Assembly: GCA_018671515.1 (NCBI GenBank)
Contig: JABHHN010000037.1
Location: 1-56,116 of the forward strand
Length of the DNA: 56,116 nt
Source of the DNA: an archaeon
GTDB taxonomy: Archaea; Nanobdellota; Nanobdellia; Woesearchaeales; GW2011-AR15
Reading direction: 5' to 3'
Made by a program: the position numbers and the translations under genes. The notes beneath the pieces were generated by a model. It did no database searches. It was not told where the DNA came from and was given only the letters and a program-made list of their open reading frames with translations. How positions within the stretch are numbered: the stretch's first letter is position 1; each line of letters starts with the position of its first letter. Of the stretch, positions 1-56,116 are shown piece by piece.

Positions 1-2
1 CA

Positions 3-986
3 GATATAGGAGTTAAACCAGATTTACTTAATGAAGGGGAACAATGTACATCTACTTGCTATTGTGGTGATAAATTATTATGTGATGAATTTGGTTATTG
101 TTGTCCTGAAAAACATTACTTTGATGGTAGTCAATGTGTACCATATAAAGGAGATGGTATGTGTCAAATATATATAGAAGAAAATTGTGAAGAAGAACCA
201 AATGATTGTGCATGTTCAAATAATCAATGTTGTTATGGATGTAAAAATTCAGATGAACAGGGATGCTGTCCAGTAGATACAGTTGTATGCGATAATACAT
301 GTATAGAAAAACCAACTCAACCAAAACAACCAGAAGATAAATGTAAATGTGATGCAGAATGTGGATCTAACTTAAAATGTGAAGATAGACATTGTATCTG
401 TGAAGATGGTTTTACATGGAATAAAGAAACAAAAAAATGTGAAGAGCCATCTTTAACTTGTGATGATTCTGCATCTCTTGGTTATTTAGTAGAATATGCT
501 CATAAATATGTCGGTTGCCCTTATGATTTAAATGTAGTAAAACAGTCTGGTCCAGAAGGTTGTAGACCTGTTGGTTTGACTTGTGCAACATTTGTAAGTT
601 CAGTAGTAATTGGAAAAACATCATATTCAACCTTTTACGGTCATGGATATCAAAAATGTACAGTAAATGTTAATGAAGGAAGAGCAAAGATGCTTGGAAA
701 TAATGTAGAAAAATTGGAACCAGGTGATGTTTTTCAGGCAGGTGGATCACCGGTTGGTCATACTGGGATGTATGTAGGGAAAGGAAAATTATCAAAGCCA
801 GAAAGTTATTTTGGAATAAGAACTTGTTATAGGAAATTTGAATGTGATTCAGAAGGTGAACATATTTTTATTCATTCAATAGGAAATAGTAATGGTGGAC
901 AACCAGGAGTATGTTATGAATCTTATAAATCATTATTTAATAGTGGCAGGTATAATAATTATCAATTTTGTAGAGTTAAAGCATAA
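3..986 (+). CDS. Cys-rich secreted NlpC/P60-like hydrolase (5' truncated)
   Basis: The frame is open to the left edge, so the gene starts outside the window; 327 residues are visible. The first ~155 residues are full of cysteines in short spacings (CC, CxC, Cx4-5C), like small disulfide-knotted or EGF-like modules. A C-terminal ~170-residue domain fits NlpC/P60 thiol hydrolases: a Cys in GLTCATFVSS (visible residue 194), then LEPGDVF, then a His in GHTGMYVG (visible residue 253). Members usually cleave peptide bonds of cell-wall peptides, or act as amidases. The 10-nt gap to the next gene, also a Cys-rich surface protein, suggests one transcript. The domain call is by motif. The substrate is unknown, and archaea lack murein, so a bacterial wall or another peptide is possible. 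Confidence 0.72.
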   Translation, partial: DIGVKPDLLNEGEQCTSTCYCGDKLLCDEFGYCCPEKHYFDGSQCVPYKGDGMCQIYIEENCEEEPNDCACSNNQCCYGCKNSDEQGCCPVDTVVCDNTCIEKPTQPKQPEDKCKCDAECGSNLKCEDRHCICEDGFTWNKETKKCEEPSLTCDDSASLGYLVEYAHKYVGCPYDLNVVKQSGPEGCRPVGLTCATFVSSVVIGKTSYSTFYGHGYQKCTVNVNEGRAKMLGNNVEKLEPGDVFQAGGSPVGHTGMYVGKGKLSKPESYFGIRTCYRKFECDSEGEHIFIHSIGNSNGGQPGVCYESYKSLFNSGRYNNYQFCRVKA

Positions 987-996
987 AATTTGAAAA

Positions 997-2175
997 ATGA
1001 AAAATATTAAAATTTTAAGGGTGTTTGTAATATTGATATTATTTTTTATTCCAATTATATCTGCTGAAAAAAAAATAGTTGTACAATATAGAGAAATAGA
1101 AAATGAGATTATTTTAGAAAATATTTATGCAATAGAGAATAATAATTTTTATCTTTCTAAATTTTTTAAAATTAATATTTCTGAGAAAAAAGATTATAAA
1201 ATTAAATTATTAGATGGAACAAATAATGTGATTTATGAAAGTTTAGCTAATTATCCACCTGATACAGAGATTCAATTTAATCAGAACTTAATGAAATCTA
1301 AAAAAATAGTATTTGAAAAACAAAATGGAGATATTTTGATTCAACAAAACATAAATTTATGTAACAATAATGGAATATGTGAACCTTGCCTTGAAAAAAA
1401 TTGTACAAATTTTGAAAATCATTTATTATGTTCTGATTGTTCAGCTAGCATAAAAGATAGTTTCTGTAATTTAAAAGATGATAATATTTGTGATCCAGAT
1501 TGTATATGGTATACATATGATGAAACATGCTTTGAATCAAATTTATTAGATATGACATGTGAAGATAATTATCTTGATACTTGTGAGATTGATGAAATTT
1601 GTAATGAAGGGTTAATATCTTCTTTAGACGGGTTAGAGTGTTGTCAAAGTGAATGTTTTAAAAAAATTAAATCAATAGATGAAAAAATTATTGAGCTTGA
1701 GGAAAATGAAGAGCCTGAAGAAAAATTAGAAGATCTAAAAAATGATGAATCTGTCGAAGATGACAATATCGAAGAATTAGAAGAAAATAATGAATCAAAT
1801 GATGAAATTAACGATACAACAACACTTCATGAATCAAACGAAAAAGAAGATGGGAAAATCATTTATGATGAAAATAAAGGACAAGATGAAAAAAATTCTG
1901 ATAACCAAAATAAAAATAATAAATCTAATTCAAGCATAATACCAAGTATTATTTTAATATTAATAATCATAACAATAATTATAAGTTTGATATTCATTAT
2001 TAAAAAAAGGAATAATAATCAAAACAATAATAATGGTAATAATAACAATGAAATATATAATAATTTAGAAAATAATAATGAAAATAATCAAATTAATAAT
2101 GTCGTTGAAGATCAAGTAAGTTTAGAAGAACAATATAGGAGAAATAATTATGGCAATCAATATAATAAAAAATAA
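997..2175 (+). CDS. Cys-rich single-pass membrane protein with Asn-rich cytoplasmic tail
   Basis: No family recognised. It has a signal peptide (about residues 1-23, ending near ISAEKK), then an ectodomain of ~200 residues with about 18 cysteines. A highly acidic Glu/Asp/Asn linker follows (about 225-310), then one transmembrane helix near 313-336 with a KKR stop-transfer. The tail of ~55 residues is dominated by asparagine, in runs such as NNNQNNNNGNNNN. The last 26 bases overlap the start of the following prepilin-like gene, so the two are probably translated together. The layout resembles a surface protein anchored by one helix. The Asn-rich tail is low-complexity, prion-like sequence on the inner side. 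Confidence 0.6.
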   Translation: MKNIKILRVFVILILFFIPIISAEKKIVVQYREIENEIILENIYAIENNNFYLSKFFKINISEKKDYKIKLLDGTNNVIYESLANYPPDTEIQFNQNLMKSKKIVFEKQNGDILIQQNINLCNNNGICEPCLEKNCTNFENHLLCSDCSASIKDSFCNLKDDNICDPDCIWYTYDETCFESNLLDMTCEDNYLDTCEIDEICNEGLISSLDGLECCQSECFKKIKSIDEKIIELEENEEPEEKLEDLKNDESVEDDNIEELEENNESNDEINDTTTLHESNEKEDGKIIYDENKGQDEKNSDNQNKNNKSNSSIIPSIILILIIITIIISLIFIIKKRNNNQNNNNGNNNNEIYNNLENNNENNQINNVVEDQVSLEEQYRRNNYGNQYNKK

Positions 2176-2689
2176 AAAAGGTCAGGAATCAGTAGAAGTT
2201 TGGATGTGGATAATTGCAGGGATGGTTATAGGTGCAATTATATTTGGTAGTGGTTATACTATGCTTGCAAAATGGATAAGAGGAAATGAAGTAAAATTAG
2301 CTCAGGAAAATTATTCATTATTAAGATCTTCAGTTGTAAATGTATGTGCATTAGGATTTCAAAGACAGGAAGTAAAAAGATTTATTTTTCCAACAATTGT
2401 GAATAATATATCTGTTCAAAATAAATCAACAGAAGAAACAGGAAGTGGAAATTTATTATGTATTAGTATAGAAAATGAAGGAGAATTTTGTGATAAGATA
2501 AATGAAGATCCTTATAATTGTCATAACACAATTAATATGAAAACAATTGATTTTAAATCAGAGAAAAATTTATTTGGAGTTATTCAAAAAGCTCTTGGAA
2601 AATCTTCTGCTAAAAAATTTAAATTTACTATTTCTAAAGAAAATAGAGAAGAACTTGATATACAGTGGAATGAAGAATATATAGAATAA
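2150..2689 (+). CDS. Prepilin-like protein with class III signal peptide
   Basis: A 179-residue protein. Its N-terminus has lysines, then KKG-Q-E at residues 9-13, followed directly by a hydrophobic helix (about 17-38). This is the pattern cut by archaeal prepilin peptidases (PibD/FlaK type), which leaves the helix for pilus assembly. The rest is a small soluble domain with four cysteines. The ATG lies inside the preceding gene, consistent with coupled translation. It lies ~2.8 kb before a FlaJ-like platform gene and with other pilin-like genes, so a minor pilin of a type IV-like filament is likely. It is not specific enough to name an archaellin. Confidence 0.6.
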   Translation: MAINIIKNKKGQESVEVWMWIIAGMVIGAIIFGSGYTMLAKWIRGNEVKLAQENYSLLRSSVVNVCALGFQRQEVKRFIFPTIVNNISVQNKSTEETGSGNLLCISIENEGEFCDKINEDPYNCHNTINMKTIDFKSEKNLFGVIQKALGKSSAKKFKFTISKENREELDIQWNEEYIE

Positions 2690-2702
2690 AAAAATAATTA
2701 AA

Positions 2703-3317
2703 TTAAGATACTACATTATTACATTCAAAATTTGGATCATTGACTTCATCAAATGTATTTGCAAAACAGAATCTTTCTTTCCAATTATATTGTGTTGGAA
2801 ATTGTCCATCTGTGTCTGGGCTAGATGTAGATGTAGGTAGTGCACATCCATCACCAAAATCTTTAACATCTGGAACAGAAGCATCTAAATTCACATGTAA
2901 TGAATAATAGTTTTTAGTATTGAATTCAGCTAATATATTTCTACATACATTTCCATCATATTGTCTTTTACATTTTTCAACTAATACAAAACATGGAATC
3001 CTTTCTTCACAAAACCACCATTTACCTGATGATACTGGTCCTTGAACAAGCCCATTTTTATCCCAATCAACCGTGAATTGAGCAGAACAATAGTCAATTA
3101 GACTATTATCATCAGTTATGTCATTACACATAGATTGGCATCTAATAAGTGCATCTTCTCTAGCGGCTTCTTGAAGACTAGCGCCTAATTGTTGCTGTAA
3201 TTCACCAGTACCTTTTTTAGAGAATTTAAAGAACATTGTCAAAACAACTAATGATATTATAAGTAACATCATTAAACCAAAAATCATTTGTAAAGATTTT
3301 TCTCCTCTTTTTTTCAA
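2703..3317 (-). CDS. Prepilin-like Cys-rich protein, probable TTG start
   Basis: A 204-residue protein beginning LKKRGEKSLQMIFGLMM: a short basic N-terminus, an RG-E prepilin-type cleavage pattern, then a hydrophobic helix to about residue 29. The ectodomain has about 13 cysteines. I place the start at the TTG at 3317-3315. The only in-frame alternative upstream, a GTG at 3326, is itself part of a GGTGAT Shine-Dalgarno (3322-3327) that sits 4 nt before the TTG. It is convergent with the neighbouring prepilin-like gene, 13 nt apart. A role as a pilin-like subunit of the local type IV-like system is inferred. Confidence 0.58.
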   Translation of the reverse strand: MKKRGEKSLQMIFGLMMLLIISLVVLTMFFKFSKKGTGELQQQLGASLQEAAREDALIRCQSMCNDITDDNSLIDYCSAQFTVDWDKNGLVQGPVSSGKWWFCEERIPCFVLVEKCKRQYDGNVCRNILAEFNTKNYYSLHVNLDASVPDVKDFGDGCALPTSTSSPDTDGQFPTQYNWKERFCFANTFDEVNDPNFECNNVVS

Positions 3318-3321
3318 AACT

Positions 3322-3327
3322 ATCACC
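3322..3327 (-). promoter_or_regulatory. GGTGAT ribosome binding site deciding a TTG start
   Basis: On the minus strand GGTGAT lies 4 nt before a TTG codon. The same GGTGAT precedes mscL, adk and the HTH regulator, and matches the usual archaeal 16S 3' end. It makes the overlapping GTG an unlikely initiator. Confidence 0.55.
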
Positions 3328-3492
3328 CAGGATTATTATATGATAATTTTTTATCAAAGCAAGTTTATAAATTTTGCTGTTTGAAAAAAATTAACTATTA
3401 TTGTTTATTAAAACACAAAACATAAAATAAAAATTTCTTACTTTCTAATAAATACAAAATCTTAATATACTCATCTATTTAATAAATTTAAT

Positions 3493-4980
3493 ATGTATTA
3501 CAAAGGAAAAAAAACATTGTTATCTCGTCATCTTTCAACTAAAGATCTTTATTTCTTTGCGATGAGTAATATTCTTGGTCCACAGATATTTATTATGCTT
3601 GGTGGAATGGTTTTATTATCAGGTGTGATGGGAATCATAAGTATAATAATTTGTGGTGCAATTTGTACAATGATTGCAATGATATATGCTGAATTGGGGT
3701 TATCAATGCCAACTACGAGTTTGGTAATTGATGCGACAAATGATGCATTTGGAGGTTTTGCATCTTTTGTAGTTGGATGGTCACAGCTTTTTGGAAATAT
3801 AAGTTTTGCAGCAGTATCTGCATTAGGATTTGGATTATTTATTGGAAAACCTTTAATTGGTGCATTCGCAATAATAATTTTTCTTTCAATTCTTCAATTA
3901 ATAGGTATGAATGAACTTGGAAAAATTGAAAATTATCTTATTTTAAGTATTATATTGTTTTTTTTAATTTTGATTTTTTCTAATATTGCAAATATTACAT
4001 ACATTAGTAACATTTCACTAGATTTTACAAAATTAGATAATTGGAAAAAAATAATATTAGGAGTAAGTTTTTTCTTTTTAGCTTTTACTGGATTTGAAGA
4101 TGTTACTAGTTATTCTGAAGAACTTAAAGATGTAAAAAAATTACCTTTGGTCATGTTTCTTGCGATAATCACAATCTCAGTTTTATTTTTATTGATTTAT
4201 CTTCTTTTAATAGGTGGAATACAGACAGGTAGTGATTTAGCATTAAATGAACCTTTAGTGTTTTTATCACAGACATTATTTAAAGGAATATCTGGAATAA
4301 TAATACGAATAATTGGAATTTTTGCAACAATATCTTCTTTGATGGCAGTTCTTAATACTTCTGCAAGAAATGTTCTTTCAATGTCTGAAAAAGGATTTCT
4401 TCCAAAAATGTTATTTAAAGTAACTAAAAAAGGAATTCCAATAAATGCAATCCTTTTATCTTGTGTCTTTTCTTTAACAATAGTTCTCTCAGGTTCATTA
4501 GATGTACTTGTATATCTTGCAAATTTCATTTATTTTTTTATTACAATAATATTGTCATTGTCATTGATGAAATTAAGGAAAAAAAGAGAAAAATTAGCAA
4601 GACCATTTAAAATACCTTTCTATAAACCTTTTGCATGGACTACAATTGGGATAATGATATTACTTACATTTTTTTTGAATCTAAAGTCACTTGCATTTGG
4701 TTTTATATGGTTGTTTTTTGGATTTATTTTGTATGTATTAAGGATTGTTGGTGAATATAGATTAAAAATAGCAATAATTGGTGCAAATATTATAAGTTCA
4801 GCTTTTTTTGTTATTATATTATTTGCACTTAAAGAAGTAGAGCCAGTGTTATTTATGAAATTAAGATGGGTTATAATTATTGGTTTGATATTTTTCCTTA
4901 TATTTTCATTTTTATTAGTACTAGATGCAATAAATGATAAAAAGAATTCAAATATAGCAATTAGCAATCAAAGTTTGTAA
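3493..4980 (+). CDS. APC-superfamily amino acid permease
   Basis: A 495-residue integral membrane protein with about 12 hydrophobic segments. The N-terminal region (SNILGPQIFIMLGG, TMIAMIYAELGLSMP) fits the conserved first helices of amino acid/polyamine/organocation permeases, and GFEDVTSYSEELKD near residue 200 matches the conserved 'F.G.E......E..' segment of that family. It probably imports or exchanges amino acids, which suits an auxotrophic lineage. The substrate cannot be told from sequence. A TATA-like cttaatatac lies about 30 nt before the ATG. It stands alone between genes on the opposite strand. Confidence 0.85.
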   Translation: MYYKGKKTLLSRHLSTKDLYFFAMSNILGPQIFIMLGGMVLLSGVMGIISIIICGAICTMIAMIYAELGLSMPTTSLVIDATNDAFGGFASFVVGWSQLFGNISFAAVSALGFGLFIGKPLIGAFAIIIFLSILQLIGMNELGKIENYLILSIILFFLILIFSNIANITYISNISLDFTKLDNWKKIILGVSFFFLAFTGFEDVTSYSEELKDVKKLPLVMFLAIITISVLFLLIYLLLIGGIQTGSDLALNEPLVFLSQTLFKGISGIIIRIIGIFATISSLMAVLNTSARNVLSMSEKGFLPKMLFKVTKKGIPINAILLSCVFSLTIVLSGSLDVLVYLANFIYFFITIILSLSLMKLRKKREKLARPFKIPFYKPFAWTTIGIMILLTFFLNLKSLAFGFIWLFFGFILYVLRIVGEYRLKIAIIGANIISSAFFVIILFALKEVEPVLFMKLRWVIIIGLIFFLIFSFLLVLDAINDKKNSNIAISNQSL

Positions 4981-5029
4981 AATTATTATTTCAGTTAGTT
5001 TATTATGGATTTTTTTTGAGGAGTATAGC

Positions 5030-5359
5030 TTACCTACCAATTAATAATATTCCTGCAAGTAATTGTACTATTCCTATAACTGTAGCAACTGAACTTACAG
5101 CTAATCTAATTTTTTCAGAATAATTAAGACTAAATAAATTAAAGAATATAAATATTGAAACTAAAACAAATAATATTCCAAGAACAAATACTGAACCACC
5201 AACAGCTACTCCAACCATTTTTGTTTTGTGGAGGATTTTGAATTCAGAAAGTCTAAGATCCATATCTTCTGCATCTCTTGCAATTCTACCTACAATTTCT
5301 TTTAAATCTTCAGGTAAGTTTGAGCTTTGAACTACTTGATGTGTTTCATCTAATGACAT
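5030..5359 (-). CDS. Small two-helix membrane protein of unknown function
   Basis: A 109-residue protein not recognised as a named family. Residues 1-45 are soluble, helical and charged (a possible coiled coil). Two hydrophobic segments follow, about 48-73 and 85-107, ending almost at the C-terminus. It is transcribed divergently from the FlaJ-like operon, 95 nt apart, so the two promoters share that gap. A membrane adaptor role is possible but not shown. Confidence 0.5.
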   Translation of the reverse strand: MSLDETHQVVQSSNLPEDLKEIVGRIARDAEDMDLRLSEFKILHKTKMVGVAVGGSVFVLGILFVLVSIFIFFNLFSLNYSEKIRLAVSSVATVIGIVQLLAGILLIGR

Positions 5360-5423
5360 ATTAAGAAAATTACGGATGATACTTAATAAATCTTTTTATT
5401 TGTAGATTTTGTATTTAGATAAA

Positions 5424-5431
5424 TTTATATA
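5424..5431 (+). promoter_or_regulatory. TATA box of the FlaJ-like operon
   Basis: TTTATATA with a purine-rich AAA before it, 31 nt upstream of the ATG at 5455. This spacing predicts transcription starting at or within a few bases of the start codon (leaderless). Confidence 0.6.
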
Positions 5432-5454
5432 AGTAAATAACTAAAAAAATAATA

Positions 5455-7629
5455 ATGGAAGAGGGTGAATTCATTGATAATATTGGAAAGCAAGTAAGTT
5501 CTAGTTTTGACCAAAATATACCTAAGGGTGATTATGATGAAACAGAATCCATTAAATCAGATAATTATGAAGATTTTAAACAAGAACAAAAAGATGAATT
5601 TTCATTTAATACTTTTTTTGAAAAATTTTGTAATTTTTCTTCTAAATATGTTGGTGGTTCAGTATCAATATTTAAGTTATTTGATAAAGAAATTGAAAAA
5701 GACATAAAGGAAGATATTGAAATTTCAGGAGTTGTTGCAACACCTAAAGGTGTAATATCTTCATCTGTAATGGTAATAATAATCGGACTTATTTTTTCAT
5801 TTCCATTTGTAATATTTAATTCTTTAAATTTTATGATTTTTATCGTGATGACTGGTTTTGCCATGTCAATTATATTATTTACGTATCCTGCTTATCTTTC
5901 TCAAATTGTGAAAATTCAGGCACAACAGGAATCACTTCTTGCAATATTGTATATGACAATTTATATGAGAGTAAATCCAATAATGGAAAATGCAATATTT
6001 TTTGCAGCAGAACATTTAGATGGTCCATTAGGAAGAGATCTTAAGCAGATACTTTGGTTATTAGATAATGAAAAGGTTGCAAATGTTGAAGAAGCAATCC
6101 AATATTTTATTCCATTATGGGTAAAAAGAAACCAAGATTTTGTAAAATCAATTTTAATATTACATTCTGTTTTAAGACAAGGAGATAAAGAGAATCAAGC
6201 AAAAATTATGGATAAATCTCTTGACTTGATATTATCTTCAACATATGAAAAAATGAAACATTTTTCACATGATCTTCAAATGCCTGTTACATTGTTACAT
6301 ACTTTTGGGATGATGCTTCCATTAATTGGACTTATTGCATTTCCAATGGTTAGTATATTCATGTCAGATAAAGTGAATATTTCATGGCTTTTTTTTGGAT
6401 ACATTGTTGTTCTTCCAGCAATAATTTATTTTTTTACAAGAAGGATAATTGCAAAAAGACCTGGTGCTTTTTCTACACCTGATATAACTAATAATCCAAA
6501 TGTACCTCCAGATGGTACGTATAGATTAAATTTTGGAAATAATACTTATTTGATACCAGTTCTTCCAGTTTCAATAATTTTTACAGTCATATTAATTCTT
6601 CCAGGATTATTTCATATGACATTTAATACTATTCCTGCAATGATTGATTTAAAAGAACAAGCAGATATACAATCAAAAAATATACCAGTTCCACAAAGTC
6701 TTCAAAATGAATATGAATTACCAAGTATAATAAAAACGTTGACGATACCTATGGCACTAGGTTTTGGAATCTCATTGTATTTTTATTTGAAAAGTATACA
6801 GAAACTTAAAATAAGAAATGAAGTTATTGAAATTGAACAGGATCTAGGTGGGGCATTATTTCAATTTTCAAATCAATTTACAGAAAGAATACCTCTTGAA
6901 ATGTCAATAGAGAATTTTGTTGAGGAATATCAGACATTGAATCTTGAGAAAAAGAGTATATTTGATTTTTTTAGTGCAACATTAAATAAAATGAGAAATG
7001 AAGGGCTTAATTTTTCACAAGCAGTTTTTAATAAGACTAATGGTGTTATTATTAGGTATCCTTCAGTACTTCTAAAAGAGATAGTTTGGATAATTTCAGA
7101 AGGTGCAAAAAAAGGTTCAGCAATAGTGTATAATATTGTGACTAAAATTTCAATCTATCTTGATAATGTAAAAAAAGTTCGTGAATTAATATATGATTTA
7201 TTAACAGAGACTGTATCATCAATAACTGTTCAAGCAAAGTTTTTATCACCATTTATTGCAGCTTTAGTAGGTTCATTGACATTGATAATAATTCAGGTTT
7301 TATTTAAAATGGCTCAACAATTAGATGATATAATGAAATCATTGACAATGGGTGGAACAGGAGATGCTCAGAATTTTTTTAGTACAATGATAAATTTCAC
7401 TAAAATTACTCCACCAACTGTTTTTCAGGTGCTTGTTGGGATATATATGGTTCAGACAGTCATATTATTATCTATGCTTTCAAGTGGAGTTGAGAGTGGA
7501 TTTGATAAAGTTTCAAAAGATATTACAATTGCAAAAAACCTTTCATTTGCTACAGTAGTTTATGTTGTAGTTACAATAGTTGGAACATATTCATTAAAGA
7601 CATTAATTGAAGCGGGGATGATTACTTAG
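5455..7629 (+). CDS. FlaJ/TadC-type pilus assembly platform protein, two T2SSF domains
   Basis: A 724-residue membrane protein with the double type II secretion F-domain layout of archaeal FlaJ/ArlJ. An acidic N-terminal tail (~1-50) leads to a soluble linker, then hydrophobic hairpins near 98-140 and 275-325. A second copy has hairpins near 360-385 and 415-445, and a final cluster near 590-720. FlaJ proteins sit in the membrane and couple the FlaI ATPase to pilin assembly. It is followed immediately by two prepilin-like genes (0-nt gap, then a 4-nt overlap), and a FlaI-type ATPase lies 1.4 kb on. The exact system (adhesive pilus, archaellum or secretion) is undetermined, since no archaellin operon is visible. 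Confidence 0.8.
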   Translation: MEEGEFIDNIGKQVSSSFDQNIPKGDYDETESIKSDNYEDFKQEQKDEFSFNTFFEKFCNFSSKYVGGSVSIFKLFDKEIEKDIKEDIEISGVVATPKGVISSSVMVIIIGLIFSFPFVIFNSLNFMIFIVMTGFAMSIILFTYPAYLSQIVKIQAQQESLLAILYMTIYMRVNPIMENAIFFAAEHLDGPLGRDLKQILWLLDNEKVANVEEAIQYFIPLWVKRNQDFVKSILILHSVLRQGDKENQAKIMDKSLDLILSSTYEKMKHFSHDLQMPVTLLHTFGMMLPLIGLIAFPMVSIFMSDKVNISWLFFGYIVVLPAIIYFFTRRIIAKRPGAFSTPDITNNPNVPPDGTYRLNFGNNTYLIPVLPVSIIFTVILILPGLFHMTFNTIPAMIDLKEQADIQSKNIPVPQSLQNEYELPSIIKTLTIPMALGFGISLYFYLKSIQKLKIRNEVIEIEQDLGGALFQFSNQFTERIPLEMSIENFVEEYQTLNLEKKSIFDFFSATLNKMRNEGLNFSQAVFNKTNGVIIRYPSVLLKEIVWIISEGAKKGSAIVYNIVTKISIYLDNVKKVRELIYDLLTETVSSITVQAKFLSPFIAALVGSLTLIIIQVLFKMAQQLDDIMKSLTMGGTGDAQNFFSTMINFTKITPPTVFQVLVGIYMVQTVILLSMLSSGVESGFDKVSKDITIAKNLSFATVVYVVVTIVGTYSLKTLIEAGMIT

Positions 7630-7983
7630 ATGGAAAATCTTTTTTTTAAATATGGTGTAGTAATTGTAGGAGTAGTTATAGTTACATTACTTATGAGTTT
7701 TGCATTTAATTCATTAAATAAGACACTTACTGTTCCAGATGATAAATTTCAAGAATTTATAGGTACAGCGATTGATTCAAAAATATATATTGAAGCTTTA
7801 TGTGAAAAATGTGAAAATAATAATATGAAAAAAGATTGTTTTACATTAGATTTGGAAATTGATGATAAAGGAATAAAAATGGATGAATTTGGAGAATTAA
7901 ATATAAATCAAGATTTAGATAAAGGTAAAAACATGATTAAAATTTCCAATGATGGTGGATGTTTAATTAGGAGATTAGAATGA
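7630..7983 (+). CDS. Small single-helix pilin-like protein
   Basis: A 117-residue protein whose ATG follows the stop of the FlaJ-like gene directly. A hydrophobic helix spans about residues 9-28 (GVVIVGVVIVTLLMSFAF), preceded by only a short N-terminus, and the remainder is a small soluble domain with four cysteines (two as CEKC). No KKG-type cleavage site is evident, so it may be a non-processed membrane-anchored accessory protein rather than a pilin. It overlaps the next gene by 4 nt (ATGA), so translation is coupled. Its operon position implies a role with the FlaJ platform. Confidence 0.55.
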   Translation: MENLFFKYGVVIVGVVIVTLLMSFAFNSLNKTLTVPDDKFQEFIGTAIDSKIYIEALCEKCENNNMKKDCFTLDLEIDDKGIKMDEFGELNINQDLDKGKNMIKISNDGGCLIRRLE

Positions 7984-8603
7984 AAAAGAAAACATCAAAA
8001 AAAGGAGATAGAGTCACTAGCGTTTCTAATCATCTTTTTGAAAATAAAAAAGCTGATATGGCGATAAATAGTACATTTACAATAGTAATAACAATAATAA
8101 GCATTTTATTACTTTTAGGTGTTTTTTCAACAAAATTACCTTCTTTTTCAAAGGCAATATATTGTAAGACTTTTTATTATATACATTCATCAACTTGGGT
8201 TCCAAAAGGAATTCGTGGTGATCAGAATTATTGTAGAGAAAATAGACTTTTAGAACCACCAATAATATTGAGTGATGATGTCCCATTAAATATTTCATTA
8301 TTGGGATATATGACTGCATGTTACAAAGAAACAGATTATGGTGCATTAAATGATAATATACTTTGTTATGAATTAAAGATTGGTCCAAAAGTGCTCACAC
8401 CTCAAACTGTAACAGAGAAAGATTTGACTAGGATATTAATTGAAGAAGGTTTATGTAGGTCTTTTAGTAATAATGATACAAAAGTAGATGGAGAAACATG
8501 TGGAGATAGTAATGATATTAATTGGAGTTTTACGTCAGATATTTTCGAAGAAAATCAGAATATTTTGATAGAGTATTTAGGAAATCAAATAATGGTTAGT
8601 TGA
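7980..8603 (+). CDS. Prepilin-like protein, third gene of the FlaJ operon
   Basis: A 207-residue protein with an unusually long basic leader. The motif ENKKADMAINSTFTIVITII (about residues 21-40) has the lysine-then-hydrophobic-helix pattern of class III signal peptides; cleavage would fall after KKA. The helix ends near residue 50. The exported part has six cysteines. The start overlaps the previous stop in ATGA. It is most likely a minor pilin or pseudopilin of the same machine. The leader is longer than usual for a prepilin, so an internal start is possible, but the codon overlap supports this one. Confidence 0.55.
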   Translation: MKKKTSKKGDRVTSVSNHLFENKKADMAINSTFTIVITIISILLLLGVFSTKLPSFSKAIYCKTFYYIHSSTWVPKGIRGDQNYCRENRLLEPPIILSDDVPLNISLLGYMTACYKETDYGALNDNILCYELKIGPKVLTPQTVTEKDLTRILIEEGLCRSFSNNDTKVDGETCGDSNDINWSFTSDIFEENQNILIEYLGNQIMVS

Positions 8604-8636
8604 TAAAAAATAATATAAAAAAATTAAAATAAAAAA

Positions 8637-8948
8637 TTATTTTTTTGAAATTTTTTCTTCTTTTAGAATATTTTTAGCTATCATAAAAACAACAAATGCT
8701 ATTATTATGAAATTAATTACTTGTCCAATAAATGCACCTATTCCAAAAATAAATGGACCTAATGTTAATGTTGCAGTTTGCCATGCTCCACCTGGTAGAA
8801 TTGGTGATATAAAAGGCATAATAATATTATCAACAAAAGATGTAATAAGTTCTTTTGCAGCTCCTCCAATAATAAATGCAATAGCAAGACCAATAACTTT
8901 GTATTCTTTTAAGAAACCCATAAATTCTTTACACATTTTTTTACACAT
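8637..8948 (-). CDS. mscL: Large-conductance mechanosensitive channel MscL
   Basis: A 103-residue protein with the two-helix MscL fold. The first helix carries FMGFLKEYKVIGLAIAFIIG, followed by KELITSFVDNIIMPFI, which matches the conserved MscL pore region. The second helix is FGIGAFIGQVINFIIIAFVV. The cytoplasmic C-terminal bundle is short compared with bacterial forms (usually ~130-150 residues). MscL forms a homopentamer that opens under membrane tension to release solutes during osmotic downshock. The start is preceded by GGTGAT six nt upstream (8955-8960). The gene is monocistronic. Confidence 0.92.
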   Translation of the reverse strand: MCKKMCKEFMGFLKEYKVIGLAIAFIIGGAAKELITSFVDNIIMPFISPILPGGAWQTATLTLGPFIFGIGAFIGQVINFIIIAFVVFMIAKNILKEEKISKK

Positions 8949-9024
8949 TATTAAATCACCCCTGATTTATATGTAAAAGAGTAGTTAGTTATATAAATTT
9001 AATTATTTTAGCTTTTTTTAATTT

Positions 9025-11337
9025 TTAAGAAGTTGATTTTCTACTTATTTGTCTTCTTTTGACTTCATCAAGAATCCACATTTCCCATTCCCTATATATT
9101 TCATCATAATCAAGAATTCCTGTTCGGGTTTTTACTTTTTCAGCAAATAAGTGGAATTTATCATTAGTTAAAATGACAAAAGGTGCTTCAAGCATATCAT
9201 CATCTTTGTGTTTGGTTGCAAGATCGAATACTTTTTGTTTCATCTTAGTTCTAAGCAGAACATTGTTCCAAACCATATCCCAATTTCCTGCAAAATCCGC
9301 AACTCCACCTGCAATAATTTTAAGAATTTCACTTTCTCCATTTATCAATTCATCAGTTGGTACAAGTTCATCTAGCTTTGCATCATATTTCATTAAATCC
9401 ATGAATCCACCTTCAAGCATAGGGTCATTTTCCCATTTTTTTCTTACTTCTGTGATTTGTGTAATTCTCCTAAATTTATGAAGACCATCTGCTGATTTAA
9501 TTGGTGATGCTATAACTATTAAATCCGTAGCTTTAAATGAAGTCTTTGGAACTCCAATGTCATTTACAACTCTGTCATATAAACCGTATGGTGAATCAGC
9601 ATGAATTGTACCTGCTACAACATTTGCTGCCGCACCAATCCTCATTGCTTCATATAATGCAATAGCTTCTTTTGATCTAACTTCTCCAATAATTAAAGAT
9701 GAATCTCCAAGTCTTAATGTAGATCTTATACCATCGGACGCGTCAACTTCACTTGTTCCTTTTGAAAGTGCTGATGCAACTTTAAGTGATTGGATGTTAA
9801 AACCTAAATTTCTCATAGAAGATACTGGAAGTTCCAAAGTATCTTCTAATGTTATTATTCTATAACGTCTCATGATTTCAACTAGAAGTGAAGATAGAAA
9901 TGAAGATTTTCCTGAACTTCTTGTTCCACAGATCATTAAAGTTCTAGTTCCATCAATTACAAAACTTAATAATCCTGCACCTAGGGCATTAATCATTTTA
10001 TATTTCATGAATAATGGAAGTGTCCATGGTTTATCTCTATGTCGTCTAAATGAATATGCAAGACCGGTAGGATTTAATGGTGCTGAAACAGCTGAAACTC
10101 TTGTTGAGGCACCAGGAAGCTCAAGTTCAGTATCAAGAATAGGATTTGCTTCATCAAGTGGTCTTCCTGAAATCATTCTTAATTTTGATGCCCAACTTTC
10201 TGCCTCAGTAGTAGTAGGGATAATATTAGTTTTGCAATCATCAAATTTTCCATGGACAATAAAAATTGGGACATGACCCATTGGACTATTTATGGAAACA
10301 TCCTGTATTTCTTGATCTTGAAGCAGTACTTCAATTAGACCAAATCCAACAGTATATCTGACAAGTATACTTGTTAAATTTTCAATTTCTTCTTCACGTA
10401 AAAGCATATTTCTATATGCTGATAATTCTTCAATTAAATCACGTCCAACGTTGAAAAATACTTCTCTCATTCTTTGAGGATCAATGAATTCTGATCTTTT
10501 TGGTTTATGTTCTGCCATGATTTTTCTAGCTGCATCAAGAAGTTCATATTTTTCTTCATCAAGCCTAAATTCAGGAGGCATTATATGGTATAATGTCTGT
10601 ACAGATTTATCAAGTCTGAAAACAGTGACTTCAGTAGTATCATTTGCAATAGTGTAATTTGCAATTTCTTCTCCACCTTTAGGGTAAGTAGCCATCAATT
10701 TTGTAAACATAAAATCAGGTTTTATTATTGGACTGAAAATTCTTCTATATACTTCTCGCTCTCCAGGGTCATATCCAGCTAAATATGGTTTTGCAATAAT
10801 TACAATTTTAGTATTTTCTAAATACCCTAATATATAATCTAAAACAAAAATGAATTTTCTTATACAATCATTTGAAGTTTTATCTACAGTCTTTTCTAAA
10901 ATTATTTTTTCATTTCTTTTTAGTCTTGTTAATTCAACATATGCACCAAGAGGATCTCTTATCAGGTCATGGAATATTATTGATTGAATTTGATTATACC
11001 AACCATCAGCAAATTTTTTACATGTTCCAAATGTTAAACCTTGGTAACTAAGCATGCTTTTTTCTTTAGTCAGATGCAGATATATTTTTGCAATCTCATT
11101 TAGCATCTCTGTCTGTTCATATTCATATTCAAATTCTCTTTTTTGACTAAATATTACTTTAGTTATTCCTCTAGATTGTGCTAGTTTTTCAATAGTCATA
11201 GACATGCATAAAGGGTTGTCTTCAATTGAGGGCAGAATATTTGTTTTAGTATAGTCAGCTCTAAGAATATTATCTTCCCCTTCTCTATCAATAGAATATT
11301 CAGGTTCTTGTGAATTTGATATTTTTTTTTCAGCCAT
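9025..11337 (-). CDS. FlaI/TadA-type secretion ATPase (VirB11-like)
   Basis: A 770-residue ATPase of the GspE/FlaI superfamily. The N-terminal ~400 residues are a family-specific domain. The ATPase core has Walker A GTRSSGKSS near residues 466-474, the Glu segment LEDTLELP, a Walker B-like SLIIGEVRSKEA, and a His box GTIHADSPYG near 577-586. It powers assembly of pilins through the FlaJ-type platform encoded nearby. An upstream in-frame Met at 11466 would overlap the divergent neighbour and add 43 tyrosine/phenylalanine-rich residues, so I choose the Met at 11337 (MAEKKI). This lies about 35-40 nt after a TATATAAA box on the minus strand. It is longer than typical FlaI (~550), with an extra C-terminal ~100 residues. 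Confidence 0.85.
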   Translation of the reverse strand: MAEKKISNSQEPEYSIDREGEDNILRADYTKTNILPSIEDNPLCMSMTIEKLAQSRGITKVIFSQKREFEYEYEQTEMLNEIAKIYLHLTKEKSMLSYQGLTFGTCKKFADGWYNQIQSIIFHDLIRDPLGAYVELTRLKRNEKIILEKTVDKTSNDCIRKFIFVLDYILGYLENTKIVIIAKPYLAGYDPGEREVYRRIFSPIIKPDFMFTKLMATYPKGGEEIANYTIANDTTEVTVFRLDKSVQTLYHIMPPEFRLDEEKYELLDAARKIMAEHKPKRSEFIDPQRMREVFFNVGRDLIEELSAYRNMLLREEEIENLTSILVRYTVGFGLIEVLLQDQEIQDVSINSPMGHVPIFIVHGKFDDCKTNIIPTTTEAESWASKLRMISGRPLDEANPILDTELELPGASTRVSAVSAPLNPTGLAYSFRRHRDKPWTLPLFMKYKMINALGAGLLSFVIDGTRTLMICGTRSSGKSSFLSSLLVEIMRRYRIITLEDTLELPVSSMRNLGFNIQSLKVASALSKGTSEVDASDGIRSTLRLGDSSLIIGEVRSKEAIALYEAMRIGAAANVVAGTIHADSPYGLYDRVVNDIGVPKTSFKATDLIVIASPIKSADGLHKFRRITQITEVRKKWENDPMLEGGFMDLMKYDAKLDELVPTDELINGESEILKIIAGGVADFAGNWDMVWNNVLLRTKMKQKVFDLATKHKDDDMLEAPFVILTNDKFHLFAEKVKTRTGILDYDEIYREWEMWILDEVKRRQISRKSTS

Positions 11338-11444
11338 ATTTACTTCATCATTTACTATAACAACAAATAATTTATATAGTATAACTATGTTATAAAGTTT
11401 ACGGGAGAAAAAATAAAAAATATACAATACGATATAATAATAAA

Positions 11445-11927
11445 ATGGCAGACCAAAAAAAACCAACTAATCCAAAACCAGTTGCAAAACCAAAAACTGG
11501 TGAAAAATCAATGGATTTATTTAAGCATAGTAATAAACCAATTGCATCTTCTATACCTCCAAAAATGGCTCAAGATATTAATGAGACATTAAGGAGATTA
11601 AGAATATTGGAGGAAAGATATTCTAATATTAGAAAAAAAACACAACTAGCTGAGCAGAATATGCTTGAAGATACAAATAATGTAACAGAAGATATTAAAC
11701 TTCTCAATATAAATCTTAAAGAACTTCGAAAAGAGATAAATGAAATTAGTGGAAAGATGAAGATATTAAATCAGGAAATAAGTTCAAGTGCTCAAAAAAG
11801 AGATTTAGATTTACTTAATAAATATATGAATTTTTGGGATCCTATGAATTTTATAAGTAGAGAAGAAGCAGCAAAAATAATTGAAGATATTTTAAATGAG
11901 ATAAAAATGGGAAGGAAAAAAATATAG
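11445..11927 (+). CDS. Coiled-coil protein beside the secretion ATPase
   Basis: A 160-residue soluble protein: a Lys/Pro-rich N-terminus (1-25), long helices with heptad-like spacing (about 40-125), then a short conserved-looking end (WDPMNFISREEAAKII). Such coiled-coil proteins accompany archaeal motor genes, where FlaC/FlaD-like proteins bridge parts of the cytoplasmic motor. That analogy rests on context and coil content only. It is divergent from the ATPase gene, with 107 nt between the starts and a TATA-like aaaatatac about 27 nt before this ATG. It is followed by another coiled-coil gene after 47 nt. Confidence 0.5.
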   Translation: MADQKKPTNPKPVAKPKTGEKSMDLFKHSNKPIASSIPPKMAQDINETLRRLRILEERYSNIRKKTQLAEQNMLEDTNNVTEDIKLLNINLKELRKEINEISGKMKILNQEISSSAQKRDLDLLNKYMNFWDPMNFISREEAAKIIEDILNEIKMGRKKI

Positions 11928-11974
11928 ATTAGAACAAAAATTATTTAAACAAGATTCAATAATATTAATATAAA

Positions 11975-12613
11975 ATGATAGGACAGCAACAAGAAGGGTC
12001 TACCATTACCCAAATAATGGATATGAAAAAACAAGGTCTATCCAATAATCAGATTATTCAAAATATGCAGAGAGCAGGTTTTACAAATTCTCAAATTTTT
12101 GATGCAATGAATCAGTTAGAGACAAAGAATGCAGTAGATAATTTGGTTCCTATGAATCAATTAACACCACAAGGTAATGCTCCTTTTCCACCTGGAATGG
12201 GTCAATCAATGCCACCGCCTATGCAGAATAATCAAATGCCTCCACAAAATCCAGCTCAACAAGCAGTTGCAAAAAGCGATTCTACGGTAAAGACTGAAGA
12301 ATTGATAGAAGCAATCATTGATGAAAAATGGAGTGATCTTATCAATAATGTCCAAAAAATAGTAGAATGGAAAAATAGGGCAGAGACAAGAATATCTTCA
12401 CTAGAAATGAAAATTGAGAATCTAAAAGATGGTTTTGATCAATTAAATAAAGCAGTCATTGGAAAAATTAGTGATTATGATTCACATATTTTGGATGTTG
12501 GTACAGAAATTAAAGCAATGGAGAAAGTATTTTCAAAAGTATTACCTTCATTTACTGAAAATGTTCATGATTTGACAAGAATTACTGAAGATTTGAAAAA
12601 AGGAATCAAGTAG
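11975..12613 (+). CDS. Protein with UBA-like N-terminus, Pro/Gln linker and coiled coil
   Basis: A 212-residue protein with three parts. Residues ~1-50 are helical with a repeated 'KKQGLSNNQIIQNMQRAGFTNSQI' style pattern, reminiscent of small three-helix (UBA/SHOCT-like) adaptors. Residues ~57-97 are rich in Pro, Gln, Asn and Met, a flexible linker. Residues ~105-212 are a coiled coil. It follows another coiled-coil gene in the pilus-motor region, so a cytoplasmic adaptor for that machine is plausible but unproven. No named family is assigned. Confidence 0.5.
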   Translation: MIGQQQEGSTITQIMDMKKQGLSNNQIIQNMQRAGFTNSQIFDAMNQLETKNAVDNLVPMNQLTPQGNAPFPPGMGQSMPPPMQNNQMPPQNPAQQAVAKSDSTVKTEELIEAIIDEKWSDLINNVQKIVEWKNRAETRISSLEMKIENLKDGFDQLNKAVIGKISDYDSHILDVGTEIKAMEKVFSKVLPSFTENVHDLTRITEDLKKGIK

Positions 12614-12680
12614 AGTTTTATTTTTTTATATAATATTTTTATTGTGAAATTTATTTACTTCTTGAATTATTAATGCGTGA

Positions 12681-12740
12681 TATAGCAAGCCAGTTCTTGT
12701 CTTGCAAGGGAATTGTGCACGGGATGAAATCACGTGCTAA
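12681..12740 (+). repeat. Two-hairpin dispersed element, copy 1
   Basis: It begins TATAGCAAG. Hairpin 1 is GCAAG/CUUGC, then a pyrimidine mismatch, CA/UG and a GUUCU loop. Hairpin 2 is GCACG/CGUGC, then a G-A mismatch, GAU/AUC and a GAA loop. The same design occurs at 20132-20192 and 37207-37270 with compensating changes. This copy lies in the gap between two convergent genes. Its function is unknown. Confidence 0.6.
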
Positions 12741-12829
12741 GAAATAAATAATATTGATTAATATTATTTAATATAAGATGAATTAATTATATTGGAAAAG
12801 TTACAAATTAAAATGTATTAAGAAAATAC

Positions 12830-13411
12830 TTATCCCATTTTTGTTATGTACATTGCAGCCATAGATAGTATGAAGAATACAAGAATCAATGAAAGCACTT
12901 TAGGATGAAATAATGTAGCACCTAAATTTTGACTAAAATCATCGGATGCTACGTCTCCTGTTCCTGCTGCTTGAGTAGCTGCTAAACTGATAGATTCATT
13001 GCCTCCACCTAAAAATGGTCCAACATTCTGACCTACTGAATTTGATACTCCTAGTGCTATAATTACTAAACTTATTACGAATACAAAGTTATACCATGTA
13101 CCCATATAACCCATGGTTTTTAACCAAGATATTGGATCAGCACCAACAAAAACAGTAATACCTATTAATATCATTACAAATGCAATAATTACAAAAGTAA
13201 TCCATGGAATAATATATCTTATAGCATCTATTGCTCCTTTATTAAATATGAATATCATTCCTATTGCAAATGCAATAGTGAAATTTAATGAAGAGTTTCC
13301 TCCAAAAACTTTTCTTGCAGTTAAAATTGCATATATTGCAACTATTATAAATAATAGTACAAAAATAGAAGAAAAATTGTCTAAAAAAGCAAAATCAAAG
13401 AGTGTTGCCAT
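12830..13411 (-). CDS. Polytopic membrane protein, paralogue 3 of 3
   Basis: A 193-residue protein with about six hydrophobic segments and a short soluble loop around residues 125-155. Near the N-terminus it has FVLLFIIVAIYAIL then KVFG, aligning with LPFLLIFTIAFAVL...SILG and LPFILVFTMIYAIL...KVFG in the two upstream genes, so the three look like a tandem paralogous set. It is the last gene of the minus-strand operon, 1 nt after the previous stop. No known family is recalled. Context next to the secretion ATPase and coiled-coil genes suggests a membrane partner of the type IV-like apparatus. Confidence 0.6.
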   Translation of the reverse strand: MATLFDFAFLDNFSSIFVLLFIIVAIYAILTARKVFGGNSSLNFTIAFAIGMIFIFNKGAIDAIRYIIPWITFVIIAFVMILIGITVFVGADPISWLKTMGYMGTWYNFVFVISLVIIALGVSNSVGQNVGPFLGGGNESISLAATQAAGTGDVASDDFSQNLGATLFHPKVLSLILVFFILSMAAMYITKMG

Positions 13412-13412
13412 C

Positions 13413-14003
13413 TTATTTCTTACCTAGTGCTCCTCCAAATAATTTGTTGACTGTTTCTCTGGTAGTCTCTCTTTTATCTGTAGGATCTTTTGGTTCTTTT
13501 GTTATGAACCAAATCACTATTCCAAATATTAGTAATGTCAATACTAGTGATTGAGTTTCAGGATCATTAAGCCAACTAAGCCAATTAGGTAGACCATGCA
13601 TACCTGTTGCTGAAGTAAATATGTATATAACAATTAAAAATGCACCAATTACAATAAATCCTGCTGCATCTGTTCCAATGAAGCTTATGTCTTTTCCGAA
13701 TACACCAATTAATAATAAAACCATCATACCTGCTACCATTACTAAACCAACATTTGGTATTGCTCTATTTATTATGTTTATTGGGTCTGCACCATCAGGA
13801 TATTGATTAAGTACATGAGGGATAATTGCAGATAGTGCAATTACAAAAGCTACAATTTTATTGTATGGTCTTCTATTATCTCCTAAAATACTTGATTTTT
13901 GTAAAACTGCAAAAGCAATTGTAAATATCAATAAAAATGGTAATAGTACATCTATTAGACCATAACTTTCAAGCATTTGAATCATTTCAGGAAATGTCGC
14001 CAT
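13413..14003 (-). CDS. Polytopic membrane protein, paralogue 2 of 3
   Basis: A 196-residue protein with about five to six hydrophobic segments and a charged cytoplasmic-type tail (EPKDPTDKRETTRE...). The N-terminal signature YGLIDVLLPFLLIFTIAF is nearly the same as IGIYDVVLPFILVFTMIY in paralogue 1, and both follow with a short stretch ending in a Gly. It lies 6 nt after paralogue 1 and 1 nt before paralogue 3, so all three should be made together. The function is unknown, and no catalytic residues stand out. Retention of three copies suggests a hetero-oligomer in the membrane. Confidence 0.6.
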   Translation of the reverse strand: MATFPEMIQMLESYGLIDVLLPFLLIFTIAFAVLQKSSILGDNRRPYNKIVAFVIALSAIIPHVLNQYPDGADPINIINRAIPNVGLVMVAGMMVLLLIGVFGKDISFIGTDAAGFIVIGAFLIVIYIFTSATGMHGLPNWLSWLNDPETQSLVLTLLIFGIVIWFITKEPKDPTDKRETTRETVNKLFGGALGKK

Positions 14004-14009
14004 ATTTAA

Positions 14010-14621
14010 TCAATCCTCGTTACCTTCTTCAATATCTTTAATTTTTTTCTTTCTTTTAGCTTCAGCTGTGTCAGGATTGGAGGTAATTGCTCCAATAGCC
14101 CCGATCATTATTAGCATAAGTATTAATGCTCCAAAAGCAGCATTATCAATATTCTTGACAATAAACTCATATATAAAGTTTAGCCATGGGACGTCATCTT
14201 TTGTGTGTATTGAATTTAAAAAAATAAATATGGTTCCTGCAATCATTAGTCCTGTAAGTCCATTTCTATAACCTTTTTGAAGTTTAAATTCTTTTTCACC
14301 AGTATGAAATACACCAGTAAGCATTAATATACAAACACCTAACAATAGTAATAGTATAATTTGAGCTAAGATTCTATTTACTGCTGCAACAATTTGTGTA
14401 CTTGCAACAACTAAGAATGCTGTTACGAAAGCAAACATACTATTTAGGTTTTTTCTTGTTGTTTCCGTTCCATCACTTAATTTTTCAACACCGAAAACTT
14501 TGGACTTTTCAAGGATTGCATAAATCATTGTAAAAACTAAAATGAAGGGAAGCACAACATCATATATTCCTATGTCATTTAGAAATGCTATCGATCCACG
14601 TAGAGCTGACGGTTCTGCCAT
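14010..14621 (-). CDS. Polytopic membrane protein, paralogue 1 of 3 (operon head)
   Basis: A 203-residue protein with about six hydrophobic segments and a very charged C-terminus (KRKKKIKDIEEGNED). It shares the DVVLPFILVF...AIL.K..VFG signature with the next two genes. A minus-strand TTTATATA box at 14644-14651 lies 23-30 nt before the ATG, giving a leaderless transcript for the three-gene operon. It is probably a membrane component of the nearby pilus/secretion system, on context only. Confidence 0.6.
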   Translation of the reverse strand: MAEPSALRGSIAFLNDIGIYDVVLPFILVFTMIYAILEKSKVFGVEKLSDGTETTRKNLNSMFAFVTAFLVVASTQIVAAVNRILAQIILLLLLGVCILMLTGVFHTGEKEFKLQKGYRNGLTGLMIAGTIFIFLNSIHTKDDVPWLNFIYEFIVKNIDNAAFGALILMLIMIGAIGAITSNPDTAEAKRKKKIKDIEEGNED

Positions 14622-14643
14622 ACTAATAAAAGTGCTGGAAATG

Positions 14644-14651
14644 TATATAAA
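14644..14651 (-). promoter_or_regulatory. TATA box of the three-paralogue membrane operon
   Basis: TTTATATA on the minus strand, 30 nt before the start codon at 14621. It faces the divergent TATA box of the translin gene across a short shared gap. Confidence 0.6.
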
Positions 14652-14712
14652 TCTTTCTATAAGTAATTGGGTTAGAAAAATGATAATATTTAATTTAAAT
14701 CTATAAATTAAA

Positions 14713-14720
14713 TTTATATA
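14713..14720 (+). promoter_or_regulatory. TATA box of the translin operon
   Basis: AAATTTATATAAG with its TTTATATA 34 nt before the ATG at 14747. The spacing allows a leaderless or very short leader transcript. Confidence 0.58.
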
Positions 14721-14746
14721 AGCTATCTTCTTTCCTTTATTTTAAG

Positions 14747-15322
14747 ATGTTAGATGAAAAAGAATTTTTAAAAATATCAAAAGAGCTAGAAGAAGAAGAT
14801 AAGCTAAGAGAATATGTAATCGTTGAATCAAGAAAGATACTAAAGCATTCAAAAAAGGCAATAAATCATGTTCATAATGATAAAATGTCTGAAGCAAAAG
14901 ATGAATTGGATGCAGCAAAAAAAGTCATTTCAAGTATTGAAAAATCAATTATTGGGAAAGATCCTAAAACAAATAGTTTTAGATCATCTTTGGAAGAATA
15001 TGCAGAAGGTTTAACTTTTTATCATTTTGTAAAAGATAAAAAAATACTGACAAAAGAAGAAATTGGTGTTAAAACAGAAACATATCTGCTTGGTTTATCA
15101 GATTTAACTGGTGAATTAGGAAGAAGAGCAGTATATTTGACAACAAAAGGAAAGTATAAAGATGTTAAAAAAATATATGAGGCTGTTGTGATGATATATG
15201 ATGGTTTTTTAAATTTCTCTCTAAGAAATGGTGAGTTAAGAAAAAAATATGATTCTATAAAATGGAATCTCAAAAAAATTGAAGAGATTTTATATGATCT
15301 AAAAATAAGGGATAAAATATGA
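14747..15322 (+). CDS. Archaeal translin-family RNA/DNA-binding protein
   Basis: A 191-residue, all-helical protein matching archaeal translin: GLSDLTGELGRRAVYLTTKGKY followed by the C-terminal RKKYDSIKWNLKKIEEILYDLKIR. Translins form octameric shells that bind single-stranded nucleic acids, and with TRAX they degrade RNA in eukaryotes. Archaeal members act alone, and at least one is a nuclease. Key acidic residues cannot be assigned confidently here. It heads a likely operon: its stop overlaps the next start by 4 nt (ATGA). Confidence 0.85.
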   Translation: MLDEKEFLKISKELEEEDKLREYVIVESRKILKHSKKAINHVHNDKMSEAKDELDAAKKVISSIEKSIIGKDPKTNSFRSSLEEYAEGLTFYHFVKDKKILTKEEIGVKTETYLLGLSDLTGELGRRAVYLTTKGKYKDVKKIYEAVVMIYDGFLNFSLRNGELRKKYDSIKWNLKKIEEILYDLKIRDKI

Positions 15323-15810
15323 CATTTAATGAAAATATAAGTAGATTAAAAGAAAGCAAGATTTTTTTAGAATGGCAAAAAGAGCACGTAGATGCGTATC
15401 TTACACATTGTTTTTTTATGAAAGACAAGATGGTTGAACCTGAATGGCAAATAGGATATTATAATCCTGGTACTGATTTGATTTCAACTTTTGTTATTGG
15501 TGAAAAAATTATAATGAATCCTGATTCAGAAGCATTGAAAAAAGAAGGTATGGTGGATAAATTAGACATTAGTAAAGTAAAAAAAGATTATGTAGATGCA
15601 TTTGAATTAGCAAATAAGGTTCAAGTTGAAGAGTTTAAAACACACACACCAATGAAAAAAATATTCATATTACAAAACATTGAAGGTAAACAAATATGGA
15701 ATGTTACTTATGTTACAAATACTTTTAATACTTTAAATATTAAAATTGATTCCGAGACAGGTGAAATAATTTCAAAAAAACTATTATCAATATTTAAAGT
15801 GGAAAAATAA
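15319..15810 (+). CDS. Small protein with PepSY-like C-terminus
   Basis: A 163-residue soluble protein. The end (IWNVTYVTNTFNTLNIKIDS, then ETGEIIS) has the strand-turn pattern of PepSY-like domains, where a W/V..Y strand leads to a D..TGE(I/L) hairpin; these domains often bind or inhibit proteins. The N-terminal half (EWQKEHVDAYLTHCFF, WQIGYYNP) is not recognised. The ATG overlaps the translin stop, so the two are translationally coupled. It lacks a signal peptide, unlike most PepSY proteins. The function is open. Confidence 0.5.
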   Translation: MTFNENISRLKESKIFLEWQKEHVDAYLTHCFFMKDKMVEPEWQIGYYNPGTDLISTFVIGEKIIMNPDSEALKKEGMVDKLDISKVKKDYVDAFELANKVQVEEFKTHTPMKKIFILQNIEGKQIWNVTYVTNTFNTLNIKIDSETGEIISKKLLSIFKVEK

Positions 15811-15826
15811 GGATCTAAAAAAAAGA

Positions 15827-16180
15827 ATGACCAAGATAAAATTATTTGATAAGTTAAGAAGCAAATTTGTGCATTCAAAGATATTCTATCAGAGAGCTTT
15901 AGGATATATTAGTATAATTAATAGCAGTATGATTTTATTTTTATTTTTGAGTAATTTGGAAAAATATGGTATTGATATTGATTTAAAAAACTGGTTTGTT
16001 CCTCTTTTGATTATTGGTGTTATAGGATTGATTTTTGTTGGATACATGGAAGATAAATTAGGAATATTTACAGCTGAAAGTGGTGCAAGAACCAAAAGAA
16101 ATCCACAGATGCAAATGATAATTGATAAACTTGAAGCAATAGAAAAAGATGTTGAAGAAATCAAGAATAAACGTGAATGA
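15827..16180 (+). CDS. Small membrane protein with C-terminal coiled coil
   Basis: A 117-residue protein with a basic N-terminus (1-22), two hydrophobic segments (about 27-46 and 57-75), a short YMEDKLG linker and a helical charged tail (about 95-117, LEAIEKDVEEIKNK). No family is known to me. It is the third gene of the translin run, 16 nt after the previous stop, and probably co-transcribed. Confidence 0.5.
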   Translation: MTKIKLFDKLRSKFVHSKIFYQRALGYISIINSSMILFLFLSNLEKYGIDIDLKNWFVPLLIIGVIGLIFVGYMEDKLGIFTAESGARTKRNPQMQMIIDKLEAIEKDVEEIKNKRE

Positions 16181-16311
16181 TTTTAATTCCTTTGCAATGA
16201 CTTCCTTTAAAAATTTTATACAATTAAAACATATATTTTGAAAATCAATATAATTTATATATGCAAATATTACAGTAAATAATAAGTAAAAATTATCTAA
16301 AATTTTGACTA

Positions 16312-16317
16312 GGTGAA
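16312..16317 (+). promoter_or_regulatory. GGTGAA ribosome binding site of dut
   Basis: GGTGAA 8 nt before the dut ATG. A TATA-like ATTTATATATG lies further up (about 16252-16262), so dut should have a leader of roughly 40-50 nt, unlike the leaderless genes around it. Confidence 0.5.
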
Positions 16318-16325
16318 TTAAAAAT

Positions 16326-16754
16326 ATGGTAGATGTAAAAATAAATAAATTAGACGATTCTATGACAACTCCTCATTATGCACATGAAGGGGATGCAGGA
16401 ATTGATCTTCGATCAAGTGAAGAAGTTACAATTAAACCAATGGAAACAAAAATTGTCAAAACTGGACTAAAAATGGCTATTCCTAAAGGATATGTTGGTT
16501 TAGTTTGGGATAAAAGTGGATATGCTGCTAAAAAATCAATGACTACAATGGCTGGAGTAATTGATTCAGGATATAGAGGAGAAATTGGTGTAGTTATGAA
16601 AAATCTTGGTGAAGAAGAATTTGCAATTTCAAAAAATATGAAAATAGCACAGATTTTAATTCAGCCAATAACTAGAGCAAATTTAATTCTTGTTGATTCT
16701 TTAGAGGACACAGTAAGAAGTGAAGGCGGATTTGGAAGCACAGGTACACACTAA
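16326..16754 (+). CDS. dut: dUTP diphosphatase
   Basis: A 142-residue trimeric-type dUTPase with all five motifs in order: I HEGDAGIDL (20-28), II DKSGYA (58-63), III GVIDSGYRGEIGVVMKN (76-92), IV KIAQILIQP, V RSEGGFGSTG at the C-terminus. The enzyme hydrolyses dUTP to dUMP and diphosphate. It keeps uracil out of DNA and feeds dTMP synthesis. Motif II has DKS where many members have a GRS or PRS. Thymidylate kinase and dCMP deaminase lie within 4 kb, so this is a pyrimidine deoxynucleotide neighbourhood, although on mixed strands. Confidence 0.95.
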   Translation: MVDVKINKLDDSMTTPHYAHEGDAGIDLRSSEEVTIKPMETKIVKTGLKMAIPKGYVGLVWDKSGYAAKKSMTTMAGVIDSGYRGEIGVVMKNLGEEEFAISKNMKIAQILIQPITRANLILVDSLEDTVRSEGGFGSTGTH

Positions 16755-16755
16755 A

Positions 16756-16902
16756 ATGTCAACTGAAGAAAATAACAAAAGAAAAGGTACGACAATTAGT
16801 TATAAATCAATGATTTCATCAAAATCACTTAGTTCTTTTTTTCCATCAGAAGAAAAAAAATCTGAAGAAAAAAACCTTAAGAAAGATCTTGAAAAAGAAT
16901 AA
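16756..16902 (+). CDS. Small Ser/Lys/Glu-rich protein after dut
   Basis: A 48-residue ORF starting one base after the dut stop (TAAA-ATG). The sequence is low complexity: an N-terminal TEENNKRKG, a middle serine cluster (SSKSLSSFF) and an alternating Lys/Glu tail. There is no known family. The tight spacing and good start suggest it is translated with dut, but the composition alone does not prove it is a gene. Confidence 0.4.
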   Translation: MSTEENNKRKGTTISYKSMISSKSLSSFFPSEEKKSEEKNLKKDLEKE

Positions 16903-16931
16903 CTACTTATAAGTGGTTAAAAATAGAAAGA

Positions 16932-16939
16932 TTTATATA
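16932..16939 (+). promoter_or_regulatory. TATA box of the 53-residue CxxC protein gene
   Basis: TTTATATA exactly 30 nt before the ATG at 16962. This spacing recurs before several other genes here and marks a leaderless transcript. Confidence 0.58.
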
Positions 16940-16961
16940 CTACTTATCTATATTTTATTAT

Positions 16962-17123
16962 ATGGCATTTTATCATAAAGATATTAAAGATAAATGGAAG
17001 AAGTGTGAGCATAGGACTATAAATTTTTGTAATATAAATGATAGACTTATAGAGACACCTCTTGCAATGGTAACTAATTGTGGTAATTGTATTGCTAATC
17101 AGAAAGAACCAAATATTTTCTAG
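16962..17123 (+). CDS. 53-residue Cys-containing small protein, leaderless
   Basis: A short ORF beginning MAFYHKDIKDKWKKCEHRT, with cysteines at 15, 23, 40 and 43 (the last pair CGNC) and a histidine at 17. Four Cys in two groups suggest a metal-binding (zinc-ribbon-like) mini-protein. Support for reality is the TTTATATA box exactly 30 nt upstream and the ordinary composition. It is convergent with the SleB-like gene, 17 nt away. It is not a recognised family. Confidence 0.5.
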   Translation: MAFYHKDIKDKWKKCEHRTINFCNINDRLIETPLAMVTNCGNCIANQKEPNIF

Positions 17124-17140
17124 GGGTTTAATTTTATTTT

Positions 17141-18148
17141 TTAAGGACAATTACATTCAGGTTTTTTATTAATATGTAAAGATCCATGACAACAATAATA
17201 TGTTACATCAAATTCTTGAAAAATTCTACAGTTAGGAATAAATTTTCCTGAATTTTTATTGTCATTTGGGAAACCACAATAATCAGGTACAAATGTAGTA
17301 GATAAACTTGCTTCATTCCAACCTTCTTGAACAGTTTCAGATGTTTGTGTAGGTGTGGCAGTTGGTGGTGTGATTTCTTTAGAATTTTTATTTGTTGAAC
17401 CAACAATTGAATTTAAATTATTTTGGTTTTGTGAATAATCTATATTTAAATTACAAGGTTTACCACATATCATCATTTTTGTGTGAAGATCATTATTAGA
17501 AAATCCTTTTTTATTAGTTATTCCTAGATTACCACAAGGGTTAGCATTATTAGAAGCAAAATAGCAATATTCACCTAATTCAAGAATATTTTTTTTATTT
17601 TGTAAAATATATTTATTTATTATTTCATCAACAATCTTTTTTGTTTTTTCAGCATACGATCTCCTACCACCATATCCTGAATCAATGCAGTTTTGTATGT
17701 AATCCTCATTATCAGGATAAGTTTGTGAACAAATTGCTTTGATTTGTAATTCAACTCTTTCTAAAAAAGTCTTAGAATCTATTTCATTGTTTTCTTTGAA
17801 CCAATTATGTACTAAATGGTGTTTTAGATTTAAGTCATATGGATAATCATTATAATTTACTGGAGTAAATTGATTTTTTCTTAATATATTATTTTCAATA
17901 TTTTCACTAAGTGATTTTTGTTTATCTGAAAATTCAGTACTATGAGCACGATTTAGAATGACTATTGTTATTCCCCTTATATTATCTTCATTTTCAGTAC
18001 CCCATATACTTTCAGCAAATATAATTTTATATAAAATATTAGTAGCTCTAGAAGTTATTTGATTATTTTCTAAATTTGATTCAGGAACACTACAATTAGA
18101 AAAAATTAATAATGTTAATAATAAAAATACAGAAAAATGAATCTTCAT
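17141..18148 (-). CDS. Secreted SleB-like (Hydrolase_2) cell-wall hydrolase, possible lipoprotein
   Basis: A 335-residue exported protein with a hydrophobic signal peptide ending in FSNC (Cys19), a weak lipobox. Residues ~35-190 resemble the SleB/CwlJ hydrolase fold: LYKIIFAESIWGT, then NIRGITIVILNRA, then a KNQFTPVN segment matching the 'QF' site of that family. Glu46 in FAES would be the catalytic acid. SleB enzymes are lytic transglycosylase-like and cleave peptidoglycan glycan strands. A Thr/Pro-rich linker and a Cys-rich C-terminal ~55 residues follow. Domain resemblance is by eye. The target in an archaeon is unclear, and prey or host bacterial wall is one option. Confidence 0.6.
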   Translation of the reverse strand: MKIHFSVFLLLTLLIFSNCSVPESNLENNQITSRATNILYKIIFAESIWGTENEDNIRGITIVILNRAHSTEFSDKQKSLSENIENNILRKNQFTPVNYNDYPYDLNLKHHLVHNWFKENNEIDSKTFLERVELQIKAICSQTYPDNEDYIQNCIDSGYGGRRSYAEKTKKIVDEIINKYILQNKKNILELGEYCYFASNNANPCGNLGITNKKGFSNNDLHTKMMICGKPCNLNIDYSQNQNNLNSIVGSTNKNSKEITPPTATPTQTSETVQEGWNEASLSTTFVPDYCGFPNDNKNSGKFIPNCRIFQEFDVTYYCCHGSLHINKKPECNCP

Positions 18149-18180
18149 AATTTATATGATTTTATTAATATATATAAAAT

Positions 18181-18861
18181 TTACTTCAAAATATTATTGA
18201 CTTCATTAAAAATACTTTTAGATATTTCATCAACAGATAAACCAATATTTTCATTTACACATTTGATATTAATCCAATTATTTCTAGTGTTGCAAATATT
18301 TACATATTCATTATATACTTTTTGTAAGAAGACTTTATTTGATTCATATTGGTCTTTTTGCTCGCCATCAATATAATCTCTTTTTTTTTTTGTCTTTATC
18401 CATTCTTGTGATACAGATAATGGGACATCTAAAAACATGACAAGATCTGGTTTAGGAATTTCATTAGTATCATATTCTAAATTTTCAATCCATTTTGTAA
18501 ATTTTTCTTTTTTTTCATCATCTTTGAATTTTGCTCTGTTGAACGCAAGGTTTGACGGGACATATCTATTAAGAATTATTATTTTTCCTTCTTCCTTCCA
18601 TTTGTTAAGATCTTCTTTACCTTCAAATCTATCACCAGCATAAAGTATTGAGGATGAATATGGATCAATTTCTGTAGGATCTCCGAATTCCCCTTTTAAG
18701 AATTTTCCAATTAATTTTCCATAAAAAGAAGTATAGTATTGTGGGAAATCTTTTGTCTTGATATCATAACCTTTTTTTATAAGGTTTTCAATAAGAATTT
18801 TTGTTTGTGTGCCTTTACCTGATGCATCCACACCTTCAAGGACTATAATTTTTCCAGTCAT
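18181..18861 (-). CDS. tmk: Thymidylate kinase
   Basis: A 226-residue P-loop kinase: EGVDASGKGTQ (9-19), a FPQYYTSFYG substrate loop, a YAGDRFE segment near 75 and an LNRYVPSNLAFNRAK DRY-like motif near 98-112. It phosphorylates dTMP to dTDP. The lid carries basic residues (KTKKKRDYIDG), as in kinases that place the basic groups in the lid. It stands near dut and dCMP deaminase. A gap of 32 nt separates it from the downstream SleB-like gene on the same strand. Confidence 0.92.
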   Translation of the reverse strand: MTGKIIVLEGVDASGKGTQTKILIENLIKKGYDIKTKDFPQYYTSFYGKLIGKFLKGEFGDPTEIDPYSSSILYAGDRFEGKEDLNKWKEEGKIIILNRYVPSNLAFNRAKFKDDEKKEKFTKWIENLEYDTNEIPKPDLVMFLDVPLSVSQEWIKTKKKRDYIDGEQKDQYESNKVFLQKVYNEYVNICNTRNNWINIKCVNENIGLSVDEISKSIFNEVNNILK

Positions 18862-18959
18862 AGTGTTTTGGTCTTTTTAGAAATTAATAAAGATTTTGAT
18901 AAAATAAAAATAATACAATTAACATAATCTTTTTATTCAATCAATATTTTAAATTTATC

Positions 18960-19505
18960 ATGAAAATAATTGCAATAGTTGGATTAACAGGTTCAGGAAA
19001 GAGTGAAACTGCAAAAGTCATTGAGACTAAAGGATACACAAAAATTAGGTTTGGAGATATTACAGATGAAGAGATTCATCAAAGAGGATTGGAACTAAAT
19101 GAGAAAAATGAAAAATTCGTTCGTGAAAAATTAAGAGATGAATTAGGTATGGGTGCATATGCAATAAAAAATATACCTAAAATAGATAAGGCAGTTGAAG
19201 AGGGAAAACAGATTGTAATTGATGGCCTTTATAGTTGGGAAGAATATTTAGAACTTAAAAAAAAATATGGTGATGATATAATTATTTTAGCAGTTTATGC
19301 TCCTCCTAAGGAAAGATATAAAAGACTGGGTGTACGAAATATTAGACCATTAACAAAAGAAGAAGGACAGTCAAGAGATATTGCAGAAATTGAAAATATC
19401 AATAAAGCAGGTCCTATTTCTATGGCAGATTATACAATTCTAAATACTGAAACATTAAAAGAATTGGATGAAAAAACTATAAAATTTTTAGAATCAGAAA
19501 ATTAA
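18960..19505 (+). CDS. UPF0200-type P-loop kinase (dephospho-CoA kinase-like)
   Basis: A 181-residue NMP-kinase-like protein with Walker [10 protein letters not shown] (8-16), [20 protein letters not shown] and [11 protein letters not shown]. These match the archaeal UPF0200 pattern (GD..RGL.....LR...G..A). Some relatives are annotated as nucleotide or dephospho-CoA kinases, so the substrate is not settled. Its 3' end overlaps the dCMP deaminase gene by 4 nt (convergent). Confidence 0.78.
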
Positions 19506-20029
19506 GATTCAAAATTTATAATTAAATTTTTTCTATTTGATTGTAATTTTGTATATTTTACTTTTGCCATGTCAAGCATTGTTTTTGATGCTTTGACTTG
19601 GTGAGTATCTTTATATTTATCACTTAGATACACAATTTCTTTTATTCCTGATTGAATTATAAGTTTAGCACATTCATTGCATGGAAATAATGCGACATAT
19701 ACTTTTGCACCATGAAGTTTTTCTGTAGAATTTAAAATTGCATTTGCTTCAGCATGGACAATATATGGATATTTTGTGTCATTTGGATTATCTGCAGTTC
19801 TATTCCATGGAAGAAAATCATCTGAGCAGCCTTTGGGAAAACCATTATAACCAATACCAACAATTCGATTATTTGAATTAACTATGCATGCACCAACTTG
19901 TGTACTAGGATCTTTGCTTCTTTGTGCTGAAATCAGAGCAACACCCATGAAGTATTCATCCCATGTTATGTAATCTTTTCTTTTGGTTACTTTTTTTGAA
20001 ACATTATTTTCTTCTTCTGTATTTTCCAT
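19502..20029 (-). CDS. dCMP deaminase
   Basis: A 175-residue zinc deaminase. Zinc and catalytic residues are plain: HAEAN (His92, Glu94) and PCNEC (Cys117, Cys120). The N-terminal [19 protein letters not shown] and [11 protein letters not shown] are typical of dCMP deaminases of the ComEB/DCTD group. It converts dCMP to dUMP, supplying thymidylate synthesis with dut. A charged 15-residue N-terminal extension precedes the core. It overlaps the UPF0200 gene by 4 nt at the 3' ends. Confidence 0.92.
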
Positions 20030-20131
20030 GTTGAAGTAGATGATTTGTTTTTTATACTTAAAGTTATCTCTTCAGTATTTATTGAGTAGCAATTTGTATC
20101 TTTTTTCTTTTTATATTATTACATATTAATT

Positions 20132-20192
20132 CCATAGCAAGTCAATTTCTGCCTTGCATACTTTTGCAGACCGCTTAGCGAGTTGCAATATG
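20132..20192 (+). repeat. Two-hairpin dispersed element, copy 2
   Basis: It begins CCATAGCAAG and ends TATGG, which pair to close the unit. Hairpin 1 is GCAAG/CUUGC with a pyrimidine mismatch, CA/UG and an AUUUC loop. Hairpin 2 is UUGCA/UGCAA, an internal loop, then CGC/GCG with a UUA loop. Compared with copies 1 and 3 the second stem changes on both sides. It lies between two minus-strand genes. Confidence 0.6.
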
Positions 20193-20248
20193 GAAATCAA
20201 AATAATTATTAAATAAAATATATAATAAATTTTAGTAAAAATGTAATT

Positions 20249-20497
20249 TTATGTAAATTTCAATATTTTCTTTTTGCTAGTTAATCCAGAAATAATTTTT
20301 ACGTCTCTTTTTGTCAATTTCTTAAAAAATTTAATTATTTCAATATTTGCTTTATTATTTTCAGCTGGTGCTTTTATATTTACTTTTAGAATTTGTTTTT
20401 CTTTGTCATATCCAATTATTTCATTTTTTGAAGAGTTTGCTTTTACTTTTAGAATCAATTTATTATCAATGATAAATTCAGAAATATCATTAATCAT
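20249..20497 (-). CDS. DUF167 (YggU/UPF0235) family protein
   Basis: An 82-residue protein with the YggU signature: LKVKANSSKNEIIG at the front, LKVNIKAPAENNKANIEIIKFF in the middle, and VKIISGLTSKKKILKF at the end. The family is widespread, small and of unknown biochemical role. Its start overlaps the stop of the HNH-repeat gene by 4 nt, so the two are coupled. Confidence 0.9.
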   Translation of the reverse strand: MINDISEFIIDNKLILKVKANSSKNEIIGYDKEKQILKVNIKAPAENNKANIEIIKFFKKLTKRDVKIISGLTSKKKILKFT

Positions 20498-20904
20498 TTT
20501 TTCTTTTTTTTAATAAAACTTTTTAGAGTTGAAGAATTTGATTTTTTCTTTATTAGTCCTGCTTGTTTTAAGACTTTTTTCCAGTTTCCAAATTTTTGTC
20601 TATAAGTGGAATATGATGCAATCCATTCTCTATTTTTTAAGTCAGATCCTTTTGGTATTTTTCCTAATTCTTTTGATAAAAGTTTTACTGATTCAATCAT
20701 TTCTTTTTTAGAATACTTTTTTTTATTGATTTTGAATCCACAAACAATTAGTGTTTTGTTCCATGATCCAAATCTGTTTGCATAAGTAGATGAAGAGGGA
20801 GATTTTTTATCAGAATTAATATCTTTAATAGTAGGAACTTTCTTTTTTTTCTTATGAAAGTTTTGTATATAAAATATTAATTGTTCCTTTGTATATTTCT
20901 TCAT
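20494..20904 (-). CDS. Homing-endonuclease-associated (HNH) repeat protein
   Basis: A 136-residue basic protein with two copies of the homing endonuclease associated repeat: SSSTYANRFGSWNKTLIVCGF (~37-57) and SYSTYRQKFGNWKKVLKQAG (~97-116), each following a helical TKEQL/SKKEM...IP segment. Such repeats are DNA-binding helix-turn-helix-like units. No HNH or other nuclease motif is present, so a DNA-binding accessory or regulator is more likely than an active nuclease. The tail is very Lys-rich. It is coupled to the DUF167 gene by ATGA overlap. Confidence 0.72.
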   Translation of the reverse strand: MKKYTKEQLIFYIQNFHKKKKKVPTIKDINSDKKSPSSSTYANRFGSWNKTLIVCGFKINKKKYSKKEMIESVKLLSKELGKIPKGSDLKNREWIASYSTYRQKFGNWKKVLKQAGLIKKKSNSSTLKSFIKKKKK

Positions 20905-20957
20905 AGAAAAAAGTTAATTGAATCTAATATTTAAATTGTACTCAAAATTGGTTTTAT

Positions 20958-21650
20958 TTACCTTAGAACAATAATATTTCCTCGGCCTTTTTTTATTTTT
21001 TTGACTTGTTCAAGATGAATTAGTTCAGTTATCATCATACTAATTTTTGCTTCAGATAGTGCAAAGCTTTTCCTTATTTCTTTTTGCGTCATTCTTCCTC
21101 CATTTTTTTGGAGAAGATAAATTATTTCCTGTAGATCATCATCAAGTGGGGAATCAGCAGGATAACTTTCAGGTTTTTTTTCTTTAGATTTTTTCTTTTT
21201 TTTGTGCGTCATAAAATAAATCATTATTACAATTAAAAACACAAGAGATATTAGTAAATTAATTGAATTATTTTTCTTTTTTTCAATATTTATTTCTGGA
21301 ATGTCAATATTAGAATCATCATATAGCTCATCATTTTCAATCAAATCAGGATATAAGAATAGATCAAGTGTATATTCACCATCATCGATAATTTCAACAT
21401 TTTCTTTAGCGGAATAATATGTTCCATCAATAGTGCTGTCTACTTTAATTTCATAATTACCTATTGGAAGATTAAATGAATAAATTCCGTCTGTTGCAAC
21501 AATTCTTTGTTGAGGAGATGAATCAACAAATACAATAGCATTATTTACTTTGTCAAGAGAAAGATCATAAACTGTTCCTGTAATTTTTGCAGAAAATACA
21601 ATAGGTGTTAGTATTATAATGAACAATAAATATAGTCCTTCTTTTTTCAT
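20958..21650 (-). CDS. Membrane-anchored winged-helix regulator with extracellular beta domain (COG2512-like)
   Basis: A 230-residue protein: signal peptide (1-21), an outside domain of ~75 residues resembling the carboxypeptidase regulatory-like fold (ITGTVYDLSLDKVNNAIVFV, YSFNLPIGNYEIKV), an acidic spacer, one transmembrane helix (~130-150), a KKKK segment, and a C-terminal winged helix (GGRMTQKEIRKSFALSEAKI...VKKIKKGRGNIIVL). This outside-sensor/inside-HTH layout fits archaeal membrane-associated regulators of COG2512. I reject the longer frame to 21803 because its first 51 residues are basic and unlike a signal peptide; TTTATAAA lies about 30 nt before the chosen ATG. Confidence 0.7.
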   Translation of the reverse strand: MKKEGLYLLFIIILTPIVFSAKITGTVYDLSLDKVNNAIVFVDSSPQQRIVATDGIYSFNLPIGNYEIKVDSTIDGTYYSAKENVEIIDDGEYTLDLFLYPDLIENDELYDDSNIDIPEINIEKKKNNSINLLISLVFLIVIMIYFMTHKKKKKSKEKKPESYPADSPLDDDLQEIIYLLQKNGGRMTQKEIRKSFALSEAKISMMITELIHLEQVKKIKKGRGNIIVLR

Positions 21651-21898
21651 CAATATAATTAATGTATTGTGTATTTTATAAATCTTTTTCTTCGAATTTT
21701 TTTTAAAATAGGAAATATTTATTCTAAATTTAAAAATAAAGCATTTTTTACCTATTTTAAGCTTTAAAAAGCAATTTGAAGCTTTAATTTTTTTACAAAA
21801 CAAGTTTGTTTATAAGTAAAATGAATTTATTTTTTTGATATAGCAAATTTAATTTTGACTATGATGATATTAAAAAATCAAATAAGGTGAGAAATAAA

Positions 21899-23644
21899 AT
21901 GAATAAAAAAATAATGGCATTGTTTACTATGCTAATTTTAGTGCTAAGCACATTTTCAGCATTTGCAGTAAGTGAAGATGATGATAGTGGAAATACTGAT
22001 GTAGAAGAAATAGAGGATGAAGATTTAGATGAAGCAAAAGAACAAGGAACAATTGCAAGATGTGTAAATTTTTTAAAAAATAAATATCCAAGAGTAAGAC
22101 CTGCAAAATTTAGAGAAATATGTAAAAATCTAGATGACAAAATGGAAAATGAAGATCTTGCTTCTGGTCAAGCTAAAAATATGTTAAAGATAGAAAATGA
22201 TAGGTTTAAAAATTTTGCAAAGCTTAATCAAAATCAGAAAGAAAGATTAATGAAATTTAATGAGAAAGCAAAAGATAAACTTGCTAATCTTAGAGAAGAT
22301 CATATTGAAAAATTAGCTCAAATAAAAACTGATAGATTAAGAAAAATGACTAATCTTGATGAAGACAAACTTGCAAAGATTGCTGCTCTTGATGAAGAAT
22401 TAATAGAAAAATTACAATATCTTGATAGAGAAAGATTAAAAGAATTTGCAGAATTGTCTGAAGAAGAAATTAAAGAAAAGTTGAGCAATTTTAAATTAAA
22501 AAAAGTTGATCAAGCTATGAAATTCAAAAATAGAGTTCTTCCAAAAGAAAAAATGAATCAAGCAATGGAAAGATTTGAAAAAGCTAAAGATAAATTTGAT
22601 GAAGCAAAAGAAAAATATGGACAAGCAAAAGAAAGATTTAGAAATGCAGTTGATAGTGGTAATGAAGAAGATGCTATAGAAGGTGCAAAAGAATTTTTGG
22701 GTCATTCAGCAGATGTTGTTATAAGTTCCCTTGAAAAAATCAAAGAAAAAATTGAAGGAAATGAAAATCTTGATGAAGATGAAGCAGCAGAAGCAATTGC
22801 AGATATTGATGCAAAAATTGCAGAAATGGAAGATTTAAAGGAATCACTTGAGGCTGCAACAAGCAAAGAAGAAATTAAAGAAGTTGCTAAAGAAATAACC
22901 TCTTCATGGAATAGGATGAAAAATAGAGTTTTAATCCATGCACAAAATGTTGTAAAATCAGGTGTTGGACAAATACTTAGCAGATCAGAAAATCTTGAAA
23001 CTAGATTAGATAAAATTTTGGCAGAAATGGAAGAATCAGGAATTGATGTTGAAGATCTTGATGAAAAAGTTGATGATTTTAGTGCGTTAGTAAATGATGC
23101 TAGAGAATCATTCAAAGAAGCTGAAGAATTATTTGATGAAGCAAAAGAAATGAGATCATCAGAAAATACAGATGAAGAGAAAGAAAAAATTAAAGATTTA
23201 ATTGATCAATCAAAAGAATTGACAAAAGATGCTCATGAAGATCTTAAAGAAGCTCATAATTTATTGATGGAAATTGTAAAAGAAGTTAAGGCAAAAGGTG
23301 GAGACATTGATGTTGATGATGACGAAGTAGAAGATGAATATGAGTTAGAAGAAGACGAAGATGAAACTGATGAAACTGACGATGATGATGAAGACGAATC
23401 TGAAGAAGATGAAGAAGAATCAGAAGAAGATGATGCATGTACTGAAGATGTAGATTGTGAAACAGACGAAGTATGTACAGAAGGTGTTTGTGAAGATGTC
23501 GAAGAAGATGAAGAAGAATTAGATGGTGATACATGTACTGAAGATGCTGACTGTGAAACAGACGAAGTTTGTACAGAAAATGTATGTGTAGATTCAGAAA
23601 AAGATGAAGAAGAATCAGGCGACAACGAAACAGAAGAAGAATAG
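21899..23644 (+). CDS. Secreted acidic coiled-coil protein with two C-terminal 4-Cys repeats
   Basis: A 581-residue exported protein. The signal peptide ends at SAFA (about residue 22). Short heptad-like helical repeats (KLANLREDHIEKLAQIKTDR...) run from ~95 to ~225, then further long helices. The C-terminal ~115 residues are extremely acidic and hold two near-identical units CTEDVDCETDEVCTEGVC and CTEDADCETDEVCTENVC (Cx5Cx5Cx4C). The start is the ATG at 21899, with AAGGTGA about 8 nt upstream; a GTG at 21887 lies within that site. It is likely a surface or stalk-like protein. The function is unknown. Confidence 0.6.
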   Translation: MNKKIMALFTMLILVLSTFSAFAVSEDDDSGNTDVEEIEDEDLDEAKEQGTIARCVNFLKNKYPRVRPAKFREICKNLDDKMENEDLASGQAKNMLKIENDRFKNFAKLNQNQKERLMKFNEKAKDKLANLREDHIEKLAQIKTDRLRKMTNLDEDKLAKIAALDEELIEKLQYLDRERLKEFAELSEEEIKEKLSNFKLKKVDQAMKFKNRVLPKEKMNQAMERFEKAKDKFDEAKEKYGQAKERFRNAVDSGNEEDAIEGAKEFLGHSADVVISSLEKIKEKIEGNENLDEDEAAEAIADIDAKIAEMEDLKESLEAATSKEEIKEVAKEITSSWNRMKNRVLIHAQNVVKSGVGQILSRSENLETRLDKILAEMEESGIDVEDLDEKVDDFSALVNDARESFKEAEELFDEAKEMRSSENTDEEKEKIKDLIDQSKELTKDAHEDLKEAHNLLMEIVKEVKAKGGDIDVDDDEVEDEYELEEDEDETDETDDDDEDESEEDEEESEEDDACTEDVDCETDEVCTEGVCEDVEEDEEELDGDTCTEDADCETDEVCTENVCVDSEKDEEESGDNETEEE

Positions 23645-23719
23645 AAATATTCTTTTTTTTTAATTTTTAAATTAATTTAGCAATTAAATTTATAAACAAA
23701 AAAAGGTGTATAAATAAAT

Positions 23720-23983
23720 ATGAAAAAAATAATAATATTAATTCTTTCAATTGTATTAATGTCTGCTTTGATTTTGTCATGTTCAAAACAAACTGAACCT
23801 GTTGGAATTGAAGGCTCTCATGATAATGAAATAGTTACTCAACCAATAGAGCCTGAAGTTCCAGATGTTGATAACACAATAACTGGAGATATTAGCGAAG
23901 TTGATTCATTAGAAGAAAATCTTGATGAAGAAGTTGTAGATACAAACATGGAAGAAGTTGATGATTTGATTAATAATTGGTAA
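23720..23983 (+). CDS. Small acidic lipoprotein
   Basis: An 87-residue protein with a signal peptide and a lipobox-like LILSC (Cys21), then a short, strongly acidic, probably disordered chain (EPEVPDVDNTITGD...). It follows the acidic coiled-coil gene in the same direction with its own ATTTATAAAC box about 33 nt upstream. It may act with that protein at the surface. No family was recognised. Confidence 0.5.
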   Translation: MKKIIILILSIVLMSALILSCSKQTEPVGIEGSHDNEIVTQPIEPEVPDVDNTITGDISEVDSLEENLDEEVVDTNMEEVDDLINNW

Positions 23984-24069
23984 TTTTTTATTTTATTTTT
24001 TTATGATTTTTTAAGTTTCTAATTAGTGTTATGAGCAATTGTGTTTTTTTAATGGATTTTTCAAAAAAA

Positions 24070-24077
24070 TTTATATA
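24070..24077 (+). promoter_or_regulatory. TATA box fixing the start at 24100
   Basis: TTTATATA exactly 30 nt before the ATG at 24100. An upstream in-frame ATG at 24031 lies before the box and is therefore unlikely to be used. Confidence 0.58.
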
Positions 24078-24099
24078 TCTAATTGATGATGAAATTTAT

Positions 24100-24384
24100 A
24101 TGAGTAAAAAAAAAATTATTTTGGTAATAATTATATTTGCTTTTACATTTTTTATTTCCGATGTTTTAACTTATCAACACGATAGTCCTGCAGATGGATC
24201 AGATTATAGGGGATGGCCAATTAGGTATTATGAATACTTTGGTGGTGAATGCTATCCTGGCCCATGTTCATCAAGAGGAAGAGGATTTATGCCAATATTT
24301 TATATCTTAGATATAATAATTTTATTTATTATTTCAGTAATTATCTTTTATATTAAAACATTAATTTTTAGAAAAAAATCATAA
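24100..24384 (+). CDS. Small two-helix membrane protein
   Basis: A 94-residue protein with a hydrophobic N-terminal helix (~5-22), a polar loop rich in Gly, Pro, Tyr and two Cys (YFGGECYPGPCSSRGRG), then a second helix (~62-85) and a basic end. The start is placed by the TATA box 30 nt upstream rather than at the upstream Met at 24031. The two-helix pattern with a GGECYPGPC loop is common in DPANN membrane proteins of unknown role. Confidence 0.48.
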   Translation: MSKKKIILVIIIFAFTFFISDVLTYQHDSPADGSDYRGWPIRYYEYFGGECYPGPCSSRGRGFMPIFYILDIIILFIISVIIFYIKTLIFRKKS

Positions 24385-24522
24385 ACATATAACTTTTTGA
24401 AAATTTTTCCATAAAAAATTATTCTAATCCTTTATTTTTTCTATGTTTTATAAAAATTTAATATTTTTTTAGAAACTTAAGATTTTAAAATTATTAAGTT
24501 TAATTTAGAAATAATAATATAT

Positions 24523-24924
24523 TTATTCAATATAATCAAGATACCATTTATTATTAATTTTAATTAAAATATAAGATGAGAACGGTGATTCAGAAATGAT
24601 ATTTCCACTAGTTTGATGCTCAAACATTTGAACAATAATAGCAACTTTATTTTCATTAATTTGTTTAGTCTCTTTAATCTCAAATGTAAATTTATCTAAA
24701 CCATTTTCTTTAAAATACTTCATACTTTCTGCATTTATTGCAGCAACTTCCCAAAATCTTTCTGTAGTAATCAAATCTAAAGTGCTTTGGTCTAATGAGT
24801 TAAGAGATTTTTCATATAGTTTTAAAGTTGAAACAGGGGTATCTTGAATATTATTTTCTAATTTATTACAACTAGAAATAATTAACAAGAAGAATAATAG
24901 AATTATAAATATTTTTTTCTTCAT
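24523..24924 (-). CDS. Lipoprotein with DUF4878/NTF2-like domain
   Basis: A 133-residue protein with a signal peptide and lipobox ISSC (Cys19). The mature part starts TPVSTLKLYEKSLNSLDQST and ends YILIKINNKWYLDYIE, a layout typical of small NTF2-like lipoproteins (DUF4878) in which a helix pair packs on a curved sheet. These are thought to bind ligands or partners at the membrane surface. The assignment is by pattern. It stands alone on the minus strand. Confidence 0.5.
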   Translation of the reverse strand: MKKKIFIILLFFLLIISSCNKLENNIQDTPVSTLKLYEKSLNSLDQSTLDLITTERFWEVAAINAESMKYFKENGLDKFTFEIKETKQINENKVAIIVQMFEHQTSGNIISESPFSSYILIKINNKWYLDYIE

Positions 24925-24968
24925 AATTTATTTTGATTTGTTAGTATTATTAATTTTTTTGTTTTAAT

Positions 24969-25589
24969 CTATACCACAAAAGTAAACAGAATTCCAATTG
25001 CAACAGTTGCAAGATAAATATTCTTATTCCATCTTAGAATTTTAATTCCATCAAAATTACCGAAAGGAATCATATTGAAAAGAGCTAGCCATGAATTTAT
25101 CTGAAAACCACTACTAGCGATATATTTAATTATTTGAGATGGCATGATTATTCCAATAACCAAAAAGACCAAAGCAATGATTAGATTTGTTGCGGGTCCT
25201 GCCAATGAAATTTTTCCATTTTTTTCAGTAGTTACATGTCCATGGATATAAACTGCACCAGGTGCAATAAATAAAAACCCAGCAAAAGCAGCCATTGCAA
25301 TAGCCATTAACAGCATACTTTTATCAGCCCGGAATTCTGCCCAGCATCCATATTTTTGTGCCATGTATTTATGAGCAATTTCATGAAGTAAGAATCCTAT
25401 ACCTACTGTCATTGCAGAAACAGTAAATCCAAATATTAACCCAAGAGTAAATGAAAACCCTTCAAGACCTTTACCTCTCATGGTTAAAATAGTATATGCT
25501 AAACTTATACCAAACCATGACATTAGAAGATGTTTTATTTCCTCTTTTGAAAATTTAAACCAATGTCTTCTTTTATTTACATTTATCAT
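24969..25589 (-). CDS. M50-family (site-2 protease) intramembrane metalloprotease
   Basis: A 206-residue polytopic protein with HEIAH at residues 69-73 inside a helix and the second site FNMIPFGNFDG (about 172-182), where the Asp completes the zinc site. SLAGPATNLIIAL follows the family's 'GP..N' helix. S2P-type enzymes cut transmembrane segments, releasing regulators or clearing signal peptides. It lacks PDZ or CBS domains, the short archaeal form. A degenerate paralogue lies 850 nt away on the other strand. Confidence 0.85.
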   Translation of the reverse strand: MINVNKRRHWFKFSKEEIKHLLMSWFGISLAYTILTMRGKGLEGFSFTLGLIFGFTVSAMTVGIGFLLHEIAHKYMAQKYGCWAEFRADKSMLLMAIAMAAFAGFLFIAPGAVYIHGHVTTEKNGKISLAGPATNLIIALVFLVIGIIMPSQIIKYIASSGFQINSWLALFNMIPFGNFDGIKILRWNKNIYLATVAIGILFTFVV

Positions 25590-25613
25590 TTTTTTTTAAT
25601 AATGGATTTAGAT

Positions 25614-26354
25614 TTATAAAACTGATTTTTTTAATTCTTTTGTTACATGAGTTGCAATTTTTTTTAAATTGATAACATCTTCTTCATTGTATTCAATTAA
25701 TTGGTTGAGATATTTTTTATTTCCTGTATGTCTAAATATATTCCAGTAACTTATAGGATCAAAATTTTCAAGATAATCATTTCTTCTAATTCCTAATTTT
25801 TTTTCAATTTGCTTTAATCCACCACTAAGGCCAACTTTTTTACATGCGTGTCTCAAATCAAAATGAGGTATATCTGGAATAAGTCCTTTATGTCTTTTTT
25901 TAATGAATGGGATATCAAATGATGAACCATTAAATGTTATAATCAATTTGAAATTTAATAAGAATTTTTTAAGTGATATAAAATCTAGGTTGATATCTTT
26001 TATCATTATTTTTGTGTCATATCCATCATACATGCCAAAAACAGTAATATGTCCATTTTTTGATGAACCAGAAATTTCAATGTCTAAAAATATTACATCA
26101 TCTCTAAAATAATCATATAATCTCCATGAATCAAGTGGACTTAATTTATTTTTAAAATATGAAGAATCATAATTTTGTAATGCATTAGCTGATTCCTTAA
26201 TTTTTCTATCATAATAAGATTTTGATTTTTTTGGAAAAAATCTTATGTTCTCAGTATTTAGAAAATCACTCCAGTTTTTTATTCCATTATTCCAAAGATA
26301 TTTTTCTTTAGTTTTTCCAATCTTGTCATAAATTATGAAAGTATTTTTTATCAT
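25614..26354 (-). CDS. RNase H-fold exonuclease (YprB-like)
   Basis: A 246-residue protein with a DEDD-type nuclease core: FLDIE (Asp91, Glu93), TFNGSSFDIPF (Asp147) and YNEEDVINL near 220-228. This is the pattern of YprB/RNase_H_2 proteins. An N-terminal ~85 residues (NNGIKNWSDFL, SYYDRKI...) are like the lead segment of these proteins. It probably degrades or trims RNA or DNA with two metal ions. It is upstream of the M50 gene on the same strand with a 24-nt gap, possibly one transcript. Confidence 0.8.
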   Translation of the reverse strand: MIKNTFIIYDKIGKTKEKYLWNNGIKNWSDFLNTENIRFFPKKSKSYYDRKIKESANALQNYDSSYFKNKLSPLDSWRLYDYFRDDVIFLDIEISGSSKNGHITVFGMYDGYDTKIMIKDINLDFISLKKFLLNFKLIITFNGSSFDIPFIKKRHKGLIPDIPHFDLRHACKKVGLSGGLKQIEKKLGIRRNDYLENFDPISYWNIFRHTGNKKYLNQLIEYNEEDVINLKKIATHVTKELKKSVL

Positions 26355-26412
26355 TAAAAAATAATTTGTTATTTGATTTAAATACCCTGTGTGGATATGT
26401 CTAGTGCAAATA

Positions 26413-26420
26413 TTTATATT
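26413..26420 (+). promoter_or_regulatory. TATA box fixing the start at 26443
   Basis: TTTATATT exactly 30 nt before the ATG at 26443. It supports that ATG over the earlier in-frame one at 26389. Confidence 0.5.
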
Positions 26421-26442
26421 TAGGATTGAATTTTTTATTTGG

Positions 26443-27663
26443 ATGAATAAGATTTTAGCATATTTAGTGATTTCAATATTTTTAATTAATCCTGTTTTAG
26501 CGTTAAGTATAACAGAGATGAAATCTCAAATTGAGAGTGCAAGTTCTGATATGTCTTCTTTTTTTGACTCAATACCAAAAGAAGATATGATAATCATAAA
26601 AGGATCTAAGCTTAGTACTGAAGAAAAAATGGTTTTTAACCTTATTAAAAGTAATATGGATAAGCTTCAAGGTATTGAAATAGTACCGGATACTATGCAA
26701 ATAGATGGTTCAAAATATCCTGTATTTTTAGGTAGTCAGAAAACAAATTATGCTTTAAAAAATTTAGAGGGGAAATTTATTGAAGAACAAAATTCCTTAT
26801 ATTCACCAATTATTATAAGAAAAGGATTATTTAATGGAAAAAGATCAATGATTTTATCATCGGAGAGAGAAATAAATAATAATGAGAATCATGCAATAAA
26901 AAAATCACCACTTAATTTAGTAATGAATGAAAAATATGTTCCAATAGTTGCAACATTGATTAGTATGTTTCTTCTTTATCTTTGGCAAGTAATTGGAAAA
27001 ACAGTCATGGAGACAATAAATGAATTCATTTCATCAAAATTAATTGATAAGAAAGCAAAAAAGAAAAGACAGAGAAAAATAAAGAAAAATGAATTTGTGA
27101 ATCTAAATGAGATAATTGCATTTATTATCACAGTTTTGGTTTTTTCATTTATTATGTCATGGACATGGACATCTGATTTTAATGGATTTAAAAAAATATT
27201 TATGATAAATTTAATTGTAGTTTTTGTCATTACATTTATCCGAGAAATTGCAAGATTGATTTTCTGCTATAAATTTAAATTAATATCAGAATTAATATTT
27301 TGGAGATTTGGAACTGTATTGACAATTATTAGTACACTTTTGGGAAATACTTTTTCTTTGGCATCTTATACATTACTTAATGAAGGAACAAAAGATCTTA
27401 AGAAATATGGAAAAATTTCTTTTATGATTTCAATGTTTACTTTTGTTGTTGCAATTGTAACTTATGTGATAAATCTTTTTTCACCAAGCTTAATATTACA
27501 GATGCTTTTTGTATATTCAATAATGACTTTGTTCATTGAGATGTTTCCAAAAGAACCATTTACAGGATATGATATAAGACTATGGAGTAATACAGTCTGG
27601 TTTATTAGTTATGTTGTAATAATAATAGCATATGTATCAATGAATTTTACTTTGTATGTCTAG
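26443..27663 (+). CDS. M50-like membrane protein lacking the zinc site (predicted pseudoprotease)
   Basis: A 406-residue protein: signal peptide (1-20), exported domain (~21-150), a helix near 155-180, a basic cytoplasmic stretch (KKAKKKRQRKIKK), then ~6 helices. In the membrane part IREIARLIFCYKFK (267 on) sits where M50 proteins have HExxH, with Arg in place of both His. FPKEPFTGYDIRLWS (368-382) replaces the 'P..NFDG..I..W' site but keeps the trailing DIRLW. I infer an inactive S2P relative. The alignment is by eye. Confidence 0.55.
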   Translation: MNKILAYLVISIFLINPVLALSITEMKSQIESASSDMSSFFDSIPKEDMIIIKGSKLSTEEKMVFNLIKSNMDKLQGIEIVPDTMQIDGSKYPVFLGSQKTNYALKNLEGKFIEEQNSLYSPIIIRKGLFNGKRSMILSSEREINNNENHAIKKSPLNLVMNEKYVPIVATLISMFLLYLWQVIGKTVMETINEFISSKLIDKKAKKKRQRKIKKNEFVNLNEIIAFIITVLVFSFIMSWTWTSDFNGFKKIFMINLIVVFVITFIREIARLIFCYKFKLISELIFWRFGTVLTIISTLLGNTFSLASYTLLNEGTKDLKKYGKISFMISMFTFVVAIVTYVINLFSPSLILQMLFVYSIMTLFIEMFPKEPFTGYDIRLWSNTVWFISYVVIIIAYVSMNFTLYV

Positions 27664-28289
27664 AATTTTTTAATAAGGTCTATTGGATTATCAATTATTA
27701 TGTCTGCATCCATTAATTTATTTTTTAAATGAAATCCATATGTTACAGCAATTATTTTTCCTAATTTGGCTGCTCTTCCACTTTGGATATCTCCATCCAT
27801 ATCTCCAATAAAAGAAGTATTTTTAGGTTTTATATTCAATTTTTTCATGCATTTAATTAACATATCAGGACTAGGTTTTAATTCACCATCTTCTGCACCA
27901 TAAGTTACGTCAAAGAACTGCAATAGATTAAATTCTTTTAGTTTATTTTTAATTTCATCTCTGAAATTATTTGAAACAACAGCTAATTTGTATTTTTTTG
28001 AAAGACTTTTGAGTACTTCAGGGATATCATCATATGGTTTTACCATACTTCCATATTTTTTTAGACCATTTGAATATATTATATAATTTTTTTCAAAATC
28101 TTCTTTGGTTGAAAGACCTAATTTTTTCATGGTCTCTCTCCAGTCTAATTCCCAAAGTTCTCTATAATAATCTGAATTATTAGGTAAATCAAGGTTAAAT
28201 TCAACAGAGAGATCTTTGTATATTCTTTTATTTAATTCAAAAGAGTCTACTAATACTCCATCGTAATCAAATATTATTAAATTTTTCAT
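27660..28289 (-). CDS. HAD-family phosphatase (phosphoglycolate phosphatase-like)
   Basis: A 209-residue HAD hydrolase with motif I FDYDGVLVDS (8-17), motif II VVSNN near 105, a motif III Lys in ELKPSPD, and motif IV FIGDMDGD near 161-168. The helical cap after motif I is the subclass I form seen in Gph-like enzymes. It should dephosphorylate a small phosphomonoester; the substrate cannot be told. Its start overlaps the stop of the next HAD gene by 4 nt, and its end overlaps the M50-like gene. Confidence 0.87.
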   Translation of the reverse strand: MKNLIIFDYDGVLVDSFELNKRIYKDLSVEFNLDLPNNSDYYRELWELDWRETMKKLGLSTKEDFEKNYIIYSNGLKKYGSMVKPYDDIPEVLKSLSKKYKLAVVSNNFRDEIKNKLKEFNLLQFFDVTYGAEDGELKPSPDMLIKCMKKLNIKPKNTSFIGDMDGDIQSGRAAKLGKIIAVTYGFHLKNKLMDADIIIDNPIDLIKKF

Positions 28290-28849
28290 TTTTTTATAAA
28301 TAATTTTCTTTCGAATCCTCTTAAAATTCGAAATAAGAAAAAAGTTTCTTTTATATTTTTATCCACACTTGATAATGGCTCTATTAAAATTCTATGTCTT
28401 ATGTTGACTCGATATGCACCCCACATGTCTGCAAAGGGATTATCTCCAACCATCATAGTATTTTCAGGGGATATGTCAAATTTTTCTAGAATGAATTGGA
28501 ATGAATGTTTCATTGGCTTATCAGCCATACCTTTGACGAATATATTGGTTTTATCAAATTCTTTTTTTATTTCTTCTTCTCGTCCTTTTGTAGAATTTGT
28601 GAGAATTACAACTTGATATTTTTGTGATAATTTTTTTATAATTTTTTTTGTGTTTTCATCAAATTTTTGAAAGAATCCAGTCAATGTGTCATCAACATCA
28701 AATATTATTAATTTTAAATTTTTATATGAATTATATTCAATGTCTCTAAACGTATTTTTTCTTTGTGTAATGTATTTTTTTTTAATTTCTTTTACAAATA
28801 GCATTTCTCTTAAATATTCGAATAAATAAGTATAGGCAATAAGTATCAT
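28286..28849 (-). CDS. HAD phosphatase, YqeG-like
   Basis: A 187-residue HAD protein: FDVDDTLTGF (about 50-59), VILTNSTK near 80, an ADKPMKHSFQFILEKFDI segment with the conserved Lys-Pro, and MVGDNPFADMWGA near 135-147. The order matches YqeG/HAD-IIIA phosphatases with no cap. The N-terminal ~48 residues are basic and helical, which may tether it to membrane or RNA. The gene is coupled at both ends by ATGA overlaps in a DUF192-HAD-HAD operon. Confidence 0.82.
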   Translation of the reverse strand: MILIAYTYLFEYLREMLFVKEIKKKYITQRKNTFRDIEYNSYKNLKLIIFDVDDTLTGFFQKFDENTKKIIKKLSQKYQVVILTNSTKGREEEIKKEFDKTNIFVKGMADKPMKHSFQFILEKFDISPENTMMVGDNPFADMWGAYRVNIRHRILIEPLSSVDKNIKETFFLFRILRGFERKLFIKK

Positions 28850-29277
28850 TTGAATTTCATAATCTCTCCAATTTGTATGTCATATTTTGATGAAAAATGA
28901 GCTGCAGTCTCAACAACATAAAGGGACTGTGCATTTGGTCCATAAGTTGGACATGGATCATCAATACATGGAGGAACATTTTCTTCTATATATATTACTC
29001 TTTTTTCAGGATTCAACCAAATCATATCAATATTTATTTTCATATTTTTCATCCAGAAATTGTATTTGTTAGGCTTTTCAAAGACAAATAACATTCCTTT
29101 ATCTTCATCTAGTTCTGTTCTATACATTAATCCTAATTGTCTGGATGCAAAAGTATCTTTTATTTCTGCAGTGATGCATTTATTTTGGAAGCATAGTTTG
29201 GTTGTGTTTTCATTGGTATTAGAACAGGAGATAATGAATACAAGTAAAATTGTAAATAGTGTTTTTTTTATTTTCAT
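28846..29277 (-). CDS. DUF192 lipoprotein
   Basis: A 143-residue protein with a signal peptide and lipobox FIISC (Cys18), then a complete DUF192 domain: TFASRQLGLMYRTELDEDKGMLFVF, FWMKNMKINIDMIWLN, and VPPC...LYVVETAA. DUF192 is a small beta-barrel family found free or lipid-anchored, with no agreed activity. It heads the operon with two HAD phosphatases, each joined by a 4-nt overlap. Confidence 0.85.
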   Translation of the reverse strand: MKIKKTLFTILLVFIISCSNTNENTTKLCFQNKCITAEIKDTFASRQLGLMYRTELDEDKGMLFVFEKPNKYNFWMKNMKINIDMIWLNPEKRVIYIEENVPPCIDDPCPTYGPNAQSLYVVETAAHFSSKYDIQIGEIMKFK

Positions 29278-29296
29278 ATATTTTTAAACCTCAAAA

Positions 29297-30733
29297 TCAA
29301 TCATAAAAATCATAATATTTATTAAAATATTTTTTATATATATTTATATAGATTGTGTCTCTCCATAATTCTTTTTCTTTTATATCAATATCTGAAAGTT
29401 CTTGATTATAAAATTTATATAATCCACTTCTATAACTATCACATCCAATATAATCTTTTGTGCTATCCATAAATGGAAGATGTTGTTCTAAGATTTTATT
29501 TACTGTTTTTTCTTTAGGGGCAAGTGTAAACATGTTTTGAAATTTTTGCCTTAATTTATGACTAACGGGAAACCACCCTAAATCTTCATGAACTGTACCA
29601 TACCATGTATTTTCAAAATTCCAGAATTTGATATGTCTTCTATCTTCCCCAGGAGCCATTCTTTTAAGGTGATAATCAATAATAAAATTTTTTTCTCCAA
29701 ATATTAATGTTGATAATTTTGAAATAATTTTTCCAAAAAATGATTTTCTAAATATATTATTGATATTTTTCTCCCAGTCATTAAAAATATAGCCATTGAT
29801 ATTTGTTGCACCTGACATTTGTTCTCCTCTATGATCTTCCATCATCATAGTAGTATTATATCCTTTTTTAGAAAATAGTAATCTCATTTCTTGAGCAGAA
29901 AATTTGGAATTATCTTTTTTTTCTATTACTAATACAAATTGATTTGATTCACAGTTCAATTCACTATTGATAAAACTCTTGAATCGTTTTGTATTTTTGA
30001 ATTTGTTTTTCAATGTTGTAATAGTTTCTTTTTTAGGAAGAACATATTTACAATAATTATTTGTTTTAATCTTTCTCATTAAAAAAATATGTGTTGGGAA
30101 ATCATAGAATTTATGAAAAATAACAAATAGTATTCTAAAAAATTGTCTGAGACTGTATTTTATTTTATTTTGTTTTTTTATTTTTTCTTTAGCAAAATAG
30201 TTTTTAGAAATAAGATCTGAGATTATTTTATCATCATGTTTTATTTTGTTAGTTGAAGGCATTTCTTTTAAAATAAAATTATTTCTGGTTTTTTTTGTTA
30301 ATTCATCAATTTTTAAAAGTGATTTTTTAACATTTTTTTTAGATGATTCTATTTTTTCAGAATCTAAAATTAAAGATTGTTCTAATAGTATTTTTTCAAG
30401 ATTGTCAATTAGATAATAATTGAGATTCATATTCTCTTTTAATTCATAAAGAACAGAATTGAAATAATAATTGTTACTTTTTTTATGATGTTTATTTATA
30501 CTCTCTAATTTAATTCCGTTTAGTTTAATGAATTCTTTTGTTAGATCTTTTAGAGAATCTGTAAGATATTTATTTTGTTTTATTTTTTCTTTTAAAAAAT
30601 AAGATAAAACAGTATTTTGTGTGACTAAAATTTCTTTTTTAAAAAGATAAGAATTTATTCTTCGTTTTAATCTTTTTTTAGTTGTTTGAACAACATCTAG
30701 CTCTTCTTTGTTTTTTAAAATCTGTTTTGTCAT
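29297..30733 (-). CDS. Large basic protein of unknown function
   Basis: A 478-residue protein from the Met at 30733 (494 if the Met at 30781 is used). Not recognised. Residues ~1-190 are lysine-rich and helical, ~195-235 contain FFRILFVIFHKFYDFPTHIFL, and the C-terminal half has aromatic, His-rich blocks (MMMEDHRGEQMSGATNINGY, FWNFENTWYGTVHEDLGWF). I prefer 30733 because TTTTATAAAG lies about 31-36 nt before it, whereas the box near 30781 is too close. The many Lys/Asn codons match the genome's AT richness. Confidence 0.55.
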   Translation of the reverse strand: MTKQILKNKEELDVVQTTKKRLKRRINSYLFKKEILVTQNTVLSYFLKEKIKQNKYLTDSLKDLTKEFIKLNGIKLESINKHHKKSNNYYFNSVLYELKENMNLNYYLIDNLEKILLEQSLILDSEKIESSKKNVKKSLLKIDELTKKTRNNFILKEMPSTNKIKHDDKIISDLISKNYFAKEKIKKQNKIKYSLRQFFRILFVIFHKFYDFPTHIFLMRKIKTNNYCKYVLPKKETITTLKNKFKNTKRFKSFINSELNCESNQFVLVIEKKDNSKFSAQEMRLLFSKKGYNTTMMMEDHRGEQMSGATNINGYIFNDWEKNINNIFRKSFFGKIISKLSTLIFGEKNFIIDYHLKRMAPGEDRRHIKFWNFENTWYGTVHEDLGWFPVSHKLRQKFQNMFTLAPKEKTVNKILEQHLPFMDSTKDYIGCDSYRSGLYKFYNQELSDIDIKEKELWRDTIYINIYKKYFNKYYDFYD

Positions 30734-30816
30734 ATTACAGGTGTATTTTAGATTATTTTCTTTATAAAATTTTCTTATCATTAAATATATAAACTTGAGT
30801 CATTAAAGTATTATTA

Positions 30817-31530
30817 ATGAAATTAAAGAAGATTGGTAAATTATCAATCAAAGAAATAATTTGGATAACAATTTTCTTATTATTTATAGTATTGATTGTT
30901 AAATTTTATCCAGCAATAATAAATTTCAATCAAAATGAAAAACTTATTGGTGATCTTGTTTCAAAATTTGGAAAAAATGGACCTGTTATTTTAACATTGC
31001 TTCATATAATTCAAAATATAATTATTGTATTTCCAGGTCCAATTTTTACAATTACAGGGGTTTTTATGTATGGTCCAAAAATAGGATTCATCACAAATAT
31101 GATTGGAACAACAATTGGTTCTACAATATTATTTTTTATTGCTAGAAATTTAGGACATAAAAAAGTAAAAAAATTTCTAAATAGAATTTCAAGTAATAAG
31201 GATATTAAGCATTTTGAAAAAATGATAGAAAAAGATGAAAAATATGCACTCATAATTTCAAGGATAGCACCACTTATTCCAACAGAAATAGTTACATTAC
31301 TTTGTGGACTTACAGAAATGGAACCTGATGAATTTATTCTTTTAAATACTCTTTTTTTCTTTCCTCGAATATTTTTAGAGAATTACTTTTTTGGAGAAAT
31401 GCAAAATGGTTTTCATGGTCCTATTGGAAAAATATTACTTATTATTGGAGTTGGATTTGTGTTAATATATTTATTTAGACACAAACTAAAAAAACTCTTC
31501 ATTAAAGAACTAAGACATATTGAAGCATAA
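30817..31530 (+). CDS. VTT-domain (TVP38/DedA-like) membrane protein
   Basis: A 237-residue protein with five to six helices. The core shows FPGPIFTITGVFMYGPKIGF, then a GTTIGSTILFFIARNLG segment, then ISRIAPLIPTEIVTLLCGLTEM, the two half-loops of VTT (VMP1/TMEM41/TVP38) proteins. Members move or scramble lipids such as undecaprenyl phosphate or phospholipids. Which lipid is moved here is not known. A TATA-like AATATATAA lies about 30 nt before the ATG, and the next gene (MFS) follows after 42 nt. Confidence 0.8.
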   Translation: MKLKKIGKLSIKEIIWITIFLLFIVLIVKFYPAIINFNQNEKLIGDLVSKFGKNGPVILTLLHIIQNIIIVFPGPIFTITGVFMYGPKIGFITNMIGTTIGSTILFFIARNLGHKKVKKFLNRISSNKDIKHFEKMIEKDEKYALIISRIAPLIPTEIVTLLCGLTEMEPDEFILLNTLFFFPRIFLENYFFGEMQNGFHGPIGKILLIIGVGFVLIYLFRHKLKKLFIKELRHIEA

Positions 31531-31572
31531 TTTTTAGTAAGTATTTTATATTATTAAATTTTGAATTGAACA

Positions 31573-32769
31573 ATGTTATTCAAAAAAGATGAAATAAAAC
31601 ATCTCTGGCCATTCTATTTGTACTCATTGATTTTTGGTTTGTGTTTTATGATTATGCCTTTTATGATAATCTATCTTAGAGATATAGGATTTACTTTTTT
31701 TCAAATCAGTATTCTTATGTTTTCATATGGTTTATGTACATTAATATTTGAAATTCCTACAGGAGCTTTGGCAGACAGTTTTAGTAGAAAATATTCAGTA
31801 TTGATTGGATTTATAATTACAGGTGTTGCAGCTATGTTTATACCTCTTTTTGAAACTTTTTATACTTCAATTTTTGGCTGGTCATTAGCGGCTATAGGAA
31901 TTACGTTTACAAGTGGTGCAGAAGAGGCATGGATTATTGACAATCTAAATCATCTTAAAAGAAAAGATCTTCATCATGAATATTTTATCAAAGGTGCAAG
32001 CATTTCAGCTTTAGGAATGATAATATCACCTATTTTGGGTTCAATCATTACGAAAACATATCCAATAAAAATTTTATGGTATTTCTTTGGACTTGGATTT
32101 TTTTTAAGTGCAATAATACTTGGATTTTTTGCTCCAGAACATTATAAACCTAAAAAAGAAAATATGTTTCATGCTTTAAAAAAATCACTGATAAATGCAA
32201 AAGAAGGATTTAATTTTGTTAGAAATCATAATACTGTTTTTTTATTGATATTTGGTTATGTTATAAGTTACCTGATGTTTATGGGGAAAGAAGGATGGAC
32301 ACCACTATTAGTAACTTTAGGATTGCAGGAACATTCATTAGGATATCTTTATGCTATTTCAGCATTTTTTATGATGATAATTCCATTTTTATCAAGATAT
32401 TTTACAAAATTTAAAGTTAAGTATGTGGTATCAGTCACAATTTTAATACAAATGATTTTTGGATTTATGATATTATTTGTTACATCAAAAAATTATGTTT
32501 TTGGTTTATTGATATTTACAATATTAAATGTGCTTCCACATTTTAATACGCCATTATTGAAGACTTATTTTCATAAATTTGTACCTAAAAAAACCCGTGC
32601 AACAGTCAGTTCAATAGAAAATATGGCTTTTCAATTTGTGGGCTCAGTATTTGCTTTAGTAGCTGGCTATTTGATGGATTTATATGGTCCACAAAAAGTT
32701 ATTGGATGGACTTCTTTATTAGGGGTATTTTCAATTATGATATATTTGAAGATTAAAGATGAGAAATAA
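31573..32769 (+). CDS. MFS transporter
   Basis: A 398-residue, 12-helix protein. Motif A between helices 2 and 3 reads FEIPTGALADSFSRKYSV, typical of the small drug/sugar exporters with a FE-PTG-x-A-D core. The central loop is basic (PEHYKPKKENMF). A likely proton-driven exporter. A second, similar MFS gene lies at 48827-49999. ATTTTATATTA lies about 32 nt before the ATG. Confidence 0.87.
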   Translation: MLFKKDEIKHLWPFYLYSLIFGLCFMIMPFMIIYLRDIGFTFFQISILMFSYGLCTLIFEIPTGALADSFSRKYSVLIGFIITGVAAMFIPLFETFYTSIFGWSLAAIGITFTSGAEEAWIIDNLNHLKRKDLHHEYFIKGASISALGMIISPILGSIITKTYPIKILWYFFGLGFFLSAIILGFFAPEHYKPKKENMFHALKKSLINAKEGFNFVRNHNTVFLLIFGYVISYLMFMGKEGWTPLLVTLGLQEHSLGYLYAISAFFMMIIPFLSRYFTKFKVKYVVSVTILIQMIFGFMILFVTSKNYVFGLLIFTILNVLPHFNTPLLKTYFHKFVPKKTRATVSSIENMAFQFVGSVFALVAGYLMDLYGPQKVIGWTSLLGVFSIMIYLKIKDEK

Positions 32770-32777
32770 TTTTGGAG

Positions 32778-33467
32778 CTATTTCATAATATTTCCATTTT
32801 TCATGGACCAAAGTAGTAGGTCCATTTCATCCATGTCAATATTTACATCTTGGCAGAATTTGATAAATTTAGATTCAATTTCTAAATATCTTTTTTTATT
32901 TAGAGATTTAGGTACTTCTGATATTACACCATATTCATGAAGTGTTCTTAATATATGTTTATCTAGGATAGTTATTCCAAAATAACCTACATTTCTTAAA
33001 AAATGACTCGCTTCTTTATACGCTAACCCTTTTACAGTTACAAAATATTCTCTTGCGTCAATTGAATTTTGAAATGAATCAATATGTTTTTTTAATTCAA
33101 GATTGATTTCATCACTTAATTTTTTTCTAGCTTCAATTATATATTCAGCTCTTTTATTTGGAAATCTATATCCACTTGAAACAAGTGCATCTCTTATATT
33201 TTCATATTTTCCATTTAATAAGAATGGTCTAACTTTATCAATTCCTTTCATACCCATGACTGCAGAAGTATTTGCTGTAAGTAAACAAAAACATAGTTCT
33301 TCAAAAATGATTTGATCTCTAGATAATTCTATTTTTTTTAGAATCATCTTTTTATCTTCATAAAACCATGATTTATTTTCTAAATGAGAATTTTTGAATT
33401 CATTAAGACGTTTTTGAATATCATCTTTTTTGATTTGATATTTTTTTTTTAGAATTTTTATTTGCAT
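32778..33467 (-). CDS. ogg: 8-oxoguanine DNA glycosylase/AP lyase, Ogg2 family
   Basis: A 229-residue HhH-GPD enzyme of the archaeal Ogg2 type. FEELCFCLLTANTSA opens the fold, VKGLAYKEASHFLRNVGY carries the catalytic Lys (151), and ILDKHILR carries the catalytic Asp (169). It excises 8-oxoguanine opposite C and then cuts the strand by beta-elimination. The length agrees with the family (~205-230). The C-terminus ends in Lys, as is usual for Ogg2, where it contacts the damaged base. It is monocistronic and convergent with the MFS gene. Confidence 0.9.
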   Translation of the reverse strand: MQIKILKKKYQIKKDDIQKRLNEFKNSHLENKSWFYEDKKMILKKIELSRDQIIFEELCFCLLTANTSAVMGMKGIDKVRPFLLNGKYENIRDALVSSGYRFPNKRAEYIIEARKKLSDEINLELKKHIDSFQNSIDAREYFVTVKGLAYKEASHFLRNVGYFGITILDKHILRTLHEYGVISEVPKSLNKKRYLEIESKFIKFCQDVNIDMDEMDLLLWSMKNGNIMK

Positions 33468-33540
33468 TTTTTCATAAAACTTTAATTTCTTAATAAAATT
33501 AGTTGAATTTAAAGTAAATAAATTTTTAAGTAAGAATGTT

Positions 33541-33921
33541 ATGACAAATATTATGGAAACATTTACAATAATTTTGATTGCAGCTTTTTTATTAGCAATA
33601 TTTATAATAATAAAAATTGTAAAAAAATTAGCAGTAAAAATAATATTTATTACTTTAGCAATTTTAGGTTTAATATTTCTATTGAGTTTTGTTAATATTG
33701 CATTTTTTGATTTTCAATGTATTGATTCTAAAAATATCTGTTCATCTAGTATTTTAAGAGCAAATGGAGAAAAAGTTACTAGTGTATATTTTTATTCTCA
33801 ATGTCAACAAGATTGTTCAGTAAGGAATTATAGGTGTGGGTATGATATAGATTATTATAGTGAATGTAACGATTGTATAGGGAATTGTCAATCTGATCAA
33901 GAATGTATGAGTAATTGTTGA
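33541..33921 (+). CDS. Two-helix membrane protein with Cys-rich end
   Basis: A 126-residue protein: helices at ~8-26 and ~31-55, then an exported tail with ten cysteines (SQCQQDCSVRNYRCGYDI, CNDCIGNCQSDQECMSNC). Unknown family. It resembles other Cys-rich exported proteins in this window. The stop lies 17 nt before the 3' end of the tRNA gene on the opposite strand. Confidence 0.48.
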   Translation: MTNIMETFTIILIAAFLLAIFIIIKIVKKLAVKIIFITLAILGLIFLLSFVNIAFFDFQCIDSKNICSSSILRANGEKVTSVYFYSQCQQDCSVRNYRCGYDIDYYSECNDCIGNCQSDQECMSNC

Positions 33922-33938
33922 ATTTCTATAAAAAAATA

Positions 33939-34013
33939 CGCGCCTAGGAAGATTTGAACTCCCGACCTTTACCTTAGGAGGGTACTGCTCTATCCAAGCT
34001 GAGCTACAGGCGC
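33939..34013 (-). tRNA. tRNA-Arg (anticodon CCU)
   Basis: The minus strand folds to a full cloverleaf: acceptor GCGCCTG/TAGGCGC with one G-U; D arm GCTC...GAGC; anticodon stem with loop CTCCTAA, so anticodon CCT reading AGG; T arm GGGAG-TTCAAAT-CTTCC. The discriminator is G73 and no CCA is encoded. The top pair of the anticodon stem is G-A, a mild deviation. No intron is present. An AGG-reading tRNA suits an AT-rich genome that uses AGA/AGG for Arg. Confidence 0.93.
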
Positions 34014-34069
34014 ATGTGTAAACTAAAATCAAGAGCTATTTTTTAAATTAATTGTTTTTTCTAGTCTTT

Positions 34070-35062
34070 ATGTATAGAATTAAACAAATACCTGAAGATT
34101 TTATAGTTGAAGAGCAAATTGAATTAGATTTTGATGAAGATGGAAAATATACTTATTTTCAACTTGATAAAAAATCATGTAATACAGAAGATGCAATAAT
34201 CTCTATTTCTAAAAAATTAAGGATACCAAGAAATGCATTTAATTATGCAGGTGCAAAAGATAAGAATGCACTTACAAAACAATGTGTTTCAGTAAGAGGC
34301 AGTATAAGAAATTTTGAAAATAATGAAATAAAAGTAAAAGTATTAGGAAAAGGAAATAAACCAATTTTACTTGGACAATTAACTAAAAATAAATTTAATT
34401 TAATTATAAGGAAAGTTAATGAAAGACCTGAAAAAATATCATTTATTCCTAATTATTTTGATGATCAAAGATTTGGTAGGAATAATTTGCAAATAGGATT
34501 AAATATTTTAAAAAAAGATTTTAAAAATGCTGCCAAATCAATTGAAGATAAAAGGACACTTGAATTTTTAAAAAATAACCCAAATAATTCAATTGGTGCA
34601 ATAAGATGCATCCCATTTATAATACTTAAGATGTATATCAATTCTGTACAAAGTTATATTTTTAATGAAGCATTGAATATTTTGATTAAAGAAAATTCTA
34701 AAAATTTGACAAAAGTGGATTATAAACAAGGAGAATTTTTTTTCCCAAAAGAATTTATTGAAATAGAGAATCTTCCTTTGATTTCTTTTGATACAATATA
34801 TTCTAATAGTAAGTTAGAAAATATATATAATGAAATATTAAATAATAATAATTTAACAAAAAATAATTTTATAATTAGATCAATTTCAAATATAACACCT
34901 CATGGTGATTTAAGAAATGCATTTGTTGAAGTAGAAGACTTAAATATATCTGAACTTTATGATGATGAATTAAATAAAAATAAAAATAAAATAAAAATAG
35001 ATTTTTCTCTTTCTAAAGGAAGCTATGCAACAGTTGTTATAAAATCATTATTTTCAAAATAA
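34070..35062 (+). CDS. truD: tRNA pseudouridine synthase TruD
   Basis: A 330-residue protein from the Met at 34070 (MYRIKQIPEDFIVEE, the standard TruD opening; the ORF runs 6 codons further up). The catalytic Asp is in GAKDKNALTKQ (Asp64). PNYFDDQRFGRNN (~135) is the family's RNA-binding motif, and GSYATVVIKSLF closes the domain. TruD makes pseudouridine 13 in tRNA. It is shorter than many archaeal homologues (~400), suggesting a reduced insertion domain. It follows the tRNA-Arg gene on the other strand. Confidence 0.92.
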   Translation: MYRIKQIPEDFIVEEQIELDFDEDGKYTYFQLDKKSCNTEDAIISISKKLRIPRNAFNYAGAKDKNALTKQCVSVRGSIRNFENNEIKVKVLGKGNKPILLGQLTKNKFNLIIRKVNERPEKISFIPNYFDDQRFGRNNLQIGLNILKKDFKNAAKSIEDKRTLEFLKNNPNNSIGAIRCIPFIILKMYINSVQSYIFNEALNILIKENSKNLTKVDYKQGEFFFPKEFIEIENLPLISFDTIYSNSKLENIYNEILNNNNLTKNNFIIRSISNITPHGDLRNAFVEVEDLNISELYDDELNKNKNKIKIDFSLSKGSYATVVIKSLFSK

Positions 35063-35139
35063 TTTTTTGAACCAATTGATAATCTTTTCAATAAATATTG
35101 CTTTTTAGATTATTTTAAAATTGAATTTATAAATTTGGT

Positions 35140-36441
35140 TTAATCAAAAAAATAATGGTTAGTACAATCATTTTGATAAATTAAAGGGAATAAATTACAT
35201 TTCCAAATTCCTTTTTTTGGCTTAGTATTAATATAACTTTCAATTCTATCAATAATACCATTGTAACAATATTTTTGATATTTTGATTCAACATTTTTAC
35301 AATAATTTAATGACATTGTTAAATTAGAATGAGTTAAAATATGGAGTTCTTTTCCAAAACCAAAATGACAGTTTTTAATGAATGTTTTAGGAACAAGATT
35401 GCAATGTTGGTTTATATTCATTTGAGAATTGTTTTCAATTTTTTTTTGAATTATTAATTCACCAAAAATTTCATAACATAGTTCTGTATATTTCTTTGAA
35501 ATATTATTACAATAATTTAAAAGGTTTTCAGTTTTGTTGATATGAATTGTAGATTTAAGGCTTCTTAATAACCCAAATATACATGGTTTTTCGTATTCAG
35601 ATTTTTTACATATTGAAACTTTATCATTTTTAGAACTATATCCAATATATTTTCCATATGCTCTAAAACAATCTTCTTTATTTTCAATTGGAACAAAATT
35701 ACAAAAATTAAGAATTCTATCTTTCATTAAAAGAGCATTATGATTTATACAACTATATGGATGCGCATCATCAGATTTTGTACAAGCTTGTGTTATTTTA
35801 TCAAAATAAATATTTGAATCTGAATTAAGTGTTAATTCATCAGCTATTATATAGAAACATTCTGAACGCCAGGACGGATTTGATATATTTGAGCAAAAAT
35901 CTAAGAAATATGGAAAATATATTTCAACATTGTCAATAAATTTAGGAATTACACTAATTGCTAAATAAAATTGACATTCACCTTGTAACAAATCATTTTC
36001 TAAATTGTTACAACTAATTTCATTTGAATGTTCTAATAATTTAAATTTTTTTATTGCAACATTGATTTGATTATAGAATTTATTATATTTACTATTATTC
36101 TTGAAATATTCAGGTGTACTTAAAAAAGCAAGTATATGAGTTCTATATACTAATCTTTTACACATATATTTGTAATAAGGATTAATTATGTTATCACATT
36201 GGCTATTTTTTAGAAAACAATAATTTTTTTGCTGTTCATTTTTTATATGATCACAAATAGTATTTATATTATTTTGAAACTGAATTGAATTTTTTTTCTC
36301 TTTAAATGGAGTAGTATTTTTGATTGAATATAAACTTAAAAAATTTATAATGATGATAATTATGGTTAATAAAAATAAAATATTAATGAATATTTGGATA
36401 TTTGAATTATTCTTTTTTTTCATTTGAATTTTTTTAATCAA
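35140..36441 (-). CDS. Membrane-anchored protein with eleven Cys-pair repeats
   Basis: A 433-residue protein with one N-terminal helix (~14-38) and a large exported region. It has 22 cysteines arranged as eleven C-x8-11-C pairs, for example CDNIINPYYKYMC, CSNISNPSWRSEC, CNNISKKYTELC, CNLVPKTFIKNC. Each pair is followed by an aromatic residue and, in many, a Gly, with units of ~35-40 residues. The pattern recalls disulfide-braced helical repeats such as Hcp/Sel1-like proteins, but a family match is not certain. It is likely a surface binding scaffold. Confidence 0.58.
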   Translation of the reverse strand: MIKKIQMKKKNNSNIQIFINILFLLTIIIIIINFLSLYSIKNTTPFKEKKNSIQFQNNINTICDHIKNEQQKNYCFLKNSQCDNIINPYYKYMCKRLVYRTHILAFLSTPEYFKNNSKYNKFYNQINVAIKKFKLLEHSNEISCNNLENDLLQGECQFYLAISVIPKFIDNVEIYFPYFLDFCSNISNPSWRSECFYIIADELTLNSDSNIYFDKITQACTKSDDAHPYSCINHNALLMKDRILNFCNFVPIENKEDCFRAYGKYIGYSSKNDKVSICKKSEYEKPCIFGLLRSLKSTIHINKTENLLNYCNNISKKYTELCYEIFGELIIQKKIENNSQMNINQHCNLVPKTFIKNCHFGFGKELHILTHSNLTMSLNYCKNVESKYQKYCYNGIIDRIESYINTKPKKGIWKCNLFPLIYQNDCTNHYFFD

Positions 36442-36458
36442 ATATTAATTTATTATTC

Positions 36459-37082
36459 TTATTTTAGTGATTCAATAGTTGCATTATATATTTCATTTAT
36501 TTTAGGTCTCGCATCAATGTTGATTATATTTCCTTTATTGGTATAATATTCGATAAGTGGGGATGTCTGTTTATTGTATACTTCTAATCTTACTTTTACA
36601 GCGTCTTCCTTATCATCAATTCTTTGAACAAGGTTTTCTCCACATTCGCACTTTCCTTCATTTTCTGGAGGATTGAACATTAGATGATACATTTTTTTAC
36701 ATTCAGGACAAGTTCTTCTTCCAGAAATTCTTTTTACTACTTCTTCATTTTCAAGTTCAAAATTTATTACTTTATCAATATCTTGAATTCCGTCTAAAAA
36801 TTCTGCCTGGTTGATAGTTCTTGGATATCCATCCAATATGTATCCAATATTGCAATCATCTCTTGATAATCTATCTTTTACCATATTATTTGTAACTTCA
36901 TCAGGTACAAGATTTCCTTGGTTCATGAATTTGGCAGCAACTTTTCCAAGCTCAGTATTATTTTTAAGATTTTCTCTAAATATATCTCCTGTTGATATAT
37001 GTAATATATTAAGTTCTTTAGATATTAATTCTGCTTGTGTTCCTTTTCCTGCGCCAGGAGGACCTAAAAAGATAAGTTTCAT
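36459..37082 (-). CDS. adk: Adenylate kinase, bacterial type with Cys4 lid
   Basis: A 207-residue kinase: FLGPPGAGKGTQA (5-17), LHISTGDIFREN, GYILDGYPRTINQA near 80-93. The lid domain has a Cys-x2-Cys (RTCPECKKMYH) and a later CECG, a zinc-binding lid. This long-lid form is the bacterial/eukaryotic type rather than the trimeric archaeal AdkA, and some DPANN archaea carry it. It interconverts ATP, ADP and AMP. A GGTGAT lies 3 nt before the ATG. Confidence 0.93.
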   Translation of the reverse strand: MKLIFLGPPGAGKGTQAELISKELNILHISTGDIFRENLKNNTELGKVAAKFMNQGNLVPDEVTNNMVKDRLSRDDCNIGYILDGYPRTINQAEFLDGIQDIDKVINFELENEEVVKRISGRRTCPECKKMYHLMFNPPENEGKCECGENLVQRIDDKEDAVKVRLEVYNKQTSPLIEYYTNKGNIINIDARPKINEIYNATIESLK

Positions 37083-37085
37083 ATT

Positions 37086-37091
37086 ATCACC
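37086..37091 (-). promoter_or_regulatory. GGTGAT ribosome binding site of adk
   Basis: GGTGAT with a 3-nt spacer (AAT) before the adk ATG, the same motif and arrangement as the HTH regulator at 52133. Confidence 0.5.
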
Positions 37092-37206
37092 AAGAGTTTC
37101 ATAATTTATTATGATTTAAAAAAATTCCTGATTTGGAGAAACTAATTTTAAATTTAATTGAAATCTTGATTTTTTTATGTTTTATTTTTGAATTATCAAT
37201 AATTTA

Positions 37207-37270
37207 CTATAGCATGTGACCTAAAGGTCCCATGCAAGAAATTACAAAGCAGGAACTGATTTGCTATGGC
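37207..37270 (-). repeat. Two-hairpin dispersed element, copy 3
   Basis: On the minus strand it begins GCCATAGCAAA. Hairpin 1 is GCAAA/UUUGU with a U-C mismatch, CA/UG and a GUUCC loop. Hairpin 2 is GCAUG/CAUGC, a G-A mismatch, GACC/GGUC and a UUUA loop. The stems differ from the other copies by paired changes. It ends TGCTATAG and lies in the 234-nt gap between adk and the protease gene. Confidence 0.6.
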
Positions 37271-37316
37271 AAAATATAATGATGAAAAAATAATAAAATA
37301 GATAAAAATTATGTGT

Positions 37317-37904
37317 TTATTTACTTGTAAAATTATTTAGAAACAAGACTTGATCATCATTAAGTTCAGTTCCACCACAATAATTGAACATTATTTCTTC
37401 TTTTTCATCTGAATGTTCCAATCCAAATATATGTCCTAATTCATGTGCTAGAACTGATGCGTCATTACCTTTTGTTTCATCGGAGACAAATAACATATTT
37501 TTTGGAGGGATTGCAAAACCATTAACAGGACCAAGATTATTCATGAAATAAGCATTTAGTTCATTATCATTATTTTTATTTATTTCAAGAATATTTCCAC
37601 TTTCAATGATCTTTTCAATTTCAGGTTGAGATAATATTCTTTCTTTTATTTCTATTACATCAAAATTTATATTTGAATTTCTCCATAAATAATTTACATT
37701 ATTAAACATAATATATACATCATTTTTATCTCTTTCAGTATCAAAATTTCCAAATTGTGATTTTATGATATTTGCAGTTATTGGAATAACTTTTTTTTTA
37801 TTAATATCGAATTTTTTTTGTTTTGTAAGAAATGGTTCAGAATATAATAAGATACAAGTAACCATAAGTATTGAAAAAATAAAGATAAATTTTTCTGATT
37901 TCAT
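37317..37904 (-). CDS. Exported matrixin-like zinc metalloprotease
   Basis: A 195-residue protein with an N-terminal hydrophobic anchor (~5-24). Its active site is HELGHIFGLEH (about 155-165), the extended HExxHxxGxxH zincin site, followed by EEIMFNYCGG, where the Met forms the Met-turn. This is metzincin (M10/M12-like) architecture. It should cleave proteins outside the cell. The mature domain is short (~165 residues) and has no obvious prodomain switch. Confidence 0.8.
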   Translation of the reverse strand: MKSEKFIFIFSILMVTCILLYSEPFLTKQKKFDINKKKVIPITANIIKSQFGNFDTERDKNDVYIMFNNVNYLWRNSNINFDVIEIKERILSQPEIEKIIESGNILEINKNNDNELNAYFMNNLGPVNGFAIPPKNMLFVSDETKGNDASVLAHELGHIFGLEHSDEKEEIMFNYCGGTELNDDQVLFLNNFTSK

Positions 37905-38083
37905 ATCTTAATTCATAATGAGATATCATTAAAATACTTATTGTTGAATCTGTCAAATGTTAGTGATTCAATTAGTTTATGGTTTGGTATAGTGCTATTT
38001 TTATAAATTCTGGTCACTCACATTTTTCCATCTCATATACAACTTCATTTCATCTGTCAAAAAGACAGGTGGTATATAAGATT

Positions 38084-39169
38084 TTAAAATTGATTAAGCA
38101 TCATTTGTTTTTTTCCATTGACAGAAATAAATGGTTTTGCTCTATTTAATCTGATACCTATTTTTTGTAATTCTTCATATTTTGTAATTTTTTCTTTTTT
38201 GGTAGATATATATTTAGCAGATTTAGGACCTATTCCAGGGATTCTTATTAGTTCTTCATAATTAGATTCATTAATATCAATTGGTGAATCAAAATTTTGC
38301 ATTGCTATTGCAAGTTTAGGATCTTGAATTGGTAACATTTCATCATCCATTATAGAATAGAATTCTTTTAGTTTATATCCATAATCTCTCATTAAAAAAT
38401 CAGTATTATAAAGAAAATTTTGTCTTGATATTTTTGTTGCTTTTTCATTTTCTAAAGGTGTTCCTTTGATAGGTTTAAATGCAGAATAATAAACTCTTTT
38501 AGGTTTTAAGTTTTCATATTCCCAATCAACCATCTTTAAAATATCTTTATCTGTTGAAATATTATTGACAATCATCTGAGTTGTATGTCCACTAGATAAA
38601 TTCATCTTTGAAATCCATGCTTGTCTTCTTAATATATCTGTTTTATAATCTTTACATGATGAAAGTTCAGACATGATTGTTTTATTTGGTGATTCAATAT
38701 TGATACTCATCCGGTTTGCTAATTCTGAAGCTTGTTTAATTAATTCATAAGATGTACCTGGAAGAACTTTGAAATGAACATATCCTTTGTAATTGTATTT
38801 ATTTCTTAATATTTTTACAGAATCAATCATTTTTTGAGTGGCCTTATCAGCAGTTCCTGAAACACCAGAACTTAAAAAAAGTCCATCAACATCCATTGTT
38901 TTATTTAGATAATTGAATAATTTTGGTAATTCTTCTTGTTTGTATGCTGTTTTTTTAGTTTTGCAAGAAGTAGAATTTGAACAGTATTTACAATCAAATG
39001 TGCAACTATTGTCAATTAATGTCTTAAATATTTTACAGTTTTTATTTTCTGCCTTTGCATGATATATCCCACCTAGTCCAGAATTGATATTTACTTCACA
39101 GGATTTAGGTCCACATGAATCAAATTTCCCTGCAGTTCCAAGAATTTTTGCCTTTTCTAAAACATCCAT
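38084..39169 (-). CDS. Radical SAM protein with helix-hairpin-helix end (DNA modification/repair type)
   Basis: A 361-residue protein. The cluster motif CTFDCKYC (Cys56, Cys60, Cys63) binds a 4Fe-4S for SAM cleavage. FLSSGVSGTADKATQKM, VHFKVLPGTS and INIESPNKTIM match the family annotated as putative DNA modification/repair radical SAM proteins (TIGR03916). The C-terminal ELIRIPGIGPKSAKYI is a DNA-binding HhH unit. Related genes elsewhere usually neighbour a uracil-DNA glycosylase; none is next to this one. The substrate is unknown. Confidence 0.88.
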   Translation of the reverse strand: MDVLEKAKILGTAGKFDSCGPKSCEVNINSGLGGIYHAKAENKNCKIFKTLIDNSCTFDCKYCSNSTSCKTKKTAYKQEELPKLFNYLNKTMDVDGLFLSSGVSGTADKATQKMIDSVKILRNKYNYKGYVHFKVLPGTSYELIKQASELANRMSINIESPNKTIMSELSSCKDYKTDILRRQAWISKMNLSSGHTTQMIVNNISTDKDILKMVDWEYENLKPKRVYYSAFKPIKGTPLENEKATKISRQNFLYNTDFLMRDYGYKLKEFYSIMDDEMLPIQDPKLAIAMQNFDSPIDINESNYEELIRIPGIGPKSAKYISTKKEKITKYEELQKIGIRLNRAKPFISVNGKKQMMLNQF

Positions 39170-39284
39170 ATTATTTTTTTAGTTTGTTAGTTTAAATATG
39201 ATATGTGGAAAGATGTCTAGTGTGTTAACTCAAAATATTTATTAACATACTAATTATATTTGATATATTATTAATAAAATTAGA

Positions 39285-39803
39285 ATGGAATACACAGACC
39301 AAGAATTTGAAGGAAGAAAGTTTGAAAATATTAATTTTACAGATTTGAGCCTCTTAAATGCATCTTTTACTGATTGTCAATTTGACTCATGTAATTTTTC
39401 TAATACTAAAGTAGATGGATGTAAATTTCAAGATATAAAATTTAAGAACTGTAAATTTATGGGAATAAACTTTTCAAGATTAAACACGTTAATTATGAGT
39501 TTTGATTTTGAAGAATGTTTGATTTCAAATTGTGTTTTTTTAAGATTGGAGATAAAAGAAACTAATTTTAAGGGAAGTCAAATAAAGGACTGTGTTTTTT
39601 CAGAAATTGATTTGACTGGCTCGTGTTTTGAAGAGACAGAACTTATTAGAACTACATTTGACGAAGCAAATCTGATTAAATGTTCTTTTAAAAATGCGAA
39701 GAATTATGATATTGATCCAGCTAAAAATAAAATAAAAAATGCTATATTTTCATTTCCTGAGTGTTTATCTCTTCTAAAAAGTTATGAAATAAATATTGAA
39801 TGA
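39285..39803 (+). CDS. Pentapeptide-repeat protein
   Basis: A 172-residue protein made of A(D/N)LXX-like pentapeptides with Phe or Leu at the centre (FENINFTDLSLLNASF, CKFQDIKFKNCKF, SCFEETELIRTTF). These wind into a right-handed square beta-helix. The many Cys at repeat positions are unusual. Some family members mimic DNA and shield topoisomerase, but most have no known role. It lacks a signal peptide, so it is probably cytoplasmic. Confidence 0.85.
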   Translation: MEYTDQEFEGRKFENINFTDLSLLNASFTDCQFDSCNFSNTKVDGCKFQDIKFKNCKFMGINFSRLNTLIMSFDFEECLISNCVFLRLEIKETNFKGSQIKDCVFSEIDLTGSCFEETELIRTTFDEANLIKCSFKNAKNYDIDPAKNKIKNAIFSFPECLSLLKSYEINIE

Positions 39804-39966
39804 TAATTTTAACTCCATTAACTATATTTCGTAATCTACTTTCAAAATATTTATAAATAACATTAAATATATTCTTTAGACCGGGTGATTTATAATAGTA
39901 AATAGTGATAAATTCAAGAAAATTGATGACAATCTTAAGAATTCATTCTCTAAAATTAAAGAGGAA

Positions 39967-40422
39967 ATGGATGAACATCTAATAACTATTAATGAAAACA
40001 CTCAGGAAGTAGGAATAAATGCAACTTCTATTGAACAACTTAACCTGAAAATGGAAAAATTATATGAAAAACTTGATGAGATTCATATGGCATTGTTTCA
40101 GATGAAAGGAGAGACAATAAACAAGAGTTCATTTGCAAATATCATGCTTACAAATAAGGAACAAGAGATATTTACATCAGTTTATATCCAAAATGGTGAT
40201 TTAGTAGATTACAAAAAACTAGGTAGGTCATTAGGTTATACAGAAATTGATATTGAAAAAATAATAAATTCTCTTATAATCAAAGGAATTCCTGTTATAA
40301 AAAGATACATTGAGGATAATGTATTTGTGACACTTGATTCTGAATTTAGAAATCTACAGGCAAAAGAGAATTTAATTGAAATAAAAGAATCTGTTCTTCA
40401 TGATGTCAGAGAAAGGATTTAA
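39967..40422 (+). CDS. Coiled-coil/winged-helix protein; true start probably upstream
   Basis: A 151-residue protein from the first ATG: N-terminal coiled coil (to ~55), then a C-terminal winged-helix-like part (LTNKEQEIFTSVYI, DYKKLGRSLGYTEIDIEKII, VIKRYIEDNVFVTL). The frame continues upstream without a stop for ~26 codons (VNSDKFKKIDDNLKNSFSKI is good coiled coil). GGTGAT at 39884-39889 precedes an in-frame ATA at 39895 by 5 nt, so the gene may begin there with ATA or a misread ATG. I give the conservative start. It is probably a DNA-binding regulator. Confidence 0.65.
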   Translation: MDEHLITINENTQEVGINATSIEQLNLKMEKLYEKLDEIHMALFQMKGETINKSSFANIMLTNKEQEIFTSVYIQNGDLVDYKKLGRSLGYTEIDIEKIINSLIIKGIPVIKRYIEDNVFVTLDSEFRNLQAKENLIEIKESVLHDVRERI

Positions 40423-40862
40423 TAACCGACTTCTCTAAATTTTTTATTTTTATTTAAAATAACTTCTTTTACATAATCTAAACAGTTATTAGGAATATTA
40501 TCAATTGAAAACCATTGCACATCATCACATTTATGTGGTTCCATATTTGTTGGTTTTCCAATCCATGAATTTGTTTTGAAAAAAAAATCAACTCTTTGTT
40601 CATTTTTATTACTATTCTCATCTTTTTTTCTATAAAGAACTTTGACAAATTCTAAATTTTCTTTTTTTACGATAACACCAACTTCTTCTTCTGTTTCTCT
40701 GATTATTGAATTAGTTACAGATTCATTTTCATCAACATGTCCACTAGGTAATGTGTATTTCCCATCTGCATAACCAGTATTGAATCTACGGATAAGAAGA
40801 ACTTTGTTTTCTTTTTCTAAAATCAAGTATGATGCTGGAATTACTGAATTTCTTTGTTTCAT
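40419..40862 (-). CDS. Nudix hydrolase
   Basis: A 147-residue protein with a full Nudix box (about residues 40-62): GHVDENES, then seven residues, then RETEEEVGV, keeping the G-x5-E-x7-REUxEExGU residues. KVLLIRRFNTGYADGKYTLP precedes it, as in NTP-type pyrophosphatases. It hydrolyses a nucleoside diphosphate linked to another group; the substrate is not predictable. It overlaps the 3' end of the coiled-coil regulator gene by 4 nt. Confidence 0.87.
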   Translation of the reverse strand: MKQRNSVIPASYLILEKENKVLLIRRFNTGYADGKYTLPSGHVDENESVTNSIIRETEEEVGVIVKKENLEFVKVLYRKKDENSNKNEQRVDFFFKTNSWIGKPTNMEPHKCDDVQWFSIDNIPNNCLDYVKEVILNKNKKFREVGY

Positions 40863-40923
40863 AACTTATTGAAATAGATTTTATTTAATAAATGTAATTT
40901 TTTTAATATTTATTTTTGTCATA

Positions 40924-40948
40924 AAAGAGTCAAATAATTTGACTCTTT
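40924..40948. other. Perfect 11-bp palindrome upstream of the MoxR operon
   Basis: AAAGAGTCAAA and TTTGACTCTTT pair with a 3-nt loop (TAA). It lies in the 258-nt gap between the divergent Nudix and BatA-like genes, along with ATTTGTTC/GAACAAAT (40983-41001, loop GTA) and a CACGTG. These could be operator sites or hairpins of a leader; neither is tested. Confidence 0.45.
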
Positions 40949-41120
40949 ACAGTACCATAATAACTATTCACGTGAGAAATTTATTTGTTCGTAGAACAAA
41001 TTATAAGATTAATTATAATGACTAAACTCAAAAATATTCAAACTTATCAAATCTAAATTTTAATTAAAAATACATCCCCAACAATAACTTTTTTAAACCC
41101 CTAAACTAATTTAATTCATC

Positions 41121-42926
41121 ATGGAGGTTTTTGGGTACATTATTGATTTAGCAAATCCTATCGGATGGTATAGTTTTCTATCTTTTATTGTCCTATTTTT
41201 AGTATATTTACTAAAACCAAAACCATTTGAAAAAGTTATTCCATCACTTATGTTTTTAGAAAAAAAAAGAAAGAAACAAAGTGTTGCTTCATTTTTTAAA
41301 AAATTTGTAAAAGATTGGATAATAATATTTCAAATTTTAGTTTTATTATTATTGTGTTTTTCAACATTGAATTTATTTACACATGTAAATATGAAAGTAA
41401 AATCACAAGAAGTTGTTTTTGTAGTTGATGCCTCTGCTTCAATGAATGTAAAAGATTCTGGGAAATTAAGATTTGATAGGGCAATTGATATTGCAGTTTC
41501 TGAAGTAGGAGTAAAAAATTCAGTTGTAATAATTAAAGACACGCCTCAAATTGCAGCAAAATTAGTCAATGGACGAGAAGCAAAGTCTGCACTTAGAAAA
41601 ATTAAATCTACACAAAGTACAACAAATATTTGGGATGCAATGCTTCTTGCAAGTGATATATCTGAAAATAAGAATTCAAAAATAATTGTACTTAGTGATT
41701 TTATAGATACCAACAATAAAGATATTCTAACTGCTAAAGATATTTTGACATCAAAAGGTCATGAAGTTATATTAAATAAAATAGGAGATGAGGCAGATAA
41801 TATTGGAATAATTTCATATCGAATTGAAAATCAAAAACTGATTATGGAGATAAAAAACTTTGGAGGGGAATTATCAAGCTTTTCATTTGATGATACTAAA
41901 TATGAAATACAGCCATATTCAATTGTTACAATTGAAGCTGAAATTAGTGAAGGAAAAAATGAGATTAAAATAAATACAGATGATGATTTTGATGTAGATG
42001 ATAAAATATATTTATTTTCTCCAAAAGAAGAAAATCCAAAAATTTTATTTATAACAAATTCAGATAAAAAATCCTATATTCAAAAGGCAGTAACTTCAAT
42101 TAAAAATATACAGGTTGATTATGCTCAACCACCAATATTAAGTTCTTTAGATTATGATATTTTTATAATTGATAATGTAGATACAGATAAGGTTTTACCT
42201 GCAAATATTGAAGACATAACAAATAAAGTGAAGTTTGGTTCATCTTTAATAATTTCTAATCAGGAAACACTTCATAATATGAATTTTGGTGATCTTTTAC
42301 CATTATCAATAACAGAAGTAAAGGATGGAAATAATCCAATATTAAATTCAGAAGGTATGACTGATTTTTCAGATATAAATTTTGGACAATCTTCAAAATT
42401 CATCAATGCAGAACTTATAGGTGACAATATTGCTAAAATTGCAGAAATACCAACAGGCAGTCCACAGATTACATTAAATAGATATGGAGATGGAACAGTT
42501 TTATTCTATGGGATTTTTGATGAGGAAAATAATTTTAAGCTTTCTCTTGATTATCCTTTGTTTTGGATAACAGTCATTGAAAAATTAAGTAAGGGTCAAT
42601 CATCAGATTTATCAAACCTTAAAACAGGAGATACTATTTTTAGTGAGAATAAAATTAGATCACCAAATGGAGAAAAATATGATAGTTATGTAGTTGCAGA
42701 TAAAGTTGGTTTTTATGAAGCAGGTGATAAGATTTGGGCTGTAAATCTATTGAATCCTGATGAATCAGATATAAATCCTACAAATGACAGAGATTCAGAG
42801 TTTGTTAAAGTATCTGCAAAAAATAAAGCAAGAGTAAAATTAGAATTACTTCCATTCATAATTATTTTGGCAATGATATTTATGTATATAGAATTATTTT
42901 TTATAAAAAGAAGGGGAGATTTATAG
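41121..42926 (+). CDS. BatA-type von Willebrand A membrane protein
   Basis: A 601-residue protein. Residues 10-90 form the BatA N-terminal region with two helices (~15-30, ~66-88). A vWA domain starts at ~97, with MIDAS residues DASAS (103-107), the Thr in STTNIW (~163), and the Asp in LSDF. A mixed-strand region follows (~230-500), with DIFIIDNVD and a GTVLFYGIFD. A final transmembrane helix is at ~577-595. It pairs with the next gene in a MoxR system and should bind metal-dependent partners at the membrane. A TTTTTTAAAC box lies about 33 nt before the ATG. Confidence 0.8.
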   Translation: MEVFGYIIDLANPIGWYSFLSFIVLFLVYLLKPKPFEKVIPSLMFLEKKRKKQSVASFFKKFVKDWIIIFQILVLLLLCFSTLNLFTHVNMKVKSQEVVFVVDASASMNVKDSGKLRFDRAIDIAVSEVGVKNSVVIIKDTPQIAAKLVNGREAKSALRKIKSTQSTTNIWDAMLLASDISENKNSKIIVLSDFIDTNNKDILTAKDILTSKGHEVILNKIGDEADNIGIISYRIENQKLIMEIKNFGGELSSFSFDDTKYEIQPYSIVTIEAEISEGKNEIKINTDDDFDVDDKIYLFSPKEENPKILFITNSDKKSYIQKAVTSIKNIQVDYAQPPILSSLDYDIFIIDNVDTDKVLPANIEDITNKVKFGSSLIISNQETLHNMNFGDLLPLSITEVKDGNNPILNSEGMTDFSDINFGQSSKFINAELIGDNIAKIAEIPTGSPQITLNRYGDGTVLFYGIFDEENNFKLSLDYPLFWITVIEKLSKGQSSDLSNLKTGDTIFSENKIRSPNGEKYDSYVVADKVGFYEAGDKIWAVNLLNPDESDINPTNDRDSEFVKVSAKNKARVKLELLPFIIILAMIFMYIELFFIKRRGDL

Positions 42927-45398
42927 ATGGGTTTTCAATTAGCTAACATAACAATTCTAAATGATTATTATTTTTATGGATTTATACCATTAGTATTTAT
43001 TCTATTATTTATGATAAATAAAAGATATATAAAAAATGTTGAAGAATACAAATCTAGGAAAAATTATAGGATTTGGTTATTCATTTCTAAATTAATTATA
43101 TTTATTGTGTTAATTATTGCATTGACTTCTCCTTCAATTGAATTACAAAAGCAAGATGATAGTGTTCTTAGTATTGATGTATTATTGGATAATACAACAA
43201 GCATGGAAATTTACGATATAGAAAAATATGAAAGTCTTGTTGAAGAGATAAAACAAAAAGATATTGTAGTTAATTTAGATTATATAAATACAGGGGATGT
43301 ATCAAATATTGGAGATAGTCTTCTAAAACATATATCACCTTTTTCAAAAGTCTTATTGATCTCTGATGGTATAGCTAATGAGGGAACAAAACTTGAAGAT
43401 GTTGCTTTATTTGCATCATCAATAAATTCATCTATATTTACATTAGAACTTGAAACAGATAAAAAAGAAGTAAGTGTATTTATTGAAGGACCATCAAAAG
43501 TTGTTTCAGGGGTTGAAAATGAATATAGGTTTTATGTTAGAAGAACACAAGGAGATGAATCAATAGAATTGACTATAACTCTTGATGATGAAATTAAATT
43601 TCAGGAAAAAGTAGGATTAGAACCAACAATGCAGAAATTTACTTTTTCATCAGGTGAACATCAGTTAAAGGCAGAAATAAAAAAGACTGATGTGTTTGAA
43701 CAGAACAATATATTTTACAAATCAATAAGAGTAGTTGAAAGACCGCAATTATTATATGTGACAAAAGATATGAAATCACCTCTTCTAAAAATTTATGAAT
43801 CATTATATGATGTTGATATTCAGACAGACATTCCAATTGAATTAGATAAATATTATTCAGTTGTACTTAATAATCTTAATTCAAAGATATTTACACCTTC
43901 AAAAATTAAGGCATTAGAAGAATACGCATCATCAGGAAATGGTGTTTTAGTAATAGGTGGAAAAGATTCTTTTGAATATGGTGGATATAATTCATCTCTT
44001 ATTAGTAATCTTCTTCCGGTAAATGTTGGAAAAGCAAAGAAGAAAAAAGATATTGCAAATATTGTAATTTCAGTTGATACTGGAGATTCAAGTAAAATTC
44101 TAAAAATTGATGAGGAAGATCCAAATAGTCCAACATTATTGCAGGCAACAAAAGCAATGGCATTATCAGTTGTGGAAAATATCGCACTTAATGCAAGAGT
44201 TGGAATAATAGAATCAAATACAAATGCACAAGTAATTACTGATGGTATTTATACTTTAGAAAATATATTAGAAGATTTAAGGTTCAAGATTCCACGTATA
44301 AGTGGACACCATGCACAGAGTATTTATCAGACACCTTTGGCTGCCTACAGATTGATGCAGAAATCAACAGGAAGTAAGAATCTTTTATTAATAACATCTG
44401 GAAATGTCAGGACAGGTACTTTCTATAAAGAATCTACATTAAAAAATGTAAGAGAAATGTATGAAAATTATGGTATGAGAACTTTTGTTATTTCTTCCGG
44501 AAAGGATGCTTCTTATTTAGATATAATGAGGGGAAGAATTGATGAAGCAGATATTGAAGATAAAAGTGAATATCTAAAGCAGCTTGCAAAAGTAGGTGGT
44601 GGACAGTTTTGGCATACTGATGCAGCATTAAAAGTTTCAATATTATTTGGAGATCCAGATAATAAACCAAGTGGTGAGCCTGAATTATTTATTTATGATG
44701 TTACACATTTTATAACAAAAGAACAAGATTCTGAAGGGAAAGTATATGGTTTTAATCAAGTTTATCCAAAAGCAAATGCGAGGCTTCTTTTGACAACTTC
44801 TGGAGGAGATCCAATACTTACAGTTTGGAGATTTGGTTTGGGACGAGTTGGAGTAATTTCATCAGATGATGGTTCAAAATGGATGTCAAGTCTTGTACGT
44901 CCTGAAAATTCAAGATTTTTAGTAAGATCAATGAATTGGCTAATTGAAGATCCAGAAAGAAAAAATGATTTTACAGTTACGTTTCCAGAATTTTATGTTG
45001 GTGAGTCATCAGCAATAACTGTTAGGTCTGATAGCTATCCTGAGTTTGATGGTTTAAATTTCTTTGAAGAGAGAAAAGATATTTATAAGGCTTATTATAC
45101 ACCTGAAGAACAAGGTTTTTCCCCATTAGTAAATTCACAAATTGCAAATAATTATAATCGTGAATTTAAATCGTTAGGACAGACATCTCAAATAACAAAA
45201 TTAGCAGAAATTACAGGTGGAAAAAAGTTAGTTGGAAAAGCTGATGAAATCATAAAAGAAATTCAGAGTTCAAAGCAAGTGATATCAACTAGTAATGTTG
45301 ATCTTTCTTGGTATTTTGTCGCATTTGCAATAGTGTTATATCTAATTGAAGTAGTTGCAAGAAAGATATATGAAATCAAGATGTCTAGAAAATTTTAA
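42927..45398 (+). CDS. Large membrane protein with two vWA-like domains and a GATase-like domain
   Basis: An 823-residue protein starting at the base after the previous stop. It has helices at ~17-30 and ~51-69, then vWA-like residues DNTTSM (88-93), where DxTxS keeps the MIDAS pattern. After a beta region, VLVIGGKDSFEYGGY (~335) and LLPVNVGKAKK match the glutamine-amidotransferase-like fold seen in such proteins. A second vWA part opens IVISVDTGDSS (~373). Near the C-terminus FAIVLYLIEVVAR spans the membrane. Function in the MoxR system is inferred from architecture and context. Confidence 0.78.
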   Translation: MGFQLANITILNDYYFYGFIPLVFILLFMINKRYIKNVEEYKSRKNYRIWLFISKLIIFIVLIIALTSPSIELQKQDDSVLSIDVLLDNTTSMEIYDIEKYESLVEEIKQKDIVVNLDYINTGDVSNIGDSLLKHISPFSKVLLISDGIANEGTKLEDVALFASSINSSIFTLELETDKKEVSVFIEGPSKVVSGVENEYRFYVRRTQGDESIELTITLDDEIKFQEKVGLEPTMQKFTFSSGEHQLKAEIKKTDVFEQNNIFYKSIRVVERPQLLYVTKDMKSPLLKIYESLYDVDIQTDIPIELDKYYSVVLNNLNSKIFTPSKIKALEEYASSGNGVLVIGGKDSFEYGGYNSSLISNLLPVNVGKAKKKKDIANIVISVDTGDSSKILKIDEEDPNSPTLLQATKAMALSVVENIALNARVGIIESNTNAQVITDGIYTLENILEDLRFKIPRISGHHAQSIYQTPLAAYRLMQKSTGSKNLLLITSGNVRTGTFYKESTLKNVREMYENYGMRTFVISSGKDASYLDIMRGRIDEADIEDKSEYLKQLAKVGGGQFWHTDAALKVSILFGDPDNKPSGEPELFIYDVTHFITKEQDSEGKVYGFNQVYPKANARLLLTTSGGDPILTVWRFGLGRVGVISSDDGSKWMSSLVRPENSRFLVRSMNWLIEDPERKNDFTVTFPEFYVGESSAITVRSDSYPEFDGLNFFEERKDIYKAYYTPEEQGFSPLVNSQIANNYNREFKSLGQTSQITKLAEITGGKKLVGKADEIIKEIQSSKQVISTSNVDLSWYFVAFAIVLYLIEVVARKIYEIKMSRKF

Positions 45399-45441
45399 AA
45401 AGGACTAAAAAAAATAAAATTAGATAATATAGGAATAATAA

Positions 45442-45987
45442 ATGGGATACATACATAAAAATAGGACATTTGTATTAATAGGGATAATTATAATGGTTAG
45501 TTTATCTTATGCAGGCTCTACAGTTTTTTATAAACAAAGTTTTGAAAAGGTAAATAGAGTAGTTGAAGAAAAGGAAGATAAAATATCTGAACTTGCAAAT
45601 TCACTTTTAAAAACACAAAAAGATTTGGATACAACAAGAATTCAGTTAAAAGATAAACAAGAAAGAGAGGAAGATCTTAGCAATCAATATTTGGATGTTA
45701 AAGGTGAAAAAGAAACATTAGAAGGAGAAAAGGTTAATTTAGAAGAAAATCTTGATAAGGCAGAAGATAGTCTAAAAGAGATAGAAGAAGAATTAGAAGA
45801 TAATGAAAAAATAATAATATTATTGAATGCAAATATTGTAGATCTTGAATTAGATAAAGATTCTTTAGAAAGTGAGCTTGAAAATATAACTGATATTTCT
45901 GATGATTATTTAGATGATTTAGAATCTATTTGTGATGATAATGATGTTGAAGTATTAAATATCACAAAGTGTCAAGATTATGAATAA
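45442..45987 (+). CDS. Single-pass coiled-coil membrane protein in MoxR operon
   Basis: A 181-residue protein: an N-terminal helix at ~7-26 (FVLIGIIIMVSLSYAGSTVF), then a long heptad-type coiled coil (~33-155), ending with two cysteines near the tail (CDDNDVEVLNITKC). It probably projects outside the membrane. The gene lies 43 nt after the large vWA gene and 2 nt before the next. Not a named family; likely a structural part of the MoxR/Bat system. Confidence 0.55.
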   Translation: MGYIHKNRTFVLIGIIIMVSLSYAGSTVFYKQSFEKVNRVVEEKEDKISELANSLLKTQKDLDTTRIQLKDKQEREEDLSNQYLDVKGEKETLEGEKVNLEENLDKAEDSLKEIEEELEDNEKIIILLNANIVDLELDKDSLESELENITDISDDYLDDLESICDDNDVEVLNITKCQDYE

Positions 45988-45989
45988 AA

Positions 45990-46763
45990 ATGATAATTGT
46001 AAAAAATATGTTCAGGGAAATAATGATGAGTTCCCTCTTGATATTATTTTTTGATTCTTTTATTACAGCTTTTTTAGTTTTTGTAGGTCTATATTTTTTA
46101 TTTACTTTTTTTAGGGTTGATGTTATTGCAGCTATTATTCCAGTAGTTGTAATTTTTTTGATTAGTTTTATTAGAAAAATTAGACAGAATAGGATTAAAG
46201 AAATTGAAAAGAATTATCCTGATTTAAAAGAGATGCTTAGAACATCAAGAGATTATCAGAATAAACAAAATTCAGTAACACTAGCATTACATACACAAGT
46301 TATAAATAAAGTAAATAAGGTTGATATAAATTCACTACTAGATCCAAATAGACTTTTTTGGAAATTTTTAATCATATCCATTGTGCTTTTTTCAACAATA
46401 GCTCTTTCGGCAACAGGAGTTCATTTTTTTGATGTATCAAATGCGATTAGTAGTTCTCCAATCATAGGACGAATTAGAGATTCGGGTAAAAAGTTCATAA
46501 ATGATAATTTGAATTTTTTAATTAAAGAAGATTATTTAGAAGATCCAGATATTTCAGAATTAGGTGATGATGAAGTTAATTTATCTCTTGATATATTTAG
46601 TACAGAATTAGACATTAATGATATTAGTGATCCAGAAGAAAATGATTTTGGTGGTGATTATCCAGATAGTATAGGTGGAATTGCACAGGATACTTATACT
46701 GATAAGATTCCAGAAGAACATAAGGAAACAATTAAAGATTATTTTGAAAAGATAAATGAATAA
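45990..46763 (+). CDS. Three-helix membrane protein in MoxR operon
   Basis: A 257-residue protein with a tight helix pair (~14-36, ~40-60), a charged cytoplasmic stretch to ~120 (EIEKNYPDLKEMLRTSRDY), a third helix (~126-147), and an acidic end rich in Asp/Glu with PEEHKETIKDYFEKI. The NYPDLKEMLRTSRDY segment resembles one found in archaeal membrane proteins next to MoxR genes, but I cannot place it in a numbered family. Context argues for a role with the ATPase and vWA proteins. Confidence 0.55.
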   Translation: MIIVKNMFREIMMSSLLILFFDSFITAFLVFVGLYFLFTFFRVDVIAAIIPVVVIFLISFIRKIRQNRIKEIEKNYPDLKEMLRTSRDYQNKQNSVTLALHTQVINKVNKVDINSLLDPNRLFWKFLIISIVLFSTIALSATGVHFFDVSNAISSSPIIGRIRDSGKKFINDNLNFLIKEDYLEDPDISELGDDEVNLSLDIFSTELDINDISDPEENDFGGDYPDSIGGIAQDTYTDKIPEEHKETIKDYFEKINE

Positions 46764-46776
46764 GGTTTTATTAAAA

Positions 46777-46836
46777 ATGAAAGATATCGAAATTACATTT
46801 CGTGATCTCTCATTTTTTCAAGGAGGAAAAAAATGA
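46777..46836 (+). CDS. Possible 19-residue leader peptide of moxR
   Basis: A short frame MKDIEITFRDLSFFQGGKK, whose TGA overlaps the moxR ATG (AAATGA). It contains an inverted repeat (46779-46811) and the moxR Shine-Dalgarno AAGGAGG (46820-46826), so its translation would open or hide both. It may be chance; no homologue can be checked here. Confidence 0.3.
   Translation: MKDIEITFRDLSFFQGGKK
46779..46818 (+). terminator. Hairpin plus T-run before moxR (attenuator-like)
   Basis: Arms 46779-46793 and 46797-46811 pair at 12 of 15 positions around a TAC loop. TTTTTT (46813-46818) follows. In archaea T-runs cause termination, so this could trim expression of moxR and DUF58 relative to the four genes upstream. 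The arms are also inside the leader frame. Confidence 0.4.
46820..46826 (+). promoter_or_regulatory. Strong AAGGAGG ribosome binding site of moxR
   Basis: AAGGAGG six nt before the moxR ATG is the fullest Shine-Dalgarno in the window; most other genes here are leaderless, coupled, or carry GGTGAT. It suggests moxR is made at a higher or separately set level. Confidence 0.55.
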
Positions 46837-47765
46837 AAGAAGTAAAAGATTCAATTGATAAGGTTTACAAAGAAATAGAGAAGATAATTATTGGACAAAG
46901 AGAGGTCATAAATGAAATTTTAGTTGCAATATTTTGTAATTCAAATGCATTATTGGAAAGTTATCCTGGTCTTGGAAAAACAACAATGATCAAAGCAATT
47001 TCAGACATAATGAGTTTAAGCTTTTCTAGAGTTCAGTCAACTCCTGATTTAATGCCATCAGATATTACTGGAACTTATGTATTAGAAGAAAATAATGGGA
47101 AAAGAGAATTTAAATTCCATAAAGGTCCAATTTTTGCAAATATAGTTTTGGTAGATGAGATAAATAGAGCAACACCAAAGACTCAGTCAGCACTTCTTGA
47201 AGCGATGCAGGAAAAACAAGTTACATTAGGAAACCAAACTATAAAACTTGACAGACCTTTTTTCATATTGGCTACTCAGAACCCAATTGAACAGGAAGGA
47301 ACATATCCTTTACCAGAAGCGCAATCAGATAGGTTTTTGCTTAAAATAAAAGTAGATTATCCTACCTTTGAAGAAGAAGAATTAATTGTAGATAGGTTTA
47401 CTGAAATAAAAAAAGAAGTAACGATAAATAAAATAATTGATGCAAAAACATTGACACAATTCCAGAAATATACAAAAGATGTCCCAATTGCAAAAGATCT
47501 TAAAAAGAGAGTTTTAAAAATAGTTACAAAAACAAGATCTGAAAAAGATTTGATTGAATATGGTGCATCTCCAAGAGCTTCAATTGGACTTGTTTTGGCA
47601 TCAAAAGCTCTTGCTTTGATTGAAGGTAGGAACTATGTATCAAAACAAGATATTGAAAAAATGGCATATCCTGTTTTGCGTCATAGAATAATACTTAACT
47701 TTGAAGCAGAAAGAAAAGGTATGACAACAGATGATGCTGTTACTGAATTGTTGAAGAGGACATAG
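46833..47765 (+). CDS. moxR: MoxR-family AAA+ ATPase
   Basis: A 310-residue ATPase: Walker A SYPGLGKT (43-50), Walker B VLVDEINR near 107-114, sensor 1 FFILATQNP near 147-155, and the MoxR insert QEGTYPLPEAQSDRF near 158-172. The first Gly of the usual G-x-P-G-x-G-K-T is Ser here. MoxR proteins remodel or mature complexes together with vWA proteins. It follows a hairpin and a strong Shine-Dalgarno, and it is in front of DUF58, the standard partner. Confidence 0.93.
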   Translation: MKEVKDSIDKVYKEIEKIIIGQREVINEILVAIFCNSNALLESYPGLGKTTMIKAISDIMSLSFSRVQSTPDLMPSDITGTYVLEENNGKREFKFHKGPIFANIVLVDEINRATPKTQSALLEAMQEKQVTLGNQTIKLDRPFFILATQNPIEQEGTYPLPEAQSDRFLLKIKVDYPTFEEEELIVDRFTEIKKEVTINKIIDAKTLTQFQKYTKDVPIAKDLKKRVLKIVTKTRSEKDLIEYGASPRASIGLVLASKALALIEGRNYVSKQDIEKMAYPVLRHRIILNFEAERKGMTTDDAVTELLKRT

Positions 47766-47816
47766 AAGAGTTATTGTTATTATTAATTTTTATTTAATGT
47801 TTTTCCATCATTACTA

Positions 47817-47879
47817 GGAAAGCAAATTTTATTTGCTTTCTTTTCCACATGCAAGTTTTTGTTTCAAAAACTTGCTATA
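47817..47879 (-). repeat. Relaxed copy of the two-hairpin element before DUF58
   Basis: Read on the minus strand it begins TATAGCAAG, then UUUUU-GAAAC-AAAAA, then CUUGCA (perfect 10-bp arms), and then GAAAGCAAA/UUUGCUUUC. The flanks and order match copies 1-3 but the loops differ. A small AGAGC-GAA-GCTCT hairpin (47884-47896) lies next to it. It fills the gap between moxR and the DUF58 gene. Confidence 0.45.
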
Positions 47880-47952
47880 ATAAAGAGCGAAGCTCTGAGA
47901 ATATATTAAATTAATATCAAAGATAAAAGATTACTTGAAAAAAATATTTAAA

Positions 47953-48810
47953 ATGATTAACACAGATTTCCTAAATCAACTGAAAAGATTCTCTTTAATA
48001 ATTAATAAAAGAGTGACTTCATCTTTTTCAGGATCTAAAAAATCAACTGCACTTGGTAGAGGTCTTATTGTAAATGATTTTAGGCAGTATGTTCCAGGAG
48101 ATGATTTCAGGACAATTGATTGGAAAATTTATGCTAGGACAGATGATTTCTATGTCAAAAGATTTGAAGAAGAACGTTCCCTTACTACTCATGTACTTAT
48201 TGATACATCTAAATCAATGGATTATGGTACAATTAATAGGACTAAATTTGATTATGCAGCAATGCTTGGTCTGGGATTTGCATATCTAACATCTAGAGAA
48301 AATGAAAAATTTCAGCTTTCAACATTTAATGATGAAAATATTGATACATTTCGTGCAAAGAGAGGTGTAAGTCAAGTTATGGGATTTTTATATCATCTTA
48401 ATCGTGTGAAATGTAAAAACAATGTTAATTTTCAAAAAATTATGAGTCAATATAAAAAATCCATAAAATCAAAATCAATGATAATTATTATTTCAGATTT
48501 TCTACTAGATATTGATGAAATAAAAAATTCATTATATCTTTTCAAGCAACATGAATTAAAAGTAATTCAAGTACTTGATAGATCAGAGATTGATTTTAAT
48601 CTAAAAGGAAATATTATTCTTGAAGATAGTGAAACTGGAAAAAAAGTAGAGACCTATGTGAGTGAAAAAAGACGGGAAGAATATAGGGAAAGGTTGTATG
48701 ATCATATGCTTGAATTAGAAGAAGAAGTCATGAGAGCAGGTGGTAAATTCTATATGTTTTCTACAGAAGAACCAATGTTTGATGCTTTCTATAAAATTTT
48801 GAATGGGTAA
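47953..48810 (+). CDS. DUF58 vWA-like protein
   Basis: A 285-residue protein with the DUF58 signature FRQYVPGDDFRTIDWKIYA near 40-58, then VKRFEEERSLTTHVLIDTSK with a vWA-like DTSKS. No transmembrane helices are seen. DUF58 proteins are vWA-fold partners of MoxR in systems linked to stress or surface maturation. I use the ATG at 47953; a TTG six codons upstream (47935) is possible. It is the last gene of the ~7.7 kb operon, with a structured 187-nt gap before it. Confidence 0.88.
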   Translation: MINTDFLNQLKRFSLIINKRVTSSFSGSKKSTALGRGLIVNDFRQYVPGDDFRTIDWKIYARTDDFYVKRFEEERSLTTHVLIDTSKSMDYGTINRTKFDYAAMLGLGFAYLTSRENEKFQLSTFNDENIDTFRAKRGVSQVMGFLYHLNRVKCKNNVNFQKIMSQYKKSIKSKSMIIIISDFLLDIDEIKNSLYLFKQHELKVIQVLDRSEIDFNLKGNIILEDSETGKKVETYVSEKRREEYRERLYDHMLELEEEVMRAGGKFYMFSTEEPMFDAFYKILNG

Positions 48811-48826
48811 CTTATACTCATTTTTT

Positions 48827-49999
48827 TTAATCTATTAACATATCTTCTCTGACTTTTGAAAATGTTGTTGAAATTAATACAAGTATTCCTAATGAAAAAA
48901 AAGTTAATGATAATGAATAATTTTCTGTAATAAATCCTACTAATGGGTATAATAATCCTGATCCAAATTTAGCAAACATAGAGACTGTTGATAGAACTGT
49001 TGCTCTATGATGTGATTCAATGAATTTATTAAGATAATTTGTAAAAAGGGTCATTCTAGTAATACCTATTCCAAATACAATTAAGATTAATGGAATTGAC
49101 AAATATATGCTTGTTGAGAAAGCAAGCAGTAAATATGAAAATCCAACAACTAGTGCACTAAATAAAATGTATTTTTTTTTGGATCCAAACATTTTTTCTA
49201 AGTTATCAAAGTTATTCATTATTATTACTTCAAATAGAACAGCTATAGCATGAATTATACCAAAATAACCAATTGGAATATTGAAATCTTTTAGCAATAG
49301 CTGATAAGTCCATATTATTAATAATGAAAAAGAAAATATTGAAACTGCATCAAAGACTAGAATTTTTAATTTTTTATTATTTTTGAAATAAGATAGTCCA
49401 CTTTTTAGTGTATCAAAATAATTATTTTCTTTTCCTTTAATTTTTGGTTCTTTTATTGTAAATGAAATTAGCAATGAAAAGAAAAATGGAATAATCATAG
49501 CTTTAGTTGCCCATACTATTCCAAAATATTGAGCTATCAAGCTTCCAATTGGAGCTGCTATTAAAATACCAATTAATTCAATACTTCCAAATTTTCCAAG
49601 AATTTTTTTTGATTCTTTTTCTTTTTTTTCTTCTTTTAATGTGTCATATAGTAATGCATGATCAGCACCAGAAACTAGTGCGTATGCTAAGGCCCAAAGT
49701 ATTTCAGCAATTACAAAAATAAAAAAATCAGGTTTTATAGTGTAAGCTATAATTCCTAATATATTTACAATGATTCCTATAGATATTGAAATTCTTCTAC
49801 CATAATGATCTGCAACTGCTCCTGTTGGGACTTCAAATAATGTTACACTTATGACAAATATGGATTGAAGAAGCATAGTTTGCATATAAGTTAATCTACC
49901 CCATTCCATAAAAAATGGGATGAGTACTGCACCAATGAAATGTAAACTAAGGAAGAATTTAGTTAAATATAGTTTTGTAATATTATCAAATTTAAACAT
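48827..49999 (-). CDS. MFS transporter
   Basis: A 390-residue, 12-helix MFS protein. Loop 2-3 reads FEVPTGAVADHYGRRISI, close to the FEIPTGALADSFSR of the MFS gene at 31573, so the two are likely paralogues. The basic middle loop (TIKEPKIKGKENN) divides two six-helix halves. It is probably a drug or metabolite exporter; the substrate is unknown. AATTAAATAC lies about 31 nt before the start. It is convergent with the DUF58 gene. Confidence 0.87.
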   Translation of the reverse strand: MFKFDNITKLYLTKFFLSLHFIGAVLIPFFMEWGRLTYMQTMLLQSIFVISVTLFEVPTGAVADHYGRRISISIGIIVNILGIIAYTIKPDFFIFVIAEILWALAYALVSGADHALLYDTLKEEKKEKESKKILGKFGSIELIGILIAAPIGSLIAQYFGIVWATKAMIIPFFFSLLISFTIKEPKIKGKENNYFDTLKSGLSYFKNNKKLKILVFDAVSIFSFSLLIIWTYQLLLKDFNIPIGYFGIIHAIAVLFEVIIMNNFDNLEKMFGSKKKYILFSALVVGFSYLLLAFSTSIYLSIPLILIVFGIGITRMTLFTNYLNKFIESHHRATVLSTVSMFAKFGSGLLYPLVGFITENYSLSLTFFSLGILVLISTTFSKVREDMLID

Positions 50000-50076
50000 T
50001 CAAAAATTAAAATCAGAACAAGTATTTAATTATTCTCACTTTTTACATTAAAACATAGAGATAAAGAAAATAAAAA

Positions 50077-50709
50077 TTATTTTTTCTTAGCAATTACATT
50101 AAGATAAGCATTACCATTAGGAATATTTAGTTCTTGTAAGACAACTATTTCATAATCTCCACTTAATAAATTTTCAACATATGCTTGACTAAAAAAATGT
50201 CTTTTGTAACCAGGTACATCATCTTTTTCGAAAACATCATCATCAACTTGTGTACCTTGCCCATAATCTTTATCACTTACAGATTTTACTTGGAATATAA
50301 GCAAACCCTCACTTTTTAGAACTCTTCTCATCTCTGCAAATATGCCTCTGGTTACTTCATCAGTAAAATAGTTAAGACTGATTCTGCTATATACTACATC
50401 AAATGATTCATCTTCATAAATTAATTCTTCAGTAAAATCTTTTACAAGTGCAGAAATAAATAATCCTTTTTCTTGTTGTATTTGATTAAATGTTGAAATT
50501 GCATTTTGTGAAAAATCTAATGCAGTGACTTGAAATCCTTTATAGTGAAAAAACATACTATCTGCTCCCTTTCCACATCCAAGATCAAGCATTTTACCTT
50601 TTTGATCCTTTAGATATCTGTAATATATATCTTTTGCAAATTGTGTAACTCTATTGAATCTTAATCCTGACTTTTTATGTCTTTGTTCCCACATCTCTTT
50701 ACTGTCCAT
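50077..50709 (-). CDS. Class I SAM-dependent methyltransferase
   Basis: A 210-residue Rossmann methyltransferase: motif I MLDLGCGKGADS (about 40-51), an acidic end of strand 2 at TALDFS, VKDFTE, then FDVVYSRISLNYF and a RVLKSEGLLIFQV segment. The layout is like tellurite-resistance/TehB and UbiE-type small-molecule methyltransferases. The acceptor is unknown. Confidence 0.85.
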   Translation of the reverse strand: MDSKEMWEQRHKKSGLRFNRVTQFAKDIYYRYLKDQKGKMLDLGCGKGADSMFFHYKGFQVTALDFSQNAISTFNQIQQEKGLFISALVKDFTEELIYEDESFDVVYSRISLNYFTDEVTRGIFAEMRRVLKSEGLLIFQVKSVSDKDYGQGTQVDDDVFEKDDVPGYKRHFFSQAYVENLLSGDYEIVVLQELNIPNGNAYLNVIAKKK

Positions 50710-50833
50710 TTATTTTCACATCTCTTGTTAGGTATTTAATATTGTAATTTAAGATAAAAATTGTAGTTTGGTTATAATTCTTTCTAAAATTACTTTATAA
50801 TTTTTAATCTATATAGTTTAATCCTCACTTTTT

Positions 50834-51265
50834 TTAATTTTTATAGTCTAAGAATTTTGATAATATGATCCAATCACTATTCCAATAGTCATTATGGAGG
50901 ATTGTCTCCTCATTGAATCCATGTTTTTTGTATAAATAGTATGCACTTGGCATATATTCTTTAGATGTACTTAGTCTTATTTTATGACATTTATTTTCTA
51001 TTGCAAAATTTTCTATAAATTTTAATACTTTATGACCTATTTTATTATTTCTGAATTCACTTTTTATTATAATTTCTGTAATATGAATCATTTTTCCAAA
51101 TTTTTTAAATGATGTATATCCTGCATTTTTATCTCCTACTTTAATTAACATTGTTATATTTTCAAAATTAGTTTCTTTACCCTTACTTTTCCAGAAATCA
51201 GTCCATAGTTCTCTTTGAAAATCTTTTATTTCTTCATTATTTACTTTAACAAATTTAACTTCCAT
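50834..51265 (-). CDS. GNAT-family acetyltransferase
   Basis: A 143-residue GNAT with the acetyl-CoA loop FRNNKIGHKVLKFIENFA (the R/Q-x-x-G-x-G/A site with His at the last position) and a typical end AYYLYKKHGFNEE. It transfers an acetyl group to a small molecule or protein amine, identity unknown. It is monocistronic, 124 nt after the methyltransferase start on the same strand. Confidence 0.85.
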   Translation of the reverse strand: MEVKFVKVNNEEIKDFQRELWTDFWKSKGKETNFENITMLIKVGDKNAGYTSFKKFGKMIHITEIIIKSEFRNNKIGHKVLKFIENFAIENKCHKIRLSTSKEYMPSAYYLYKKHGFNEETILHNDYWNSDWIILSKFLDYKN

Positions 51266-51644
51266 GTTTTTTTGATATTTTTTATTATATTTATATATAT
51301 TCTTTTCAATATGGAAAAAATAATATTTTTTCCGATCGCAAATTTTTAATTTTCGATATGGAAGATAAATATAATACTCACTTTTATATATTATTTAGAG
51401 GAAATAACAAAGAAGTGTCGATAAAATACATTTATCAATTTTTAATTTTTGTATGTATATATAATAACGACATAAAATTTAATTATGCATAATAACGTTT
51501 TAATATTATGCCGACTCAAAATATTATAGAAAATAATTATTGTAAAATGTCTAATTATAATAATAACTGATTAAAAACTTTAATCAAAAATTAAAATCTA
51601 TAAAAATTGATTATTTAAAGAGGAGAGGGAATAAATAAAAAAAT
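51266..51644. other. Non-coding, palindrome-rich region left of the HTH gene
   Basis: 379 nt without a credible gene. It holds a perfect GGAAAAAAT/ATTTTTTCC palindrome (51314-51334, loop AAT), an imperfect ATCG...CGAT hairpin just after it, and three CGAC-centred sites (51417, 51468, 51512). It is very AT-rich. It may be regulatory for the HTH gene, GNAT, or both. Confidence 0.5.
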
Positions 51645-52133
51645 TTAGGATTTAGTTTTCATAGTCTCAGATAATTTTTCATTTTTGAGTGTTTTTTGAA
51701 GCTCTCTTACGTATTTTAATGTTATTTCTACGTGATTATTTATTCTTTGAGCTGCCTTTTCAAAAGCATTTTCAAGTGTATTTCCGTTGAGTTTGTAACC
51801 AATTATCACTTTTCCTTGATATATGTATGTAGTCTTAGCAATTAGGTCTAAATCAATCCATCTTTTGAGATAATCATACATGGTTTGTCTTGTTATTCCT
51901 GCAAAATTACCCATTTCTTCGACTGTTAAGACAGAGAGTTCTGGTTTTTTTTCTTTATTTGCTAATTTTGTTCTTTCATATAATTCTATTAATACTCTAT
52001 AGATTTGTTTTGTAGATCCTGTTTTTCTGGGCATTAATCCTATTCTGTTTATAATAACTCTACTTAGTTCAGATGAATCTGGATTAAGTGAGGATGGATC
52101 AACATTTGTTAGTAATATTCTTCTTTTTGCCAT
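51645..52133 (-). CDS. Winged HTH transcriptional regulator
   Basis: A 162-residue protein, basic at the front (MAKRRILLTNVDPSS). A helix-turn-helix spans ~71-97 (EEMGNFAGITRQTMYDYLKR) and a wing follows (TTYIYQGKVIIGYKL). The C-terminal ~45 residues form a helical, probably dimerising, segment. GGTGAT lies 3 nt before the ATG. It sits alone between two long non-coding stretches that carry repeated CGAC-centred motifs, suggesting it binds them. The target genes are unknown. Confidence 0.7.
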   Translation of the reverse strand: MAKRRILLTNVDPSSLNPDSSELSRVIINRIGLMPRKTGSTKQIYRVLIELYERTKLANKEKKPELSVLTVEEMGNFAGITRQTMYDYLKRWIDLDLIAKTTYIYQGKVIIGYKLNGNTLENAFEKAAQRINNHVEITLKYVRELQKTLKNEKLSETMKTKS

Positions 52134-52213
52134 ATAATCACCCTTATGTCATTGTGGACGAAAAAGTAAAGACTTAATTTTAAATAAATAAGTTAATAAT
52201 CAATCTTTTTCGA

Positions 52214-56116: not shown

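Follow-up and report, generated by a model that had tools for sequence, protein, structure and literature searches.

MITEs, examples of which include ERIC, RU-1/2/3 and the archaeal PATEs, are short, non-coding and dispersed, and have inverted ends. The repeats described here from an archaeal genome share these characteristics, but no autonomous parent or target duplication was found for them in the assembly and their internal hairpins are structurally constrained. They also resemble the REPINs or BIMEs, i.e. the doublets of bacterial REP sequences, which, in the sections of the source cited here, are short, intergenic, present in many copies and composed of two inverted hairpins round a spacer (PMC3116915). 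With REP sequences, as described in the cited sections, they share a conserved foot ahead of each hairpin, a mid-stem bulge or mismatch (seen in some REP groups) and complementary stem changes (PMC2817692, PMC8266576), and precedent for these features is also found in the sections cited from a further study (PMC3733652). However, the foot in our repeats is CATA-like rather than GTAG/CGTC, an additional conserved box lies outside each foot, the hairpin sequences are far more diverse, the host is an archaeon and no RAYT/Y1_Tnp was found in its assembly. The lack of a detectable RAYT also distinguishes them from the RAYT-linked TIR repeat families, as these are presented in the cited sections (PMC3733652). 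In the cited part of a survey whose coverage included 172 complete archaeal genomes, the IS200-type is the sole Y1 subclass reported in archaea (PMC6006769). Another similarity is to the mobile GC clusters and double-hairpin elements of mitochondria, which are GC-rich palindromes in AT-rich intergenic DNA that undergo modular merging and shuffling; these differ in being organellar, shorter, often identical between copies and flanked by short direct repeats, and the cited sections of their description mention no inverted boxes (PMC4478555). Our literature search, which lay outside most subscription journals, found no paper on miniature inverted-repeat or palindromic repeat elements from DPANN archaea.

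Copies in the Window and Architecture of the Element

The preliminary description of the window (the whole stretch of DNA that was analysed, 56,116 nucleotides) reported a two-hairpin element at 12681-12740 (+), 20132-20192 (+) and 37207-37270 (-), and the sequences at these places read as claimed. With up to three mismatches allowed (<=3), the hairpin-1 consensus ATAGCAARYCARTTYYTGYYTTGY matched the window three times, in all cases mismatch-free, versus 0.04 matches expected, and a count of three was reached in 0/100 shuffles. The reported first-stem change from GCAAG/CTTGC to GCAAA/TTTGT is real, the outermost pair of the latter being G-T. The changes reported in the second stem are likewise genuine, but the single mismatch assigned to this hairpin fails in copy 2, which has a 2x2 internal loop. 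The features of the three copies are summarized in Table 1.

Table 1. Positions within the window of the boxes, hairpins and half-element model matches of the three copies.
Feature	Position	Strand	Basis
Copy 1, left terminal box (TTGAATTATTA)	12662..12672	+	sequence, 30-copy alignment A3, box test
Copy 1, hairpin 1, foot TATA in front	12685..12705	+	sequence, folding
Copy 1, hairpin 2 (GCACG/CGTGC, G.A mismatch)	12717..12737	+	sequence, folding
Copy 1, right terminal box, inverted (ATTAATCAATA; first base off consensus)	12752..12762	-	alignment A3
Copy 1, right half	C119:12716-12767	-	half-element model, E 0.012
Copy 2, left terminal box (TTTATATTATTA)	20110..20121	+	sequence
Copy 2, left half	C119:20106-20158	+	half-element model, E 2.7e-4
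Copy 2, hairpin 1	20137..20157	+	sequence, folding
Copy 2, hairpin 2 (2x2 internal loop)	20166..20186	+	sequence, folding
Copy 2, right terminal box, inverted, weak (TTTAATAATTA; Y position off consensus)	20203..20213	-	alignment A3
Copy 2, right half	C119:20165-20218	-	half-element model, E 0.094
Copy 3, left terminal box (TTTTCATCATTA read on - strand)	37277..37288	-	sequence
Copy 3, left half	C119:37243-37292	-	half-element model, E 2.1e-6
Copy 3, hairpin 1 (GCAAA/TTTGT)	37244..37264	-	sequence, folding
Copy 3, hairpin 2 (GCATG/CATGC, G.A mismatch)	37212..37235	-	sequence, folding
Copy 3, right terminal box, inverted (TTGAATTATCA)	37188..37198	+	alignment A3
Copy 3, right half	C119:37183-37236	+	half-element model, E 1.5e-5

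The element is about 99 bp long, with a box-to-box span of 91-110 bp in the 30 copies of alignment A3, which were chosen by eye, as were the 47 half-units of alignment A4. It consists of a box (TTnnATYAnnA), a spacer, a CATA foot, a hairpin and an A, followed by a short linker and a like unit in the inverted orientation; the two hairpins described previously thus stand, but instead of the arrangement given for them one unit in two inverted copies is apparent. The AT-rich box is present, inverted, at both ends, and 0/500 null draws were as good. A weight matrix derived from the left flanks scored 7.8 bits on the right flanks when these were reverse-complemented and 0.5 bits when they were not (null -0.1+-0.6, 0/500), and a T-run is conserved within the left box. 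The foot reads CATA in 12/30 copies at hairpin 1 and in 15/30 at hairpin 2, whereas a GTAG or CGTC foot was seen in 0/30 copies at either hairpin. The GC content of the core is 43% and that of the flanks 17.5%.

Mispairs were counted in 35 hairpin-1 and 35 hairpin-2 strings. A pyrimidine-pyrimidine mismatch is present in 12/35 copies of hairpin 1 and a purine-purine mismatch in 31/35 copies of hairpin 2, where it is retained while the adjacent pairs change. On the + strand, hairpin 1 has 13 pyrimidine-pyrimidine and no purine-purine mispairs, while hairpin 2 has 40 purine-purine and two pyrimidine-pyrimidine (Fisher p 7e-11); the mismatch of the first hairpin is the mirror of that of the second. 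Evidence against full symmetry is provided by the perfectly paired stems, which number 18/35 for hairpin 1 versus 0/35 for hairpin 2.

Distribution in the Genome and Covariation of the Hairpins

The family consists of short folded repeats scattered between the genes of one archaeal genome. A covariance model (R1) of six copies, built with an outer CATA/TATG stem, was searched against the 1.88-Mb genome, a kind of search that the preliminary description had proposed. Besides the six model copies it matched 28 places at E<0.01; at 7/34 places (hand count) both strands were matched. A half-element model gave 90 matches, of which 66 constitute 33 inverted pairs <=80 bp apart, and it also recovered variants with a longer linker; three-hairpin variants are present as well. 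Among the 24 matches outside close pairs, two form one overlapping pair (C2) and six fall within copies found by R1. Thirteen unpaired matches were inspected, with C54:3840, C86:38743 and C103:2512 outside this inspection, and a second hairpin was found near all except C103:17963. The family totals about 50 copies in this genome. The 52 copies that were tabulated are hand-picked, excluding weak matches (L006, L056, L063, L087 and others) and four three-hairpin copies. The inverted terminal boxes, the CATA/TATG feet outside the hairpins and the approximately 50 more genomic copies all go beyond what was described earlier.

The folding of single copies is ordinary (z -0.6 to -2.6 for the six model copies), and two of the six (C2:10701 and C99:1773) adopt something other than the two-hairpin structure at minimum energy; because single-copy folding is unremarkable, the structural case depends upon comparison from copy to copy. 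In the 30-copy alignment both hairpins covary, with a covariation score of 0.295 versus 0.126+-0.011 when shuffled (0/500 shuffles as high). The double-changed cells in the hairpins number 79 versus 30.0+-4.4 (0/500), a count biased towards hairpins because the model that recovered most of the copies already included the structure. Structural constraint, deduced earlier from paired changes in the window and made dependent there upon further matches and covariation, is thus borne out within this genome, where both are found, the latter by the shuffle test.

Two more extensive foldings were rejected. In a closed three-way junction the outer CATA/TATG stem shows no covariation (0.168 versus 0.162 shuffled, 30 copies) and is therefore taken as a conserved foot rather than a helix; this stem had appeared supported in the first six copies. 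For a long outer hairpin through the boxes, the pair covariation was 0.105 versus 0.136 when shuffled.

Genomic Setting and Related Genomes

The long ORFs identified by a crude ORF caller contain none of the tabulated copies (ORFs of 60-82 aa overlapping five copies were disregarded), and the dispersed and intergenic character noted for the window is supported across the family. The most similar copies do not have related flanks: the top pair is 91% identical in the core and 57-60% outside it, unrelated flanks averaging 54-55%. The mean core identity of 60% is scarcely above that of these unrelated AT-rich flanks. As the best core pair reaches only 91%, the copies are old and no recent movement is apparent.

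The search of related genomes, also proposed earlier, yielded nothing convincing in the genomes covered; no genome of the same genus surfaced among the relatives. In nine genomes of the same family the half-element model (R2) had no matches, and R1 had weak ones only, three in G005 (best E 0.0017) and one in G009 (0.044). Altogether there were eight weak R1 matches in six relatives, seven of them inside an open frame of >=100 codons, the exception being L041 (G009). Four further candidates were rejected: one match on a GC-rich contig labelled Planctomycetota (only 9.5 bits by R1), one on a viral contig (absent from the R1 matches at E<=1), a half-element match in G102 (outside frames of >=100 codons, but the best R1 match of that locus, 9.8 bits, is at another spot) and a single match in G226 (E 4.3e-4, 27 bits), which lacks the base of the hairpin-1 stem and lies inside a long open frame. 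A lone distant relative may still exist. Self-BLAST of the intergenic regions of G002 (106) and G007 (111) revealed no element-like cluster among the clusters listed (for G002 and G000, the two largest), whereas the same procedure gave a cluster of nine among 139 regions of G000.

Synteny provides weak indications of an empty site between leuD and leuB. Here these genes are 202 bp apart with a variant copy between them, whereas in G008 only about 45 bp separate the homologous ends and both genes occupy one open frame (598 aa), and in G038 a gap of about 140 bp lacks the element by eye. Glycogen synthase and its neighbour were rejected as a second such site, as they are not adjacent in the seven relatives with a match.

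Nature of the Repeats

The copies probably (with a probability of about 0.6) belong to a dispersed, non-autonomous DNA element approximately 99 bp in length, and a DNA element of the MITE/REPIN kind fits better than an RNA gene. We infer that such an element would have spread in trans by an enzyme binding its boxes and its folded single-stranded hairpins, similar to the action of TnpA(REP)/RAYT on REP hairpins. The hairpin structure may have been retained because recognition and copying were limited to those repeats that could fold, and the copies would persist where promoters are spared, with medians of 60 bp behind the upstream stop and 105 bp ahead of the next start. In the assembly, which is 89.6% complete, no match above the cut-off was found for Y1 transposase (Y1_Tnp, PF01797; RAYT) or for TnpB, an absence that is not firm at this completeness and with DDE transposase families outside the search; a sub-threshold Y1_Tnp match at C7, with five stops and antisense to a 590-aa ORF, is a chance one. 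No autonomous copy was seen. Nor was there any target-site duplication: for 30 copies, whose edges are uncertain by a few bases, direct repeats of 3-9 nt bordering the element showed no clear excess over mismatched copy pairs. A more specific proposal, rather unlikely at present, is that of an archaeal counterpart of REPINs, in which modular two- or three-hairpin elements with inverted duplex-recognition boxes would be spread by a non-Y1 enzyme reading both the duplex boxes and the folded hairpins.

It is unlikely that the copies are instead fixed host sites with a function in DNA, for example as a barrier to transcription in both directions or as a binding site concerned with the nucleoid or topology. 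Archaeal termination occurs at U-runs, and the T-rich box at the entry of each strand could halt transcription arriving from either direction. This would be consistent with the conserved T-run of the left box and with the intergenic position closer to the upstream stop (in 29 tandem gaps, median 60 bp from the stop versus 105 bp to the next start, p 8e-6; the distances for 13 variants are approximate because their ends were set by hand), and inverted boxes would suit a dimeric protein. However, binding alone needs no covarying hairpins with a retained mismatch, and the search of nine genomes from the same family gave no convincing copy. Additionally, among 50 copies with both neighbours, divergent gene pairs flank 15 and convergent ones 6 (p 0.08), and a terminator is least needed at divergent sites.

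The preliminary description favoured RNA, and a family of small RNAs encoded in many copies, each of them transcribed from a single strand and acting in trans or kept in mRNAs as a two-hairpin RNA, is quite unlikely, although a small RNA made from its own promoter is conceivable. Covariation of both hairpins (0/500 shuffles) agrees with it, as does the unequal frequency of mismatches in the two hairpins, which two RNA domains might show; Rfam searches of the window (gathering scores) and of eight element loci (E<=1) gave only tRNAs, as expected of a new family. However, RNA should favour G-U, and on the + strand there are 11 G-U and 12 A-C mispairs (13 and 13 with wider pairing), albeit small numbers. 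The end boxes are conserved and inverted without pairing or covarying, the mismatch class is mirrored between the hairpins, neither orientation relative to genes is preferred (16 and 13), and the neighbouring genes scanned are mixed, with no common function found. Lastly, no read-through mRNA would include the copies at the 15 divergent sites.

Integron attC sites have the core boxes RYYYAAC..GTTRRRY, and single-strand-folded recombination sites of this kind are highly improbable here: the ~100-bp imperfect dyad has foldable strands and a 181-aa protein, one of three tyrosine-recombinase matches in the genome, adjoins copy L029, but RYYYAAC and GTTRRRY occur in order in 0/30 copies, the copies are dispersed in both orientations without cassette arrays, inspection by eye did not reveal the usual catalytic residues in the 181-aa neighbour, and one of three integrases adjoining a copy is unsurprising because there are about 100 flanking genes. 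Equally improbable is covariation as a by-product of template switching, a known mutational process in quasi-palindromes, which would make the arms complementary, as in the joint changes of both hairpins' arms and the 18/35 perfectly paired hairpin-1 stems, but would erase mismatches, whereas the purine-purine one is kept in 31/35 hairpin-2 stems amid changing pairs and the inverted boxes remain conserved.

In bacteria, repeats made of paired hairpins are familiar, and the class of enzyme involved is known. Regarded as a DNA element, a structure-constrained archaeal family of about 50 copies without a visible Y1 enzyme raises the question of what copies them. Despite the covariation, DNA is indicated by the strand-neutral mispairs and by end boxes that are inverted but do not pair, and covariation of intergenic repeats need not imply RNA.

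Copies of the Element in the Genome

The three window copies of the two-hairpin intergenic element were found at the positions claimed for them in the preliminary description, and the first-hairpin pattern common to them matches three times in the window compared with 0.04 expected. A pattern search of the genome holding the window (G000; 1,880,298 bases in 120 contigs, 89.6% complete) gave four further matches, which are listed in the table with other features. A covariance model of the whole element (R1), based upon an alignment (A2) of six copies, gave 57 rows at E≤10 on this genome. By manual count these include 34 distinct places at E<0.01, consisting of the six model copies, one three-hairpin relative and a further 27 places with the main type; both strands were matched at seven of the 34. 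The covariance-model search suggested in the preliminary description has thus added 28 places at E<0.01 beyond the six model copies.

A second model (R2) came from an alignment (A4) of 47 half-elements, each read inwards from its outer end. It gave 90 matches at E≤1, and 66 of these fall into 33 inverted pairs spaced by ≤80 bp. A second hairpin was close by in all but one of the 13 (of 24) unpaired matches that were inspected, and these are therefore variants of the element. In some copies the left half contains a hairpin of the right-half type. Four copies carry three consecutive hairpins with similar AT-rich ends, and their folding was matched by none of 100 shuffles in each case. They possibly represent a separate family with common ends, and they are excluded from our context table of 52 copies chosen by hand.

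Locations of element copies, variants and other features
Feature	Location	Remarks
Copy 1	window 12681-12740 (+)	weak right box
Copy 2	window 20132-20192 (+)	weak right box
Copy 3	window 37207-37270 (-)	
Pattern matches	C2	two, with one mismatch
Pattern match	C99	three mismatches; element copy
Pattern match	C44	discarded
Three-hairpin relative (R1)	C4:13543	
Three-hairpin copies	L049, L057, L059, L062 (C4, C72, C6, C10)	strong hairpins; middle one holds TAGCAAG..CTTGCATATG core
Longer linker, perfect second hairpin	e.g. L076, L077, L079, L080, L082; also L055	variant
Short hairpin with CTCG..CGAG	L078, L081; also L035, L058	variant
Left half with right-half-type hairpin	L020, L047, L051	
Half match, no second hairpin close by	C103:17963	
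Recombinase-like protein	C9:36765-37310 (L029:1745-2290)	181 aa; PF00589, E 6.7e-12
Second G000 repeat	L150:17264-17478; L153:5441-5628 (C26)	93 bp, 84% identical; AACTCG..CGAGTT hairpin in one copy
G002 repeat	L138:4553-4992, L142:11633-11941, L147:17087-17438, others	self-BLAST
leuD and leuB homologues (G008)	L112, around 800-2560	single open frame, 598 aa
Large protein	window 9025-11466 (-)	813 aa; part 345-702 matches archaellum/type IV secretion ATPases, well under curated cut-offs

Anatomy and Structural Constraint

In 30 aligned copies (A3) the terminal boxes are separated by 91–110 bp (median 99). Each half consists, from the outside inwards, of a T-rich box (TTnnATYAnnA), a spacer (7–18 nt on the left, 7–14 nt on the right), a foot (CATA, CCTA, CAGA, TATA, CACA or similar), a hairpin GCA..TGC and an A. 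The two halves resemble mirror images of each other. When a weight matrix trained on left flanks alone is applied to the right flanks, it scores 7.8 bits on their reverse complement and 0.5 on the unreversed sequence, and none of 500 Markov nulls (−0.1±0.6) reached 7.8 bits. When canonical, wobble and A-C pairs are excluded, the + strand mismatches are 13 pyrimidine-pyrimidine and 0 purine-purine in hairpin 1, and 40 purine-purine and 2 pyrimidine-pyrimidine in hairpin 2, which is a single mismatch class viewed from opposite strands. The halves are not fully equivalent, because 12 of 35 hairpin-1 stems contain this mismatch (18 have no mispair at all) compared with 31 of 35 for hairpin 2. This softer mirror-image claim leaves the odds of the element reading unchanged, as the box test is independent of mismatches.

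For the two hairpins and feet in A3, 83.9% of cells are paired (73.4±0.9 shuffled), 79 are double-changed (30.0±4.4) and covariation is 0.295 (0.126±0.011), none of which was equalled in 500 shuffles, although copies are grouped in subfamilies, so that cells are not independent events, and the shuffles ignore relatedness. Structures shifted by 1–3 columns reached at most 0.107, and the 47 halves gave 70 double-changed cells versus 22.1 and covariation of 0.418 versus 0.151 when shuffled. Covariation was absent in the feet alone (0.168 versus 0.162, A3) and in the boxes (0.105 versus 0.136); hence, the hairpins are kept as structure and the feet and boxes as sequence. Model bias cannot account for this difference, since R1 was built with paired feet. 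The two-hairpin structure proposed in the preliminary description is right.

RNA or Mobile DNA

The same description read the element, with its compensatory stem changes, as an RNA, and this is doubtful. On the + strand G-U mispairs do not exceed A-C mispairs (11 and 12, or 13 and 13 with wider pairing; small numbers), both orientations occur at tandem-gene sites (16 and 13; p 0.71), divergent-gene sites outnumber convergent ones (15 versus 6; p 0.08), and the inverted conserved boxes do not pair. The flanking proteins scanned against Pfam (50 of the 102 listed, plus two beside L029) share no common pathway; their functions are mixed (adenylate kinase, cytidine deaminase, seryl-tRNA synthetase, IF-2, isopropylmalate dehydrogenase, transporters) and 14 of the 50 have no match. 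In the relative G008, the single leuD-leuB frame is a fusion or a lost stop; these genes are separate in G000.

Mobile DNA is the likeliest reading, in the form of a non-autonomous element with dyad symmetry. The best pair of cores is 91% identical with unrelated flanks, indicating that the element itself spread rather than larger segments; mean identity of 40 cores is only 60%, versus 54–55% for unrelated flanks by the same alignment method, and the spread was therefore not recent. The GC content is 43% in cores and 17.5% in flanks. Across 29 tandem gaps, cores sit nearer the upstream gene, at a median of 60 bp past its stop as against 105 bp from the following start (p 8e-6), a bias that the loss of promoter-proximal insertions would produce.

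Distribution Among Relatives

The genome sets searched overlap, and weak matches are lost in the large runs, which used stricter filters. R1 matched six of 59 relatives at E≤0.1 (best 0.0017), including the same-family genomes G005 and G009, and seven of the eight matches fall inside long open frames; at E≤0.001 its single match (4.3e-4) in 370 other genomes of the phylum is also inside one. R2 gave a single match (E 0.03) in 117 relatives. One subtype pattern had no match in 351 other same-order genomes; one match each in public genome and viral contigs was read as chance. No same-genus genome was encountered, so the family is perhaps narrow and may be confined to one species or genus.

The same-family archaeon G002 has its own dispersed intergenic repeat (~100–140 bp). 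Self-BLAST of 106 sampled intergenic regions placed it in a cluster of 15, which may join more than one repeat; four scanned loci (L137, L138, L142, L146) showed no Rfam match.

Possible Mechanism and Relationship to Known Repeats

The anatomy of the element would function in the manner of REP doublets. For TnpA(REP) of E. coli, a single-stranded hairpin must have both its foot motif and its mid-stem bulge (excerpt of PMC8266576), and complementary mutations change REP stems (excerpt of PMC2817692). Target duplications were not found at the element edges, whose ends are uncertain. The PMC2817692 excerpt reports no larger ones from IS200/IS605 elements, but age or uncertain ends account for their absence as well. 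In our enzyme search of G000, PF01797 and PF07282 had no match above cut-off and PF00589 had three. One of the proteins matching PF00589, a tyrosine-recombinase-like protein, adjoins an element copy (start 178 bp from the core); by eye it lacks the usual catalytic residues. As the GTAG foot and the RAYT that define REPINs are missing, the element is not classed as one of them; it is new in sequence and most likely a variant of the hairpin-pair kind of repeat.
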